Source: Sipunculus nudus (taxonomy: Eukaryota; Annelida; Sipuncula; Golfingiida; Sipunculidae). Taken from it: a DNA stretch of 64,000 nucleotides. Both the position numbers and the translations under genes were made by a program. The DNA lies in contig CM049308.1 of NCBI GenBank assembly GCA_026874595.1, positions 46,445,327 through 46,509,326 on the forward strand, in the 5' to 3' direction. The notes below the pieces were generated by a model. That model was not told the origin of the DNA. It worked only from the letters and a program-made list of their open reading frames with translations, and did no database searches. Positions within the stretch are counted from its first letter, which is position 1. Each line of letters starts with the position of its first letter. Positions 1 to 64,000 of this stretch are shown in pieces.

Positions 1-480
1 TAACATTATTAAATCAAGATTCAATTGAATACCCAAAATTAGTTCTGAATTTTTAAAATTTTATAAGTTATTAGTATAAATATAAAATTAGTACCTTAAA
101 TTTTGCCCAACTTTGACCATTTCACTTTTGTTTCATGTGAGCTCTGTTTATATAATTTTCATATCATGCACACATAAGGATTTCAGCTTTTTAGTTAAGA
201 AAGCTGAAAGAAATTGGCCAAAAATTGTAGCTTTTATTAATGTTTTTATGAGACCATGTCAGACCTTGGCTCTCTCCTGCCACTCTTGAGTCACCTGTAT
301 GTTGACCTTGTTGAACTTTCAGCAAATTATGCACGCTTGGGGCGAGGCATATACTGGGGCAGCAAGGCAGGTTATGGCCAGCCACAGTTGATCCAGGTGT
401 CCAACCCAACTCATCGGGGCTTACTCCATGTCCCCAACACTCTGCAGACCTCCTCAGCACTCATCACCACACGCGTAGTA
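1..480 (+). repeat. R1 middle-section fragment
   Basis: The first ~230 bases match the middle of R1 elsewhere (about 31,990-32,240): the AATCAAGATTCAATTG stretch, then CCTTAAATTTTGCCCAAC, then a TTTCA-rich stretch and CACACATAAGGATTT. Bases 250-480 resemble 32,270-32,390 and parts of 15,600-15,780, with a shared CCCCAACACTCTGCAGA. There is no head or tail here, so the copy is cut by the window edge. Short open frames on both strands look non-coding. Confidence 0.6.
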
Positions 481-875
481 TAACTGCACGAAACGGTTGC
501 CGACAGGGGGCGCTATATTCGGGCTCATACTCCCTAACGTACATGTAGCCTCTAGAAATGTCACAGAAAATGTCCTGGTGACTAGACATTTCGACATATA
601 CATACATCCCCCACGCACTGGAGCCCTTCATAATGTCGCATGTATTGACCCAGTGACTAGACATTTACACATACTGGACCAGCGCCGATTGGTGGCCCTT
701 GGACTATAAGAATATCAGTGAACATACTTGTAACATTTTGTCGTATGATATGTCATTTTTTATGATTATATATAAAATATAAATATATTTATATATGCAT
801 ACATTATAGATATAAGTACCAAACAGGCACCAATGGGCGGCGCTTGGAATAACAGTGAACAAATTTATAACAAAA

Positions 876-1196
876 GTGTCGTATGAGATATTATTATACG
901 TCGATTATATATAATATTTATGTATGTATATGTATATGGATATATGCATCTGTATGCATATAAGGAACAAGATATATATACATAACTTCTCGTGATACAA
1001 TCCCGACCACCTGTGCCCCCCCCCCCCCCATATGTCCCAGAAGATGTCCCAGTACCTTAGACATTTCGACTTTTCGACCTCTGCTCAAGATTGGTACTAA
1101 ACAGGCACCGATAGGCGGCGCTTCGAAGGTAAAAATAACAATGAAATGCTTTAATAACAATATGTCGTATGAAATGTTATCATTAAATGATTATAC

Positions 1197-1252
<56 letters not shown>

Positions 1253-2480
1253 TGATGTATTACATATCTAAATTTATATATAACCTCCAATGATACGTCT
1301 CCCACCACCTGGAGCTCTCCGAAATGTCGCAGATTATGTCCCAGACACTAGACATTTAGACATTTCCTGTACGGGCCGAGCTTGGTACTAGTCGCATACC
1401 GGTAGGCGGCGCTTGGACTATAAGAATAACAGTGGACATATTTATAACAAAGTCTCGTATGAGCTATTAATTAATAAATGATTATATATAATATTTATAT
1501 AGGTATATACTTATATGCATATCTGTATTTACATAAAGAACTACATATATTAATAACCGTTCCAGATGTCGCGGAAAATGTCGTAGTACCAGAGACATTT
1601 CGACACTTGACGCTCTGGTTCGCCCTCCGAAATGTCGCACATAATGTCCCTGAGACTAGACAGTTAGACATTTCCTGAAAGGGCCGAGATTGGTACTAGT
1701 CGGGCGCCGGTAGGCGGCGCTTGGACTGTAAGAATAACAGTGGACATATTTATAACAAAAGTGTCGTATGAGATATTATTATACGTCTATTATATATAAT
1801 ATTTATGTATGTATATGTATATGGATATATGCATCTGTATGCATATAAGGTACAAGATATATCAATATATACATAACTTCTCGTGATACAATCCCGACCA
1901 CCTGTGCCCCCCCCCCCCCATATGTCCCAGAAGATGTTCCAGTACCTTAGACATTTCGACTTTTCGACCTCTGCTCAAGATTGGTACTAAACAGGCACCG
2001 ATAGGCGGCGCTTTGAAGGTAAAAATAACAATGAAATGCTTTTATAACAATATGTCGTATGAAATGTTATCATGAAATGATTATACATAACAGTTATATA
2101 TATATATATATGATTTACTACATATCTAAATTTATATATAACCTCCAATGATACGTCTCCCACCACCTGGAGCTCTCCAAAATGTCGCAGGTAATGTCCC
2201 AGACACTAGACATTTAGACATTTCCTGTACGGGCCGAGCTTGGTACTAGTCGCGCGCCGGTAGGCGGCGCTTGGACTAAAAGAATAACAGTGGACATATT
2301 TATAACAAAGTCTCGTATGAGCTATTAATTAATAAATGATTATATATAATATTTATATAGGTATATACTTATATGCATATCTGTATTTACATAAAGAACT
2401 ACATATATTAATAACCGTTCCAGATGTCGCCGAAAATGTCGTAGTACCAGAGACATTTCGACACTTGACGCTCTGGTTCG
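876..2480 (+). repeat. ~885-bp block duplication within the 5' array
   Basis: The stretch starting GTGTCGTATGAGATATTA at 876 recurs at 1,761, and the block at 1,478 recurs at 2,336 (858 bp away), including the same 40-residue reading frame. Offsets of 885 and 858 bp equal about three ~290-bp units. This points to unequal exchange of a three-unit block. The main length difference is the (TA)n tract at 1,199-1,248, which is long in the first copy and short in the second. Confidence 0.75.
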
Positions 2481-3156
2481 AGTTTGGTATTACACCAGCG
2501 CCTGTAGGGGTTTTATTTAATTGCAAGAATAAAACGGGAACGTCATTCATATATGAAGTTATCAATGGAAATGGGGAACAGTGGAATAATAATAATAATT
2601 ATATATATATCTATATATATATATATATATATATATACATACATATATACATATCTTATGCATTTAAATATCAAAAAGATATTTTAATATATAGATAACT
2701 TCACGTGGTACATCCCCCAACTCCTGCAGCCCTCCAAAATGTCCCAGTGACTAGACATTTCCATATTTCCTGCTCCGGTCGAGATGGTTACTAGGCAGCA
2801 CCGATATGCCGCACTTGGACTGTAAGAACATTAATAAACCTTTTCAATAGCAATATATCGTACGAAATATTATTATTAAAGGATTATATTATTAATTTAT
2901 AAAATAATGTACCACATATATAAATATTTACATAACCTCTCGTGACACGTCCCCTACCCCCTCGAGGCCTCCGAAATATCGCAGAAAATGTCCCAGTTAT
3001 TCAGACATTTCCACTTTCCGCCCTCTACTTGTGAATGGTATAGCCTACTAAACGGACGCCTATCTTGGACTGTACAAATGACAATGAACTTTTTTAATGC
3101 ATGTGTCGTCTGCAACATTATTATGACAGAATTATATCTAAAATTTATATGTTTAG

Positions 3157-3158
<2 letters not shown>

Positions 3159-3246
<88 letters not shown>
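3159..3246. repeat. (TA)n microsatellite, the longest in the 5' array
   Basis: An uninterrupted AT dinucleotide run of almost 90 bp. Comparable runs lie near 1,199-1,248, 3,494-3,539, 4,044-4,119, 5,462-5,552, 14,396-14,421 and 15,015-15,061. All are self-complementary and could extrude as cruciforms. Their lengths in an assembly may be unreliable. Confidence 0.95.
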
Positions 3247-3247
<1 letters not shown>

Positions 3248-3492
3248 ATACACATAACTTCTCGTGATACATCCCCCACCCCGTGGAGCCCACCGAAATG
3301 TCACAGAAAATGTCCCAGGGACTAGACACTTCAACATTTCTCGCTTGGGCCGGGATTGTTACTAGACCGAGCCTCGATTTAGGCGGCGCTTGGACTGGTA
3401 GAACATGCAGTGGCGTATGCAGGATATGAAAATAGAGGGGGCGCAGCCCTAAAGTCGGGAAAGGGGGCTGTTCTGTGTCTTTTAGACATGTC

Positions 3493-3544
<52 letters not shown>

Positions 3545-4042
3545 AAACAACACTGTTACATATATATTAATAAATCATTTTTTTTAAATTATATTGATAT
3601 TCCACAAAGCCCTATCAGTAGGAAGCAAGCATATTTAGGCCTAAACTTGTTTGAATACACTGCGTGGCTGTTACATTGTCTCCTACTAAACATATCCAAT
3701 ATTGTTAGTTCGTGCATAATTATTATGATTATTATATGTAATTTTGTAAGGTATCCAGTTCAAATTGTTTATTATGTTAACCGTGGGACCCTCATCTATA
3801 CACATAACTTCTCGTGATACATCCCCCACCCCGTGGAGCCCACCGAAATGTCACAGAAAATGTCCCAGGGACTAAATACTTCAACATTTCTCGCTTGGGC
3901 CGGGATTGTTACTAGACCGGGCCTCGATTTAGGCGGCGCTTGGACTGGTAGAACATGCAGTGGCGTATGCAGGATATGAAAATAGAGGGGGCGCAGCCCT
4001 AAAGTCGGGAAAGGGGGCTGTTCTGCGTCTTTTAGACATGTC

Positions 4043-4124
<82 letters not shown>

Positions 4125-4378
4125 AAACAACACTGTTACATATATATTAAAAAATCATTTTTTTTAAATTATATTGATATTCCACAAAGCCCTATCAGTA
4201 GGAAGCAAGCATATTTAGGCCTAAACTTGTTTGAATACACTGCGTGGCTGTTACATTGTCTCCTACTAAACATATCCAATATTGTTAGTTCGTGCATAAT
4301 TATTATGATTATTATATGTAATTTTGTAAGGTATCCAGTTCAAATTGTTTATTATGTTAACCGTGGGACCCTCATCTT
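3243..4378 (+). repeat. Near-identical 550-bp tandem duplication
   Basis: Bases from about 3,246 recur from 3,796 with only scattered substitutions. Both copies include a (TA)n tract (3,494-3,539 and 4,044-4,119), a poly-T stretch and the ending CCGTGGGACCCTCATCT. The clearest difference is about 30 extra bp of TA repeat in the second copy. High identity implies a young duplication. No coding capacity is supported. Confidence 0.9.
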
Positions 4379-4390
4379 TATGTAATGCAT

Positions 4391-5460
4391 TAATTGAACA
4401 ACAACAAAAAACATGCATCAATAAGTGTAGTGTTGTAACTTAATTATCAGGATTAAGTTCAAGATGGTCAGCACACATGTAAAAGAACTTAAATGGATTA
4501 ACTGTTATATGTCCCTGATTCTGTCAAAGGGTACTACATCTATTTTTCATGTAGAGCTTCTGATAATGATTTCCATAATATAGGTTTTCGTAGATAAATT
4601 ATTTTTGCAGCAATTTAGTTCGAACTATAGCCAGTTGGAGTTAAAAAGAAATAAAGATAGTCTGACCTGAGGTAATTAATCTACATAAACACAAGAAATA
4701 TTAGAAGTGAAAATACTCATTGACTTTTATTTGCATACTTTTTTCAGATTTATATTATTATTGAAAATTTAGCTTTCAGACATAAAGCCTGGCCATCTAG
4801 CTCCAGTGACAATAGCTGGGTATTTAGAGGTGATTTTAATTACCCCAGAATCAAGAAACCGGAATCTTTCATATAAACTCTTGGTGTATTCCAGGGTACA
4901 TTTTAAAAATGAGGCATAGCAAGCGTCTAGTGGAAGTACAAATAGCTTGCATGGACTGTTTAACATTGGCCATGCACCATTATGTTACAGTACAATTATA
5001 GGTAAGTATATAATCTCTTCACTGTTCAGATTTATTTAAGAAATTTTCAAAGTCTGACACTCTTTACATTTACATTACAGACAATATCTTGCTAAGCTTT
5101 TGTTCTTTCTTAACAAAATTTCAACAAATCAACAAAACTAGTTTTTCTTTAGGTCAATAGAAACCTTTAGAACTGATAATAAATATACATTATTATATCA
5201 GATATGTATATATATATATATATATATTTTAACACTACAGACAAGGTCTTTCTTGTGTTTCTTCTTTCTTTTCCATATGGGAATAACATTACCATAACCG
5301 TGCACAGAGAAACATGAAAATATTTATTTACTGAAAGCGCCATATTTTATCTCAAATGAATGACTCCTATTTTATTGATTGACCACGTAACTCGGCTTTC
5401 AAATTGGGACAATTCTGATTTAATTGATATCACAAGCAAGCCGATCTTCCTTCATGCCGT
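4391..5460. other. AT-rich single-copy stretch without recognised gene
   Basis: No match to the repeat families of this window was noticed. It holds short T-runs, a 24-bp TA tract near 5,208-5,226 and one minus-strand open frame, listed separately. It may be intergenic or lie in an upstream kinase intron; the sequence does not decide. Confidence 0.5.
4769..4966 (-). other. Unrecognised 65-codon open frame
   Basis: An ATG-initiated minus-strand frame whose composition is less biased than its surroundings (Cys, Trp, Arg and Pro all present). I recognise no domain, signal peptide or motif. Length and a single frame are the only support. It could be an exon or old-gene fragment, or chance. No second copy was seen in the window. 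Confidence 0.12.
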
Positions 5461-5554
<94 letters not shown>

Positions 5555-6090
5555 ACAACAAGACAGCAAAATACAGTTGATATTTCAAGGTAAGTGATTA
5601 TATAACGAGTCCATGTAATGCTTGCACATCATGTTGGCGTCGCCAAACAGCCGGGTGGTCTATGCAAATGAGCCGTTCATCCTTCAGGACTTTCCAAACT
5701 GATTGATATTTTCATGTATACATTCACAATACTTCATATAATATATATGCATATATTATAGCCTTCCTTATTTCTTAAACCCATACATAATTGATAGAGC
5801 GTCTGACTGGGACCCGTCCAACTGGGACCCGTCAGACTGGAACCCGTACGGATGGGATCGAAAAAATCTGACCCGTTTACTTGAAACCTGTCTATTTGGG
5901 ATGGCACCGATATCTAGATAGACAGAACAAACGATACACACACATACATATGTATGTACATACATTTATATATATACATAAATATATATATATATATAAA
6001 TATAAGTATATATCTATATTTATATATATTTCATATATACATACAAATATATATAGCCCGCCTGTCCCAGAAACCCCTCGCATAGGGCCC
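5461..6090. repeat. TA microsatellite, 15-bp minisatellite and AT-rich spacer
   Basis: 5,462-5,552 is a (TA)n run. At 5,801-5,860 a ~15-bp unit of the type ACTGGGACCCGTC is repeated about 3.5 times with substitutions. 5,940-6,055 is TATA/CATA-rich simple sequence leading into the satellite. No gene is supported. Confidence 0.8.
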
Positions 6091-9000
6091 GGCGTATACT
6101 GGATGGAGCATATATTACAGGTTACAAACACTAACTGGAGTATTTCATGCCCGAAGGGTTAGGGTAACCCATATACTGGATGGAGCATATATTACAGGTT
6201 ACAAACGCTAACTGGAGTATTTCATGCCCGAAGGGTTAGGGTAACCTGTATACCGTATATAGTACATATTAATAGTGAAAAACACTAAATTTAGTATTTC
6301 CTGAATAAAGGATATGGGAATCCCGTATCCTGGATATAGCATATATTACCATAAACAAACACTTGCTGGAGTATGTCATGCATAGAAACCTCAGATATAC
6401 CATATATTCCTAGTGAGAAACACTTACTAGAGTATTTCATGCCTGAAGGGTTAGGGTAACCCGTATACTGGATGGAGCATATATTACAGGTTACAAACAC
6501 TTACTGGAATATTTCATGCCTGAAGGGTTAGGGTAACCCATATACTGGATGGAGCATATATTACAGGTTACAAACACTTACTCGAGTATTTCATGCCCGA
6601 AGGGTTAGGGTAACCCATATACTTGATGGAGCATATATATTACAGGTTACAAACGCTAACTGGAGTATTTCATGCCCGAAGGGTTAGGGTAACCCGTATA
6701 CTGGATGGAGCATATATTACAGGTTATAAACACTTACTTGAGTATTTCATGCCCGAAGGGTCAGGGTAACCCGTATACTGGATGGAGCATATATTACAGG
6801 TTACAAACACTTTCTAGAGTATTTCATGCCCGAAGGGTTAGGGTTACCCGTATCCCAGATATAGCATATATGAATACTGACTAACCCTTACTGGAGTATT
6901 TAATACCGGCAAACACTAACTTCACTTTTTCCTGTATGAAGGATTAGGGCAACCAATAGTCTGGTTATACCATATATTACTACTGTCAAACGCTAACTGG
7001 AGTATTTCATGCCCGAAGGGTTAGGGTAACCTGTATACCGTATATAGTACATATTAATAGTGACAAACACTAAATTTAGTATTTCCTGAATGAAGGATAT
7101 GGGAAACCCTTATCCCGGATATAGCATATATTACCATAAACAAACACTTGCTGGAGTATGTCATGCAGAGAAATCTCAGAAATACCATATATTCCTAGTG
7201 AGAAACACTTTCTAGAGTATTTCATGCCCGAAGGGTTAGGGTAATGCGTTTACTGATAGAGCATATATTTATTATGACAAACACTTACTGGAGTATTTCA
7301 TGTCCGAAGGGTTAGGGTTACCCTATCCAGGATGTAGCATATATTCGTACTTACAAACCATTACTGGGGTATTTCATGCCCGAAGGGTTAGGGTAACCCA
7401 TATACTGGATGGAGCATATATTACAGGTTACAAACACTTACTGGCGTATTTCATGCCCGAAGGGTTAGGGTAACCCACATACTGGATGGAGCATATATTA
7501 CAGGTTACAAACACTAACTGTAGTATTTCATGCCCAAAGGGTTAGGGTAACCCGTATACTGGATGGAGCATATATTACAGGTTACAAACACTTACTGGAG
7601 TATTTCATGCCTGAAGGGTTAGGGTAACCCGTATACTGGATGGAGCATATATTACAGGTTACAAACACTTACTGGAGTATTTCATGCCCGAAGGGTTAGG
7701 GTAACCCGTATACTGGATGGAGCATATATTACAGGTTACAAACACTTACTTGAGTAATTCATGCCTGAAGGGTTAGGGTAACCCGTATACTGGATGGAGC
7801 ATAAATTACAGGTTACAAACACTTACTGGAATATTTAATGCCTGAATGGTTAGGGTAACCGTATACTGGATGGAGCATATATTACAGGTTACAAACACTA
7901 ACTGGAGTATTTCATGCCCGAACGGTTAGGGTAACCCGTATACTGGATGGAGTATATTACAGGTTACAAACACTTACTTGAGTATTTCATGCCTGAAGGG
8001 TTAGGGTAACCCATATACTGGATGGAGCATAAATTACAGGTTACAAACACTTACTGGAATATTTAATGCCTGAAGGGTTAGGGTAACCGTATACTGGATG
8101 GAGCATATATTACAGGTTACAAACACTAACTGGAGTATTTCATGCCCGAACGGTTAGGGTAACCCGTATACTGGATGGAGTATATTACAGGTTACAAACA
8201 CTTTCTTGAGTATTTCATGCCTGAAGGGTTAGGGTAACCCGTATACTGGATGGAGCATATATTACAGGTTACAAACACTTAATCGAGTATTTCATGCCCG
8301 AAGGGTTAGGGTAACCCGTATACTTGATGGAGCATATATTACAGGTTACAAACGCTAACTGGAGTATTTCATGCCCGAAAGGTTAGGGTAACCCGTATAC
8401 TTGATGGAGCATATATTACAGGTTACAAACGCTTACTGGAGTATTTCATGCCCGAAGGGTTAGGGTTACCCGTATACTGGATGGAGCATATATTACAGGT
8501 TACAAACACTTACTGGAGTATTTCATGCCTGAAGGGTTAGGGTAACCTGATACTGGATGGAGCATATATTACAGGTTACAAACACTTACTGGAGTATTTC
8601 ATGCCCGAAGGGTTAGGGTAACCCGTATACTGGATGGAGCATATATTACAGGTTACAAATACTTACTGGAGTATTTCATGCCCGAAGGGTTAGGGTAACC
8701 CGTATACTGGATGGAGCATATATTACAGGTTACAAACACTTACTGGAGTATTTCATACCCGAAGGGTTAGGGTAACCCGTATACTGGATGGAGCATATTA
8801 CAGGTTACAAACACTTACTGGAGTATTTCATGCCCGAAGGGTTATGGTAACCCGTATACTGGATGGAGCATATTACAGGTTACAAACACTTACTGGAGTA
8901 TTTCATGCCCGAAGGGTTAGGGTAACCCGTATACTGGATGGAGTATAATACAGGTTAAAAACACTTACAGGAGTATTTCATGCCTGAAGGGTTAGGGTAA

Positions 9001-12000
9001 CCCGTATACTGGATGGAGCATACATTACAGGTTACAAACACTTACTGGAGTATTTCATGCCCGAAGGGTTAGGGTAACCCGTATACTGGATGGAGCATAT
9101 ATTACAGGTTACAAACACTTACTGGAGTATTTCATGCCCGAAGGGTTAGGGTAACCCGTATACTGGATGGAGCATATATTACAGGTTACAAACGCTAACT
9201 GGAGTTTTTCATGCCCGAAAGGTTAAGGTAACCCGTATACTTGATGGAGCATATATTACAGGTTACAAACGCTAACTGGAGTTTTTCATGCCCGAAAGGT
9301 TAAGGTAACCCGTATACTGGATGGAGCATATATTACAGGTTACAAACACTAACTGGAGTATTTCATGCCCGAAGGGTTAGGGTAACCCGTATACTGGATG
9401 GAGCATATATTACAGGTTACAAACACTTACTGGAGTATTTCATGCCCGAAGGGTTAGGGTAACCCGTATACTGGATGGAGCATATATTACAGGTTACAAA
9501 TACTTACTGGAGTATTTCATGCCCGAAGGGTTAGGGTAACCCGTATACTGGATGGAGCATATTACAGGTTACAAACACTTACTGGAGTATTTCATGCCCG
9601 AAGGGTTATGGTAACCCGTATACTGGATGGAGCATATTACAGGTTACAAACACTTACTGGAGTATTTCATGCCCGAAGGGTTAGGGTAACCCGTATACTG
9701 GATGGAGTATAATACAGGTTAAAAACACTTACAGGAGTATTTCATGCCTGAAGGGTTAGGGTAACCCGTATACTGGATGGAGCATACATTACAGGTTACA
9801 AACACTTACTGGAGTATTTCATGCCCGAAGGGTTAGGGTAACCCGTATACTGGATGGAGCATATATTACAGGTTACAAACACTTACTGGAGTATTTCATG
9901 CCCGAAGGGTTAGGGTAACCCGTATACTGGATGGAGCATATATTACAGGTTACAAACGCTAACTGGAGTTTTTCATGCCCGAAAGGTTAAGGTAACCCGT
10001 ATACTTGATGGAGCATATATTACAGGTTACAAACGCTAACTGGAGTTTTTCATGCCCGAAAGGTTAAGGTAACCCGTATACTGGATGGAGCATATATTAC
10101 AGGTTACAAACACTAACTGGAGTATTTCATGCCCGAAGGGTTAGGGTAACCCGTATACTGGATGGAGCATATATTACAGGTTACAAACACTTACTGGAGT
10201 ATTTCATGCCCGAAGGGTTAGGGTAACCCGTATACTGGATGGAGCATATATTACAGGTTACAAATACTTACTGGAGTATTTCATGCCCGAAGGGTTAGGG
10301 TAACCCGTATACTGGATGGAGCATAGATTACAGGTTACAAACACGTACTGGAGTATTTTATACCCGAAGGGTTAGGGTAACCCGTATACTGGATGGAGCA
10401 TATATTACAGGTTACAAACACTTACTGGAGTATTTCATGCCCGAAGGGTTAGGGTAACCCGTATACTGGATGGAGTATAATACAGGTTAAAAACACTTAC
10501 AGGAGTATTTCATGCCTGAAGGGTTAGGGTAACCCGTATACTGGATGGAGCATACATTACAGGTTACAAACACTTACTGGAGTATTTCATGCCCGAAGGG
10601 TTAGGGTAACCCGTATACTGGATGGAGCATATATTACAGGTTACAAACACTTACTGGAGTATTTCATGCCCGAAGGGTTAGGGTAACCCGTATACTGGAT
10701 GGAGCATATATTACAGGTTACAAACGCTAACTGGAGTTTTTCATGCCCGAAAGGTTAAGGTAACCCGTATACTTGATGGAGCATATATTACAGGTTACAA
10801 ACACTAACTGGAGTTTTTCATGCCAGAAAGGTTAAGGTAACCCGTATACTGGATGGAGCATATATTACAGGTTACAAACACTAACTGGAGTATTTCATGC
10901 CCGAAGGGTTAGGGTAACCGTTATACTGGATGGAGCATATATTACAGGTTACAAACACTTACTGGAGTATTTCATGCCCGAAGGGTTAGGGTAACCCGTA
11001 TACTGGATGGAGCATATATTACAGGTTACAAATACTTACTGGAGTATTTCATGCCCGAAGGGTTAGGGTAACCCGTATACTGGATGGAGCATAGATTACA
11101 GGTTACAAACACGTACTGGAGTATTTTATACCCGAAGGGTTAGGGTAACCCGTATACTGGATGGAGCATATATTACAGGTTACAAACACTTACTGGAGTA
11201 TTTCATGCCCGAAGGGTTATGGTAACCCGTATACTGGATGGAGCATATTACAGGTTACAAACACTTACTGGAGTATTTCATGCCTGAAGGGTTAGGGTAA
11301 CCCGTATACTGGATGGAGTATATTAAAGGTTACAAACACTTACAGGAGTATTTCATGCCTGAAGGGTTAGGGTAACCCGTATAGTGGATGGAGCATATAT
11401 TACAGGTTACAAACACTTACTGGAGTATTTCATGCCCGAAGGGTTAGGGTAACCCGTATACTGGATGGAGCATATATTACAGGTTACAAACACTTACTGG
11501 AGTATTTCATGCCCGAATGGTTAGGGTAACCCGTATACTGGATGGAGCATATATTACAGGTTACAAACACTTACTGGAGTATTTCATGCCCGAAGGGTTA
11601 GGGTAATCCGTATACTGGATGGAGCATATATTACAGGTTACAAACACTTACTGTAGTATTTCATGCCTGAAGGGTTAGGGTAACCCGTATACTGGATGGA
11701 GCATATATTACAGGTTACAAACACTTACTGGAGTATTTCATGCCTGAAGGGTTAGGGTAACCCGTATACTGGATGGAGCATATATTACAGGTTACAAACA
11801 CTTACTGGAGTATTTCATGCCTGAAGGGTTAGGGTAACCCGTATACTGGATGGAGCATATATTACAGGTTACAAACACTTACTGTAGTATTTCATGCCTG
11901 AAGGGTTAGGGTAACCCGTATACTGGATGGAGCATATATTACAGGTTACAAACACTTACTGGAGTTTTCATGCCCGAAGGGTTAGGGTAACCCATATCCT

Positions 12001-12036
12001 GGATGGAGCATATATTACAGGTTACAAACACTTACT
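6091..12036 (+). repeat. 77-bp satellite array with telomere-like palindrome
   Basis: A head-to-tail array of a ~77-bp monomer, by length about 75-78 copies. Each monomer carries GGATGGAGCATATATTACAG, then GGTTACAAACACTTACTGG, AGTATTTCATGCCCGAA and GGGTTAGGGTAACCC. The last block is a perfect inverted repeat (GGGTTA/TAACCC around GGG) and contains the metazoan telomere word TTAGGG. The first ~1.3 kb (to ~7,400) is more diverged and the later part is homogeneous. Higher-order periods are visible: variant monomers reappear at 8,941, 9,705 and 10,473 (764 and 768 bp, ten monomers), at 7,800 and 8,028 (228 bp, three monomers), and at 6,251 and 7,036 (785 bp). No coding potential is evident. Confidence 0.97.
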
Positions 12037-12905
12037 CCTTTTCTTTCCTCATCATTTGATATTTTGCATGAACATGTATTGCCTCACTTCTAGCTACATA
12101 ATACCATGTGTGGCCTCCATGTACAAGAGTGCCACTTGTTGAATATTTGGTGAATACTGGCGATCATGTCTTTTAAATAAATTGTTCATGTGATATCTGT
12201 TGCTTATTAATGTTTGATGCCTTACACTGCTGAACATTGTGTGAGTTTGTGAACTCCAATCTCATAGTCATATGGAATTATCTGCTTTCATATATGGTCT
12301 CCTTTTCATGGGCTCTATTTGAAACCCTCCCCAATCACTGCATATATTATAATGGCCATATGTGAGAAACTGTTCTCTCACAGGCGGGTCCCACGTCTCA
12401 GAAACGGCAGGGTCGCTCCTACACAAACTTACAGAAAAAAACAAGTGCAAAACTTTTTATTTTGCCCCGAAAAAGAGGGGTCAGGAACCCCTCACCCTCC
12501 CACCCACTCATCTGACACTCCTTACATGTTTGTCAGTGTACATGACCTTTAGCCAAAGTAACAGACACATATATTACAAACAGTATCCTTCCTGTCTCCA
12601 ACCTATGATCATCTCAATTTTTAACTTTTGTGGCCCCCCTGGTGATCAGTCAGGATGTCTACATTCCTTTTACTATCACTGTTCATAACTTTGTCCGCCA
12701 TTTTGCACGCTGAGAAATTGCAATCAGATGGGCATTTTTTCAACATATTTACCAGGAGTCTGTCCTATAAATTTCCTATATACATGCCAGAAATTAAGAC
12801 CAGTGTAATGTCCACAAGTTATGGGCTTGAACATATTGGACTTTGTAAAAAATGAGGAAAAATAATTGCTTGATAAACATGAACCTTTTTGATGGTAAAG
12901 ACCTT
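12037..12905. other. Spacer: single-copy DNA then an R1 fragment
   Basis: 12,037-12,690 shows no match to the window's repeats. Around 12,465-12,500 a GCCCCGAAAAAGAGGGG hairpin occurs. 12,740-12,890 matches R1 middle sequence (TTTCCTATATACATGCCAGA.., then GGACTTTGTAAAAAAT). Open frames here are short and not recognisable. Confidence 0.5.
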
Positions 12906-14136
12906 TTTAGCTCAGCTGACTATAAGTCATCTGAACTATAGTCGTGGTCCATTGTCTGTCGTACGCCGTCTGTCCGTCTACCGTAGATAAGGCACGTTTT
13001 GAAACCGTAAGACCTAGGACTCCAAAATTTGGCATAATGTTAGATGTCCCCGAGATGTCCTACCAAGCCGAAAACTGGGTCTTTGCAACTTGGTTCCTTT
13101 GAGAAATTAAGGAAAAACCTCAGTTTTTTATTAAAAAAAATAAAAATAGTAAAATAAAAAAAAATGCCAGATAATAAAATAAGGATCTATTAGACAAACA
13201 TTTTCCTTTCTTTCCTTTCCAGCAGCATTGGAGATCAGGCTTTATTTGCCCTGTATGTATAAGTATTGTTAATTCCCCCCCCCCCCCCCCCCCCCAACTG
13301 CTGACCTTGATTTTTTTGTACTTGTGCACTGGGATATTTTAATATCTATGGCAATTGTGCACAAATTGGTTTAATTTAAAATATAATTGGATAAGAAAAA
13401 CAATAAAATCTGATTTAAACATATTCTGTCGTCAGGTGAATGGAACATAAAGTGATCAGCTCCGTTTGTCCAGCATTTCTCCCTTATTATAAAAAATGTA
13501 ATAATAATTTTTTTTTCCTATAACACTGTTAAAATAACTTTCATATGGTGAATGTGTATAGATTTCAGATATTCAAGTATGAAATTAGAAAGCAACTTGT
13601 ATATTTAGTTGTGTTATGCCTCAGATGTTAAACTCAAATCTCATAAATTCCCCCCCCCCCCCCAAAAAAAAAAAACAAAAAAACACCAGGTCCTTGCATC
13701 TGTGGACTGAAACATCAGTTATATTTCAACTCTATAAATTTTAATAACTTAATACATTAATATATTTAATATTATATATTACAATAAACTAGGTCCTATT
13801 GAGCTAATCTGTAAACTACTTAACTGTCAACAGTTCATAAAAAATCCAACCGACAGTCATGGTAATAATATACCTCTTATGGTCAAATGTTGGTGTGTGC
13901 TTGTAAACTAGCTCTGGCACTGATACACTTTCACCAAACATACTACAGTGTCACCGATAGGTAGTCCATTGAGCTTACCTAGGCTGAACCAACTGATACT
14001 GGATAAGGGCAGAGGGCACTTGTGTAATTTATAGTGATGTACAGGTAACATAAGAGGTTATGGAAGTGGGGCCATATCAATCATGACAATATTGGGCCAG
14101 CTGATCATAATCAAACTGAGTTACAGTCCCTTGTAT
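12906..14136 (+). repeat. R1 element with intact head, uncertain tail
   Basis: The R1 head hairpin begins at 12,909 (one stem change: CTGAACT for CTGAGCT). It is followed by the GTCCGTC zone and the AAACCGTAAGACCTAGGA block. 13,120-14,136 continues with AT-rich R1-like sequence and two poly-C runs (13,276-13,296 and ~13,651-13,663). No clear R1 tail palindrome was found before the next repeat block, so the right edge is approximate. Confidence 0.65.
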
Positions 14137-14395
14137 GTCGGTCATTTCACGTATTGTCGTGGTCTGTCGCAAGATGTCTAACTGTCCAGGACTGTTCCCG
14201 CCTTCATTCTTCCTGATCGCTGTCGAGAAGTCGAAGTGTCTAACTGTCTAGGACTGTTCTAGCCTTCCTCAAGCTATCGGGGGGGGGGGGGGGGGGGGGG
14301 GGGCGGCTCCACGTTTGCTTCCTGATCAGTGTCGAGAGGTCGATTTGTCCAACCTTACCGGACAGTTCTGGCATCATGGAAGCCGACGGATTTAC

Positions 14396-14426
<31 letters not shown>

Positions 14427-15014
14427 TATCTATTTATAAATATAATATATATATATATATGTATATATGCATATATTCATTTTTACATGTATACATATTT
14501 ATACTTGACATCAAAGATTGAATTATCTTCAATGGCGACTCACTTGGTATTCATAATTTGCACTGTTGCATACCTATATTACATATGCATATGTATCATA
14601 TTTATACTTACATATAAAATTAATTATACTTGACATCTAATATATATTTATCATTGATACAGGCACGCTTGTTCTTCATATTTCTGCACTGTTGCATATC
14701 TTTGATTTATACGATCATCTGTGACAACATCCGCAGGGTTTTCTTGCTTCACCTGCGACCCCTGTCGGTCATCTCACGTGTTCTTCGTGGTCTGTCGCCA
14801 GATGTCTAACTGTCTGGGACTGTTCCATACTTCATTCTCCCTGATCGGTGTCGAGAAGTCGAAATGTCTAACTGTCTAGGACTATTCCAGCCTTTCTCAA
14901 GTCATTGGGGGGGGGGGGGGGGGGGTGGCTCCTCGTATGCTTGCTGATCAGTGTCAAGAGGTCGATAAGTCTGACCTTTCCGGTCAGTTCTGGCATCATG
15001 GAAGCCGACGGATT

Positions 15015-15066
<52 letters not shown>

Positions 15067-15600
15067 AATATAATATATATATATGCATATATTAATTTTT
15101 ACATGTATACATATTTATACTTGACATCAAAGATTGAATTATCTTTAATGGCAACTCGCTCGGTATTCATAATTTGCACTGTTGCATACCTATATTAGGT
15201 ATGCATATGGATTATATTTATATTTACATGTCAACTTAATTATACTTGACATCGAATAAATATTTATCATTGATACAGACACGCTCGTTATTCATATTTC
15301 TACACTGTTGCATATCTTTATTCCTATACGATCTTCTGTACTGACATCCGCAGGGTTTTTTTTGCAACACCTGCGACCCCTGTCGGTCATTTCACGTGTT
15401 CTTCGTGGTCTGTCGCGAGATGTCTAACTGTCTGGGACTGTTCCCGCTTTCATTCTTCCTGATCGGTGTCGAGAAGTCAAAGTGTCGAACTGTCTAGGAC
15501 TATTCCAGCCTTCCTCAAGTCTAGGGGGGGGGGGGGGCGCTCCACGTATGCTTGCTGATCAGTGTCGAGAAGTCGAAGTGTCTAACCCTCTGGGACAGTT
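14137..15600 (+). repeat. ~620-bp tandem triplication with poly-G and TA tracts
   Basis: The unit start GTCGGTCAT lies at 14,137, 14,764 and 15,382, giving periods of 627 and 618 bp; the third copy is partial. Each unit holds two GTCGAGAAGTCGAAGTGTC-like boxes with CTAACTGTCTAGGACTGTTC, then a poly-G run (14,281-14,303; about 14,907-14,925; about 15,524-15,536). Full copies then carry GATTTACA(TA)n and a GACATCAAAGATTGAATTATC block. No gene is visible. Poly-G tracts this long can form quadruplexes and tend to be copied inaccurately. Confidence 0.85.
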
Positions 15601-15840
15601 AAATGGTGCGGATTTGCAGAGTGCTCATAGATCTCGCTCATGCACCCTCCCGGCACCCACCCAGTACTCCACGTCCCCAACACTCTGCAGATGCTTATAG
15701 GCATATATAAAGTTTTCCTAGGCTCTTTCGCCTGTTGTCGTGGCATTTTGGGGACATGGAGTAGTTCCCAACTCATCTAGTAGTTTTAACCAACAACATA
15801 ACAATAAACAATAAATTAATAAATTTTTATTGGTTTTTAA
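15601..15840. repeat. Junction of the triplication with R1-type sequence
   Basis: Contains CCCCAACACTCTGCAGA, shared with 434-450, and an AACAACATAACAATA stretch also found near 32,400. It links the 620-bp repeats to the R1-tail copy that follows. Confidence 0.4.
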
Positions 15841-16845
15841 TAACAAATCAAAGAAAAATAGAAAAGGAATTTGTTAGTTTATAATAATAGGCAATTAACT
15901 TGCAGTTACTGATGATATAAGAATCTTGTATCGATGGATAGAATGTCACGTATTCCAAATAACACCATGCAGTCACCTATGGCATTTTTCAGTTCAATTT
16001 GAAAAATAAAAGAGAAAATCATATTATTCATTACTAATCATTAGGGATCATATGAAGGAAATTAATGATAGACAAAGATGCAGTTGATAATATTAATCTA
16101 GATTCCTACTGTGTCTAGTGTGTACATTGATGTGAAATTAGTCCAAAATAAATATATCACATTTATTTTTTTTTAATATAAATAAAAGCCATAAAACCAG
16201 GTACTTATGATCATTATTTAAATGTGTGAATTTTGTACATTCTGGATTCTCAACACCATTGTTTGGTGAAAACTGAATAAATACCAGACATGGTGGGAAT
16301 ACTTTCCAATTGTATTTATATACGAATGTGAATATGTACTCCATTATAAAATTTCTTGCATAAAGAATGGGAATTCAGGTAAAAATGAAAGTATATGAAT
16401 ACCAGTGCAAATACTTTCCAAATGTATTCATGAATGCATTCATGAATATATTCTTTAATATTATTTTAATAATCATTTCAGTTATATTTCATTTTAAAAA
16501 TCATACAATTCTCTTATTATTTTTAATAAAAATTATATCTGGGACAATATTTGTAATTTTTTTTTTAATAAATAGTTAAACTCTTATATTATATGTTCTG
16601 CTTATAAGTTATATGGCCAAGTCAAAATCTGTGTGACATTAGTACTCCATTTGTTAATAAAATAAATGAAATCAATTCTCTTCTCTGTCTCCAAAGGTAC
16701 TATCAAAATCATACATAAGCTTAACAACAACAACTCATAATACAGCTTATACTTATTACCACACAAAATCAGCATGTGCCTCATTTCTAAATCATATTTC
16801 TTTATCATATATAACAGCTGAGCGCCGTGACCCATAGGTCCCTTG
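15841..16845 (+). repeat. R1-tail copy A
   Basis: About 1 kb matching 17,347-18,340 and, in part, 27,859-28,412 and 32,450-32,720. It ends in the R1 terminus, a CAGCTGAGCGCCGTGACCC/TAGGTC pair and CCTTG, followed by TTTTC. The AATGCATTCATGAATATATT inverted stretch near 16,432 is conserved between copies. Only chance open frames are present. Confidence 0.85.
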
Positions 16846-17342
16846 TTTTCAAATTTTTACGAATTATTTTCTCTATTTTTGAGACCTTTAAAGATGTGGT
16901 TATCTGTCAACAGGCTACAAATTGTAACAACTGGACCTAGAATCTTCATTCTTGTCATGCAAGGAGGCCCATGAAAAGTGTCTATGGAAACCTGAAATAA
17001 GGTCTCTGTTACCCATATCCTTCAAGCTATAGGACTCAAAAGTATCCCTCAGAATAATGGAAAATTTGATACAAAAGCTGAAGTATCTGAACAACTTATC
17101 CAGAGACCACCATGCTTGTTTGCATGGATATTGACCATTAATTTTTATATTAGTTTCTGCAGACCGGTGGAGCCACCTGTATTTTTTTTTAAAGTTTACG
17201 CATTTTTTCTCTATTTTTGAGATATATTAATACAGACACAATCTCAGCCTGTTGGTTAATTTGTTTGATGCTTCAGATGATAAAATTTCCTTTTGCAAAT
17301 CTCTTCCCTGTCAGCTGAGCGTCATGACCCATGGGTCACTTG
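16846..17342 (+). repeat. R7-type fragment ending in its own R1-like terminus
   Basis: Carries the R7 body (GGACCTAGAATCTTCATTC, GGAAACCTGAAATAAGGTC, ACCCATATCCTTCAAGC) found also at 30,060-30,560 and 60,590-61,050. It closes with CAGCTGAGCGTCATGACCC, ATGGGTC and ACTTG. It separates R1-tail copies A and B. Confidence 0.75.
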
Positions 17343-17346
17343 TTAA

Positions 17347-18340
17347 TAACAAATTAAAGAATAATGGAAAAGGAATTTGTTAGTTGATAATAACAGGAAA
17401 TTAACTTGCAGTTACTGATGATATAAGAATCTTGTATAGATTAATAGAATGTCACGAATTCCAAATAACACCATGCAGTCACCTATGGTATTTTTCAGTT
17501 CAATTTTAATGATAAAAAAATAAATTATATTATTCATTACTAATCATTAGGGATCATATGAAGGAAATTAATGATAGACAAAGATGCAGTTGATAATATT
17601 AATCCAGATTCCTGCTGTGTCAAGTGTGTACATTGATGTAAAATTAGTCCAAAATGAATATATTACATTTATTTTTTTTAATATGAATAAAAGCCATAAA
17701 ACCAGGTACTTATGATCATTATTTAAATGTGTGAATTTTGTATATTCTGGATTCTCAACATCATTGTTTGATGAAAACTGAATAAATACCAGACATGGTG
17801 CGAATTCTTTGCAAATGTATTTGAATACGAATATAAATATGTACTCCATTATAAAATTTCTTGCATAATTTTAATTTCAGGTAAAAATGAAAGTATATGA
17901 ATACCAGTGCAAATACTTTCAAAATGTATTCATGAATGCATTCATGAATATATTCTTTGATATTATTTTAATAATCATTTTAGTTGTATTTTATTTTAAA
18001 AAATCATACGATTCTCTTATTATTTTTAATAAAAATTATATTTGGGATAATTTGTAATTATTTTTAATAAATAGTTAAACTCTTATATTATATGTTCTGC
18101 TTATAGGTTGTATGGCCAAGTCAAAATCTGTGTGACAATAGCACTCCATTTGTTAAAAAAATAAATGAAATCAATCTTCATCCCTGTCTCCAAAGATACT
18201 ATCAAAATCATACATAAGCTAAACACCCACAACTCATAATACAGCTTATATTTATTTCCACACAAAACAAGCATGTGCCTATTTCTAAATCAAATTTTTT
18301 ATCATATAACAGCTGAGCGCCATGACCCATGGGTGCCTTG
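17347..18340 (+). repeat. R1-tail copy B
   Basis: Second near-full copy of the ~1-kb R1 tail, displaced about 1.5 kb from copy A. Small indels and point changes differ between the two. It ends with CAGCTGAGCGCCATGACCC, ATGGGT and GCCTTG. Because it lacks the Penelope insertion, it serves as an empty-site reference for 20,661-22,214. Confidence 0.85.
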
Positions 18341-19440
18341 TTTAGATTTTATACAGGAAAAGTTAAAAAAAAGATATAAAAATCTTCTCCAAAACTTTCC
18401 AGCCAAATTGTCCAGTATTTCACAGAAATGATCTCTAGAACAATATCTTGCAAATTTGTTTGAATGGCTCCCATTCATTGATTTTTTGCTGAGAAACAGG
18501 AGGTTAAACTAAGTCATCTGTCCAAAAAAACCACACTAAAATAAAAATCTCAGAAACCGCTAAAGCTATCATCACCAAATTTAATGCCATTGTTTGTCAC
18601 AGAAGTCATATCTGAAATTGAGGTATTGGTGGCGCCACCTACATTGTTCTGTTTTTACAAGCAAAAAGTAATTTTAGACTCTTTCTTTTCGGACTAGGAC
18701 ATTTTAAAACTAGGATGTATCAGTCAGGATATTTCCAAAATGTTCTTTTTGCTAGGGAGGGATATTTGGACAGATGAAAGGACAATTTGGCAGCATGGTT
18801 TCGGAGAAGAAAATTTTAAAATGTTTTAAAACACTTATCTCTTATATTGTTCTTAATATTTACCAGAAGTAATCCTATATATTTCCTATATACATGCCAG
18901 AAATTAAGTTCATTAAGTATAATTTCTTTCAAGTTAGTGGCCTGAACATAATGGACTTTGTAAAAAATCAGGAAAAACATTTACTCACTTAACATGACAA
19001 ATTTTGACCTGAGAGACTATTTTCCCAAGTGTATAACTACAGGAGGTTGAACTTAGTCATCTGTCCAAAAAAGCACACTAAAATAAAATCTCAGAAACGA
19101 CTAGAGCTATAATCACCAAATTTTATACCAATGTTTGTCACATATGTCATTTCTGATTTTGAGTAATTGGTGGCGCCACCTACATTGATGTGTTTTTTAC
19201 AAGCGAAAATGTAACTTTAAACTCTTCTAGCTTATACACTGAATTACAAGAATTATTCTATGGTAGGGTTCTGCCAGTTTTATAAGAATAGATTGGGTTA
19301 ATACAGTTTAAAAAAAATTATAGCCAATTGAAAAAAGGCTTTCTTTATTTGAAAACAGATTTGACAACGTGCTGAGTTTCAGCAGCCAAGTTAAGAGGTC
19401 ACTCAGTACAAACAGGTGGGGTCACCATGGCAACTGACCT
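18341..19440 (+). repeat. R6 fragments, part of one in inverted orientation
   Basis: 18,360-18,660 and 19,020-19,440 are R6 sequence in + orientation (TCTCAGAAACCGCTAAAGC, TGGTGGCGCCACCTACATTG, the ACTCTTCTAGCTTATACACTG block). 18,690-18,835 is the reverse complement of R6 sequence found at 40,080-40,194 joined to 42,070-42,095. 18,850-19,010 is R1 middle sequence. The block is therefore rearranged. Confidence 0.7.
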
Positions 19441-20660
19441 GGCTCGGGGGGGGGGGGGGGGTGTCTAGACAATGTGACTAGACGTCTAGACACAGCGTCT
19501 AGATGTCTGGACACAATGTTTAGATGCAAAATTCCCAGATTATTGGAACTATATCTTTCAACTGTTTGAAAAAACTTGGTTTGCATTGTTATCATCAGGT
19601 CACATGTGAACTGCTGCGCCCTCATTTTTGGTTGACCTCTGACCTTTCCTCGCTGCCCAGCGTCCATTTGTGCGTCTGTTGCCTCACATAAACCCGCATA
19701 TCTCGGGAACCGTTTGACCAATCAGGCTAAAAATTTTGCACAAATGTAGCCCTTTGATAGCTTTATAACATACACTAAAAATTGTAGTGCCAATTGCAAC
19801 ATTTTTGCACAGCGTCCATCTGTTCATCTGCCTTGGGATAATATCAATCATATCTCAGCAGTGGTATGACTTATCCACCTGAATTTTTCAGGTTTATACA
19901 TCCTGGACAGCTTTCTCGATTTATGACAGGTGGCGCCACCTACATTCACGTTTACTCTGCAGACATCCAAGCTCATATCTTTGGAACTGTTTGACCAATT
20001 GGGCCAAAAATTTTGCATGTGTATAGATCTCACATAGCTCTTCATCATAGGCAAAACTGGTGGCGCCACCTGCAACCATTTTTGCACAGCGTCCATCTGT
20101 TCATCTGCCTTGGGATAATATTACTCATTTCTCAGCAATGGTTTGACTTATCCACATGAAATTTTGCAGGTTTATACATCCTGGACAGCTTTCTCGATTT
20201 TATGACAGGTGGCGCCACCTACATTCACATTTACTCTGCAGACATCAAAGCTCATATTTTGGGAACCATTTGAACGATTTTGAAAAAATTTTGCATGTTT
20301 GTAGATCTCATTTAGCTCTACGCAAAACTGGTGGCGCCACCTGCAACCATTTTTGCGCAGTGTCCGTCTGTTTGTTTGCTGTGGGATAAAATCACTTATA
20401 TCTCGGCAGTGGTTTGATATATCTGCCTAAAATTTTGCAGGTTTATACATCTTGGGTAGCTTTCTGGATTTTATTGCAGGTGGCGCCACCTACATTTATG
20501 TATATGCTGCAGACATTCAGGCTTATATCTCAGGACTGGTTTGACATATCCCCCTGAAATTTTGCATGTGTATAGATCTCACATAGCTCTTAATCATACA
20601 CAAAATTTGTGGTGCCATCTGCCACCATTTTTGCCCAGTGTCCTTCTGTTTGTCTGCTGT
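19441..20660 (+). repeat. R3-type body: ~275-bp dimeric units with TGGCGCCACC palindromes
   Basis: Begins with a poly-G run (about 19,446-19,461) and a stem-loop, then R3 body. The palindrome GGTGGCGCCACCT or a close variant occurs near 19,930, 20,060, 20,208, 20,331, 20,480 and 20,611, spaced alternately ~125-130 and ~148 bp. Half-units carry CTCATATCTCGGGAACC-like, TTTGACCGATT-like and AAATTTTGCATGTGTATAGA boxes. No R3 head or tail is present. Reverse-strand open frames sharing a GGATCHK peptide merely reflect the repeat. Confidence 0.8.
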
Positions 20661-20683
20661 GTCAAAACCTATGTGATAATATC

Positions 20684-20695
20684 ACACCATTTCCA
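20684..20695 (+). repeat. Left target-site duplication of the Penelope insertion
   Basis: ACACCATTTCCA here and at 21,915-21,926 flank the element exactly. The uninterrupted R1 tail at 16,619-16,690, 18,118-18,185 and 28,190-28,260 reads across the site (ACTCCATTTGTTAA), which supports duplication on insertion. Confidence 0.9.
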
Positions 20696-20713
20696 TTGGT
20701 GGGCAGATCAGTC

Positions 20714-21535
20714 ATATATCGCCAAACTCTACGCTACAACCGCATATGTTCAGAGAAAAAAGACAGGGACCATCACACACAACAGCTCAGATCTGTATTC
20801 CAAAACCTAGGATACAAAGCACTAACAATAGACCAGCAAATGAAGAAGGCCATCAACATCTCTATAGAGATATCACTGAACTGAAGAAATAAAACTCCAA
20901 ATTCTTGTGTGCCACTAGTCCTCACATATCACCCATCCCTGCGACCACTAAACAAAATCATCAAAGAGTTACATCCTATCCTACAGGCAGACCATGAACT
21001 GAAAGAAATTGTTAGTTCAATACCTATGGTATCATATAGACAACCCAAAAACCTCAGACAGACCCTTGTCAGAAACAAAATAACACCTAATGAGAGAAGC
21101 TATGGCACATACCCCTGCAACAAAGCCAGATGCAAAACATGTGCAATAATAACACAGGGAGAAACTTTAAACATTAAAAGTCAAACCTATAAGGTACGAG
21201 GACATTTCAGCTGCGAGTCGAGGGGAGTGGTGTATTGTATACAATGCAGGATCTGTCCAAATATTTCATACATAGGTGAAACTGGACAAACCTTGAGACA
21301 ACTTGTCAACAGCCATGGACAAACCATTAGCTCAAACAATTGCTTTGTGCCAATAGGAAAACATTTCTCTGAAAACGGACATCAGGCCTCGGACATGAAA
21401 ATATGTGTTTTAATGGGTAATCTGCCAGATACACACAACAGAAGAATATGGGAACTGAAACTCATAGAACAGTTTGACTGCATAAATATGGGATTAAACA
21501 GAGATAATGGATTCCTGACCCATTACAAAGACTAA
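20714..21535 (+). pseudogene. Penelope-like polyprotein remnant, RT end plus GIY-YIG endonuclease
   Basis: One reading frame runs from the truncation point to TAA at 21,533-21,535, broken by a single in-frame TGA at 20,882-20,884. The N-terminal part reads RQTLRYNRIC, the conserved block after the polymerase core in Penelope-like elements. The second part has CNKARCKTC, a Cys-rich motif preceding the nuclease. The nuclease then follows: VVYCIQC (GIY position) and SYIGETGQTLRQ (YIG plus the catalytic Arg region), with ELKLIEQF carrying the usual Glu and MGLNRD near the end. Known members are about three times longer. In life such a protein would copy element RNA and nick chromosomal DNA; this copy is broken. 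Confidence 0.9.
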
Positions 21536-21797
21536 ACATAGGACTCAACTATTTAAGACTATATACATGCATTTTGATTTTTACACCAATACACAACACA
21601 ACAATTGAAAACTTGGAACACTCCCTTGCTTTTAAGGATTACTTTTAAGTAACCACTTCACTGGACACCTGCTACCTGGAAATCATGACCACTAATCCAC
21701 CAATCCCCTAATTGAGCCAGCACCGACACAACTTAACAACAGACCCGACAAGCTTTGCCATAATCCTCCTTAAATGAACCATACTGGGAACAGCCAC

Positions 21798-21847
21798 CTG
21801 AGGAACAGCTCCATTTACACCTGAGGAAGGGGGCCAAGCACCTGAAA
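21798..21847 (+). ncRNA. Possible hammerhead-ribozyme-like core in the Penelope 3' region
   Basis: CTGAGGA occurs at 21,798-21,804 and 21,821-21,827; the second is followed 16 nt later by GAAA (21,844-21,847). CTGANGA and GAAA are the conserved hammerhead core boxes, and Penelope-like elements are known to carry hammerhead motifs. CTTG-TGTA-CAAG just downstream could form helix III. However, helix II is weak (AGG/CCT) and I see no clear UH cleavage site, so this may be degenerate or coincidental. Confidence 0.3.
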
Positions 21848-21926
21848 GCTTGTGTACAAGAACCTACACACAGCTAGTCTTTTTCAAAAGGTGTCAACCA
21901 TTTATATTACTTTTACACCATTTCCA

Positions 21927-22214
21927 ACTGTAAATAATATTAATGACATCAATCCTCTTCCCTGTCTTCAAGGATATGATCAAAATCTTACATAACTTGA
22001 GTTAAACACCATCAACTCATAATAGAGCAAACACCATCAACTCATAATAGAGAATACACCATCAACTCATAATAGAGCAAACACCATCAACTCATAATAT
22101 TATATATTGTGAGAGCTTATATTATCTCACAAAAACAGCCTTTACCTACCTCCTTCCAAATCATATTTTGTGATCATATATAACAGCTGAGCACCGTGAC
22201 CCATGGATCCCTTG
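21927..22214 (+). repeat. R1 tail resuming after the Penelope insertion, with a 27-28-bp minisatellite
   Basis: Continues the R1 tail interrupted at 20,695 and ends in CAGCTGAGCACCGTGACCC, ATGGATC and CCTTG. At 22,004-22,100 an ACACCATCAACTCATAATAG unit is repeated four times, where other R1 tails have one copy. This is a local expansion specific to this copy. Confidence 0.85.
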
Positions 22215-23320
22215 TTTAAACACTAATATATATATATATAAAATAAGTATATTTTGCATTTGCTCAAATTTCCAATATTCAGCTGAGTAAAGTTCCCCAT
22301 GGGTCCCTTGTTCTAGCCTTTGCTTCATTTTGGATTTGGTTTTGTATTACAAGTGGTTACAATGATTAAAGTGCATTTTAATTATGTGTACACCAGAAAT
22401 TAAATCAGGATGTATCTGATAATCTGTGCTATAAATTTCTGCTCAAGATGATTAGTTGCACTTGTTTTCAAGCAAGCACTGTTAATTTCATAGTATGCAC
22501 ATATGTGTATTTAAGGTTTCAAGGTCATAAATTTAAAAGCAATTGATAAAATTTAAACTCACTTAACATGATATTTTTTTTAGCTAGAGACCTTGTTTCA
22601 TATATCTACATTCAACTTCATTTTAATTGTATATAAAAAATTAGATCAAAATTTTGTGAATATTTTAAGTTATTAGCATAAATGTAAAATTATTACCTTA
22701 AATTTTGCCACACTTTGACTATGGCACATTTTATTCCTGTAAGTACATTCACTTTTATTTTCACAGGATGGACAGATAATGCTTTAAGCTAATACAATCT
22801 GAAATTTGAAAAGAATTGGTGAAAAAGGGTAGCTTTTATTCAAGTTTTCATACACCATGTCAAGTGTTGTTTACATCAAGCCAACCAAATCCAGTGGTCT
22901 GCAATGAGACATGCAGCCCACACCCAGGTTTCTCCTCTCCCCAGGCACCCAGGCTCCTCCTCTCCCCAGGCACCCAGGCTTCTCCATTGACAGATGGATT
23001 GCAAACTTGATTTACTTATGGCCAACCAATAAAGTAAGAAACCTTTTGATTTTTGGGTCATGAGGTCAAAGGACAACATCAAAGGAGTTTAAACAGATTA
23101 TGGATGCATTTGAAGCCAAACTTTCCATCTTCCAAAAATTGCTCACCTGCCAATAGTAGAAGAAAATTCCAGATTTTGGGGTCACAAGGCTAACTTAAAA
23201 ATAAAGGTCATATTGCCAATCCAATCACAAATAACTTTATACACGATAACTTTGGTTTGGACCAACAGATTGGCTTTAAACTTGATTCATTAATGGCCCA
23301 CCACTAATGTAAGAATCATT
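22215..23320 (+). repeat. R1 middle fragments, 25-bp minisatellite and an AGGTCA-type stretch
   Basis: 22,258-22,312 ends in a second degenerate R1 terminus (CCCATGGGTCCCTTG). 22,600-22,860 is R1 middle sequence. CACCCAGG-containing 25-bp units occur at 22,921, 22,946 and 22,971. 23,040-23,320 has TGAGGTCAAAGGACAAC and related text like the arrays at 57.9-59.3 kb. No gene is supported; short frames are chance. Confidence 0.65.
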
Positions 23321-23321
23321 T

Positions 23322-25330
23322 TTAGCTCAGATGAGTTTTAGTTGTGATCACCCTTTGTCTGGCTTCCATATGGGCGTCGTGCCATCCAGTTGACAGATGC
23401 CCAGCTGTTAACAGGGCACAATCATAACCCTTAGACTTAGGAACTTCCAACTGTACATCCAAGGAGGTCCCAGGCAAATTTCCTTGGAAACCTGATATTA
23501 GGTTATGGTGACCTATAATAAGTGACCTATGGGCCAAAAACATGATTTTGAGCACCCAGCCAGTCATGAGGAGCAAAAATTGTATCCATTAGGCCCAGAA
23601 TCTTCTAATGGAACATTTAGGGAGATCCTGGACAAATGTCCTTCGATACATGGAATTAGGTCGCTGTCACGACCTATATTCTGTGACCTATAAAAAAAAG
23701 ATGTGCAGAGTGATGTCAGATGTAAACAAATTGTATCTAAGAGGCCTAGAATTTTCTAAAGCAACATCCAGGGAGGTTCTTGGCACATCTCCTTGTAAAC
23801 TTGTAATTAGGTCACAGCGACCTATATTCTGAGAACTATAGGAAAAACATCCTAAGAGCACCCTGAATGTCAGATGGACACAAATTGTATCTGTTAAGCC
23901 TAGAATCTTGCAATGCGACATTTTGGGAGGGTCTAGGTTAATCTCCTGAACCTGAAATTGGTCATGTTGACTTATATTCTCTGACCTACAAGCTGAAAAC
24001 ATGATTTTAAGCACCTATACAGTCAGGCAGGGCACAAAACATATCCTTTAGACCTAGAATCATTGTATGTAACATTCAGGGAGGTCCTGGGCAAATGTCC
24101 ATAGTCACTGTGATCTATATTCTGCAAGCAATAAGAAAAAGATGTCGTTTGAGCACCCTGAATGTCCAACAGGCATAAATCACATCAGCTGGTCTAGAAT
24201 CTTTTAACACAACATCCAGTGAAGTTTTGGGCAAAATGCCTCGAAAACCTTAAATTAGGACATAGTGACCTATATTCTGTGAGCTACAGACTCAAAACTT
24301 TATTTTGAGCCCCAAGACAGACATGGTCCTTGAAATCTTTAACATATCATCCAGGGAAGCTTTGGACAGATCTCCTTGGAATTCTTAAATTAGGTCATAG
24401 TGTCCTATATTCTATGAGCTACTGGTGAACAACTTGAATCTGAGCACCCAGACAGTCACACAGGGCGTAAAACTTAAATTGTTGGACCCAGAACCTTCTG
24501 TTGTAAATTCCAGGCAAGTCTCCATCAAATCTTGAAATTTGGTCACTGTGACATATTTTCTCTGAATATATGAGCTATAGGAAAAAACATGATTTTAGTA
24601 CTGTGAAAATCATATAGTCAGATATCATAACTGTGTGGACCTGGTAGCTTCTAACTTAATATTCAAGAGGGTTTTAAGGAAATCTCCTTCAACACCATGA
24701 TTTCCTATATTCTGTAATATACGAGAGGAAAATCTTAATTTTGAGCACGCAGGAAGTCAGAAGTGGCCATAATCTTAAATGTAGGATCCAGAAACATGAT
24801 TGAAATGTATCCTTGGAAACCAAAATTAGGTCACAGTGACTATATTATGTGAACATGATTTAAGCCATCCTATTAGTCAGATGGACACAAATGATGCAGT
24901 TGGACCTAGAAACTTCAAATTTAATTAAGGGCCCTATAAAATCTTCTTAGAAACACTATATAGGGTCACTGTGACCCATATTCTGTGAGCATTTAGCACC
25001 AGATGGACACAAATTGTAGCAGTTGGACAGAGTTCTTGGGAAAAATCTTTTAGGAAACCCAAAATAGGTCGTTATATTCTATTTTCTAAGGCTTATGGAC
25101 AAAATGCCTGATTTAGAGCACTCTGGAAGTCATTTTATCCATAGGTTTCTCTTTTAAAAGATTTCGGATGCATTGTAAATCAAACTTTTCAACCCAGATC
25201 TTCCATCTTCCACATATTGCTCACCTGCAAGGTGTCACAAGGTCCAAGGTCACAGCAACCACATTTTGAAAAATATCATTAAAATACCCTTGTAGACAAA
25301 TCCAGCTGATCGTCAAGACCCATGGGTCCC
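23322..25330 (+). repeat. R7 element: degenerate ~125-bp tandem body
   Basis: A diverged R1-type head at 23,324 is followed by about a dozen diverged units. Each reads roughly: CCTAGAATCTTCTAAT, ACATCCAGGGAGGTCC, GGCAAATCTCCTTGGAAACC, AAATTAGGTCACTGTGACC, TATATTCTGTGAGC, ATGATTTTGAGCACCC. It closes with CAGCTGATCGTCAAGACCC, ATGGGTC and CCTAC near 25,300-25,330. A further R1-like terminus ends at 25,390, 68 bp before kinase exon 1. Confidence 0.8.
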
Positions 25331-25458
25331 TACTTCTACAAATATCCTCCACTCAATTTCAGCTGAGCACCATGATCCACAGGTCCCTTGTCTTATGAAT
25401 ATTTATATATTTGGCAATCTTTCTTATTTAATGGATCACTTATCTTTCCTTTTGTTAG

Positions 25459-25501
25459 GGTGCCAATATATTGTTGACAGAAGAAGGTGATGTTAAGTTA
25501 G
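25459..25501 (+). CDS. MAP4K3/5-like kinase, exon encoding catalytic-loop end to beta9
   Basis: Encodes GANILLTEEGDVKL plus the first base of the next codon (Ala of ADFG). The N in GAN is the metal-binding Asn of HRDIKGAN. The exon is flanked by TTTTGTTAG and GTGAGT, with phase 0 entry and phase 1 exit. The sequence is typical of Ste20/GCK kinases and joins in frame to 31,248. The preceding exon with HRDIK is not recognisable upstream in the window. The protein would be a cytoplasmic Ser/Thr kinase acting above JNK or mTORC1-type pathways in known animals (family knowledge, not shown here). Two repeat termini lie just upstream (25,330 and 25,390). Confidence 0.92.
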
Positions 25502-26287
25502 GTGAGTCAATGTTTCATTTGGCAACCCTTGATGCCCTAACAGTTGGGCATGAAGGTACACATTCCTACCCTAACAAACTTCCAACCCTCTCAGTGCCCC
25601 TTCCTGTCTGTTTAGGTACTACAGAACACTTTTATAAACTTTATGTTCCAAATATACATTACCCTTTAAATACTATTATTATTTTGTATGGTATTTTGGG
25701 CTAATACTAGTAATAGTTGAGTCACCTGGAGAAATTCCGTGACCGTGGAGAGTGAAGGTTGGTTTCTGGGTGGATTTGTCTTCTATGTAGGTAGATTAAA
25801 AAATTTAGCAAAGGTGTCCCTTGTGAAAGTGTAGGCGGAATCTGTGAGAGCCTGAAATCCAAAATTGCCACCATCAACCATTTTGAAATTTATTTTTCCA
25901 ACAGTTTAGCCTGCAGTCATGTTCAGTATATGGATTAAATGGTTTTAGGTGTTGAGGAATTCATAATTGGTGTCAAATTTGTGGTTTGACCTACATTGAA
26001 AACAATTTTTAGCTAAAAAATTTATTTTCTCTCACACTTGTCACATGACATCCATAATGAGCTCTGTTGATCTGTGACTCCATTGATTTGGTTTCTCTAA
26101 ATGTTAATTTGACAATCTGGCTAGGGTGTCTCTCTCAAAAGTGAGAATGGAACCCGGAAAATCCTTAAATCCAAGATGGCCACTCTCCTCCATTTTGAAA
26201 ATTATTGTTTCATTGATTTTGCCTGTATTACTCTTCAGTATAATATGGATTCTTGGGTTTCTGGGGTTAGGGTACTCATGTTTTATT
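25502..26287 (+). other. Kinase intron, part before the R2 insertion
   Basis: Mostly single-copy intron. Two diverged copies of one ~150-bp stretch appear (about 25,805-25,930 and 26,110-26,250), sharing CCAAATTGCCACC/CCAAGATGGCCAC-like text and CATTTTGAAA. No exon is recognised. Confidence 0.6.
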
Positions 26288-26632
26288 GTATCCCCAGACA
26301 AAGTCGGGGGGATACTATGTTTTCATGCGGGTCCCCCCGCCGCCGCCGCATATAAATCTTGTTGGCACGATAACTCAAAAAATATATCACGGATCTTTAC
26401 CAAACTTGGTATATGTATAGATATGGGTGAGAATACGATGCCTATTCAAAATGAGGTCATGACCTTTACTAGGAAAGTGTCCTTGACCTTGAATAAGTCC
26501 AGTTTAAGGGAAAATCACACAAATTCTTAAATATCTCAAGAAATCTTGCATGGATTGATCCCAAAATCAAGTTGATTGAAGATCATGGATAGGGTTGTCA
26601 TGTTCCAGGAACTGGTGGCGCCACCTATTTTT

Positions 26633-29600
26633 AGCTCAGCTGACTATAAGTCATCTGAGCTAAAGTCGTGGTCCATTGTCCGTCTGTCTGTCCGTCCGTC
26701 TGTAGATGTGGCACGTTTTGAAACCGTAAGACCTTGGAATCCAAAATTCAGCATAATGTTAGATGTCCCCAAAATCTCCTATCAATGCCGAAAACTGGGT
26801 CTTTGCGACTTCGTTCCTTTGAGAAATTAAGGAAAAACCTCAGTTTTTTAGCTCAGCTGACTATAAGTCATCTGAGCTATAGTCGTGGTCCATTGTCCGT
26901 CGTCCGTCCGTCTTGCCGTCCGTCCGTCTGTCCGTCCGTCCGTCAGTAGATGTGGCACGTTTTGAAACCGTAAGACCTAGGAATCCCAAATTCGGCATAA
27001 TGTTAGGTGTCCCCAAGATCTCCTACCAAGCCCAAAACTGGGTCTTTGTGACTTCGTTCCTTTGAGAAATTAAGGAAAAACCTCAATTTTTTTTTAAAAA
27101 CCTATTTTCACACTTCAGGACTGCCTAATATAAAAACCACTCATCTGTGTTTCCTCATATTTACCATAAATATTCCTCTATATAGTTCCTATGTACATGC
27201 CAGAAATTATGTCTGTATTATATAATTTAAAAAGTTATGGGCCCAAACATAATGCATTGTGTAAAAAATCAGGAAAGATATTTGATCACTTAACACAAAA
27301 TATGTTAAAGCTATAAACTTATTTTCCAGTAATATAACTTTAATTAATCAAAATTAAATTGTATACCCAAAATTAGATCAAAATCTTTTAAATTTTTTAA
27401 AATATTAACAAAAATAAAAAATTGGTACCTTAAATTTTGCCCAACTAAATTTTGACCATGGCACGTTCTTTTCCTGAAAGTACTGTGGATTTAATTTTCA
27501 CAGCATTTTTTTTTTAGCATTTTGTCTGTAAACACCAAAAATTTGAAACCAGTTGATCAAAAACTGTAGATTTTATTCAAGTTTTCAAGCACCATGTAAC
27601 ATATTGTTTACATCAAGCTAGTGTCATGCAGTTTGCAAGTGCTCAGCTCCCCAGTTTCAGCTCTCAGTTCCTAAAATTTGGCATGCAATTAGATGTCTCA
27701 AAAATCCCCTACCATGCCAAGAATTTGGTCGCTAGGACTTAATACCTTCGAGATATTAATGAAAAACTTCATTCTTCCATTAAAAACCCATTGTTACACT
27801 TCAAGACTGCCTAATATCAAAACCACTGATCTGACTTTAATCATATATAATATATATATTCTGGATTCTCAACATCATTGTTTGGTGAAAACTGAATAAA
27901 TACCAGACATGGTGCGAATACTTTGTAATTGTATTTATGGGAATTCAGGTAAAAATGAAAGTATATGAATACCAGTGCAAATACTTTCAAAATGTATTAA
28001 TGAATGCATTCATGAATATATTCTTTAATATTATTTTAATAATCATTCCAGTTATATTTTATTTGAAAAATCATACTATTCTCTTATTATTTTTAATAAA
28101 AATTATATTTGGGACAATATTTGTAATTTTTTTAATAAATAGTTAAACTCTTATATTATATGTTCTGCTTATAAGTTATATGGCCAAGTCAAAATCTGTG
28201 TGACAATCGTACTCCATTTGTTAATAAAATAAATGAAATTAATCCTCTTTCCTGTCTCCAAAGGTACAATCAAAATCATACATAAGCTAAACAACAACAA
28301 CTCATAATACAGCTTATTTTTATTACCACATAAAACCAGCATGTGCCTCATTTCTAAATCATATTTTTTTATCATATATAACAGCTGAGCGCCGTGACCC
28401 ATAGGTCCCTTGTTTTAAAAATCCTATTTTCACACTTCAGGACTGCCTAATATCAAAACCACTCATCTGTTTTTCCTCATATAGTTCCTTTGTACCTGCA
28501 AGAAATTAAGTCTGTAAAGTATAAATTCTTTAAGTTATGAGCCCAAACATAATGGACTTTGTAAAAAATCAGGAAAAATAATAACTCAATTAACATGAAA
28601 AATTTTGAAACTAGAGTCTATTTTCTCAAGTATATAACTATGTTTAATTAGGATTTAATTGTTTACCGAAAATTAGATCTGAATTTTGTAAATTTTTTAA
28701 GTTATTAGCATAAAAAAAAAAAAATCAGTACCTTAAATTTTGCCCAACTTTGACCATGGCACGTTTTTTTACTATAAGCACCATTGATTTAATTTTCACA
28801 GCATGTAAACATAACTCTTAAGTTTGTCTAAATCTGAAATTTGAAAATAAAAGCTTGAAAATTAAGCCAGTTATTGATTTTTTTTTTCTGTAGTCACTTG
28901 CTTTGATTACGGATGCAGGGTCCCACTCCAGGTCACTGGAAGTCAGCTATGCCAGGGTTTCTGATTTGTTACAGTCACTGGGGGAGATCTCCTGCTGTGA
29001 CAGGTGTACAGTTATTCTCATATCACCACCCCAATCACCCCCCCCCCCCTCAAACCCAACCCACCAAGTGTTATGCACTAATTGTTATTGTTTTCACTGT
29101 ATCTCCTTAATTGTAATGCTGTTTCCACTCCAATATGCAAAAACTTTCCATTAAAAAAATAATTCAAGGTGTAATCAAGAAGATGCAATGTTGTGTAATG
29201 TAGCAGTTTTAAAGGAATCAGTTTTCTTTTAAATGATTTTCACAAATATAATTGAACCCATCAGTATGCTTAAATTATTATAAAATATGAAGCACATTAT
29301 GGATAAATAAAGACACTATTAAAAATTGTGAAATCTAAATCAAGTATTATTTTTAGATATTTATTGTTTTGCAGATTAAAAGATATATTTTTGTGGTAAA
29401 AAAATAAATAAACATTTGTATGCATGATGTGGTGTTATCTGACAAGATTGAGATTTATGATGATGCAATTGAGAATTATGAATCAACTTTTATATTCAGA
29501 TATATATGTTAAATTGGAAATGTATAGCAATATAAACTTAAATTAGAAAATAATTGATGTGATAAAAAAATGAGGATTTAATACAAACATTTGTTCATTA

Positions 29601-30050
29601 TTTTCCTGCCTCAGCAGAATTTGAGATCAGGCTTTGTTTGCCCTGTTTTATGTTGTTAATTAGCTATATTTCAACTGTATACATTTCATTAAAAAAATAC
29701 ATATATATTTAATAATATATATTATACAAAAAAATAGATTCAATTGAACAAATGTGTAAACTACTGAAATGTCAACAGTTAATCGAAAAACCAACTAATG
29801 ATCATGGTAATAGTACAGATCATTTGTTCACAAACTGCTCACATGCTTTAGTTTCAACATTAGGAAACACATGGTCAGGTCACAAAATATTTTTTGCAAC
29901 AATTTCTTGCTCATCAATACAAACAAATCATATGGCCAACCATGGCCTTTATTACCTCTTCCTCTTACTCTTTATCTCCATTTGATATTATTTTAGATAT
30001 TTACCTTCAAGGTTAACGTCAGCTGAGCACAGTGACCCATAGGTCCCTTG
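26633..30050 (+). mobile_element. R1 element interrupted by a second R1
   Basis: R1 head hairpin at 26,633, tail GACCC-ATAGGTC-CCTTG ending at 30,050. A second complete R1 sits in its T-run after CCTCAG (26,850-28,412). Outer sequence resumes at 28,413 with AAAAATCCTATTTTCACAC, which matches the uninterrupted version near 27,095-27,115. Contains poly-C near 29,039-29,050. Confidence 0.8.
26850..28412 (+). mobile_element. R1 element nested in R1
   Basis: Head hairpin at 26,850 directly after TTTTTT, with a long GTCCGTC run (about 26,897-26,945). The tail CAGCTGAGCGCCGTGACCC, ATAGGTC and CCTTG ends at 28,412, followed by TTTT. A further truncated R1 body (27,690-27,835) and an R1-tail copy (27,859-28,412) lie within, so the element is itself composite. 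Confidence 0.75.
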
Positions 30051-30937
30051 TTTTAGACCTCTTAATATGCGGTCATCTGTTAACAGGGCACAAATCGTAA
30101 TGACTGGACCTAGAATCTTCTCTCTTGACATGCAGGGAGGCCAATGAAAAGTCTCCTTGGAAACTTGAAATTAGGTCTCTGTTACCCATATTCTCCTAAC
30201 TATTGGGCTTATAAGAAACCCCCAGAATCATTGAAAATTTTATACAAAAGCTCCAGTATCTGAACAACTAAATCATTAATCACAATGTTTCTTTGCATGC
30301 ATATTAATCCTGGAATGTTTCATCATTTTCTGAAGACTGGTGGCGCAAGCTGGATTTTTTTTTTAATTTTTAAGCAATTTTTCTCTCTATTTTTGTGACC
30401 TTTGATATGCAGTCATCCATTAAAAGGGCACAAATCATAACCACTCGACATGGAATCCTCTTACTTGACATCCAGGGAGGCTAATGAAAAATCTCCTTGG
30501 AAACTGGAAATTAGGTCTCTGTTACCAATATCCGCTGAGCTGTGGGGCTCAGAATTAACCCCCCCCCCCCCTCCAGAATAATTGAAAATTTGATACCAAA
30601 GTAGGGCACAAATCATAACCATTGGACCTAGAATCTACTAACTTGACATCTTGAGACTCAAAATTCTCCTCAGACACATGAAATTGGTCACTGTAACCCA
30701 TATTTTCCAACTTAAAGGGCATAATTTCAAGAAATAATGCGAAATACATACAAATTGCCAGATTCCTTAGGAACAGCTGAATGGATTGTCATCAAATGTG
30801 GTGTGCATATGGGTCTTGATGAACTTAAGCTAATTACATGAATGATGGTGCCACCTATGTATCTTAACTAGTTGCCTGTGTAAGGACATTTTGTCATCAT
30901 GTCAGTCGGCTGAGTGTCATGACCCATGGGTCACTAG
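30051..30937 (+). repeat. R7 fragment with CTAG-type end
   Basis: Two to three R7 body units (GACCTAGAATCTTCTCTC, GGAAACTTGAAATTAGGTC, ACCCATATTCTCCTAAC). The poly-C at about 30,559-30,571 interrupts one unit. It ends GGCTGAGTGTCATGACCC, ATGGGTC, ACTAG at 30,937, then TTT. The end shows that the R1/R7 terminus can be CTAG as well as CTTG. Confidence 0.75.
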
Positions 30938-31247
30938 TTTGCAGTCCACATTAATTTAGACTTACAGCTGAAAAAAAAAAACATTAAAAGTCTTCTCCAA
31001 TGATTCTCAAATTTTTCTCTGTCTAGTAAAATTGTTCAATAATTCACAAAAATAATCCAAGAAACAATCTGATTTTTGAGTTACAGCAGATCAATTTGTA
31101 CATGTCACAAGGAGCAAGACCTATTGTAAATAGGTTATAGCCAAGTTTGCAGATATAATGGCATCTCTGATGCCAGAAGTGTCTAGTCATATATTTTATT
31201 TTGTGCCAAATTTGACAGCTGTTTACTTAATCTTGGTTTAATTTCAG

Positions 31248-31320
31248 CGGACTTTGGTGTATCAGCTCAGATCACTGCCACAATGTGCAAACGAAAATCC
31301 TTCATCGGAACCCCATATTG
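31248..31320 (+). CDS. MAP4K3/5-like kinase, activation-segment exon
   Basis: After ATTTCAG, the exon completes Ala and encodes [19 protein letters not shown], then IGTPYW; the Trp codon is split (TG|G) with exon 3. DFG binds the catalytic magnesium. The [11 protein letters not shown] block is the GCK-I activation loop, including the Ser/Thr region phosphorylated on activation. Vertebrate MAP4K3/5 have Ile-Ala-Lys where this has Met-Cys-Lys. The donor is GTGGGT. Phase 1 entry and phase 2 exit match both neighbours. An R2 terminus lies 61 bp upstream and an R1 head 225 bp downstream. Confidence 0.95.
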
Positions 31321-32790
31321 GTGGGTGCATACTTCAGATTTTTTGTTAGTTTTATACACAGAGCCATGTGGCCTAATTTGCAGAAGCTTGTTTTACCAAA
31401 GTTTATCCTACTACACGTAACCAGACTAAACAAGCATCATGTGTATTAGGGTTAAGTAGTTGTTAAGAATATGATAGCAGATTTGGAGAATTGATTAATA
31501 ATCTTGAGATTGTTAATGCTGGGCTGTAAACATATGAACATTTTTAGCTCAGCTGACTATAAGTCATCTGAGCTATAGTTGTGGTTCTCTGTCTGTCGGC
31601 TGTCTGTCCTTCTGTCTGTTAAACTGGCACGTTTAGAAACTGTACAACCTATAGCTATAAATCTGAAATTCGGCATACAGTTAGATGTCCCAAAAATCTC
31701 CTACCATACTGAAAATTGGGTCACCAGGACTTTTTTCCTTCAAGATATTAAGGAAAAATCTCTGTTTCCATTAAAAAACCATTGTTATACTTCAAGAATG
31801 CCTAAAATCAAAATCACTCTGACTTTGATCATATATAATATACATGTTCTTCTATACACAATCTATGCACATGGCTAGAAATGATGTCAGTATTGCATAA
31901 TTGTTTTAAGTTATTGGCCCGAACATAATGCACTTTGTAAAAAATTAGGAAATATATTTACTCCCTTAATTTGAGAATTGCTGAAGCTAGAGACTTTTTT
32001 CAGGTGTATAACAATATTTAATCAAGATTCAATTGTATCCCCAAAATTAGTTCTGAATTTTTAAAATTTTTATAAGTTATTAGCATAAATATAAAATCAG
32101 TACCTTAAATTTTGCCCAAATTGACTATGGCACGTTTGTTTCCTGTGAGCACTGTTGATATAATTTTCATATTATGCACACATAAGGATTTCAGCTTGTT
32201 AGTTTTGAAAGTTTAAAGAAATTGGCAAAAATCTGTATCTTTTATTGAAGTTTTTATGAGACCATGTCACACCTTCTGACCTTTCAGGCAAATTATGCAC
32301 GCTTGAGGCGGGGCATATACTGTTCAGCGAGGCAGCTTATGGCTGGCACCAGTTGATCCAAATGTCCAACCCTACTCATTGATTAGTTGTTTTGACCAAC
32401 AACATAACACTATACAATAAATAAAAAATGTTTACAGGTCTACAATAACACTTTAAGAAAAATTAATAGAAAAGGAATTTGGTAGTTGATGAGTAACAGG
32501 GAATTACCTTGCAATGACTGATGTTTTATGGGTTTTGTATGGATGGATAAAAATGTATTCCAAATAACACAATGGAGTCACCTATGGTATTTTTCATTTC
32601 AATCTTAACAATGAAAAAATAATAATTAAATTAAATTATTCTTTACTATTAGGGATTATATGAAGGAAAATAATGATAGACAAAGATGCAGTTGATAATA
32701 TTAATCTAAATTTCCAGGTCTTTTACAAGTGTTTCAGCTTGTTAATTTATATTTATTTCAAAATTTAAAAAAAATTAAAATAAGTCAACA
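31321..32790 (+). repeat. Kinase intron with R1 copy starting at 31,546
   Basis: 31,321-31,545 is single-copy intron. The R1 head hairpin at 31,546 is followed by the GTCTGTC zone and a full R1 middle. 32,270-32,390 matches 250-480 and 32,400-32,790 matches the R1 tail of 15.8 kb. No own tail palindrome is seen before the next R1 starts at 32,796. Confidence 0.75.
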
Positions 32791-35541
32791 TTTTTAGCTC
32801 AGCTGACTATAAGTCATCTGAGCTATATTTGTGGTCCTTTGTCCGTCGCATCCGTCTGGCTGTCCGGCCATTAACAGGGCACGTTTTGAAACCGTTGGAC
32901 CTACGAATCCAAAATTTTGCATACAGTTAGGTGTCCCCAAAATGTCCTACCATACTGAATATTGGGTCACTAAATCTACGTTCCTTCGAGATATTAAGGC
33001 AAAACCTTCATTTTCCATTAAAAACCAATTGTTACACTTCAAGACTGCCTAATATCAAAACCACTGATCTGAATTTGATCATAGTTAATGTTCATATTTT
33101 ACATATATTTCCTATGTACATACCAAAAATTAGGTCAGTATTGTGTAATTTGTTGAAGTTATGGGCCCAAACATAATGCACCTTGTAAAAAATCAGGAAA
33201 TATATTTACTCACTTAACATAAGAATTGCTGATGCTAGAGACATTTTTTCAGGGATATAACTTCATTTAATCAAGATTCTATTGTATACCGAAAATTAGA
33301 TCTGGATTTTGCATTATTTTCATGTTATTAGCATAAATATAAAATCAGTACCTTTAATTTGGCCAAAATTGGACCATGGCACATTTTATTCTCATAAGTA
33401 TTTTTAATTTATTTTTCACAGCTGTGATACATGTGGATTTAATCTGTTGAATTCTGAAATTTGAAAGTAAAAGCTTAAAAATTATTCTAATTATTGAAGT
33501 TTTTCAGATGCTCTAATGTATTTGCATTTTGTATATCCAAGACCGCACTCTTGCTCACTACAGCCTTCCCTAGGTAACCTTATTAGTGATGCAGCACTGG
33601 CAGAACACGCCTGCTGTATAATAAACATACACTTATTCTCATGGGCCCTACCCTAACACCCCCCCCCCCACCACCACAACCACCACCATCACCAATTTAT
33701 ATTGCAATACATGGTTTGTTATTGTCAACTATATTTCTTAAAATGTAAAGCTGTTTTTGATCCAATGTGCACAACTTTTCTTGAAATATTAATTCAAGAA
33801 GTAATCCAAAAGATGCCACGTTGTTCTAATGTAGCATTTTTAGCGAACCTGTGAGCTTATGTGATGGTGTTGCTTTGTCCGTCTGCCGTCCATGGCTGTA
33901 AGTCAGAAACCGTCAGAGCAAGCAGCTCCAAATTACATCTAAGAATTAGTCACACTTGGTGCCCTAGAGCTTATTATTGGGTATCTGCATTAATTTAGAT
34001 TTTATAGAGAAAATGCTTAATAACCTTTAAAAATCTTCTTCTCTGAAACTGTCCAGCCAAATTGTCCAAAATTTCACAGAAATATTCCCTGAAACAAACT
34101 CTCTCAAGTTTGTTCAAATGGTTCCAGTTCTGTGGTTTTTGACCAAGTTATAGGAAGTTGAACTTAGTCATTTGCATGCTAAAATTACAATCTCAGAAAC
34201 AGCTGGAGCTATCATCATCAACTTTTATGTTAATGTTGGTCACTTGAGTCATATCTAAAATTGAGGTATTGGTGGCGCCACCTGCATTGGTCTTTTTGTC
34301 TGGGGTCAACGGTGCCCGAAACATACAGAGGGCTACAAAAAACTTCTTCTCTGAAAGCGTAAAGCCATATTGTCTAATATTGCACAGAAATGCGCCTAGG
34401 GTAGTGCTTTCTTAAGTTTGTTCGAATGGTCTTTGTTCAATGACTTTTGGCAGAGTTATGGGAAGATGAATATAGTCAAATGTTATAGAAGCCCATTTCT
34501 GGTCAGTGGCTACAAAGATCTTCTCAAAAACCACTGGGTCAAATTTTTTCTTTAATCTCACACATGAATGATCCTTAAATGTTGATAATTCAGATTTGTT
34601 CAAATGGTTTTGATTCGGTGATTTTCTTAGATTTTTTACAGGTAAAGTTAAAAAAGATATAAAAATCTTCTTCTCCGAGACTGTCCAGCCATATTGTCCA
34701 ATATTTTAAAGAAATGATCCTTGGAACAATCTCTTTCAAGTTTGTTTGAAAGGTTCCAGTTCAGTGATTTTTGGCTGAATTAGAGGAGGTTGAACTTCGT
34801 CATCTGTCAAAAAATGCACACTAAAATTAAAATCTCAGAAAAGGCTAGAGCTATCATCACCAAATTTTATGCCAATATTTGTCACGTAAGTCATATCTGA
34901 AATTGAGGTATTGGTGGCTTCACCTACATTGATCTGTTTTAAGCTCAGCTCACTATAAGTCATCTGAGCTATAGTCGTGGTCCATTGTCCGTCGTCTGTC
35001 TGTCTGTCCATCCGTCTGTCTGTAGATGTGGCACGTTTTGAAACCGTGAGACCTAGGAATCCAAAATTGGCATAATGTTAGATGTCCCCAAGATCTCCTA
35101 CCATAACGAAAAACGGGTCTTTGCGACTTCCTTCCTTTGAGAAATTAAGGAAAAACCTCAATTTTTAATTAAAAACCCATTTTACATTTCACGACCACCT
35201 AATATCAAAACTACTCATCTGTTTTTACTCATATTTGCCATAAATATTCCTCTATATAGTTCCTATGTACATACCAGAAATTAGGTCTGTATTATATAAT
35301 TTAAAAAAGTTATGGGCTCAAACATAATGCATTTTGTAAAAATTAAGGAATGATATTTGATCGCTTAACACAAAACATGTTAAAGCTAAGTACTTTTTTT
35401 CCAGTAATATAACTTTAATTAATCCAAATTAAATTGTATACCCAAAATTAGATCAATATCTTTTAAATTTTTTAAAATATTAGCAAAAATAAAAAATTGG
35501 TACCTTAAATTTTGCCCAACTTTGGCCATGGCACGTTTTTT

Positions 35542-36705
35542 AGCTCAGCTGACTATAAGTCATCTGAGCTATAGTCGTGGTCCATTGTCCGGATGTCCGT
35601 CCATAAGACTGGCACGTCTCGACACCATTGGACCTACGAATCTGAAATTCGGCATAATGTTAGATTCCCCAAAATCTCCTACCAAAATTGGGTCAATAGG
35701 ACTTTGTTCCTTCGATATATTAAGGAAAAACCTCAAAAACTTCAGGACTGCCTTATATCAAAACCACTCATCTGGTTTTCTTCATATTTACCTTAAATAT
35801 TCCTCTATATAGTTCCTATGTACATGCCAGAAATTAAGTCAGTATTATTCAATTTAAAAAAGTTAAACAAAATGGACTTTGTAAAAAAATCAGGAAAGAT
35901 ATTTGGTCACTTAAGACCAAAAGTGTTAAAGGTAGGGACTTTTTTTCAGTAATTCAACTTTAATTAATCAAAATTTAATTGTATACCAAAAATTAGATCA
36001 AAATCTGTTAAATTTTTTTAAATATTGGCAAAAATATAAAATTGGTACCTTAAATTTTGCCCATCTTTGGCCACGGCACGTTTTTTTCCTGTAGGTATTG
36101 TGGATTTAATTTTCACAGCATGTACACATAAGGATTTAATCTGTTTAAATCTGAAATTTAAGCTGCAAAATTAGGCTTGTTATTGAATTTTTTTGGAGGC
36201 TCTTGTTGTATTCCCTTACATTGTCAAGCAGTCCACTTTGGTGACTGTAGGTCATTCAGTGCAGCTCTCTCCAATGAGTTGAGCTTGATCAGGCTGTCTG
36301 CAGTTAATACCATACCACAGGGTGCCTTTTCCTCTGGCAACCCCCCCCCCCCCCCACCTCTACCCCATTCTTTTGACAGACCTGTACTATAAACTAGATG
36401 AATCTTAAAATTAACATTTTTTTCAGCAACGAGCAGTAACAACGGAGACCCCTCCCCCCACCCACCCCTTCATGTTACTTTTATGTAACACTTCCCATAG
36501 GCCTATTTCTTCCCTTGGTGCATCACTAAATGGTTTAGCTCATGTCCATTATTCTATAATATACAGAGTTTCATTTTAGCAGGGCCATTTTCTCACAGCT
36601 TTTCTAATGATTATATACATGAAAAACCAAAAGAAATAAAAATATTGTGCAGTTACTATTATTTTTCCAAAATTCAGCTGAGCGATGTGACCCATGGGTC
36701 TCTTG
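35542..36705 (+). mobile_element. Complete R1 element, best single reference copy
   Basis: 1,164 bp with both ends: head hairpin AGCTCAGCTGACT-ATA-AGTCATCTGAGCT at 35,542 and tail CAGCTGAGCGATGTGACCC, ATGGGTC, TCTTG ending at 36,705. T-runs border both sides. Inside are one GTCCG zone, the gene-like AAATTCGGCATAATG block, a poly-C tract (36,340-36,355) and AT-rich text. No transposase or Rep/helicase domain is encoded, so it is non-autonomous. Confidence 0.8.
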
Positions 36706-36710
36706 TTTTT

Positions 36711-38595
36711 ATGCCCCCCCCCCACAAAGTGGCCGGGGCATATAGTTTTACCCATGTCCGTCATTCCGTCATTCCGTCATTCCGAAATCAAACAGTTGTA
36801 CAGACTTTTTTTCGCAATGCCTGCAGATATTGGCCTGATTTTTGGTGTGTGGGCAGATAATGACCAGTTACAGATCGAGTTCGCGTTTTGTCCCGGTTGA
36901 CCTACTTTTGACCGTTTTACGGCCCCTAAACTTAGAAAATTTCATGAAAAATAGAAATTTTCATGACAAATACACATGTATGGACTTTTTTTCGCAATGC
37001 CTGCAGATATTGGCCTGATTTTCGGTGTGTGGGCAGATAATGACCAGTTACAGATCGAGTTTGCGTTTCGTCCTGGTTGACCTACTTTTGACCATTTTAC
37101 GGCTCCTAAAATTAGAAAATTTCATGAAAAATAGAAATTTTCATGACAAATACACATGTAAGGACTTTTTTTCGCAATGCCTGCAGATATTGGCCTGATT
37201 TTTGGTGTGTGGGCAGATAATGACCAGTTTCAGATTGAGTTCGCGTTTCGTCCCAGTTGACCTACTTTTGACCGTTTTACGGCTCCTAAACTTAGAAAAT
37301 TTCATGAAAAATATAAATTTTCATGACAAATACACATGTACGGACTTTATTTTGCAATGCCTGCAGATATTGGCCTGATTTTCGGTGTGTGGGCAGATAA
37401 TGACCAGTTACAGATCATGTTCGCGTTTCGTCCCGGTTGACCTACTTTTGACCGTTTTACGGCTCCTAAACTTAGAAATATTCATGAAAAATAGAAATTT
37501 TCATGACAAATACACATGTACAGCCATTTTTAGCCCTCAGCTCATAGGCTGATGGGCTATTTTCGTCACCCAAGCTGTCCGTCTGTCCATCTGTCTGTCC
37601 GGTGTCTGTCCGTCCGTCCGTCCGTTCCGCGTCTGTTAACTTTTACCTTGTGAGCGGGATATCTCTAAAAGGATTCACTGTTGGAATTTTATTTCATCAG
37701 TGAAGATGTATATCAATAAAATCTCGGTCAAGTTCGAAGATGGGTGACCTTGACCCATTTTTCTACATTTTATAGCTGATTATAGAAAAACACTCAGAAG
37801 TTTATATCTCAGGAACCATTGTGTGGATTTTCACAAAACTTACTATGATCATTGGGACTGATGGTCTGTATGTGCTGCACAATTTTGGTGGCGCCACCTG
37901 CAATTTCTGATTTTTTAATGAAATTTTATCGGATTTTTTTCAATTTTGGCCTTTTGTGCAGGATATCTCCAAAGGTATTCAACACAGGAACTTCATTTCT
38001 TCAGTGCTATTGCATTATATTTACAAAATCTTGGTCAAGTTCAAAGATGGGTGATCTTGACCTACTTTTCAAGGTCACAGAGCTTAGTATAGAAAAAAAC
38101 TTAGGAGCTTATTTCTCAGGAAGCATTTGGTGGATTGTTATGAAACATGGTATATGCCTCTCCAATTTAAATTTATAAATGATTATCAACTTTTGCTAAT
38201 ATTCTAGTTTCGCAATACAATGCTTACAGATACTGGCCTAATGTTAGGTCTGTGGGCGCATAATGACCACTTACAGATAGAGTTCGCATTTCGTCCCAGT
38301 TAACCTATTTTTCACCATATGACAGATCCTGAACATAGAAAATTTCATGAAAGACGGAAATTTTCATGAAAAATGCACATATATGGACTTTTTTTTACAA
38401 TGCCTGCAGATACTGGCCTGATTTTTTGGTGTGTTGTTTGATAATGACCCTTTACAGATCGAGTTTGCATTTTGTCCTTGTTGACCTACTTTTGACCATA
38501 CAACACTTCCTGAACTTAAAAAATTTTTACAAAATTTAACAAATGTTTCTAATTTGCCCCAGGCGGGGGCATTCGTGTCGTTCCGACACATCTAG
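36711..38595 (+). mobile_element. R4 element with 180-bp tandem units, split by R5
   Basis: Head ATGCCCC..GGGGCAT at 36,711 followed by GTCCGTCATTCCGTC. The tail is GTGTCG-TTC-CGACAC, AT, CTAG (ending 38,595), then TTTC. Body units carry CGCAATGCCTGCAGATATTG and TGACCAGTTACAGATCG; their starts lie at 36,811, 36,991, 37,171 and 37,351, exactly 180 bp apart. Two diverged units follow R5 (about 38,209 and 38,395). Non-coding. Confidence 0.85.
37532..38207 (+). mobile_element. R5 element nested in R4
   Basis: 676 bp. The head AGCCCTCAGC-TCATAG-GCTGATGGGCT is a hairpin with one bulge, followed by a GTCCGTCCGTCCG run. The body has ATATCTCTAAAAGGATTCAC, GGTGACCTTGACC and TGGTGGCGCCACCTGC. The end is ATTCTAG, then TTTCGCAAT of R4. 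The R4 units provide the empty site (GGACTTTTTTTCGC), showing insertion in the T-run without a longer target duplication. No clear terminal hairpin was seen before CTAG. Confidence 0.8.
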
Positions 38596-39596
38596 TTTCT
38601 TGTAAGTACTGTGGATTCAATTTTCACAGCATGTGCACATAACAATTTAATCTGTTAAAATCTGAAATTTGAAAATAAAAGCTGCAAAATTAGGCTAGTT
38701 ATTGAATTTTTTTGGAGGCTCTTGCTGTATTCCCTAACATTGTCAAGCAGTTCACTTTGGTCACTGTAGGTCATTCAGTGCAGCTCTCTATGCTCCCCAG
38801 GCTGTTGGCGTAATTATGCAATCCCATCAATAGGGCAAGCCCTCTCTCCACTGAGTTGAGCTTGATCAGGCTGTTTGCAGTTAATACCATACCACAGGGA
38901 GCCTTTTTCTCTCTCCCCCCCCCCCCCCACCCCATTCTGTTGACAGACCTGTACTATGAACTAGATGAATCTTAAAATTAACAATTTTTTAGCATCGAGC
39001 AGTAACAACAGAGACCCCTCCCCCCACCCACCCCTTCAATACACAGGACTGAAACAAGATAAATCTTATAATTTTAATGTTAAATAAATTCTTTTTGATG
39101 AGACTTGGACAATTTTGATTGTTTTAAAGAAAAAAATCTTAGGAATTTTATCCTCATATTCAAATGTGATAAAATATTAGGATCTGATGTAAGTGCTAAC
39201 TGACAAGATTTAAGAAGGTATAAATACTTTGTAGCATTTTATTCATCTCTCTTAAAGTTGGCGGGGCCTAGGTGTGAATAACACTGTTAACGTAGTATTT
39301 AAATTAGGAATATTGGTCAAACTTTGTGGGATTAATTTTTAACTCATATGGCCATATATTTAACTTTTGAAAACTTAATTACCTTCACACATTATTCGTT
39401 TATGAAATGTTACTTTTATATAACACTTCCCATAGGCCTTTTTGTTCCCTTGGTGCATCACTAAATGGTTAAGCTCATGTCCATTATTCTATAATTTACA
39501 GAGATTCATTTTAGCAGGGCCATTTTCTCAGAGCTTTTCTAATGATAATATACATGAAAAACCAAAAGAAATAAAAAATATTTTGCAGTTACTAAT

Positions 39597-40194
39597 ATTT
39601 TACAAGAAAAATGTAATTTTAGACTCTTCTAGCTTATACACTGTTTTATGATGAAACTGTTCAGCTGATTGGTTTAAATTGTACAAGAATTATTCTATGG
39701 TAGGGTTCTGCCAGATTTATAAGAAGGGTAAATGCAGCTTTATCAAAGCAGTGTAGCCAATTGAAAAAGGCTTTCTGTGTTTGAAAACAGATTTGACAAC
39801 ATGCTGAGTTTCAGCAGCCAAGTCAAGAGGTCACTCAGTACAACCAGGTGGGGTCAAGACATCACCATGGCAACTGACCTGCCTCTGTATGGTGTCTAGA
39901 CAATATGTTATCTGTCTTCCATCGTCTGTCGTGCGTCATAGCTACCTCAAAAAGGGCAGGAGCTGGCATCACCAAATTTTTTGCAAAAAAATTTGTCATC
40001 TAAAAATTTCTATTGGATTTTGCTTATATCTTGGCTAACTGCATTTTCTTAGATTTTATAGGGAAGAAGCTGAAAAACATTAAAAAAATTGTTCTTCTCC
40101 AAAACCATGCTGCAAAATTGTCCTTTCATCTGTCCCAATAATCCTCCCTGGCAAAAAGAACATATCCAAAATATCCGACTGATCCATCCTAGTT
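39597..40194 (+). repeat. R6 sequence resuming between nested R1 and R3
   Basis: Starts TTTTACAAG and matches the R6 text at 19,190-19,440 (ACTCTTCTAGCTTATACACTG, GAGTTTCAGCAGCCAAG, CCATGGCAACTGACCTG). It then runs into a GTCTGTCG zone and CTGATCCATCCTAGTT, immediately before the R3 head. The last ~110 bases are present in inverted orientation at 18,720-18,835. Confidence 0.75.
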
Positions 40195-42069
40195 GTATCC
40201 GCAGAAACAGGGTTTTGCAGATACTATGTTTTCAGTCGGACCCTGCCGTCGCCGCCGCTGCCGCCGCATAGATTTCCAGAGAACTCCTCCGTAACCACTC
40301 GGGAGAATTTTTTTAAATTCAGGATTATGATCAGGTCACATGTGAACTGCTGTGCCCTCATTTTTGGTTGACCTGTGACCTTTCCTCTCTGCAAAGTGTC
40401 CATTTGTGTCTGTTTCCACACACAAACCCACATATCTTGGGAATTGTTTAACCAATCAGGCTAAACAATTTGCATAAATGTAGCCCCTTGATAGCTTTAT
40501 AACATACAATAAAAACTGTGGTGCCACTTGCAACCATTTTTGCACAGCATCCATCTGTTCATCTGCCTTGGGCTGAAATCACTCATATCTCTGCATTGGA
40601 CTTGAAATTTTGCATTTGTATACATCCTAGATAGCTTTCTTAATTTTATGACAGGTGGCACCACCTACATTCACGTTAATGCTGCAGACATCCAAGCTCA
40701 TATTTCGAGAACCGTCTGACTGATTGGGCCCAAATTTTGCATATGTATAGATCGCATATAGCTCTTCATCATATGCTAATTTAGTGGGGCCATCTGCAAC
40801 CATTTTTGCACAGCGTCAATCTGTTTGTCTGCTGTGGGATAAAATCACTCATATCTAAGTAGTGGTTTGACTTATCTGCCTAAAATTTTGCATATGTATA
40901 CAACTTGGACAGCTTTCTCAATTTTGTGGCAGGTGGCACCACCTACATTTATGTTAATGCTGCAGACATTCAGGCTTATATCTCAGGACTTGTTTGACAT
41001 ATCCCCCTGAAATTTTGTAGGTGTATAGATCTCACATAGCTGTTAATGATACACAAGATTAGTGGCGTCACCCGCAACCATTTTTGCACAGCATACTTCT
41101 GTTTGTCTGCTGTGGGATAAAATCACTCATATACAAGTAGTGGTTCGACTTATCTGCCTTAAATTTTGCATATGTATACAACTTGAATAGCATTCTGGAT
41201 TTTGTGGTAGGTGGCGCAACCTACATACACATTTTAGCTGCAGACATCCATGCTAATATGCAACACACTTCACTCTATTTCCCCTTGCCACTGAATCCAT
41301 GACTCACTTCACCCATCCCACTCTGATTTTGGGGGAACAGGTAGTCGCTTGTCAACTACTACAATCCCAAGACAGCAGAAATCTTGCGCTTCTAAAAAAG
41401 CAACTGATTTTCACGCTGCCAGCTTTGACCGTTTATGATATATTTAGACACCAGATGGCGGTTTGTTGTCCACTGAAACAAACGTGCGTACGATGTGACA
41501 AGCAGCCAATCAGATGCCAATAAACAAACACTCGACAGGCATCCTGGCTCCACCCATTGCCGCACTTCAAGCGCCGTTTGATGAGTATCCGGTCGAATTT
41601 AAATTGCTCCCTCTGCATTCTCGCATCATCGACCGATTCGATTATGACTGTGTTAGCGTAGCCATGTATCTGTTGTCTGCAGAACTGAAACCAGCCAGCG
41701 AGGTGTGCACGCAGCCTTTGTTGTTACGTTTCGTTTGAATTACAGCTCACCGGCCGAGCATCCTATGTGCCCAAGGCCCTAAGCAAACCACGTCAGGGGC
41801 AATTCTCTCTGAGCCTGTGGCCTGTTTAGACGGTTACGCTGGGGGATGAGCTGTCACTCAAAAAGAAATGAATATGATTGGCTCCGTGTTTTCCCTGCTT
41901 GGCTTTGTCTTCCAGCACAAAGTTTCATCTGATTGGACAAAATACAGTGCTCCCCTCTGGTGTTGCAAAGCAGGATACGAGGTCATAACAAACAGCGCCT
42001 TACGATATAGGAAGTAGCCCTATAGGTAAAGCGCTGTGTAAAGAGCGTAGTCGACTACCGATTTTCTAG
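40195..42069 (+). mobile_element. R3 element with two terminators and an extra 3' segment
   Basis: Head GTATCCGCAGAAAC.. at 40,195 and a GCCGCCGCTGCCGCCGC stretch, then ~275-bp TGGCGCCACC-type units as in the copy at 53,164. The expected terminator hairpin is at 41,341-41,359 but has one stem change (TCAACTAC) and no CTAG. About 690 bp of unrelated, more GC-rich sequence follows, then a second terminator GTAGTCGACTAC (42,047-42,058), CGATTTT and CTAG (42,066-42,069) before TTTT. The flanks, CCTAGTT and TTTTAAAATGTCC, join into text seen uninterrupted, inverted, at 18,693-18,716. Confidence 0.8.
41360..42046 (+). other. Extra segment between two R3 terminators, possible captured host DNA
   Basis: Distinct from every repeat in the window and richer in G+C than its surroundings. 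CCAATCAGATG (near 41,507) and inverted ATTGG boxes (near 41,876 and 41,932) are present. Two overlapping 74-codon frames occur at 41,299-41,523 and 41,514-41,738; I recognise no domain in either. It could be captured promoter or exon sequence, or the body of another element. Confidence 0.5.
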
Positions 42070-42970
42070 TTTTAAAATGTCCTAGTCTGAAACTTGCAGG
42101 TCTGAAACGTCCATTTTGCAGAAATCATAATGACTAAAGTAGATATGCAGGACATAAGAGGATCAATATTAAATTTAAAAATAAACCTCCATTCGTACTC
42201 CCAAACTTTGCACAGGTTCGCATTAGGCCTGTAGGCCTTGTTAAGTAATTATTTTTCTTTAAATAATTAAACAAAATATGATTTAACCCATCAGTAGGCA
42301 TAATTTGATAATATATGAAACATATAATGGATAAATAAAGGTGCAATTTAAAATTGTGAATTCTGGAGTGTTATTTTCATACATTTATTGCTTTTCAAAT
42401 TTAAAAAATATATTCTATAAAAAAAATATATCTCTGTGCATAATGTGATGTTACCTGACTAAATTAAGTATAAATGTTGATACAGTTTAGATTTGTGAAT
42501 CAATTTAAATATTCATATATATATATATGATATACTATAAATATATAGTAAAATTTATAAACTTAAAAAAATGACTTAATAAAAGACAAATAGTATTTAA
42601 TGCAAGAATTTGTTCAGTATTTTCCTGTCTCAGTAGAATAGAAATTAAAATTATTTGCTTTGTTTTCCATCTCTCTGCCTGTTTTTAAATATTTAAAAAT
42701 ATTTTCATTTAAATTAAATTTTAGCCTTTATCTATATGCAGAGGTGCTGTAACTCCAATCAGTCCCTGTAAGCACCATTTAATTTAATTCTGTATTCTGT
42801 ATTTATATCCAAAGGTGTTGTAACTCTACCCCCCCCCCCCCCCCCCAAGTCATTGAGCTCTAGTTCCTGAGCACTGAGGATAGTATTTTTATTGCAACTT
42901 CATAAAAATCTATGGTGAAGCAGTTATAACTGTCACAATCAGCTGAGCGCCGTGACCCATGGGTCCCTTG

Positions 42971-44136
42971 TTTAATTGTATAAGAAGAGACTCTGTTCAA
43001 TGGTTTTTGGTAGAGTCATAGAAAGCTTAGGTAGGTCTTGAGGCCATTAGTAAGCCTATTACAAATTGAGGGCTGCAATAGGCTTCTTCTACAAATCTGT
43101 TGTTTCAACTTCTGTGACATTGCACAAAAATGATTCTTAGGAAGTTTTTGTTCTAGTTTACTTAAATGATTGTTGGGCAGAATTATTGGACCTTAAACAA
43201 TGAAAGGGCTACATCTTTTATTATTCTTAATATTTTGATAAAACAATCTTATGGTAGTTAGCTTGAAAAAAAAACATTGCAGCCAAAGTCTTTCAGTTTG
43301 TGTTAACAAATTTACCTACAGGCAAAGATTTTGTCTGTTTCTATAAATAGCTTGGCAGAATGCCAACTATTTCAGATTTGGCAACAGGACAAAGGTCAGT
43401 CTGGCTTTGTTTATAGCTTAGGCAGATTGCCAAGTGTGTCAGATTATGCAGCAGGTCAAGAGTTCATTCAGTGCAGGCAGGTATAGGTCAAGAGTTCACT
43501 GAGTGCAGCCAGGTGCAGGTCAAGAGTTCACTCAATGCGGTTGTTGCAGAGAGCAATTCGTTCCGGTTCACACAGGGCAACTGCTTTACTCACATAAGCC
43601 TGGTCAGCCCAGTGCACCTCAAGAGAAGTGTGATATAGTGGCCTGATATTTTGATGTGCCCATGCATCTTTGATGGCTTTCATGTTCACAAGACTTGTTG
43701 GGGGGGGGGGGGGGTGCGGGGTTTGATATATCATCCTGAAATTCTGCATATTTATACATATCGAATCCCTTATTGTAAACAGGACTTGTGGCGTCACCTA
43801 CAATAATTTTTGCATAGTGTATGTCCCTGCTTATTTCTCAGGAAGGGTTTGATATATCAGCCTGAAATACGGCATATGTATACACATCTTGGATAGCTAC
43901 ATTGTATACAAGTCTGATGGCGCCACCTATATTTATTTTTGTGTTGTGTGCACCCATGCCAGCATTTCAACAGTGATGCTTTTGTTATTGGTTCTTGTTC
44001 AAAATGTTTAGTACTTGCATTGTTCATATAAATGTTACATATGTTGGCCTGTTTGAAAAGTAATGGTCCTACACTGAAGCATTATACCTGGTGTATAAAC
44101 CATTTGCACAGTTTAGCATTAGGCCTGTAGGCCTTG
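42971..44136 (+). repeat. 5'-truncated R6 copy with 32-bp minisatellite
   Basis: Starts inside R6 (TCAATGGTTTTTGGTAGAG, as near 34,435) and ends in the R6 tail CATTAGGCCTGTAGGCCTTG at 44,136. At 43,453, 43,485 and 43,517 an AGGTCAAGAGTTCACTCAGT unit is repeated at 32-bp spacing. A poly-G run lies at 43,699-43,713. It includes a TGGCGCCACC-type box near 43,918. Confidence 0.75.
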
Positions 44137-44303
44137 TTATGTATTCTGTTCATCATTTTATAAGATAATTTACTCATTCACATCGTTTTAAGAACAGATT
44201 TGCATGTATAAATATGTCTGTATGCAATTATATTCACAACAAGCCCCAGAACAAATCAATAATCGTCACTGCCAAACTTTCTGGAATTGATCCTAGGCTA
44301 ATT
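44137..44303. other. Short spacer before the R1-head array
   Basis: No recognisable repeat or gene; AT-rich. It ends CTAGGCTAATT directly before the first tandem R1 head. Confidence 0.4.
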
Positions 44304-47300
44304 AGCTCAGCTGACTATAAGTCATCTGAGCTATAGCCGTGGTCCTTTGTCCGTCGTCCGGCCGTTAACAGGGCACGTTTTGAAACCGTTGAACCAACGA
44401 TTCCAAAATTTTGCATACCATTAGATGTCCCCCAAATCTCCTACCATTGTTACTCTTCAAGGCTGCCTAATATCAAAACCACTGATCTGTTTTTGATCAT
44501 ATTTAATATTCAAATTCTTTCCTACATTTTCTATGAACATACAAAAAATTAGGTCAGTGTTAGGTATTATTTTGAAGTTATGGGCCAAAATATAATGCAG
44601 TTTAAAAAAAAAATCAGGAAATATATTTGCTCAGCTAACATGAGAATTGCTGAAGCTTGAGACTTTTTTTTTCAGGAATATAACTTTATTTTATCAAGAT
44701 TCAATTGTTTACCCAAAATTAGATCTGAATTTTGCAAATTTTTCAAGGTATTAACATAAATAAAAAAATCAGTACCTTAAATTTTGTCTAACTTAGGCAA
44801 TAGCACGTTTTTTCCCTGTAAGCACTGTTGATTTAATTTTCACAGCATATATACATAAGGATTTAATCTTTAAAAATCTGAAATTTTAAAGGAATTGATT
44901 GAAAAGTGTAGCTTTATTCAAGTTTTCATACACCATGTCAAGTGTTGTTTACATCTAGCCCACCTAGTAGTACAGCCTTCACTTGCATTATGTAACCCAC
45001 CCCAGGCAGCTTGCCTTGGCTCAGCTTGGCCACTACTAGCAGGCTTCCCTTTGCCCTGCTCTCCCCCCCCCCCATAAACTAGATGAGTGTTATTATTTTC
45101 TGTATTTGATTCATTCTTATTCTAGGCTATGCTACATTTTAAAATTTGTATTGTACCACAAGGGTTACAATGATTAAAGTGCACATTTAATCGTGTCCAC
45201 AAAGTAGTGTATTGCTATGAAAGTGTGAATGTTCATCAGATAAGTAATTCCTTCAGAAGAGTAAAAACTTCACCAGGTGTGAAATTGACTATTAATTCCA
45301 GTAATAAATTAAAGCTGGGATAGTAATTAGCACAATGATATTGTTTGTCCCTCGTTCAACCAACAAGGTGTATACTTTATTTGAAAAGATGTTTTATTTT
45401 ATCAAATTTAGTGAATCCTTTATTTTATTTCCGTGAATAAAATTAAGCATATACTGAAAACTCCAATATGCAAAACTTTTTAATAGTAATTCAAGGAATG
45501 ATCTTGTAGATGCCATATTGTAGCATTATTTTCGTTTAAATTCAGTTTAAAAATTTGTGTTTTAAAAATAAAATATATGTGTATGCATAATATGACCCAA
45601 TATGAGCTACACTCTGGATATATAATGATTGCAACTTTTGCAACAATTCTAATATTTGACCTTATATTTTCAGTTTTTTTAGCTCAGCTGACTATAAGTC
45701 ATCTGAGCTATAGTTGTGGTCCTTTGTCCGTCGTCCGTCCGTTAACAGGGCACGTTTGTTTTGAAACCGTTGGACCTACGATTCTAAAATTTTGTATACC
45801 ATTAGATGTCCCCAAAATCTCCTACCATACTGAAAATTGGGTCATTAGGACTTTGTTCCTTCGAGATATTAAGGAAAAACCTCCGTTTTCCATAAAAAAG
45901 CCATTGTTACACTTCAAGGCTGCCTAATATCAAAACCACTGATCTGTTTTGATCATATTTAGTATTCACATTCTTTCATACATTTTCTATGAACATACAA
46001 AAAATTAGGTCAGTGTTTGGTATTATTTTAAAGTTATGGGCCAAAATATAATGCAGTTTAAAAAAAATCAGGAAATATATTTACTCACCTAACATGAGAA
46101 TTGCTGAAGCTAGAGACTTTTTTTCAGGAATATAACTTTATTTAATCAAGATTCAGTTGTTTACCCAAAATTAGATCTGAATTTTGCAAATTTTTCAAGG
46201 TATTAACATAAATAAAAAATCAGTACCTTAAATTTTGTCTAACTTAGGCCATAGCACGTTTTTTCCCTGTAAGCACTGTTGATTTAATTTTCACAGCATA
46301 TATACATAAGGATTTAATCTTTTAAAATCTGAAATTTTAAAGGAATTGATTGAAAAGTGTAGCTTTATTCAAGTTTTCATACACCATGTCAAGTGTTGTT
46401 TACATCTAGCCCACCTAGTAGTACAGCCTTCACTTGCATTATGTAACCCACCCCAGGCAGCTTGCCTTGGCTCAGCTTGGCCACTACTAGCAGGCTTCCC
46501 TTTGCCCTGCTCTCCCCCCCCCCATAAACTAGATGAGTGTTATTATTTTCTGTATTTGATTCATTCTTATTCTAGGCTATGCTACATTTTAAAATTTGTA
46601 TTGTACCACAAGGGTTACAATGATTAAAGTGCACATTTAATCGTGTCCACAAAGTGGTGTATTGCTATGAAAGTGTGAATGTTCATCAGATAAGTAATTC
46701 CTTCAGAAGAGTAAAAACTTCACCAGGTGTGAAATTGACTATTAATTCCAGTAATAAATTAAAGCTGTAATAGTAATTAGCACAATGATATTGTTTGTCC
46801 CTCGTTCAACCAACAAGGTGTATACTTAATTTGAAAAGATGTTTTATTTTATCAAATTTAGTGAATCCTTTATTTTATTTCCGTGAATAAAATTAAGCAT
46901 ATACTGAAAACTCCAATATGAAAAATTTTTTAATAGTGATTCAAGGAATGATCTTGTAGATGCCATATTGTAGCATTATTTTCGTTTAAATTCAGTTTAA
47001 AAATTTGTGTTTTAAAAATAATAAAATATATGTGTATGCATAATATGACCCAATATGAGCTACACTCTGGATATATAATGATTGCAACTTTTGCAACAAT
47101 TCTAATATTTGAACTTATATTTTCAGTTTTTTTAGCTCAGCTGACTATAAGTCATCTGAGCTATAGTCGTGGTCCTTTGTCTGTAGTCCGTCCGTTAACA
47201 GGGCACGTTTGTTTTGAAACCGTTGGACCTACGATTCTAAAATTTTGCATACCATTAGTTGTCCCCAAAATCTCCTACCATACCGAAAATTGGGTCATTA

Positions 47301-48598
47301 AGACTTTGTTCCATCGAGATATTAAGGAAAAACCTCCGTTTTCCATAAAAAAGCCATTGTTACACTTCAAGGCTGCCTAATAGCAAAACCACTGATCTGT
47401 TTTGATCATATTTAGTATTCACATTCTTTCATACATTTTCTATGAACATACAAAAAATTAGGTCAGTGTTTGGTATTATTTTAAAGTTATGGGCCAAAAT
47501 ATAATGCAGTTTAAAAAAAATCAGGAAATATATTTACTCACCTAACATGAGAATTGCTGAAGCTAGAGACTTTTTTTCAGGAATATAACTTTATTTAATC
47601 AAGATTCAGTTGTTTACCCAAAATTAGATCTGAATTTTGCAAATTTTTCAAGGTATTAACATAAATAAAAAATCAGTACCTTAAATTTTGTCTAACTTTG
47701 GCAATAGCACGTTTTTTCCCTGTAAGCACTGTTGATTTAATTTTCACAGCATATATACATAAGGATTTAATCTTTTAAAATCTGAAATTTCAAAGGAATT
47801 GATTGAAAAGTGTAGCTTTATTCAAGTTTTCATACACCATGTCAAGTGTTGTTTACATCTAGCCCACCTAGTAGTACAGCCTTCACTTGCATTATGTAAC
47901 CCACCCCAGGCAGCTTGCCTTGGCTCAGCTTGGCCACTGCTAGCAGGCTTCCCCTCTGCCCTGCACTCCCCCCCCCCCCCAAAATGGTGCATTAACTAGA
48001 TGAATGTAATAATTTTCTGTATTTTATTTTATTCTTGGCTATGCTACATTTGAGATTTTTTATTGTACCACCAGGGTTACAATGATTAAAGTGTACATTT
48101 AATAGTGCCCACAAAGTGGTGCATTGCTATTAGTTGTGGATGTTCATCAGATAAGTAATTCCTTACTTCAGAGGAGTAAAAACTTCACCAGGTGTGAAAT
48201 TGACTATTAATTCCAGTAATAAATTAAAGCTGGGATAGTAATTAGCACAATGATATTGTTTGTCCCTCATTCAACCAACAGTGTGTATACTTTATTTGAA
48301 AAGATGTTTTATTTTATCAAATTAACTGAATCTTTTATTTTATTTCCGTGAATAAATTTAAGCATATACTGAAAACTCCAAAATGCAAAACTTTTTAATA
48401 GTGATTCAAGGAATAATCTTGTAGATGCCATGTTGTGGCATTATTTTCTTTTTAATTCAGTTTAAACATTTGTGATTTAAAAATAATAAAATATATGTGT
48501 ATGCATAATATGACCCAATATGAGCTACACTCTGGATATATAATGATTGCAACTTTTGCAACAATTCTAATATTTGAACTTATATTTTCAGTTTTTTT
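44304..48598 (+). repeat. Three tandem ~1.45-kb R1-head units
   Basis: R1 heads at 44,304, 45,681 and 47,134 each start a unit running through the R1 middle, a poly-C tract and an AT-rich end closing with TTATATTTTCAGTTTTTTT. Offsets are 1,377 and 1,453 bp; the two later units keep identical order. Unit 1 lacks about 75 bp between two CCAT words (after CTCCTACCAT), a deletion with microhomology. Copies are nearly identical, so amplification is recent. Open frames of 93-116 codons recur only because the DNA does. Confidence 0.9.
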
Positions 48599-49668
48599 AC
48601 TGTGTATATATAATGAGTGCAACTTTTGCAACAATTCTGATATTTTAACTTATATTTTCAGTTTTTTTTATTAAAAATTTATAAAACTTGTAAATAAAAA
48701 AATGATTCAGATAAAAACTTCTTAATGGAAAAAGTGGATATGCTATAAAAATAGGTTTATACATAGACTTAAATGCATTATTCCCTTGAAAGTGAAATAA
48801 AGGTATTAGTCCACTCTGTCCACTTGCCTGTCCCTCTGTTAATTTTCATATGCATCACAGTATCTCAAAACTTTTACTGTTTTTCTTCATGACAGTCTTG
48901 TCAGAGTATTAGTTTGCAATCATATATTTAGAACTTTACTATAACCAAGTAGGAGGGCCCCTTTCCTCTTAGCTTTTCATATTCTTATATAAATGAAAAA
49001 CATTAAAATAGAATATTTCTACATCCTCCTTTGTGCTGCCCTCACTTATCCCTTCTCAGAACCCCATCCCAAAGTCAGCTTCAGTAAACAAGAACAAGAT
49101 GAATCAGATATATTCTTACTTTAATATTTTGTATAACTATTCGTCCATAGGTACCCATGTACATGCCAGAAATTATGTCAATATTGGGTAATATGTAGAC
49201 ATAGTGGGCATCACAATAATGTACCTTGTCAAGACTAAAGAGATATTGTGTCATACAGTCACAAATTCATAAATCCCTTCATCAGCATAGTTATTCATAA
49301 CATCATATCTGTCAAAATGAAAGCTTGCAGACTTCCATACACTTTAAATCCTTCAACAAATAGCCTTATCATCATTCTACTACTGCTTATTACTGCTGTT
49401 ATTGCATTCATATTTGCTCAAATATATCACAATTTTCAACCCCTCCTAAATAAATAAAAAATGAACCACTATATTTTACTCTATTAGTCCATCAGTCAGG
49501 TAATTTCATTTATCATTTACTCACATATTACATTACATTCCTTTATAATAGCCCAACATATCCATGATATTCATAAGCTTTATTGACTCTATATAGTATC
49601 ACAGTGGAGAAACGTTTATAGTCCAATCAAGATCAGCTGAGCGCCGTGACCCATGGGTCCCTTGTTTT
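48599..49668 (+). repeat. R1-tail unit 1
   Basis: 1,070 bp from ACTGTGTATATA to the R1 terminus CAGCTGAGCGCCGTGACCC, ATGGGTC, CCTTG (ends 49,664) plus TTTT. Unit 2 starts immediately. It is a clean, uninterrupted reference for the insertions in unit 2. Confidence 0.85.
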
Positions 49669-49879
49669 ACTCTGTATATAAAATGATTTCAACGTTTGCA
49701 ACAATTCTAATATTTTAACTTATATTTTCAGTTTTTTTTATTAAAAATTTATAAAACTTGTAAAAAAAAAAAATGACTCAGATAAAAACTTCTTAATGGA
49801 AAAAATGGATATGCTAAAAAAATAGGCTTATATATAGACTTAAATGCATTATTCCCTAGAAAGTGAAATAAAGGTATTA

Positions 49880-52277
49880 CCATATTCGACGTAACAAGCG
49901 CCCCTCCCGTAATAAGCGGCTCCACCCCCCACACCCTCACACACTAACGGATTTTGAAGGAGATCACATTAAAAAAAAACTAAGGGATGAACCTCACTTT
50001 TCTCCCTAGCCAATATAATGTGGTGCGACGTTATACTTTCATTTCTCCCCGCCAAGCTTATATAATAATAATAATAGTTGCACACCACAGAGTCAGTGGT
50101 CAAGTGTATCATAGATTACAATGACCAACTGTGTCCGTGAAGGCGGGCCCTGCAGGTGGCCATGCCAATCGGGAGACCTGAATGAGCTGGGGTCTTATTG
50201 CCACCGAAGTACGTAGAGCTCGGCAGTTATCGTCGATTCTCAATTGATTTGATCAACGTTCTTAAAACATTAGATTCTCTATTATCCTTTGGTATGGAAC
50301 AAATATCCCTCTGGCTTTGCACCGTAATACCACCCAAAACAGCCTTAAATAAGATCTGTATTACTCCTGCTCCCAGCAATGTCAAGATGTAAATTGTGTA
50401 TTTACAACGCTCAATTCTATGATTTCACATGATTTAATATGAATAGGAATTCCTCAATGAACATTCGCTCCAGATAGCCCTGTGACCTCGCTGTGTGTTG
50501 AAAAATACCCGCGCCGGGCCATGACATTTTTTATTGTTAACACCCAATAACTCATATGAAATGGATAATTCTTTAAAAAACAACGATTAACTGATTAAAC
50601 CCAGGACAAGTTCGAATGTGCTTATACCGGTTCCCACACTGTCTGAAATATTAGTGGAGAAAAAATAAACAGGGGTCGAAATATTTAATTCTTTTTTGAT
50701 GACGGGAATTCTAAATGCCTGAATCAATTCCCGACCGGGAATGTAACATTGTCCGGTAGAATTCCAGGTCTGTGGCGGGAAATCAGCGGCCCTGGTCACT
50801 TTCCCACTGATACGAAATACATCCAACAGTATAAAGCAAAATTCACCTTTTTCCCTTTTCACAATTCTAAAAGAAAATAATTTCAATTATCCGCCATTTT
50901 CATTGGAAAGATATGCTGATAAAATTAGGTCCAGTCTTCTGCTTCCGGTTTCCGACCGACCTTTTCTCTGTTCTGCCGACCAGTATTTTCTTTTTATGAT
51001 CTCTATGATTGGAAATCCATTGCATACCTGTTTCATTAAAACATACAGACAGAAATGCACTATAAAGTGTTACAACTTGGTCAAAAATAATTGATTAATG
51101 CCTTCTAGTTTAGAAAGACCCGCCAGAAGCTCGTGTCTTTCAAGTGGAGTACCGTACACAAATTCTCGGTGGTACCCTGGCTGTGGTCCCCTTGACAACG
51201 GCCCCTTGGCACATTCAATCTGGTTTGCCCCCTTTATTCCAACATCGTTCGGTTTAGATTGTGAAAGGGCTTTTGCAGTTTTTAATACAGAATGGGAAGC
51301 AATTTCTCAGTACCAATGTGATCAACTGGTTGTCTCAAAACATTAGATTTTTTTTTTAAATTTAATCAAAGTAGCGTTACAGTTTAAATGTAACTACAAA
51401 TGGCGAAAAAAGTGAGAAAATTTATGCCGCACGCAGGTGTACGATCAATCAGCCATGACACCTTCTGACAATGGGCCTCATTGGTCTGCTCACTCACTGC
51501 CGTTCAGAGCTTTTTATCTTTAAATTATTATCTTTAGATTACTTTATCAAGCCCATCCTTTTCAACACATTATGAAAAGAATAATACAAACTATCTTTAC
51601 CTGTTCATGAAAGTATTTATCCAGTATTTATCTGGATAATAAATTGTCGGATCAGAGGTCGTCTGTTACAGGCTACCTGTTCAGATATCGCCCGTTCCAA
51701 TGTCTTCTGTTCCGATGTGGTCAGCCTGGAATGATTCTTTCCCTGCCACCGTGGGCACGTTGCGCACACCATGGCTATTATCGCTCGCATGTAGCTAGAA
51801 TCTCCCGATTTGTCATTAAAATAGTTAACAGATATGGCATGTACTGAGGGTGTGAAATTTACATGTTTTTTTTTAATGTTGTGACGTCCTTTTCTGTAAT
51901 TTATCAGTGGCGCCCAAGCTTTGATCAAATGATTAGGTTTGAGTATTCAGTTTATTTTCTGTCCATGTAACCATGTCAACACTTGCAATATGTTGATATT
52001 TACTTGCTTAATTCATGAACTGTCGCTTGGATTAGTTAATATTTTCTCAAAACTTCACACAACCATCACTAAAGATCGTGAGTTTTTTTTTATAATTGCT
52101 GTGAATGAAGTCAACCACGTGTACACAAGTCGCAGTGTCAGAGGATCGTAACGCACTTTGGTAGTTGGCAGATGTTGGTTGAGGGGGGGGGGGGGGGGGG
52201 CGCTTATTAGGGTATAAGAAAGATTTGGGAAATTTCAATTTTGAGAGCGCCCGGGGCGCTTATTACGTTGAATACGG
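49880..52277. mobile_element. DNA transposon with TA target duplication and ~26-bp inverted ends
   Basis: The left end CCATATTCGACGTAACAAGC and the reverse complement of the right end, CCGTATTCAACGTAATAAGC, match except for three bases, and both continue GCCCC. TA flanks both sides (49,878-49,879 and 52,278-52,279), where the empty R1 tail has a single TA (GGTATTAGTCC). TA duplication is typical of the Tc1/mariner-pogo group; assignment beyond that is uncertain. The 2.4-kb interior has open frames up to 99 codons (50,587-50,886, minus) but no DDE or HTH domain I can recognise. Probably non-autonomous or decayed. A poly-G run lies at about 52,182-52,200. Confidence 0.85.
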
Positions 52278-52315
52278 TAGTCCACTCTGTCCACTTGCCT
52301 GTCCCTCTGTTAATT

Positions 52316-55267
52316 GTATCGCCAGACATAGTCTGGAGATACTATGGTTTAGGCACGGTTGCGCCGCCGTCGCCGCTGCAGAGATTTCTTTTGGACACAA
52401 TAACTAAAAAAATATTTCAAGGATCTTTTTCTTGACACATTTATAGATATAGGTGAGAGGACGAAGCCTATTTAAAATGGGGTCATGACCTCAACTAGGA
52501 GAGTGACCTTGACCTTGAATAGATCCATTTTTGGGGAAAATCACACAAATTCTTAAATATCTCAAGAAATCTTTCATGGATTTATCCAAAAATCAAGTTG
52601 GACAAAGATCTTGGATAGTGATGTCATGTACCGGAAACTGGTGGTGCCACCTAGTATCCTTTTCTTGTTTTTGTGCCGTTTAATACCCCCATCATTGCCA
52701 CTTGACAGTACTTTTAGCATCACAAGTCAAAAACTGATTGACAGATTTCTTTAATATTAAGCATGTACATAGGTATGGGTTATGGGATGATGTATATCAA
52801 AATTGGGGTCATGACCTTTCCTTTGAGAGTGGCTTTGACCTTGAATATTACCATATATGGTGAAAATCACATAAAATCATGAATATCTTAAAAAGGGATG
52901 CATGGATTGGTCCAAAAATCAAGTTGACGGAAGATCTTGGATAGTTTTGTCTTTTGCAGAAGATAGGTGGCGCCACCTGTTGTCCTTTTCTTGTTTTTTG
53001 CGCCTTTGAATACCCCATCATTGCCACTTGACAGTATATACTGTGAGCATTATAAGTCAAACAGTAATGGACAGATTTCTTTCATGTTATGCATGTATAT
53101 AGATATGGTTTATGGAATGAGGTATATTTAATTTTAAATTTAATTTTAAAATTTAATTTAATTGTATCCGCCAAAACATAGTTTTGCGGATATTATGTTT
53201 TCAGCTGCACCCCGCCGCCGCCGCTGCGGCGTAGGTGTCCAGTGAACCTCTCCGTAACCGCTGGGCGGAATTTTACGAAACCCGGGATTATGTTCGGGTC
53301 ACATGTGAACTGCTGCGCCCCGCTTTTGTTTTGACCTCTGACCTTTCCTCTGCGCTCTACGTCCGTTTGTGCGTCTGTTTCCACACATAAACCCACATAT
53401 CTCGGGAACCGTTTGACCGATCAGGAAAATTTTTTTGCACAAATGTAGCCCTTGGAGAGCTTTATAACATACACAAAAAATGGTGGCGCCACCTGCAATC
53501 ATGTTTGCACAGTGTCCATCTGTTTGTCTGCCTTGGGTTAAAATCACTAATATCTCTGCAGTGACTTGACTAATTCACCTGAAATTCGGCATGCCTAAAC
53601 ATCCTGGATAGCTTTTTGATTTTATAACAAATGGCGCCACCTACATTCACGTTTACGCTGCAGACATCCAAGCCCATATCTTGGGAACCGTTTGACCGAT
53701 CAGGAAAACTTTTTTGCACAAATGTAGCCCTTGGAGAGCTTTATAACATACACAAAAAATGGTGGCGCCACCTGCAGCCATGTTTGCACAGTGTCCATCT
53801 GTTCGTCTGCCTTGGGTTAAAATCATTCATATCTCTGCAGTGACTTGACTAATTCACCTGAAATTAGGCATGCGTAAACATCCTGGATAGCTTTTTTGAT
53901 TTTATGACAGGTGGCGCCACCTACATTCACGTTTACGCTGCAGACATCCAAGCTCATATCTCGGGAACCGTTTGACCGATCAGGAAAATTTTTTTGCACA
54001 AATGTAGCCCTTGGAGAGCTTTATAACATACACAAAAATGGTGGCGCCACCTGCAGCCATGTTTGCACAGTGTCCATCTGTTCGTCTGCCTTGGGTTAAA
54101 ATCACTCATATCTCTGCAGTGACTTGACTAATTCACCTGAAATTCGGCATGCGTATACATCCTGGATAGTTTTTCTGATTTTATGACAGGTGGCGCCACC
54201 TACATTCACGTTTACGCTGCAGATATCCAAGCTCATATCTCGGGAACCGTTTGACCGATTGGGCCAAAATTTTGCATGTGTATAGATCTCACATAGCTCT
54301 TTATCATACGCAAAACTGGTGGTGCCACCTGCAGCCATTTTTGCACAGCTCCTGTCTGTTTGTCTGCCACAGGATAAAATCACTCATATCTTGGCAGTGG
54401 TTTGACATATCTGCCTAAAATTTTGCAGGTTTAAACATCCCCGACAGCTCTCTTGATTTTATGACAGGTGGCGCCACCTGCATTCTAGTTTATGCAGCAG
54501 ACATCCAAGCTCATATCTTGGGAACCGTTTGACCGATTGGGCCAAAGTTTTGCATGTGTATAGTTCTCACATAGCTCTTTATCGTACACAAAACTGGTGG
54601 TGTCACCTGCAACCATTTTTGCTCAGCGTCCATCTGTTTGTCTGCCACGGGCTAAAATCACTCATATACATGTAGTGGTTTGACTTATCTGCCTTAAATT
54701 TTGCATATGTATACAACTTGGACGGCTTTCTGGATTTTGTGGTAGGGGGGGCAACCTACATACACAATTTGGCTGCAGACATCCATGCTAATATGCAACA
54801 CTCTATTTCCCCTTGCCACTCAATCCATGCCTCACTTCACCAGTTCCACTCTGATTTAGGCAGATACACGTAGTCGCTTGTCGACTACCCGTATTCTAGT
54901 TTAAATTATTTTTTTTTTAATTTTATTTATTTTTTTCAAATGTTGGATATTTTGGAATGCAGTTTATTGATTTGGGGTCATGACCGTGACTATGAGAGTA
55001 ACCTTGACCTTGAATATTCCCATATTTGGTGAAAAACATAAAATCATTAATATCTTAAAAAGGGCCACTTGACAGCACTGTGAGCATTATAAGTCAAAAA
55101 CCCTTTGATCAATTGTCCTTCCCAATCCAAAATATTCCTATATTTTGTACAAATGTTTCTCACATTCATTGCTAAAATACAAATACATCACATTATATCA
55201 ACAAAATACCACAAAACCTCATTTGTCTGGCGATACTATGGCACCTGCGGTGCCAAGAAATGTCTAG
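52316..55267 (+). mobile_element. R2 element containing a nested R3
   Basis: The head GTATCGCCAGAC-ATA-GTCTGGAGATAC at 52,316 is a near-perfect hairpin, with CCGCCGTCGCCGCTGC next. The body has GACCTTGACCTTGAATA and GGTGCCACCTAGTATCC, repeated in two to three diverged units. The tail is GGCACC-TGC-GGTGCC, AAGAAATGT, CTAG (55,264-55,267), then TTTT. R1-tail unit 1 gives the empty site GTTAATTTTCATATG. The filled site has TT on the left and TTTT on the right, so only two extra Ts. About 1.2 kb without its R3. Confidence 0.85.
53164..54899 (+). mobile_element. R3 element nested in R2, intact terminator
   Basis: Head TATCCGC-C-AAAACATAGTTTT-GCGGATA, a strong hairpin, then CCGCCGCCGCCGCTGCGGCG. 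The body has nine TGGCGCCACC-type boxes between about 53,484 and 54,600, alternately ~130 and ~149 bp apart. The terminator is GTAGTCG-CTTG-TCGACTAC, CCGTATT, CTAG (54,896-54,899), then TTTA. At 1,736 bp it is the reference for the altered copy at 40,195. Non-coding; reverse frames are repeat shadows. Confidence 0.85.
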
Positions 55268-56140
55268 TTTTCATATGCATCACAGTATCTCAAAACTTTT
55301 ACTGTTTTTCTTCATGACAATCTTGTCAGAGTATTAGTTTGCAATCATATATTTAGAACTTTACTATAACCAAGTAGGAGGGCCCCTTTCCTCTTAGCTT
55401 CTCATATTCTTATATAAATGAAAAACATTGCAATAGAATATTTCTACATCCACCTTCATGCTGCTCTCACGTTTCCCTTCTCCGAATCCCATCCCAAAGT
55501 CAGCCTCAGTAAACAAGAACAAGATGAATCAGATATATTCATACTTTAATATTTTGTATAACTATTCGTCCATAGGTACCTATGTACATGCCAGAAATTA
55601 TGTCAATATTGTGTAATATGTAGACATAGTGGGCATCACAATAATGTACCTTGTCAAGACTAAAGAGATATTGTGTCATATAGTCACAAATTCATAAATC
55701 CCTTCTCCAGTATAGTTTATCATAACATCATATCTGTCAAATTGAAAGCTTGTAGACTTCCATACACTTTAGATTCTTCAACAAATAGCCTTATCATCAT
55801 TCTACTACTGCTTATTACTGCCATTGCATTCATATTTGCTCAAATATATCACAATTTTCAACCCCTCCTAAATAAATATAAAATAAACCACTATATTTTA
55901 CTCTTTTAATCCATCAGTCAGGTAATTTCATTTATCATTTACTCACATATTACATTACATTCCTTTATAATAGCCCAACATGTCCATGATATTCATAAGC
56001 TTTATCGACTGGATATAGTATCACAGTGGAGAAACATTTATAGTCCAATCAAGATCAGCTGAGCGCCGTGACCCATGGGTCCCTTGTTTTTATTGTAGAA
56101 TCGATTTCTGCATGGTACTTTTTGTGTCTTGCATATTTAA

Positions 56141-56633
56141 AGGGGCCCAATCACCTTTAAAGCATGTTGAATTAACATGAAAAATAGCTTCTTCCCTTTA
56201 AAATAATCTGTACCTGCCAAAATATTGCCTTGAAACAGTTTGCTTACTACTGTTAAGGTGTGTTAAAAAACAGTGAACCGGGCACGATCGCAGGTGTCAA
56301 CATAAACACGGTGCATCAGTCCATGTGCTGCAAGGAGCCACAATATGTACCAATCAGGCGATGACCTGACTTCATTGGCTGAAAAACTGTAATACATGTT
56401 CCCACTGGCTGAAACACCGCATGTTTCCCCTTTTAATCGTTCACGTGGCCTTGTTATAATGATAAACAGACTGTGTTTACAAACACACAGGGCTAAAACA
56501 AGGTGTTAAACATTCTTATGTGAGGAAATGAGACTGCGTGCTGGAATGGTTTTGCTGGGAAACCTACGTATACAGCAAAACTGAACTGATAGTAAGAAAG
56601 AATAGGAATAACACTACTCCTGATTATGTCCCT
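56141..56633. mobile_element. MITE flanked by TTAA, Kolobok-like
   Basis: 493 bp with TTAA on both sides (56,137-56,140 and 56,634-56,637) and short inverted ends: AGGGGCCCAATCA and AGGGACATAATCA, 10 of 13 matching. TTAA duplication with a terminal AGG fits Kolobok; piggyBac also uses TTAA but usually starts CCY. It has no open frame of note. CCAATCAG and CATTGGCTGA occur inside. Confidence 0.65.
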
Positions 56634-56637
56634 TTAA

Positions 56638-57250
56638 CAGATACTTTGCATATTTGAATAAATTATTTAAATCTAATATATTTTCACAATACCAACCTGT
56701 ATGGGAGATAGTGTTCAAAGTTGGTGCCCTGGAAAGTTAATTAACCACACATCATAAGTAAGGGGATGTGTAATAAATGGGAACATTGATGTAAATTGTG
56801 CAATTCTTGCTACTCCCATTTAAACAGTGCTTCTCTTTTGATACCATGAACTACCCTGATTTGACTCTTGGGTTGTTGCATCTTTGTGTGAAAGTAATTA
56901 AAATGGCAATTTTGAAAGTTTGTTGAGTGTAATAGTTCACTCTTAGTATTAAAGAATCTTAAAAATGTTGTTACCTAATCATTCCATGTGTTCATTTCTG
57001 TGGTTTAATATCCTAAACATGAAGTATATGCAAAATTTTTGTTACAAATGATTGGAAAATTAAAAAATTAACATTTTCATGCTTCTCTCCTCAAACAGCA
57101 CATATTTAATCTGCTTAAATAATGACCCTTTAATATATTAAACTATGTATGTATTCTTTTAGATATAATCTTTATATGTATATGAACAAGGATGGTCTGC
57201 ATTGGCAATTTCTTAAGTATCATTTACATGTCAAAGTAAGGTCATGATTT
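56638..57250 (+). other. Kinase intron, single-copy stretch
   Basis: AT-rich sequence with no match to the window's repeats and no recognised exon. Confidence 0.5.
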
Positions 57251-57252
57251 TT

Positions 57253-57660
57253 TAGCTCAGCTGACTGTAAGTCAACTGAGGTATAGGAATGGCGCTTTGT
57301 CCATTGTCCGTCCGGGCGTCCGGCTGTCTGTTAGCAGGGCACAAATCGTAACTGCTGGACCTAGAAACTTCTAAGTGGATATCAAGGGAGGTCAATAAAA
57401 AATCTCCTAGGAAAACTGAAATTAGGTCACTGCCACCTATATCCTCAGAGCTATGGGGCTTGAAAGAACCCCCCAAGAATAATAAAAAAAATACAAATCC
57501 TCCAATATCTTGATAATTAATGCATTGATTGTCATGAATCTTGCCTTGAATATTGACCATGATTAGATTGGACTGTTCCCGAAAAGTGATGGCATCACCT
57601 GTTTTTTTATTTTAACGAATATTTTAAAATTTTTTTACTATAAAATGACAACAATCATGT
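57253..57660 (+). repeat. R7 head and first body units
   Basis: R1-type head at 57,253 with changes (TGACTGTAAGTCAACTGAGG). It is followed by GTCCGTCCGGGCGTCCGG and an R7 unit with GGACCTAGAAACTTC, GGTCACTGCCACC and GAACCCCCCAAGAA. Confidence 0.7.
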
Positions 57661-59350
57661 CAGTTTCTCAGCTGTAATTACATCTAGTGTCCCAAAACTT
57701 GGTGTGTGTATTGATCAAAAGTGGATGCCATATAGTTATCACCTTGTCTGTCTGTCTGTTTATCTGCCAAGCTGTCCATCCGTCCATCCACACAAATTTG
57801 TTTCCAGATGATAACTCCAGGTTGTATGGACACATGGATTTCAGACTTGACTTACATATGGCCCCCACTAAAGCAAAAACCTATATGATTTTTGGGTCAT
57901 GAGGTCAAAGGTCAAGGTCACAGGACTCACTTTTTTAAAAGATTATGGCTGCATTTTAAGCCAAGCTTTTCATCCCCAACTTTCCATTTTGCACTTTTAG
58001 CTGACTTGCCAGTATGGGGAGAGCATAAATGAATTTGGGGTCACATGGTCAAAGGTCAAGGTCACAGGGGCCATCTGTTCACAAATTAGTTTCCAGATGA
58101 TAACTCCAGTTTAGTTTGACATATTGGTTTCAAACTTAACTTACATATTCATGACTCAACACTAAAGTAAGAACCGTGTGGATTTTGGCATCCAAAGGTC
58201 ATGGTCACAGAACTTATTCTTTAAAAAGAATGCATATGCATTTGAAGCCAAACTTTTCATCCCAAACCTTCAATCTTCAAGATATTGCTAACCTGCCAAT
58301 AGGGGAAGATTCTGTTGAATTTTGGGGTCATGAGGTCAAAGGTCAAGGTCACAGTACCCACTTGTTTAGAAAGATTGTGGATGCATTTTAAGCTAAACTT
58401 TTCATCCAAAACCTTCCATCTTGCACATATAGCTGAGCTGCCAATAGGGGAAGAAACTGATTGATTTGGGGGTCACAAGGTCAAAGGTCATCATCACAGG
58501 GGCAGATCTGTCCACATATTTGTTTCTGGATGATAACTGCATTTTGGATTGACATATTGGTTTCAATTTTGACTTATATATGACCCACCAATAATGTAAG
58601 ATCCTTTTTGATTTTGGGGTCATATGGCCAAAGGACAAGGTCACAGGACCCACTTCTTTAAAAAGATTGTTGATGTATTTTTAGCCAACATTTATGTCCC
58701 AAACATTCTATCTTCCAGATGTTGCTCACCTGCCAATAGTGGTAGTAACTGATGGATTTTGGGGTCACAAGCTCAAGGTCATGTGGGCCATCAATCCACT
58801 TATTAGTTTCCAGATGATAACACCAGTTTAGTTTGAAATATTGGTCTCAAACTTGAATTATATATGGCCCACCCGTAAAGTAAGAACTGTTGATTCTGGG
58901 GTCATGAGATTGAAGGTCAAAGTCACAGGAACCACTACTTTAGAAAGATTTTGGATATATTTAAGCCAAACTTTTCATCTCAATCCTTCCATCATCAACA
59001 TGTGGTGCACCTGCCAATAGAGGCAGTTTCCTTTTGATTTTGGGGTCAAAGGTTAAGGTCACAGGGCCCATCCATTCACAAATTAGTTTATGGATGATAA
59101 CTCCAGTTTGGGTAGATAGGTTGGCTTCAAACTGACCACAGGACCAATATTTTGGAAACCTCATAAACATATATTTTTGTCACAGGTACTGTTTAAAACA
59201 TGAAAAAGTCAGAAATTTTGATTTGCTAGAAGTGTATGAACCCTGCACAAAGTCAAGTGTCCAGGTAACAGGACCCATATTTTGAAAAGCTCATAAAAAT
59301 ATCCATTTAGACAAATTCAGCTTAGTGTCAAGACCCATCGGTCCCTATTT
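57661..59350 (+). repeat. ~145-bp tandem units with AGGTCA clusters
   Basis: About ten diverged units, each with CCAGATGATAACTCCAG, TTGACTTACATATGGCCCAC, GATTTTGGGGTCATGAGG, a cluster such as AGGTCAAAGGTCAAGGTCA, GATTGTGGATGCATTT, AAACTTTTCATC and CACCTGCCAATAG. Clusters lie near 57,902, 58,047, 58,196, 58,333, 58,474, 58,630, 58,770, 58,910 and 59,045. A degenerate R1-like terminus (GACCCATCGGTCCCTA) closes the block near 59,350. Confidence 0.8.
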
Positions 59351-59789
59351 TCCAGACTTTAGCTACATTTTGGAATTTATTTTGTTGTACAAGGGGTTAC
59401 AATGAGGGTCCACACTAGTATTTATTGGTGGAAAAGTGTGGATGTTAATGGTATGAGGAATTCTTTGCATCAGAAGAAATAGAAAATGGTTTGCTTTCTT
59501 TTTTATTATGTGTTAAATTCAGTATTAAAGTACAGTTGCCTGTTGAAACCTTAAATAAGCTACATTCAAGCTATGTGCTGACAAAATCATTTCACCATCA
59601 AAACCAGTAGTAATTGTTTATTCATGACTGGTATCAGAATTACTGGTGCTGAATCATGCTAATTTTGCACATAGTGATCCTATCCAATATCTCCCTTCAC
59701 ATTGGTAATTCTATCACAATGACCTCATATGCATAAATTACAGGCTAAGTCAACCAGTACCAAATACATAAATGAATATGTTATCATAG
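59351..59789 (+). other. Kinase intron before the R1-type terminus
   Basis: Partly R1-tail-like text (ACAATGAGGGTCCACACTAG region resembling 45,170-45,200), otherwise single-copy. It leads directly into the terminus that forms the exon 3 acceptor. Confidence 0.45.
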
Positions 59790-59832
59790 TCAGCTGAACA
59801 CCCTGACCTATGGGTCTCTCTCTTTGTTTTAG
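59790..59832 (+). promoter_or_regulatory. 3' splice site of kinase exon 3 built from an R1-type terminus
   Basis: CAGCTGAACACCCTGACC, TATGGGTC and a TCTCTCTTTGTTTTAG tract lead straight into the exon at 59,833. The first part corresponds to the R1 tail (CAGCTGAGCGCCGTGACCC, ATGGGTC, CCTTGTTTT). CTGAC at 59,803-59,807 fits the branch-point consensus, with its A 26 bp from the AG end. The pyrimidine tract spans the element end plus host TTTTAG. Role inferred from position. Confidence 0.75.
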
Positions 59833-59964
59833 GATGGCACCAGAAGTAGCTGCTGTCGAAAGAAAAGGAGGCTATAATCAGCAGTGTGATATCTGGGCAG
59901 TGGGCATCACTGCCATAGAATTTGCTGAGTTGCAGCCACCCATGTTTGATCTTCATCCAATGAG
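59833..59964 (+). CDS. MAP4K3/5-like kinase, APE to subdomain IX exon
   Basis: Completes Trp and encodes [16 protein letters not shown], then [13 protein letters not shown] and [12 protein letters not shown]; the final Arg codon is split at AG|GTGAGA. APE anchors the activation segment. The Asp of CDIWAVG is the subdomain IX structural residue. [12 protein letters not shown] and [12 protein letters not shown] are characteristic of MAP4K3/5; MAP4K1/2 typically have Leu-Phe-His in the last motif. At 132 bp the exon joins the previous one in frame. The following exon is not found before 64,000. Confidence 0.96.
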
Positions 59965-60205
59965 GTGAGATTAAATGTGAAACTTATGGATTCATTTGGA
60001 GGTCGATCTTTTGGTCCAGGACCTGTCCACTGTTAATCAGGTCACATGGCTACCCATATTTGCATTGAACTTGGATTTCTTATTCTTTCTCTCAGATTAG
60101 CAGCTAGGAATTGAACTTTTAAATACCCTGTCACAGAAGGAAGGACAACTGAAATGGTCCATCCATCTGTATGTTGAACTTTTTTTTATCCAGTTTGTTT
60201 TTAGC
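59965..60205 (+). other. Kinase intron, single-copy start
   Basis: Donor GTGAGA followed by about 240 bp with no repeat match before an R1 head. No exon recognised. Confidence 0.55.
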
Positions 60206-61416
60206 TCAGCTGACTATAAGTCACCTGAGCTATAGTTGTGGTCCTTTGTCTGTCTGCTGTCCGACCGTCCGTCCATCTGTTAAACTGGTGAGTTTTGAAA
60301 CCGTTGGACCTACGAATCTGAAATTTGGCATACCTTTAGATGTCCCCAAAATCTCCTACCATAATGAAAATTGGGTCATTAGGACTTCATTCCTTAGAGT
60401 TATTAAGGAAGAAACTCTATTTTCCTTTGAAAACCCATTGTTACACTTCAAGACTGCCTAATATCAAAACCACTGACCTGATATGGACCATTTTTAGCTC
60501 AGCTGACTGTAAGTCATCTGAGCTATAACGATCACTCTTTGTCCGTCGTCCGTCCGGCTGTCTGTCCGTTAACAAGGCACAAATCTTAACCACTGGACCT
60601 GGAATATTTTATTTTTACATCCAGAGAGGTCCATGAAAAATCTCCTTGGAAACCTGGAATAAGGTCTCAATTACCCATATTCTTCAAGCTATGGGGCTCC
60701 GAAGTACCCCCAAGAATATTGAAAAATTTGATACAAAAGCTCAAATATCAGAACAACTAATGCATTGATTACCATGATTCTTTGCATGGATATTGATCAT
60801 GGAGTGTTTCATCAGTTTCTGAAGACTGGTGGTGCCACTTGTATTTTTGATTTTTCACAATTTTTTTTCTCTATTTTTGAGACCTCAAAAGATGTGGTCA
60901 TCTGTTAACAGGGCACAATTCTTAATGACTGGACTTAGAATCTTCTATCTTGACATGCAGGGAGGTCCATGAAAGGTCTTCTTGGAAACCTGGAATTAGG
61001 TCTCTGTTACCCATATTCTTCAAGCTATGGGGCTCCGAAGCACCCCCCAGAATAATGAAAAATTGGATACAAAAGCTCAAATATCTGAACAATTAATGCA
61101 TTGATCACAATGATTCTCTGCATATGGGTCTTGATGAACTTAAGCTATGCATGAACAATGATGCCACCTATCTTAATTGGTTTTCTGTGCAAGGACATAT
61201 TATCAACATGTCAGTCGGCTGAGCGTCATGACCCACAGGTCACATGTTAAAGATTGTTAAAATAATCTTAATGCTGCAAGTTCAAGTATATTAAGTTCTA
61301 AGAATTTTTGGTCACAAGATCATTTGTTTAGGTCACAGGACTGTCATTCTGAAAAATTTCTTAAAAAATATCCTTATAGACAAATTCAGCTGAGCGTTGA
61401 GACCCATGGGTCCCTA
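60206..61416 (+). repeat. R1 head followed by an R7 element
   Basis: R1 head at 60,206 (AAGTCACCTGAGCT variant) runs through the AAATTTGGCATACC block to CCACTGACCTGATATGG. A second, R7-type head at 60,496 interrupts it after ATTTTT. Two R7 units follow. R1-like termini appear at about 61,207-61,240 (CATGACCCACAGGTCACATG) and 61,388-61,416 (GAGACCCATGGGTCCCTAG then TT). Confidence 0.75.
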
Positions 61417-61560
61417 GTTATCTGCAACCAGTAATGATCGTCTGCGACTGCTTGCAACTGACAATCGATGATCAGTCACAGAGAGTATGGGACCAGTCAC
61501 CAACAGTCTGTGATTGTCTGCAGCTGCTTGCTACTGGCGTTCATATATATGGCGTTTATT
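61417..61560. other. Short stretch with imperfect CTGCNACTG repeats
   Basis: GTCTGCGACTGCTTGCAACTG and GTCTGCAGCTGCTTGCTACTG-like pieces (near 61,440 and 61,515) give a small imperfect repeat around a GATCAGTCAC core. No gene is seen. Confidence 0.4.
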
Positions 61561-62960
61561 GTATCCCCAGACAAAGTCGGGATACTATGGTTTCACGACA
61601 GTCCCACCGCCGCCGCCGCAGAAAAATCTTGTGAGTGGGATAACTCTGATCTTTTTCAAACTTTACATTTGTATGGATATAGATAAAAGGACGAAGCCTA
61701 TTTAAAATGGGGTTATGACCTTTGCTGGGAGAGTGACCTTGACCTTGAATAGGTCCATTTTTGCTGAAAATAACACAAATTCTTAAATATCTCAAGAAAA
61801 CTTGCATGGATTGGTCCAAAAATCAAGGTAACCGAAGTTCTTGGATAGCCTTGTGATATGCCGAAAACTTGTGGCGCCACCTATTATCCTTTTCTTGTTT
61901 TTACGCCTTTTAATACCCCCATAATTACCACTTGATAGTACTGTAAGCATTATAGGTCAAAACCTAATGGACAGATTTCTTTCATATTAAGTACATGTAG
62001 AGAGATCGGTTATGGGATGAGTTCTATTTAAATTTAGGTCATGACCTTTACCATGAGAGTGGCCTTGACCTTTAATATTTCCATATTTGGTGAAAATCAC
62101 ACACCTCTTATGATATTTCCAGTGTTGTTTGCCATATGGATTTCAAACTTGACTTATGTATGGCCCACCACTAAAGTAAGAACCCTGTAGGTTCTAGGGT
62201 CATGAGGTCAAAGGTCAAGGTCACTGGACTCAAATCTTTAAGATATTGTGGATGCATTTTAAGCCATACTTTTCATCTCAGATCTTCCATCTTGAAGATA
62301 TATATCTCTCTTGCCAAAAGTGGATGATCCATATCAGTTTTTGGGTCCTAAGGTCAAAGGTCAAGACCATAGGAGCTATCTCTAAAAAAATTAGTTTCTC
62401 AATGATAATTCCAGCTTTTTAATGTATGGATTTCAAACTTGACTGATATATGTCCCATTAAAAAAAGCAAGATCCCAAATGATATTGGGGTCACAAGTTC
62501 AAAGGTCAAGTTCACAGGACACATCTTTAAAAAAGATTGTTGATGCTTTTTTAGCCAAACTTTTCATCTCAGACGTTTTATCTTGCACATATAGTACACC
62601 AGCCAAAAGAGGAAGACCCTTGTCCATTTTGAGGGCACAAGGTCAAAGATGAAGGTCACAGGAGCCATCTGTCCAAAAATAAGGTTCCAGGATGATAAAT
62701 CCAGCTTGGAATGATAAATGGGTATCAAACATGACTTATATATATATATATATGGCCCATCAATAAAACAAGATCCTTGTTGATTTTGAGGTCATGAGGT
62801 CATAGGTCAAGGTCACAGGACAACATCTTTGAAAAGATTGTTGATGCATTTTCAGCCAAACTTTTCATCTCAGACTATTTATCTTGCACATATAGTTCAC
62901 CTGCCAATAAAGGAACACCCCTATCCATTTTAGGTCACAAAGGTCAAAAGTAAAGGTCAA
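61561..62960 (+). repeat. R2 head followed by AGGTCA-type tandem units
   Basis: The head GTATCCCCAGAC-AAA-GTCGGGATAC at 61,561 lies after TTTATT, then CCGCCGCCGCCGC. The R2 body follows to about 62,105 (GACCTTGACCTTGAATAGG, TGTGGCGCCACCTATTATCC). It passes into ~145-bp units like those at 57.7-59.3 kb, with AGGTCA clusters near 62,204, 62,350, 62,500, 62,640, 62,790 and 62,945. No R2 tail is seen in the window. Confidence 0.7.
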
Positions 62961-63385
62961 AAGACTGGTGGCGCCATCAGCAATCGTTTTAGCGTGGCGT
63001 CCATCTTTACATGTGCTTTGGTTGAAAATTGCTCATATCTCCGGATTGGTTCAAGGTATTGGTCTGAAATTTGGAGTGATATTTTGACCTGTCTCTGCGT
63101 CTTTGATGGTATTCTCATTTACAAGACAGGTGGTGCCACCTACATTGACTTTTGCAGTGTATGATTTCTACAGAGGAATGAGATACATCAGCCTAAAATT
63201 GGGCATGTTTATATGTTTGGGTAACTTTATAGTGTACAAGACTGGTGGCGCAAGCTACAATAATTTTTGCACAGTGTATGTCCCTGCTTATTTCACAGGA
63301 GGGGTTTGACATATCAGTCTGACATTGGGCATATGTATATATCTCTTCGTTGTATATAAGACTGGTGATGCCAGCTACAATCATT
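62961..63385 (+). repeat. R6/R3-type TGGCGC body fragment
   Basis: ACTGGTGGCGCCATCAGC, ACAGGTGGTGCCACCTAC and ACTGGTGGCGCAAGCTAC boxes at about 125-150-bp spacing, as in 43,700-43,960. No head or tail is seen. Confidence 0.65.
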
Positions 63386-64000
63386 GTATCCGCCAAAACA
63401 GAGTTTTGCGGATAATATGTTTTAAATCGAATGCCGACGCTGCCGCCATAGCGGCATAGGTTTCTGGAAAACTCCTCCATAACCACTGGGCAGAATACAT
63501 TAACCCACATATCTCAGGAACTGTTTGACCGATAAGGCTAAAGATTTTGCACAAATGTAGCCCTTGGAAAGCTTTATAACATACACTAAAAATGGTGGCG
63601 CCACCTGCAACCATTTTTGCACGGCGTCCATCTGTTCATCTGACTTCGGATAAAAACACTCATATCTCTGCATTGGTTGGACTTATCCATTTGATATTTT
63701 GCTTGTGTATACATCCTGGACAGCTTTCTTGATTTTATGACAGGTGGCACCACCTACACTCACATTTAAGCTGCAGACATCCAAGCTCATATCTCGGGAA
63801 CCGTTTGACCAGTTGGGCCAGAATTTTGCATGTGTATAGATCTCCCATAGCTCTTTATTATACGCAAAACTGGTGGCGCCACCTGCAACCATTTTTGCAC
63901 AGCCTCCGTCTGTTCATCTGCCTTGGGATAAAATCACTCGTATCTCAGCTGGGTTTGACTTATCCACCTGAAATTTGGCAGGTTTATACATCCTTGACAG
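63386..64000 (+). mobile_element. R3 element, 5' part, cut by the window end
   Basis: The head GTATCCGCCAAAACAGAGTTTTGCGGATA-type hairpin starts at 63,386 after TCATT. It continues through a GCTGCCGCCATAGCGGC stretch into TGGCGCCACC-type units (about 63,596, 63,742 and 63,872). The tail lies beyond the window. Confidence 0.8.

Follow-up and report, generated by a model that had tools for sequence, protein, structure and literature searches.

Six Helentron-like repeat families of Sipunculus nudus, a probable coding partner for one of them, and their shared local strand

A stretch of C3 in the 1.43-Gb genome of Sipunculus nudus (C3:46445327-46509326; 64,000 nucleotides, hereafter the window) is filled with six repeat families, R1 to R6, that differ in sequence, appear to be built alike, and lie on one strand. 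Which class of transposon do they belong to, what could have moved them, and why do they all face the same way? Helentrons are rolling-circle transposons with a Rep (HUH) nuclease, a PIF1 helicase and an AP-type endonuclease. To our knowledge, there is no settled answer to how eukaryotic rolling-circle transposons choose their targets.

The window carries kinase exons on its plus strand that we take, from their motif, to be those of a MAP4K-like gene. Because these exons lie at 25459, 31248 and about 59834, the stretch between them is mostly intron. The features are as follows.

25459..25501, plus strand: host kinase exon, GANILLTEEGDVKL, then GTGAGT
31248..31320, plus strand: next host kinase exon, 24 amino acids, borders read by eye
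about 59834..59965, plus strand: further host kinase exon, 44 amino acids, borders approximate
12909..12937, plus strand: R1 5' end
16845, 17342, 18340, 22214, 25390, 30937, 56086 and 61417, plus strand: further R1 3' ends
near 18693, opposite strand: R3 empty site
26288..26328, plus strand: R4 5' end, GTATCCCCAGAC hairpin
26850..28412, plus strand: R1 copy, nested (judging by the order of ends) in an R1 with 5' end 26633 and 3' end probably 30050
29755..29904, plus strand: R1 stretch matching the 3' endonuclease end of a clade-B Helentron, 80% over 150 bp
31546, 32796 and 34942, plus strand: R1 5' ends; 42970, plus strand: R1 3' end
35542..36705, plus strand: R1, from a 5' end to the R1 3' end that follows it, presumably a pair
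36710..38595, plus strand: R6, with TATGCCCC..GGGGCATA hairpin, 180-bp units, 3' inverted copy GGCGGGGGCAT, hairpin and CTAG
37532..38207, plus strand: R5, nested in R6, with a hairpin at the 5' end and a pronounced GTCC zone but no visible 3' palindrome
40195..42069, plus strand: R3, with GTATCCGC hairpin, GCC zone, GTAGTCGACTAC palindrome and CTAG
44304, 45681 and 47134, plus strand: R1 5' ends in a chain, the copy at 47134 innermost
47134..49664, plus strand: R1 copy, with AGCTCAG..CTGAGCT 5' hairpin, GTCC zone, 3' TCAGCTGAGC, GACCCATGGGTC palindrome and CTTG; its ends presumably pair
52316..55267, plus strand: R2, with GTATCGCCAGAC hairpin, GCC zone, 3' inverted copy TGTCTGGCGATAC, hairpin and CTAG; empty site at 48841
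53164..54899, plus strand: second R3 copy, nested in R2
57254, 60203 and 60496, plus strand: further R1 5' ends
63386..64000, plus strand: third R3 5' end, running off the window

Other elements occupy the remaining sequence. A 77-bp tandem unit forms a long array at 6418-12036 (about 73 copies, 90% matches between copies), and an open frame of 208 amino acids at 20909-21535, with no Pfam match at E 0.01, has the look of what is presumably a remnant of a Penelope-like (GIY-YIG) element. Among the R1 and R2 repeats, at 49880-52280, lies an element of about 2.4 kb with inverted ends TACC(A/G)TATTC(G/A)ACGTAA(C/T)AAGCGCCCC, apparently a TIR transposon; one of its internal 24-mers has 18 exact matches genome-wide. 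No tRNA genes were found in the window.

The first-pass annotation had proposed that the six families follow one layout, seen in nearly all of them: a hairpin at the first base, a GTCCGTC-rich zone, degenerate tandem body units often with a recurring motif, and a 3' palindrome shortly before CTAG or CTTG and a run of T. We found this layout to be largely real, although less uniform than claimed. All six 5' ends fold from base 1 or 2, with z-scores of -2.7 to -5.0 and only 0-2 of 200 shuffles folding as well (one copy of each family). The recurring body motif TGGCGCCACC, a near-palindrome found in the body units of different families, occurs exactly at 22 sites from 18630 to 63874 and with at most one mismatch at 35 sites in the window; its reverse has none at that tolerance. 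In the R3 copy at 40195..42069, body units of about 278 bp carry a motif resembling it. CTAG or CTTG followed by T closes R1, R2, R3, R5 and R6. The GTCC-rich zone is present in R1 and R5, but R2 to R4 have a zone of GCC repeats in its place, and R6 carries a TCCGTCAT repeat. A 3' palindrome stands near the ends of R1, R2, R3 and R6 and near an end at 31186, but none was seen in R5; the folding energy of the R1 and R3 palindromes is not exceptional. In three sequences both arms of the R1 palindrome change together, from GACCCATGGGTC to GGCCCATGGGCC, which is probably a single event.

Each element was searched near its 3' end for an inverted copy of its own 5' end, against 300 shuffles. As good a copy arose in none of the shuffles for R2 or R6 and in 5 and 15 for two copies of R1, a moderate result; for R3 (124 and 44), R4 (256) and R5 (81) the match is not above shuffles. 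Neither a 3' palindrome nor an inverted copy of the 5' end is visible in R5. Possibly the CTAG-type 3' end at 31160-31186 is that of R4; it lacks the matching inverted copy and shows no match to the R4 5' end, leaving the 3' end of R4 uncertain.

The same annotation had deduced insertion into T-runs from empty sites. Direct reading bears this out for R2, whose empty site GTTAATTTTC becomes GTTAATT, R2, TTTTC when filled, and for R3, where CCTAGTTTTAAAA becomes CCTAGTT, R3, TTTTAAAA; each insertion adds two Ts. To these we added a pair for R6 from outside the window, filled in H_C3 and empty in H_C7, two elements that are 97% identical: ATTTTTTCTTG becomes ATTTTTT, R6, TTCTTG, again with two added Ts. 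For R1 (7 T against 7+4) and R5 (7 against 5+3) the positions of the proposed empty sites agree, but the comparison is one of repeat units with varying T-runs. Three filled and empty pairs, for R2, R3 and R6, thus give T/T insertion with a target duplication no longer than TT.

We then turned to the elements that could supply the machinery. The genome holds 143 scored matches to PF14214, and Rep motif 2 is present in 29 of 30 fetched loci. In 27 of these 29 it has the form GSPH, whose S between G and P serves as a criterion for Helentrons in the consulted part of PMC4067079. The annotation had proposed searching for a Rep/helicase element with the same ends as the repeats, and this search was positive for R1: its 3' end is shared with RepHel-endonuclease Helentrons of one group, clade B, whose Rep motif 2 reads FYRVEFQQRGSPHIH, and its 5' end with one of them. 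Pfam places Helitron_like_N, PIF1, DUF6570 (L041, L046) and Exo_endo_phos_2 (L046, L048) in clade-B frames. No DDE transposase or reverse transcriptase, the finds that had been named as speaking against a Helentron, appeared among Pfam hits in the seven Helentron frames scanned.

The link between R1 and clade B is clearest at the 3' end. We examined 13 stretches, namely H_C7, H_C3 and 11 others (nine chosen from 91 matches, plus C13 and C17), leaving a 101-base stretch, L065, out of the comparison. The R1 3' terminus lies downstream of the clade-B endonuclease in 8 of the 13 and is absent from 5. In H_C7, where Pfam finds Rep and PIF1 domains and an endonuclease remnant can be seen by eye, 34 of 34 bases of the R1 3' end stand 0.2-0.5 kb past that remnant. 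In H_C3, the R1 3' end follows a Pfam-confirmed endonuclease frame by about 0.15 kb, and the similarity between H_C3 and H_C7 stops at the R1 3' end. An R1-type 3' end also stands where pairwise similarity stops in 6 of the 11 further stretches, one of which (H_C17) has Rep motif 2 and GDFN within a single frame of 1966 amino acids.

At the other end, H_C3 carries 29 of 29 bases of the R1 5' end after TTTTT, on the same strand and 28.9 kb upstream of the 3' end, with a GTCC zone behind it. Matches between R1 copies of the window and H_C3 cover the first 0.8-1.2 kb of the latter, the longer ones at 72-84% identity. H_C3 is the one copy that supports the 5' end of the R1 Helentron, since its first 1.2 kb is rearranged and only 88% like H_C7; this end could be that of a nested R1. 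With their coding regions broken up over several frames, both H_C3 and H_C7 look like dead copies. Around H_C7 (L055/L042), about 0.8 kb of the right flank is repeated, at 97%, on the left, near a 5'-truncated end. The frame of the C13 Helentron (L046) has a weak Herpes_teg_N match at residues 16-56 (E 1.4e-5; 25.2 bits against a cut-off of 25), where the RepHel frame begins.

Two other candidates for the partner were rejected. Clade-A Helentrons, which make up 23 of the 29 motif-bearing fetched loci, contain no R1 to R6 end in 16.9 kb of L039/L040, and L067, near a GWPH-type Rep (L035), contains only an R3, which faces the opposite way from that Rep. No coding partner for R2 to R6 was recognised in the loci checked. 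The identity of two clade-A copies remains at 99% until a sequence is reached that, read on the opposite strand, has the form of a 5' hairpin with a GT-rich zone; the Rep of these copies therefore seems to point the wrong way relative to their ends. This apparent opposition concerns L039/L040, L045 and L066, of a second Helentron clade, and the end in L066 is similar.

Could R1 to R6 instead be canonical Helitrons (Helitron1), which begin with TC, end in CTRR and insert between A and T? A 3' hairpin followed by CTAG does occur in the set, and one Helitron-type Rep (GLPH, L010) is among the fetched loci. However, none of the families starts with TC (the ends begin AGCTC, GTATC, AGCCC or (T)ATGCC), the 5' end forms a hairpin of its own, repeated in inverted form close to the 3' end of R1, R2 and R6, the sites are T/T, and both an endonuclease and the GSPH motif are present in the partner of R1. 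We consider a canonical origin very improbable. Shared ends, genes, T-run sites and the lack of a long target duplication argue instead, with a probability of roughly 0.87, that R1 to R6 are HINEs, non-coding deletion derivatives of Helentrons, and that the partner of R1 is a large clade-B Helentron of the same genome. The Helentron identity proposed by the first-pass annotation is thus supported, strongly for R1; for R2 to R6, whose membership among the HINEs we infer, the argument is one of architecture and sites only. R1 is very probably a HINE of clade-B Helentrons, since it shares their ends and its copies in the window match both the start of H_C3 and the endonuclease end.

That annotation had also suspected a wider superfamily, and here it did not hold as a novelty: the architecture is already published (available portions of PMC5148889 and PMC7492417). 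As described in the part of PMC7492417 consulted, Cg_HINE of Crassostrea gigas has a 5' terminal repeat with an inverted partner, a GTCY/GTCC microsatellite, tandem body units, a 3' inverted copy, a palindrome, and TT insertion without target duplication. This is the order of parts in R1 to R6, as far as each family has them, a likeness of layout. The same part of that paper reports both orientations of Cg_HINE and describes neither a local strand preference nor a coding partner. Like R1 to R6, the DINE-1/HINE elements and Helentrons covered in the accessible text of PMC4067079 have subTIRs, a 3' palindrome, T-rich sites and variable Ts, and likewise a RepHel plus endonuclease with GSPH and non-coding copies that outnumber the coding partner. 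Unlike what that text gives for DINE-1/HINE, the 5' repeat of R1 to R6 begins on base 1 or right beside it, and the likely partner of R1 is 28.9 kb long. In the sections seen of PMC5148889, Helitron2/Helentron elements are marked by a hairpin at each end together with an asymmetric inverted repeat. There, the Helitron2-type FoHeli elements of Fusarium resemble R1 to R6 in their asymmetric terminal inverted repeat, in having end hairpins in part of them, and in forming composites with several 5' ends; they differ, as far as those sections go, in their termini and site preference. Since the order of parts is thus published for DINE-1/HINE, Cg_HINE and Helitron2, R1 to R6 are additional members of a described class.

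How such elements would move can be outlined on this basis. We infer a single-strand route and mobilisation in trans. RepHel would recognise the 5' hairpin or inverted repeat and the 3' inverted copy plus palindrome, and would peel off one strand, 5' to 3'. This strand would be joined into a T-run, leaving two extra Ts. The target may be captured on a single strand in the course of a directional process, which is most likely transcription (the non-template strand) or replication.

The orientation of the copies bears on this last step. All 28 R1 ends of the window, and all 11 ends of R2 to R6, lie on the plus strand, which is that of the host gene; the first-pass annotation does not mention this. 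Self-comparison of the window, leaving out low-complexity matches and the 77-bp array, gave 106,012 bp of repeat similarity on the same strand and 125 bp on the opposite strand, and these 125 bp are the empty-site repeat of R3. T-run asymmetry was rejected as a cause of this bias: T-runs and A-runs in the window are too even (224/246 of length at least 5; 49/39 of length at least 7). Genome-wide, exact end patterns are balanced between strands (R1 3' 1485/1431, R6 3' 1127/1139, R3 5' 2114/2059, and R1 5' 6675/6757, or 13,432 in total), and reversed controls gave no match.

We therefore asked whether strands agree locally on C1, where the first 100 matches listed per end pattern all fall. Among the matches listed, 90 of the 114 pairs that combine different families (R1, R3, R6) no more than 50 kb apart share a strand, a score reached by none of 500 label rotations; without the first 3.2 Mb, the listed pairs agree in 49 of 71 (3/500 rotations) within 50 kb and in 17 of 25 (18/500) within 20 kb. 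At 200-400 kb, all listed matches included, agreement is 196/369 (86/500 rotations). R1 and R6 agree, again among listed matches, in 14/14 pairs within 20 kb, 16/19 at 20-50 kb and 18/34 at 50-100 kb. All 16 listed R6 ends with R1 5' neighbours within 50 kb follow the neighbours' majority (0/99 rotations); for R3 this is 12 of 14, yet 13 of 99 rotations reach it, and the result is less sure. Within families, still for listed matches and without the first 3.2 Mb, R6 pairs agree 18/18 up to 50 kb and R1 pairs 4/4 within 20 kb but only 5/11 at 20-50 kb; listed R3 pairs agree in 14/20 to 15/21 up to 20 kb and 7/12 at 20-50 kb. Families switch strand together, with domain borders set after seeing the data: among listed matches, 1.2-1.45 Mb is all plus between minus domains (four R1 5', one R1 3' and three R3), and 3.2-3.56 Mb is plus for R1 5' (11/12), R1 3' (2/2) and R6 (4/4). 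In fetched loci outside the window with R1-type sequence and R3 or R6 sequence, strands agree in 3 of 6 (L003, H_C7, H_C17) and disagree in 3 of 6 (L008, H_C3, H_C13).

Could this agreement be an artefact of local duplication and nesting, rather than of independent insertions? The chain at 44304-49664, with three successive R1 5' ends, the later two beginning in the T-run that ends the preceding unit, and a single 3' end, has the look of a nested, duplicated or composite R1; such duplication or nesting in one site speaks for this explanation, and composite Helitrons with several 5' ends are known (PMC5148889, in the sections seen). However, different families agree in 52/67 pairs at 20-50 kb, and R1 5' ends agree with R6 in 30/32, both on C1 among the matches listed. 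Simple nesting is disfavoured because the concordant cross-family copies lie too far apart, and we regard this as the least probable source of the strand agreement.

Selection is a more serious contender, though still a doubtful one: antisense copies in introns would be removed as harmful to the host transcript. Between the kinase exons, the elements read in the sense direction of the gene. On the mapped part of C1, only six places with coding motifs (EGF, zinc finger, kinase, cadherin) were found; four of these have Helentron ends within 60 kb, and all nine such ends among the matches listed are on the gene's strand. Within 12900-62000 of the window, ATTAAA is commoner on the antisense strand (92 vs 49). 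Against selection, AATAAA is about equally frequent on the two strands (77 and 71), and domains of about 1 Mb exceed usual genes. The agreement of nine in nine is weak, since every one of the six coding places is on the minus strand. The gene of the window and the coding places on C1 hint at sense insertion.

Alternatively, the strand domains may follow the direction of replication forks, with insertion into single-stranded DNA of the lagging strand as in IS200/IS605, to which the Rep nuclease is akin. The orientation of IS200/IS605 follows replication (PMC5371812, available part). Over the first 1.2 Mb of C1, nearly all of the matches listed are on the minus strand (R1 5' 40/41, R1 3' 15/15, R6 6/6, R3 6/6), as this explanation would have it; but without the first 3.2 Mb, agreement among listed matches is 44/77 at 50-100 kb and 141/279 at 200-400 kb, and the domain of the window coincides with a gene. 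As an explanation in its own right, fork direction seems to us unlikely.

A one-strand preference that spans tens of kilobases and is common to different families suggests that one target strand is captured during a directional process, a cause that may be specific to Helentrons. As a control from outside the Helentrons, no other abundant repeat was recognised among the fetched loci, and the TIR element has only its 18 exact matches. The reading we tentatively favour, at somewhat less than even odds, is that Helentron insertion is itself directional, elements being joined preferentially to one target strand over tens of kilobases to about 1 Mb, the same across families, probably via capture, by an intermediate of Rep and DNA, of a target made single-stranded by transcription (non-template strand) or lagging-strand replication. 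A limited search of the open literature, including the available parts of PMC5876387, PMC13286980, PMC5371812 and PMC5148889, found no report of Helentron strand domains.

With R1 to R6, a class already described gains members in one more genome, and the coding Helentron paired with R1 identifies the machinery that is likely to move it. Of greater consequence than the new families are the strand domains. If orientation follows transcription or replication, this is directly testable with many copies, the exact R1 5' ends alone numbering 13,432; and if directional insertion is true, the orientation of Helentrons would be a fossil record of germline transcription or of fork direction.
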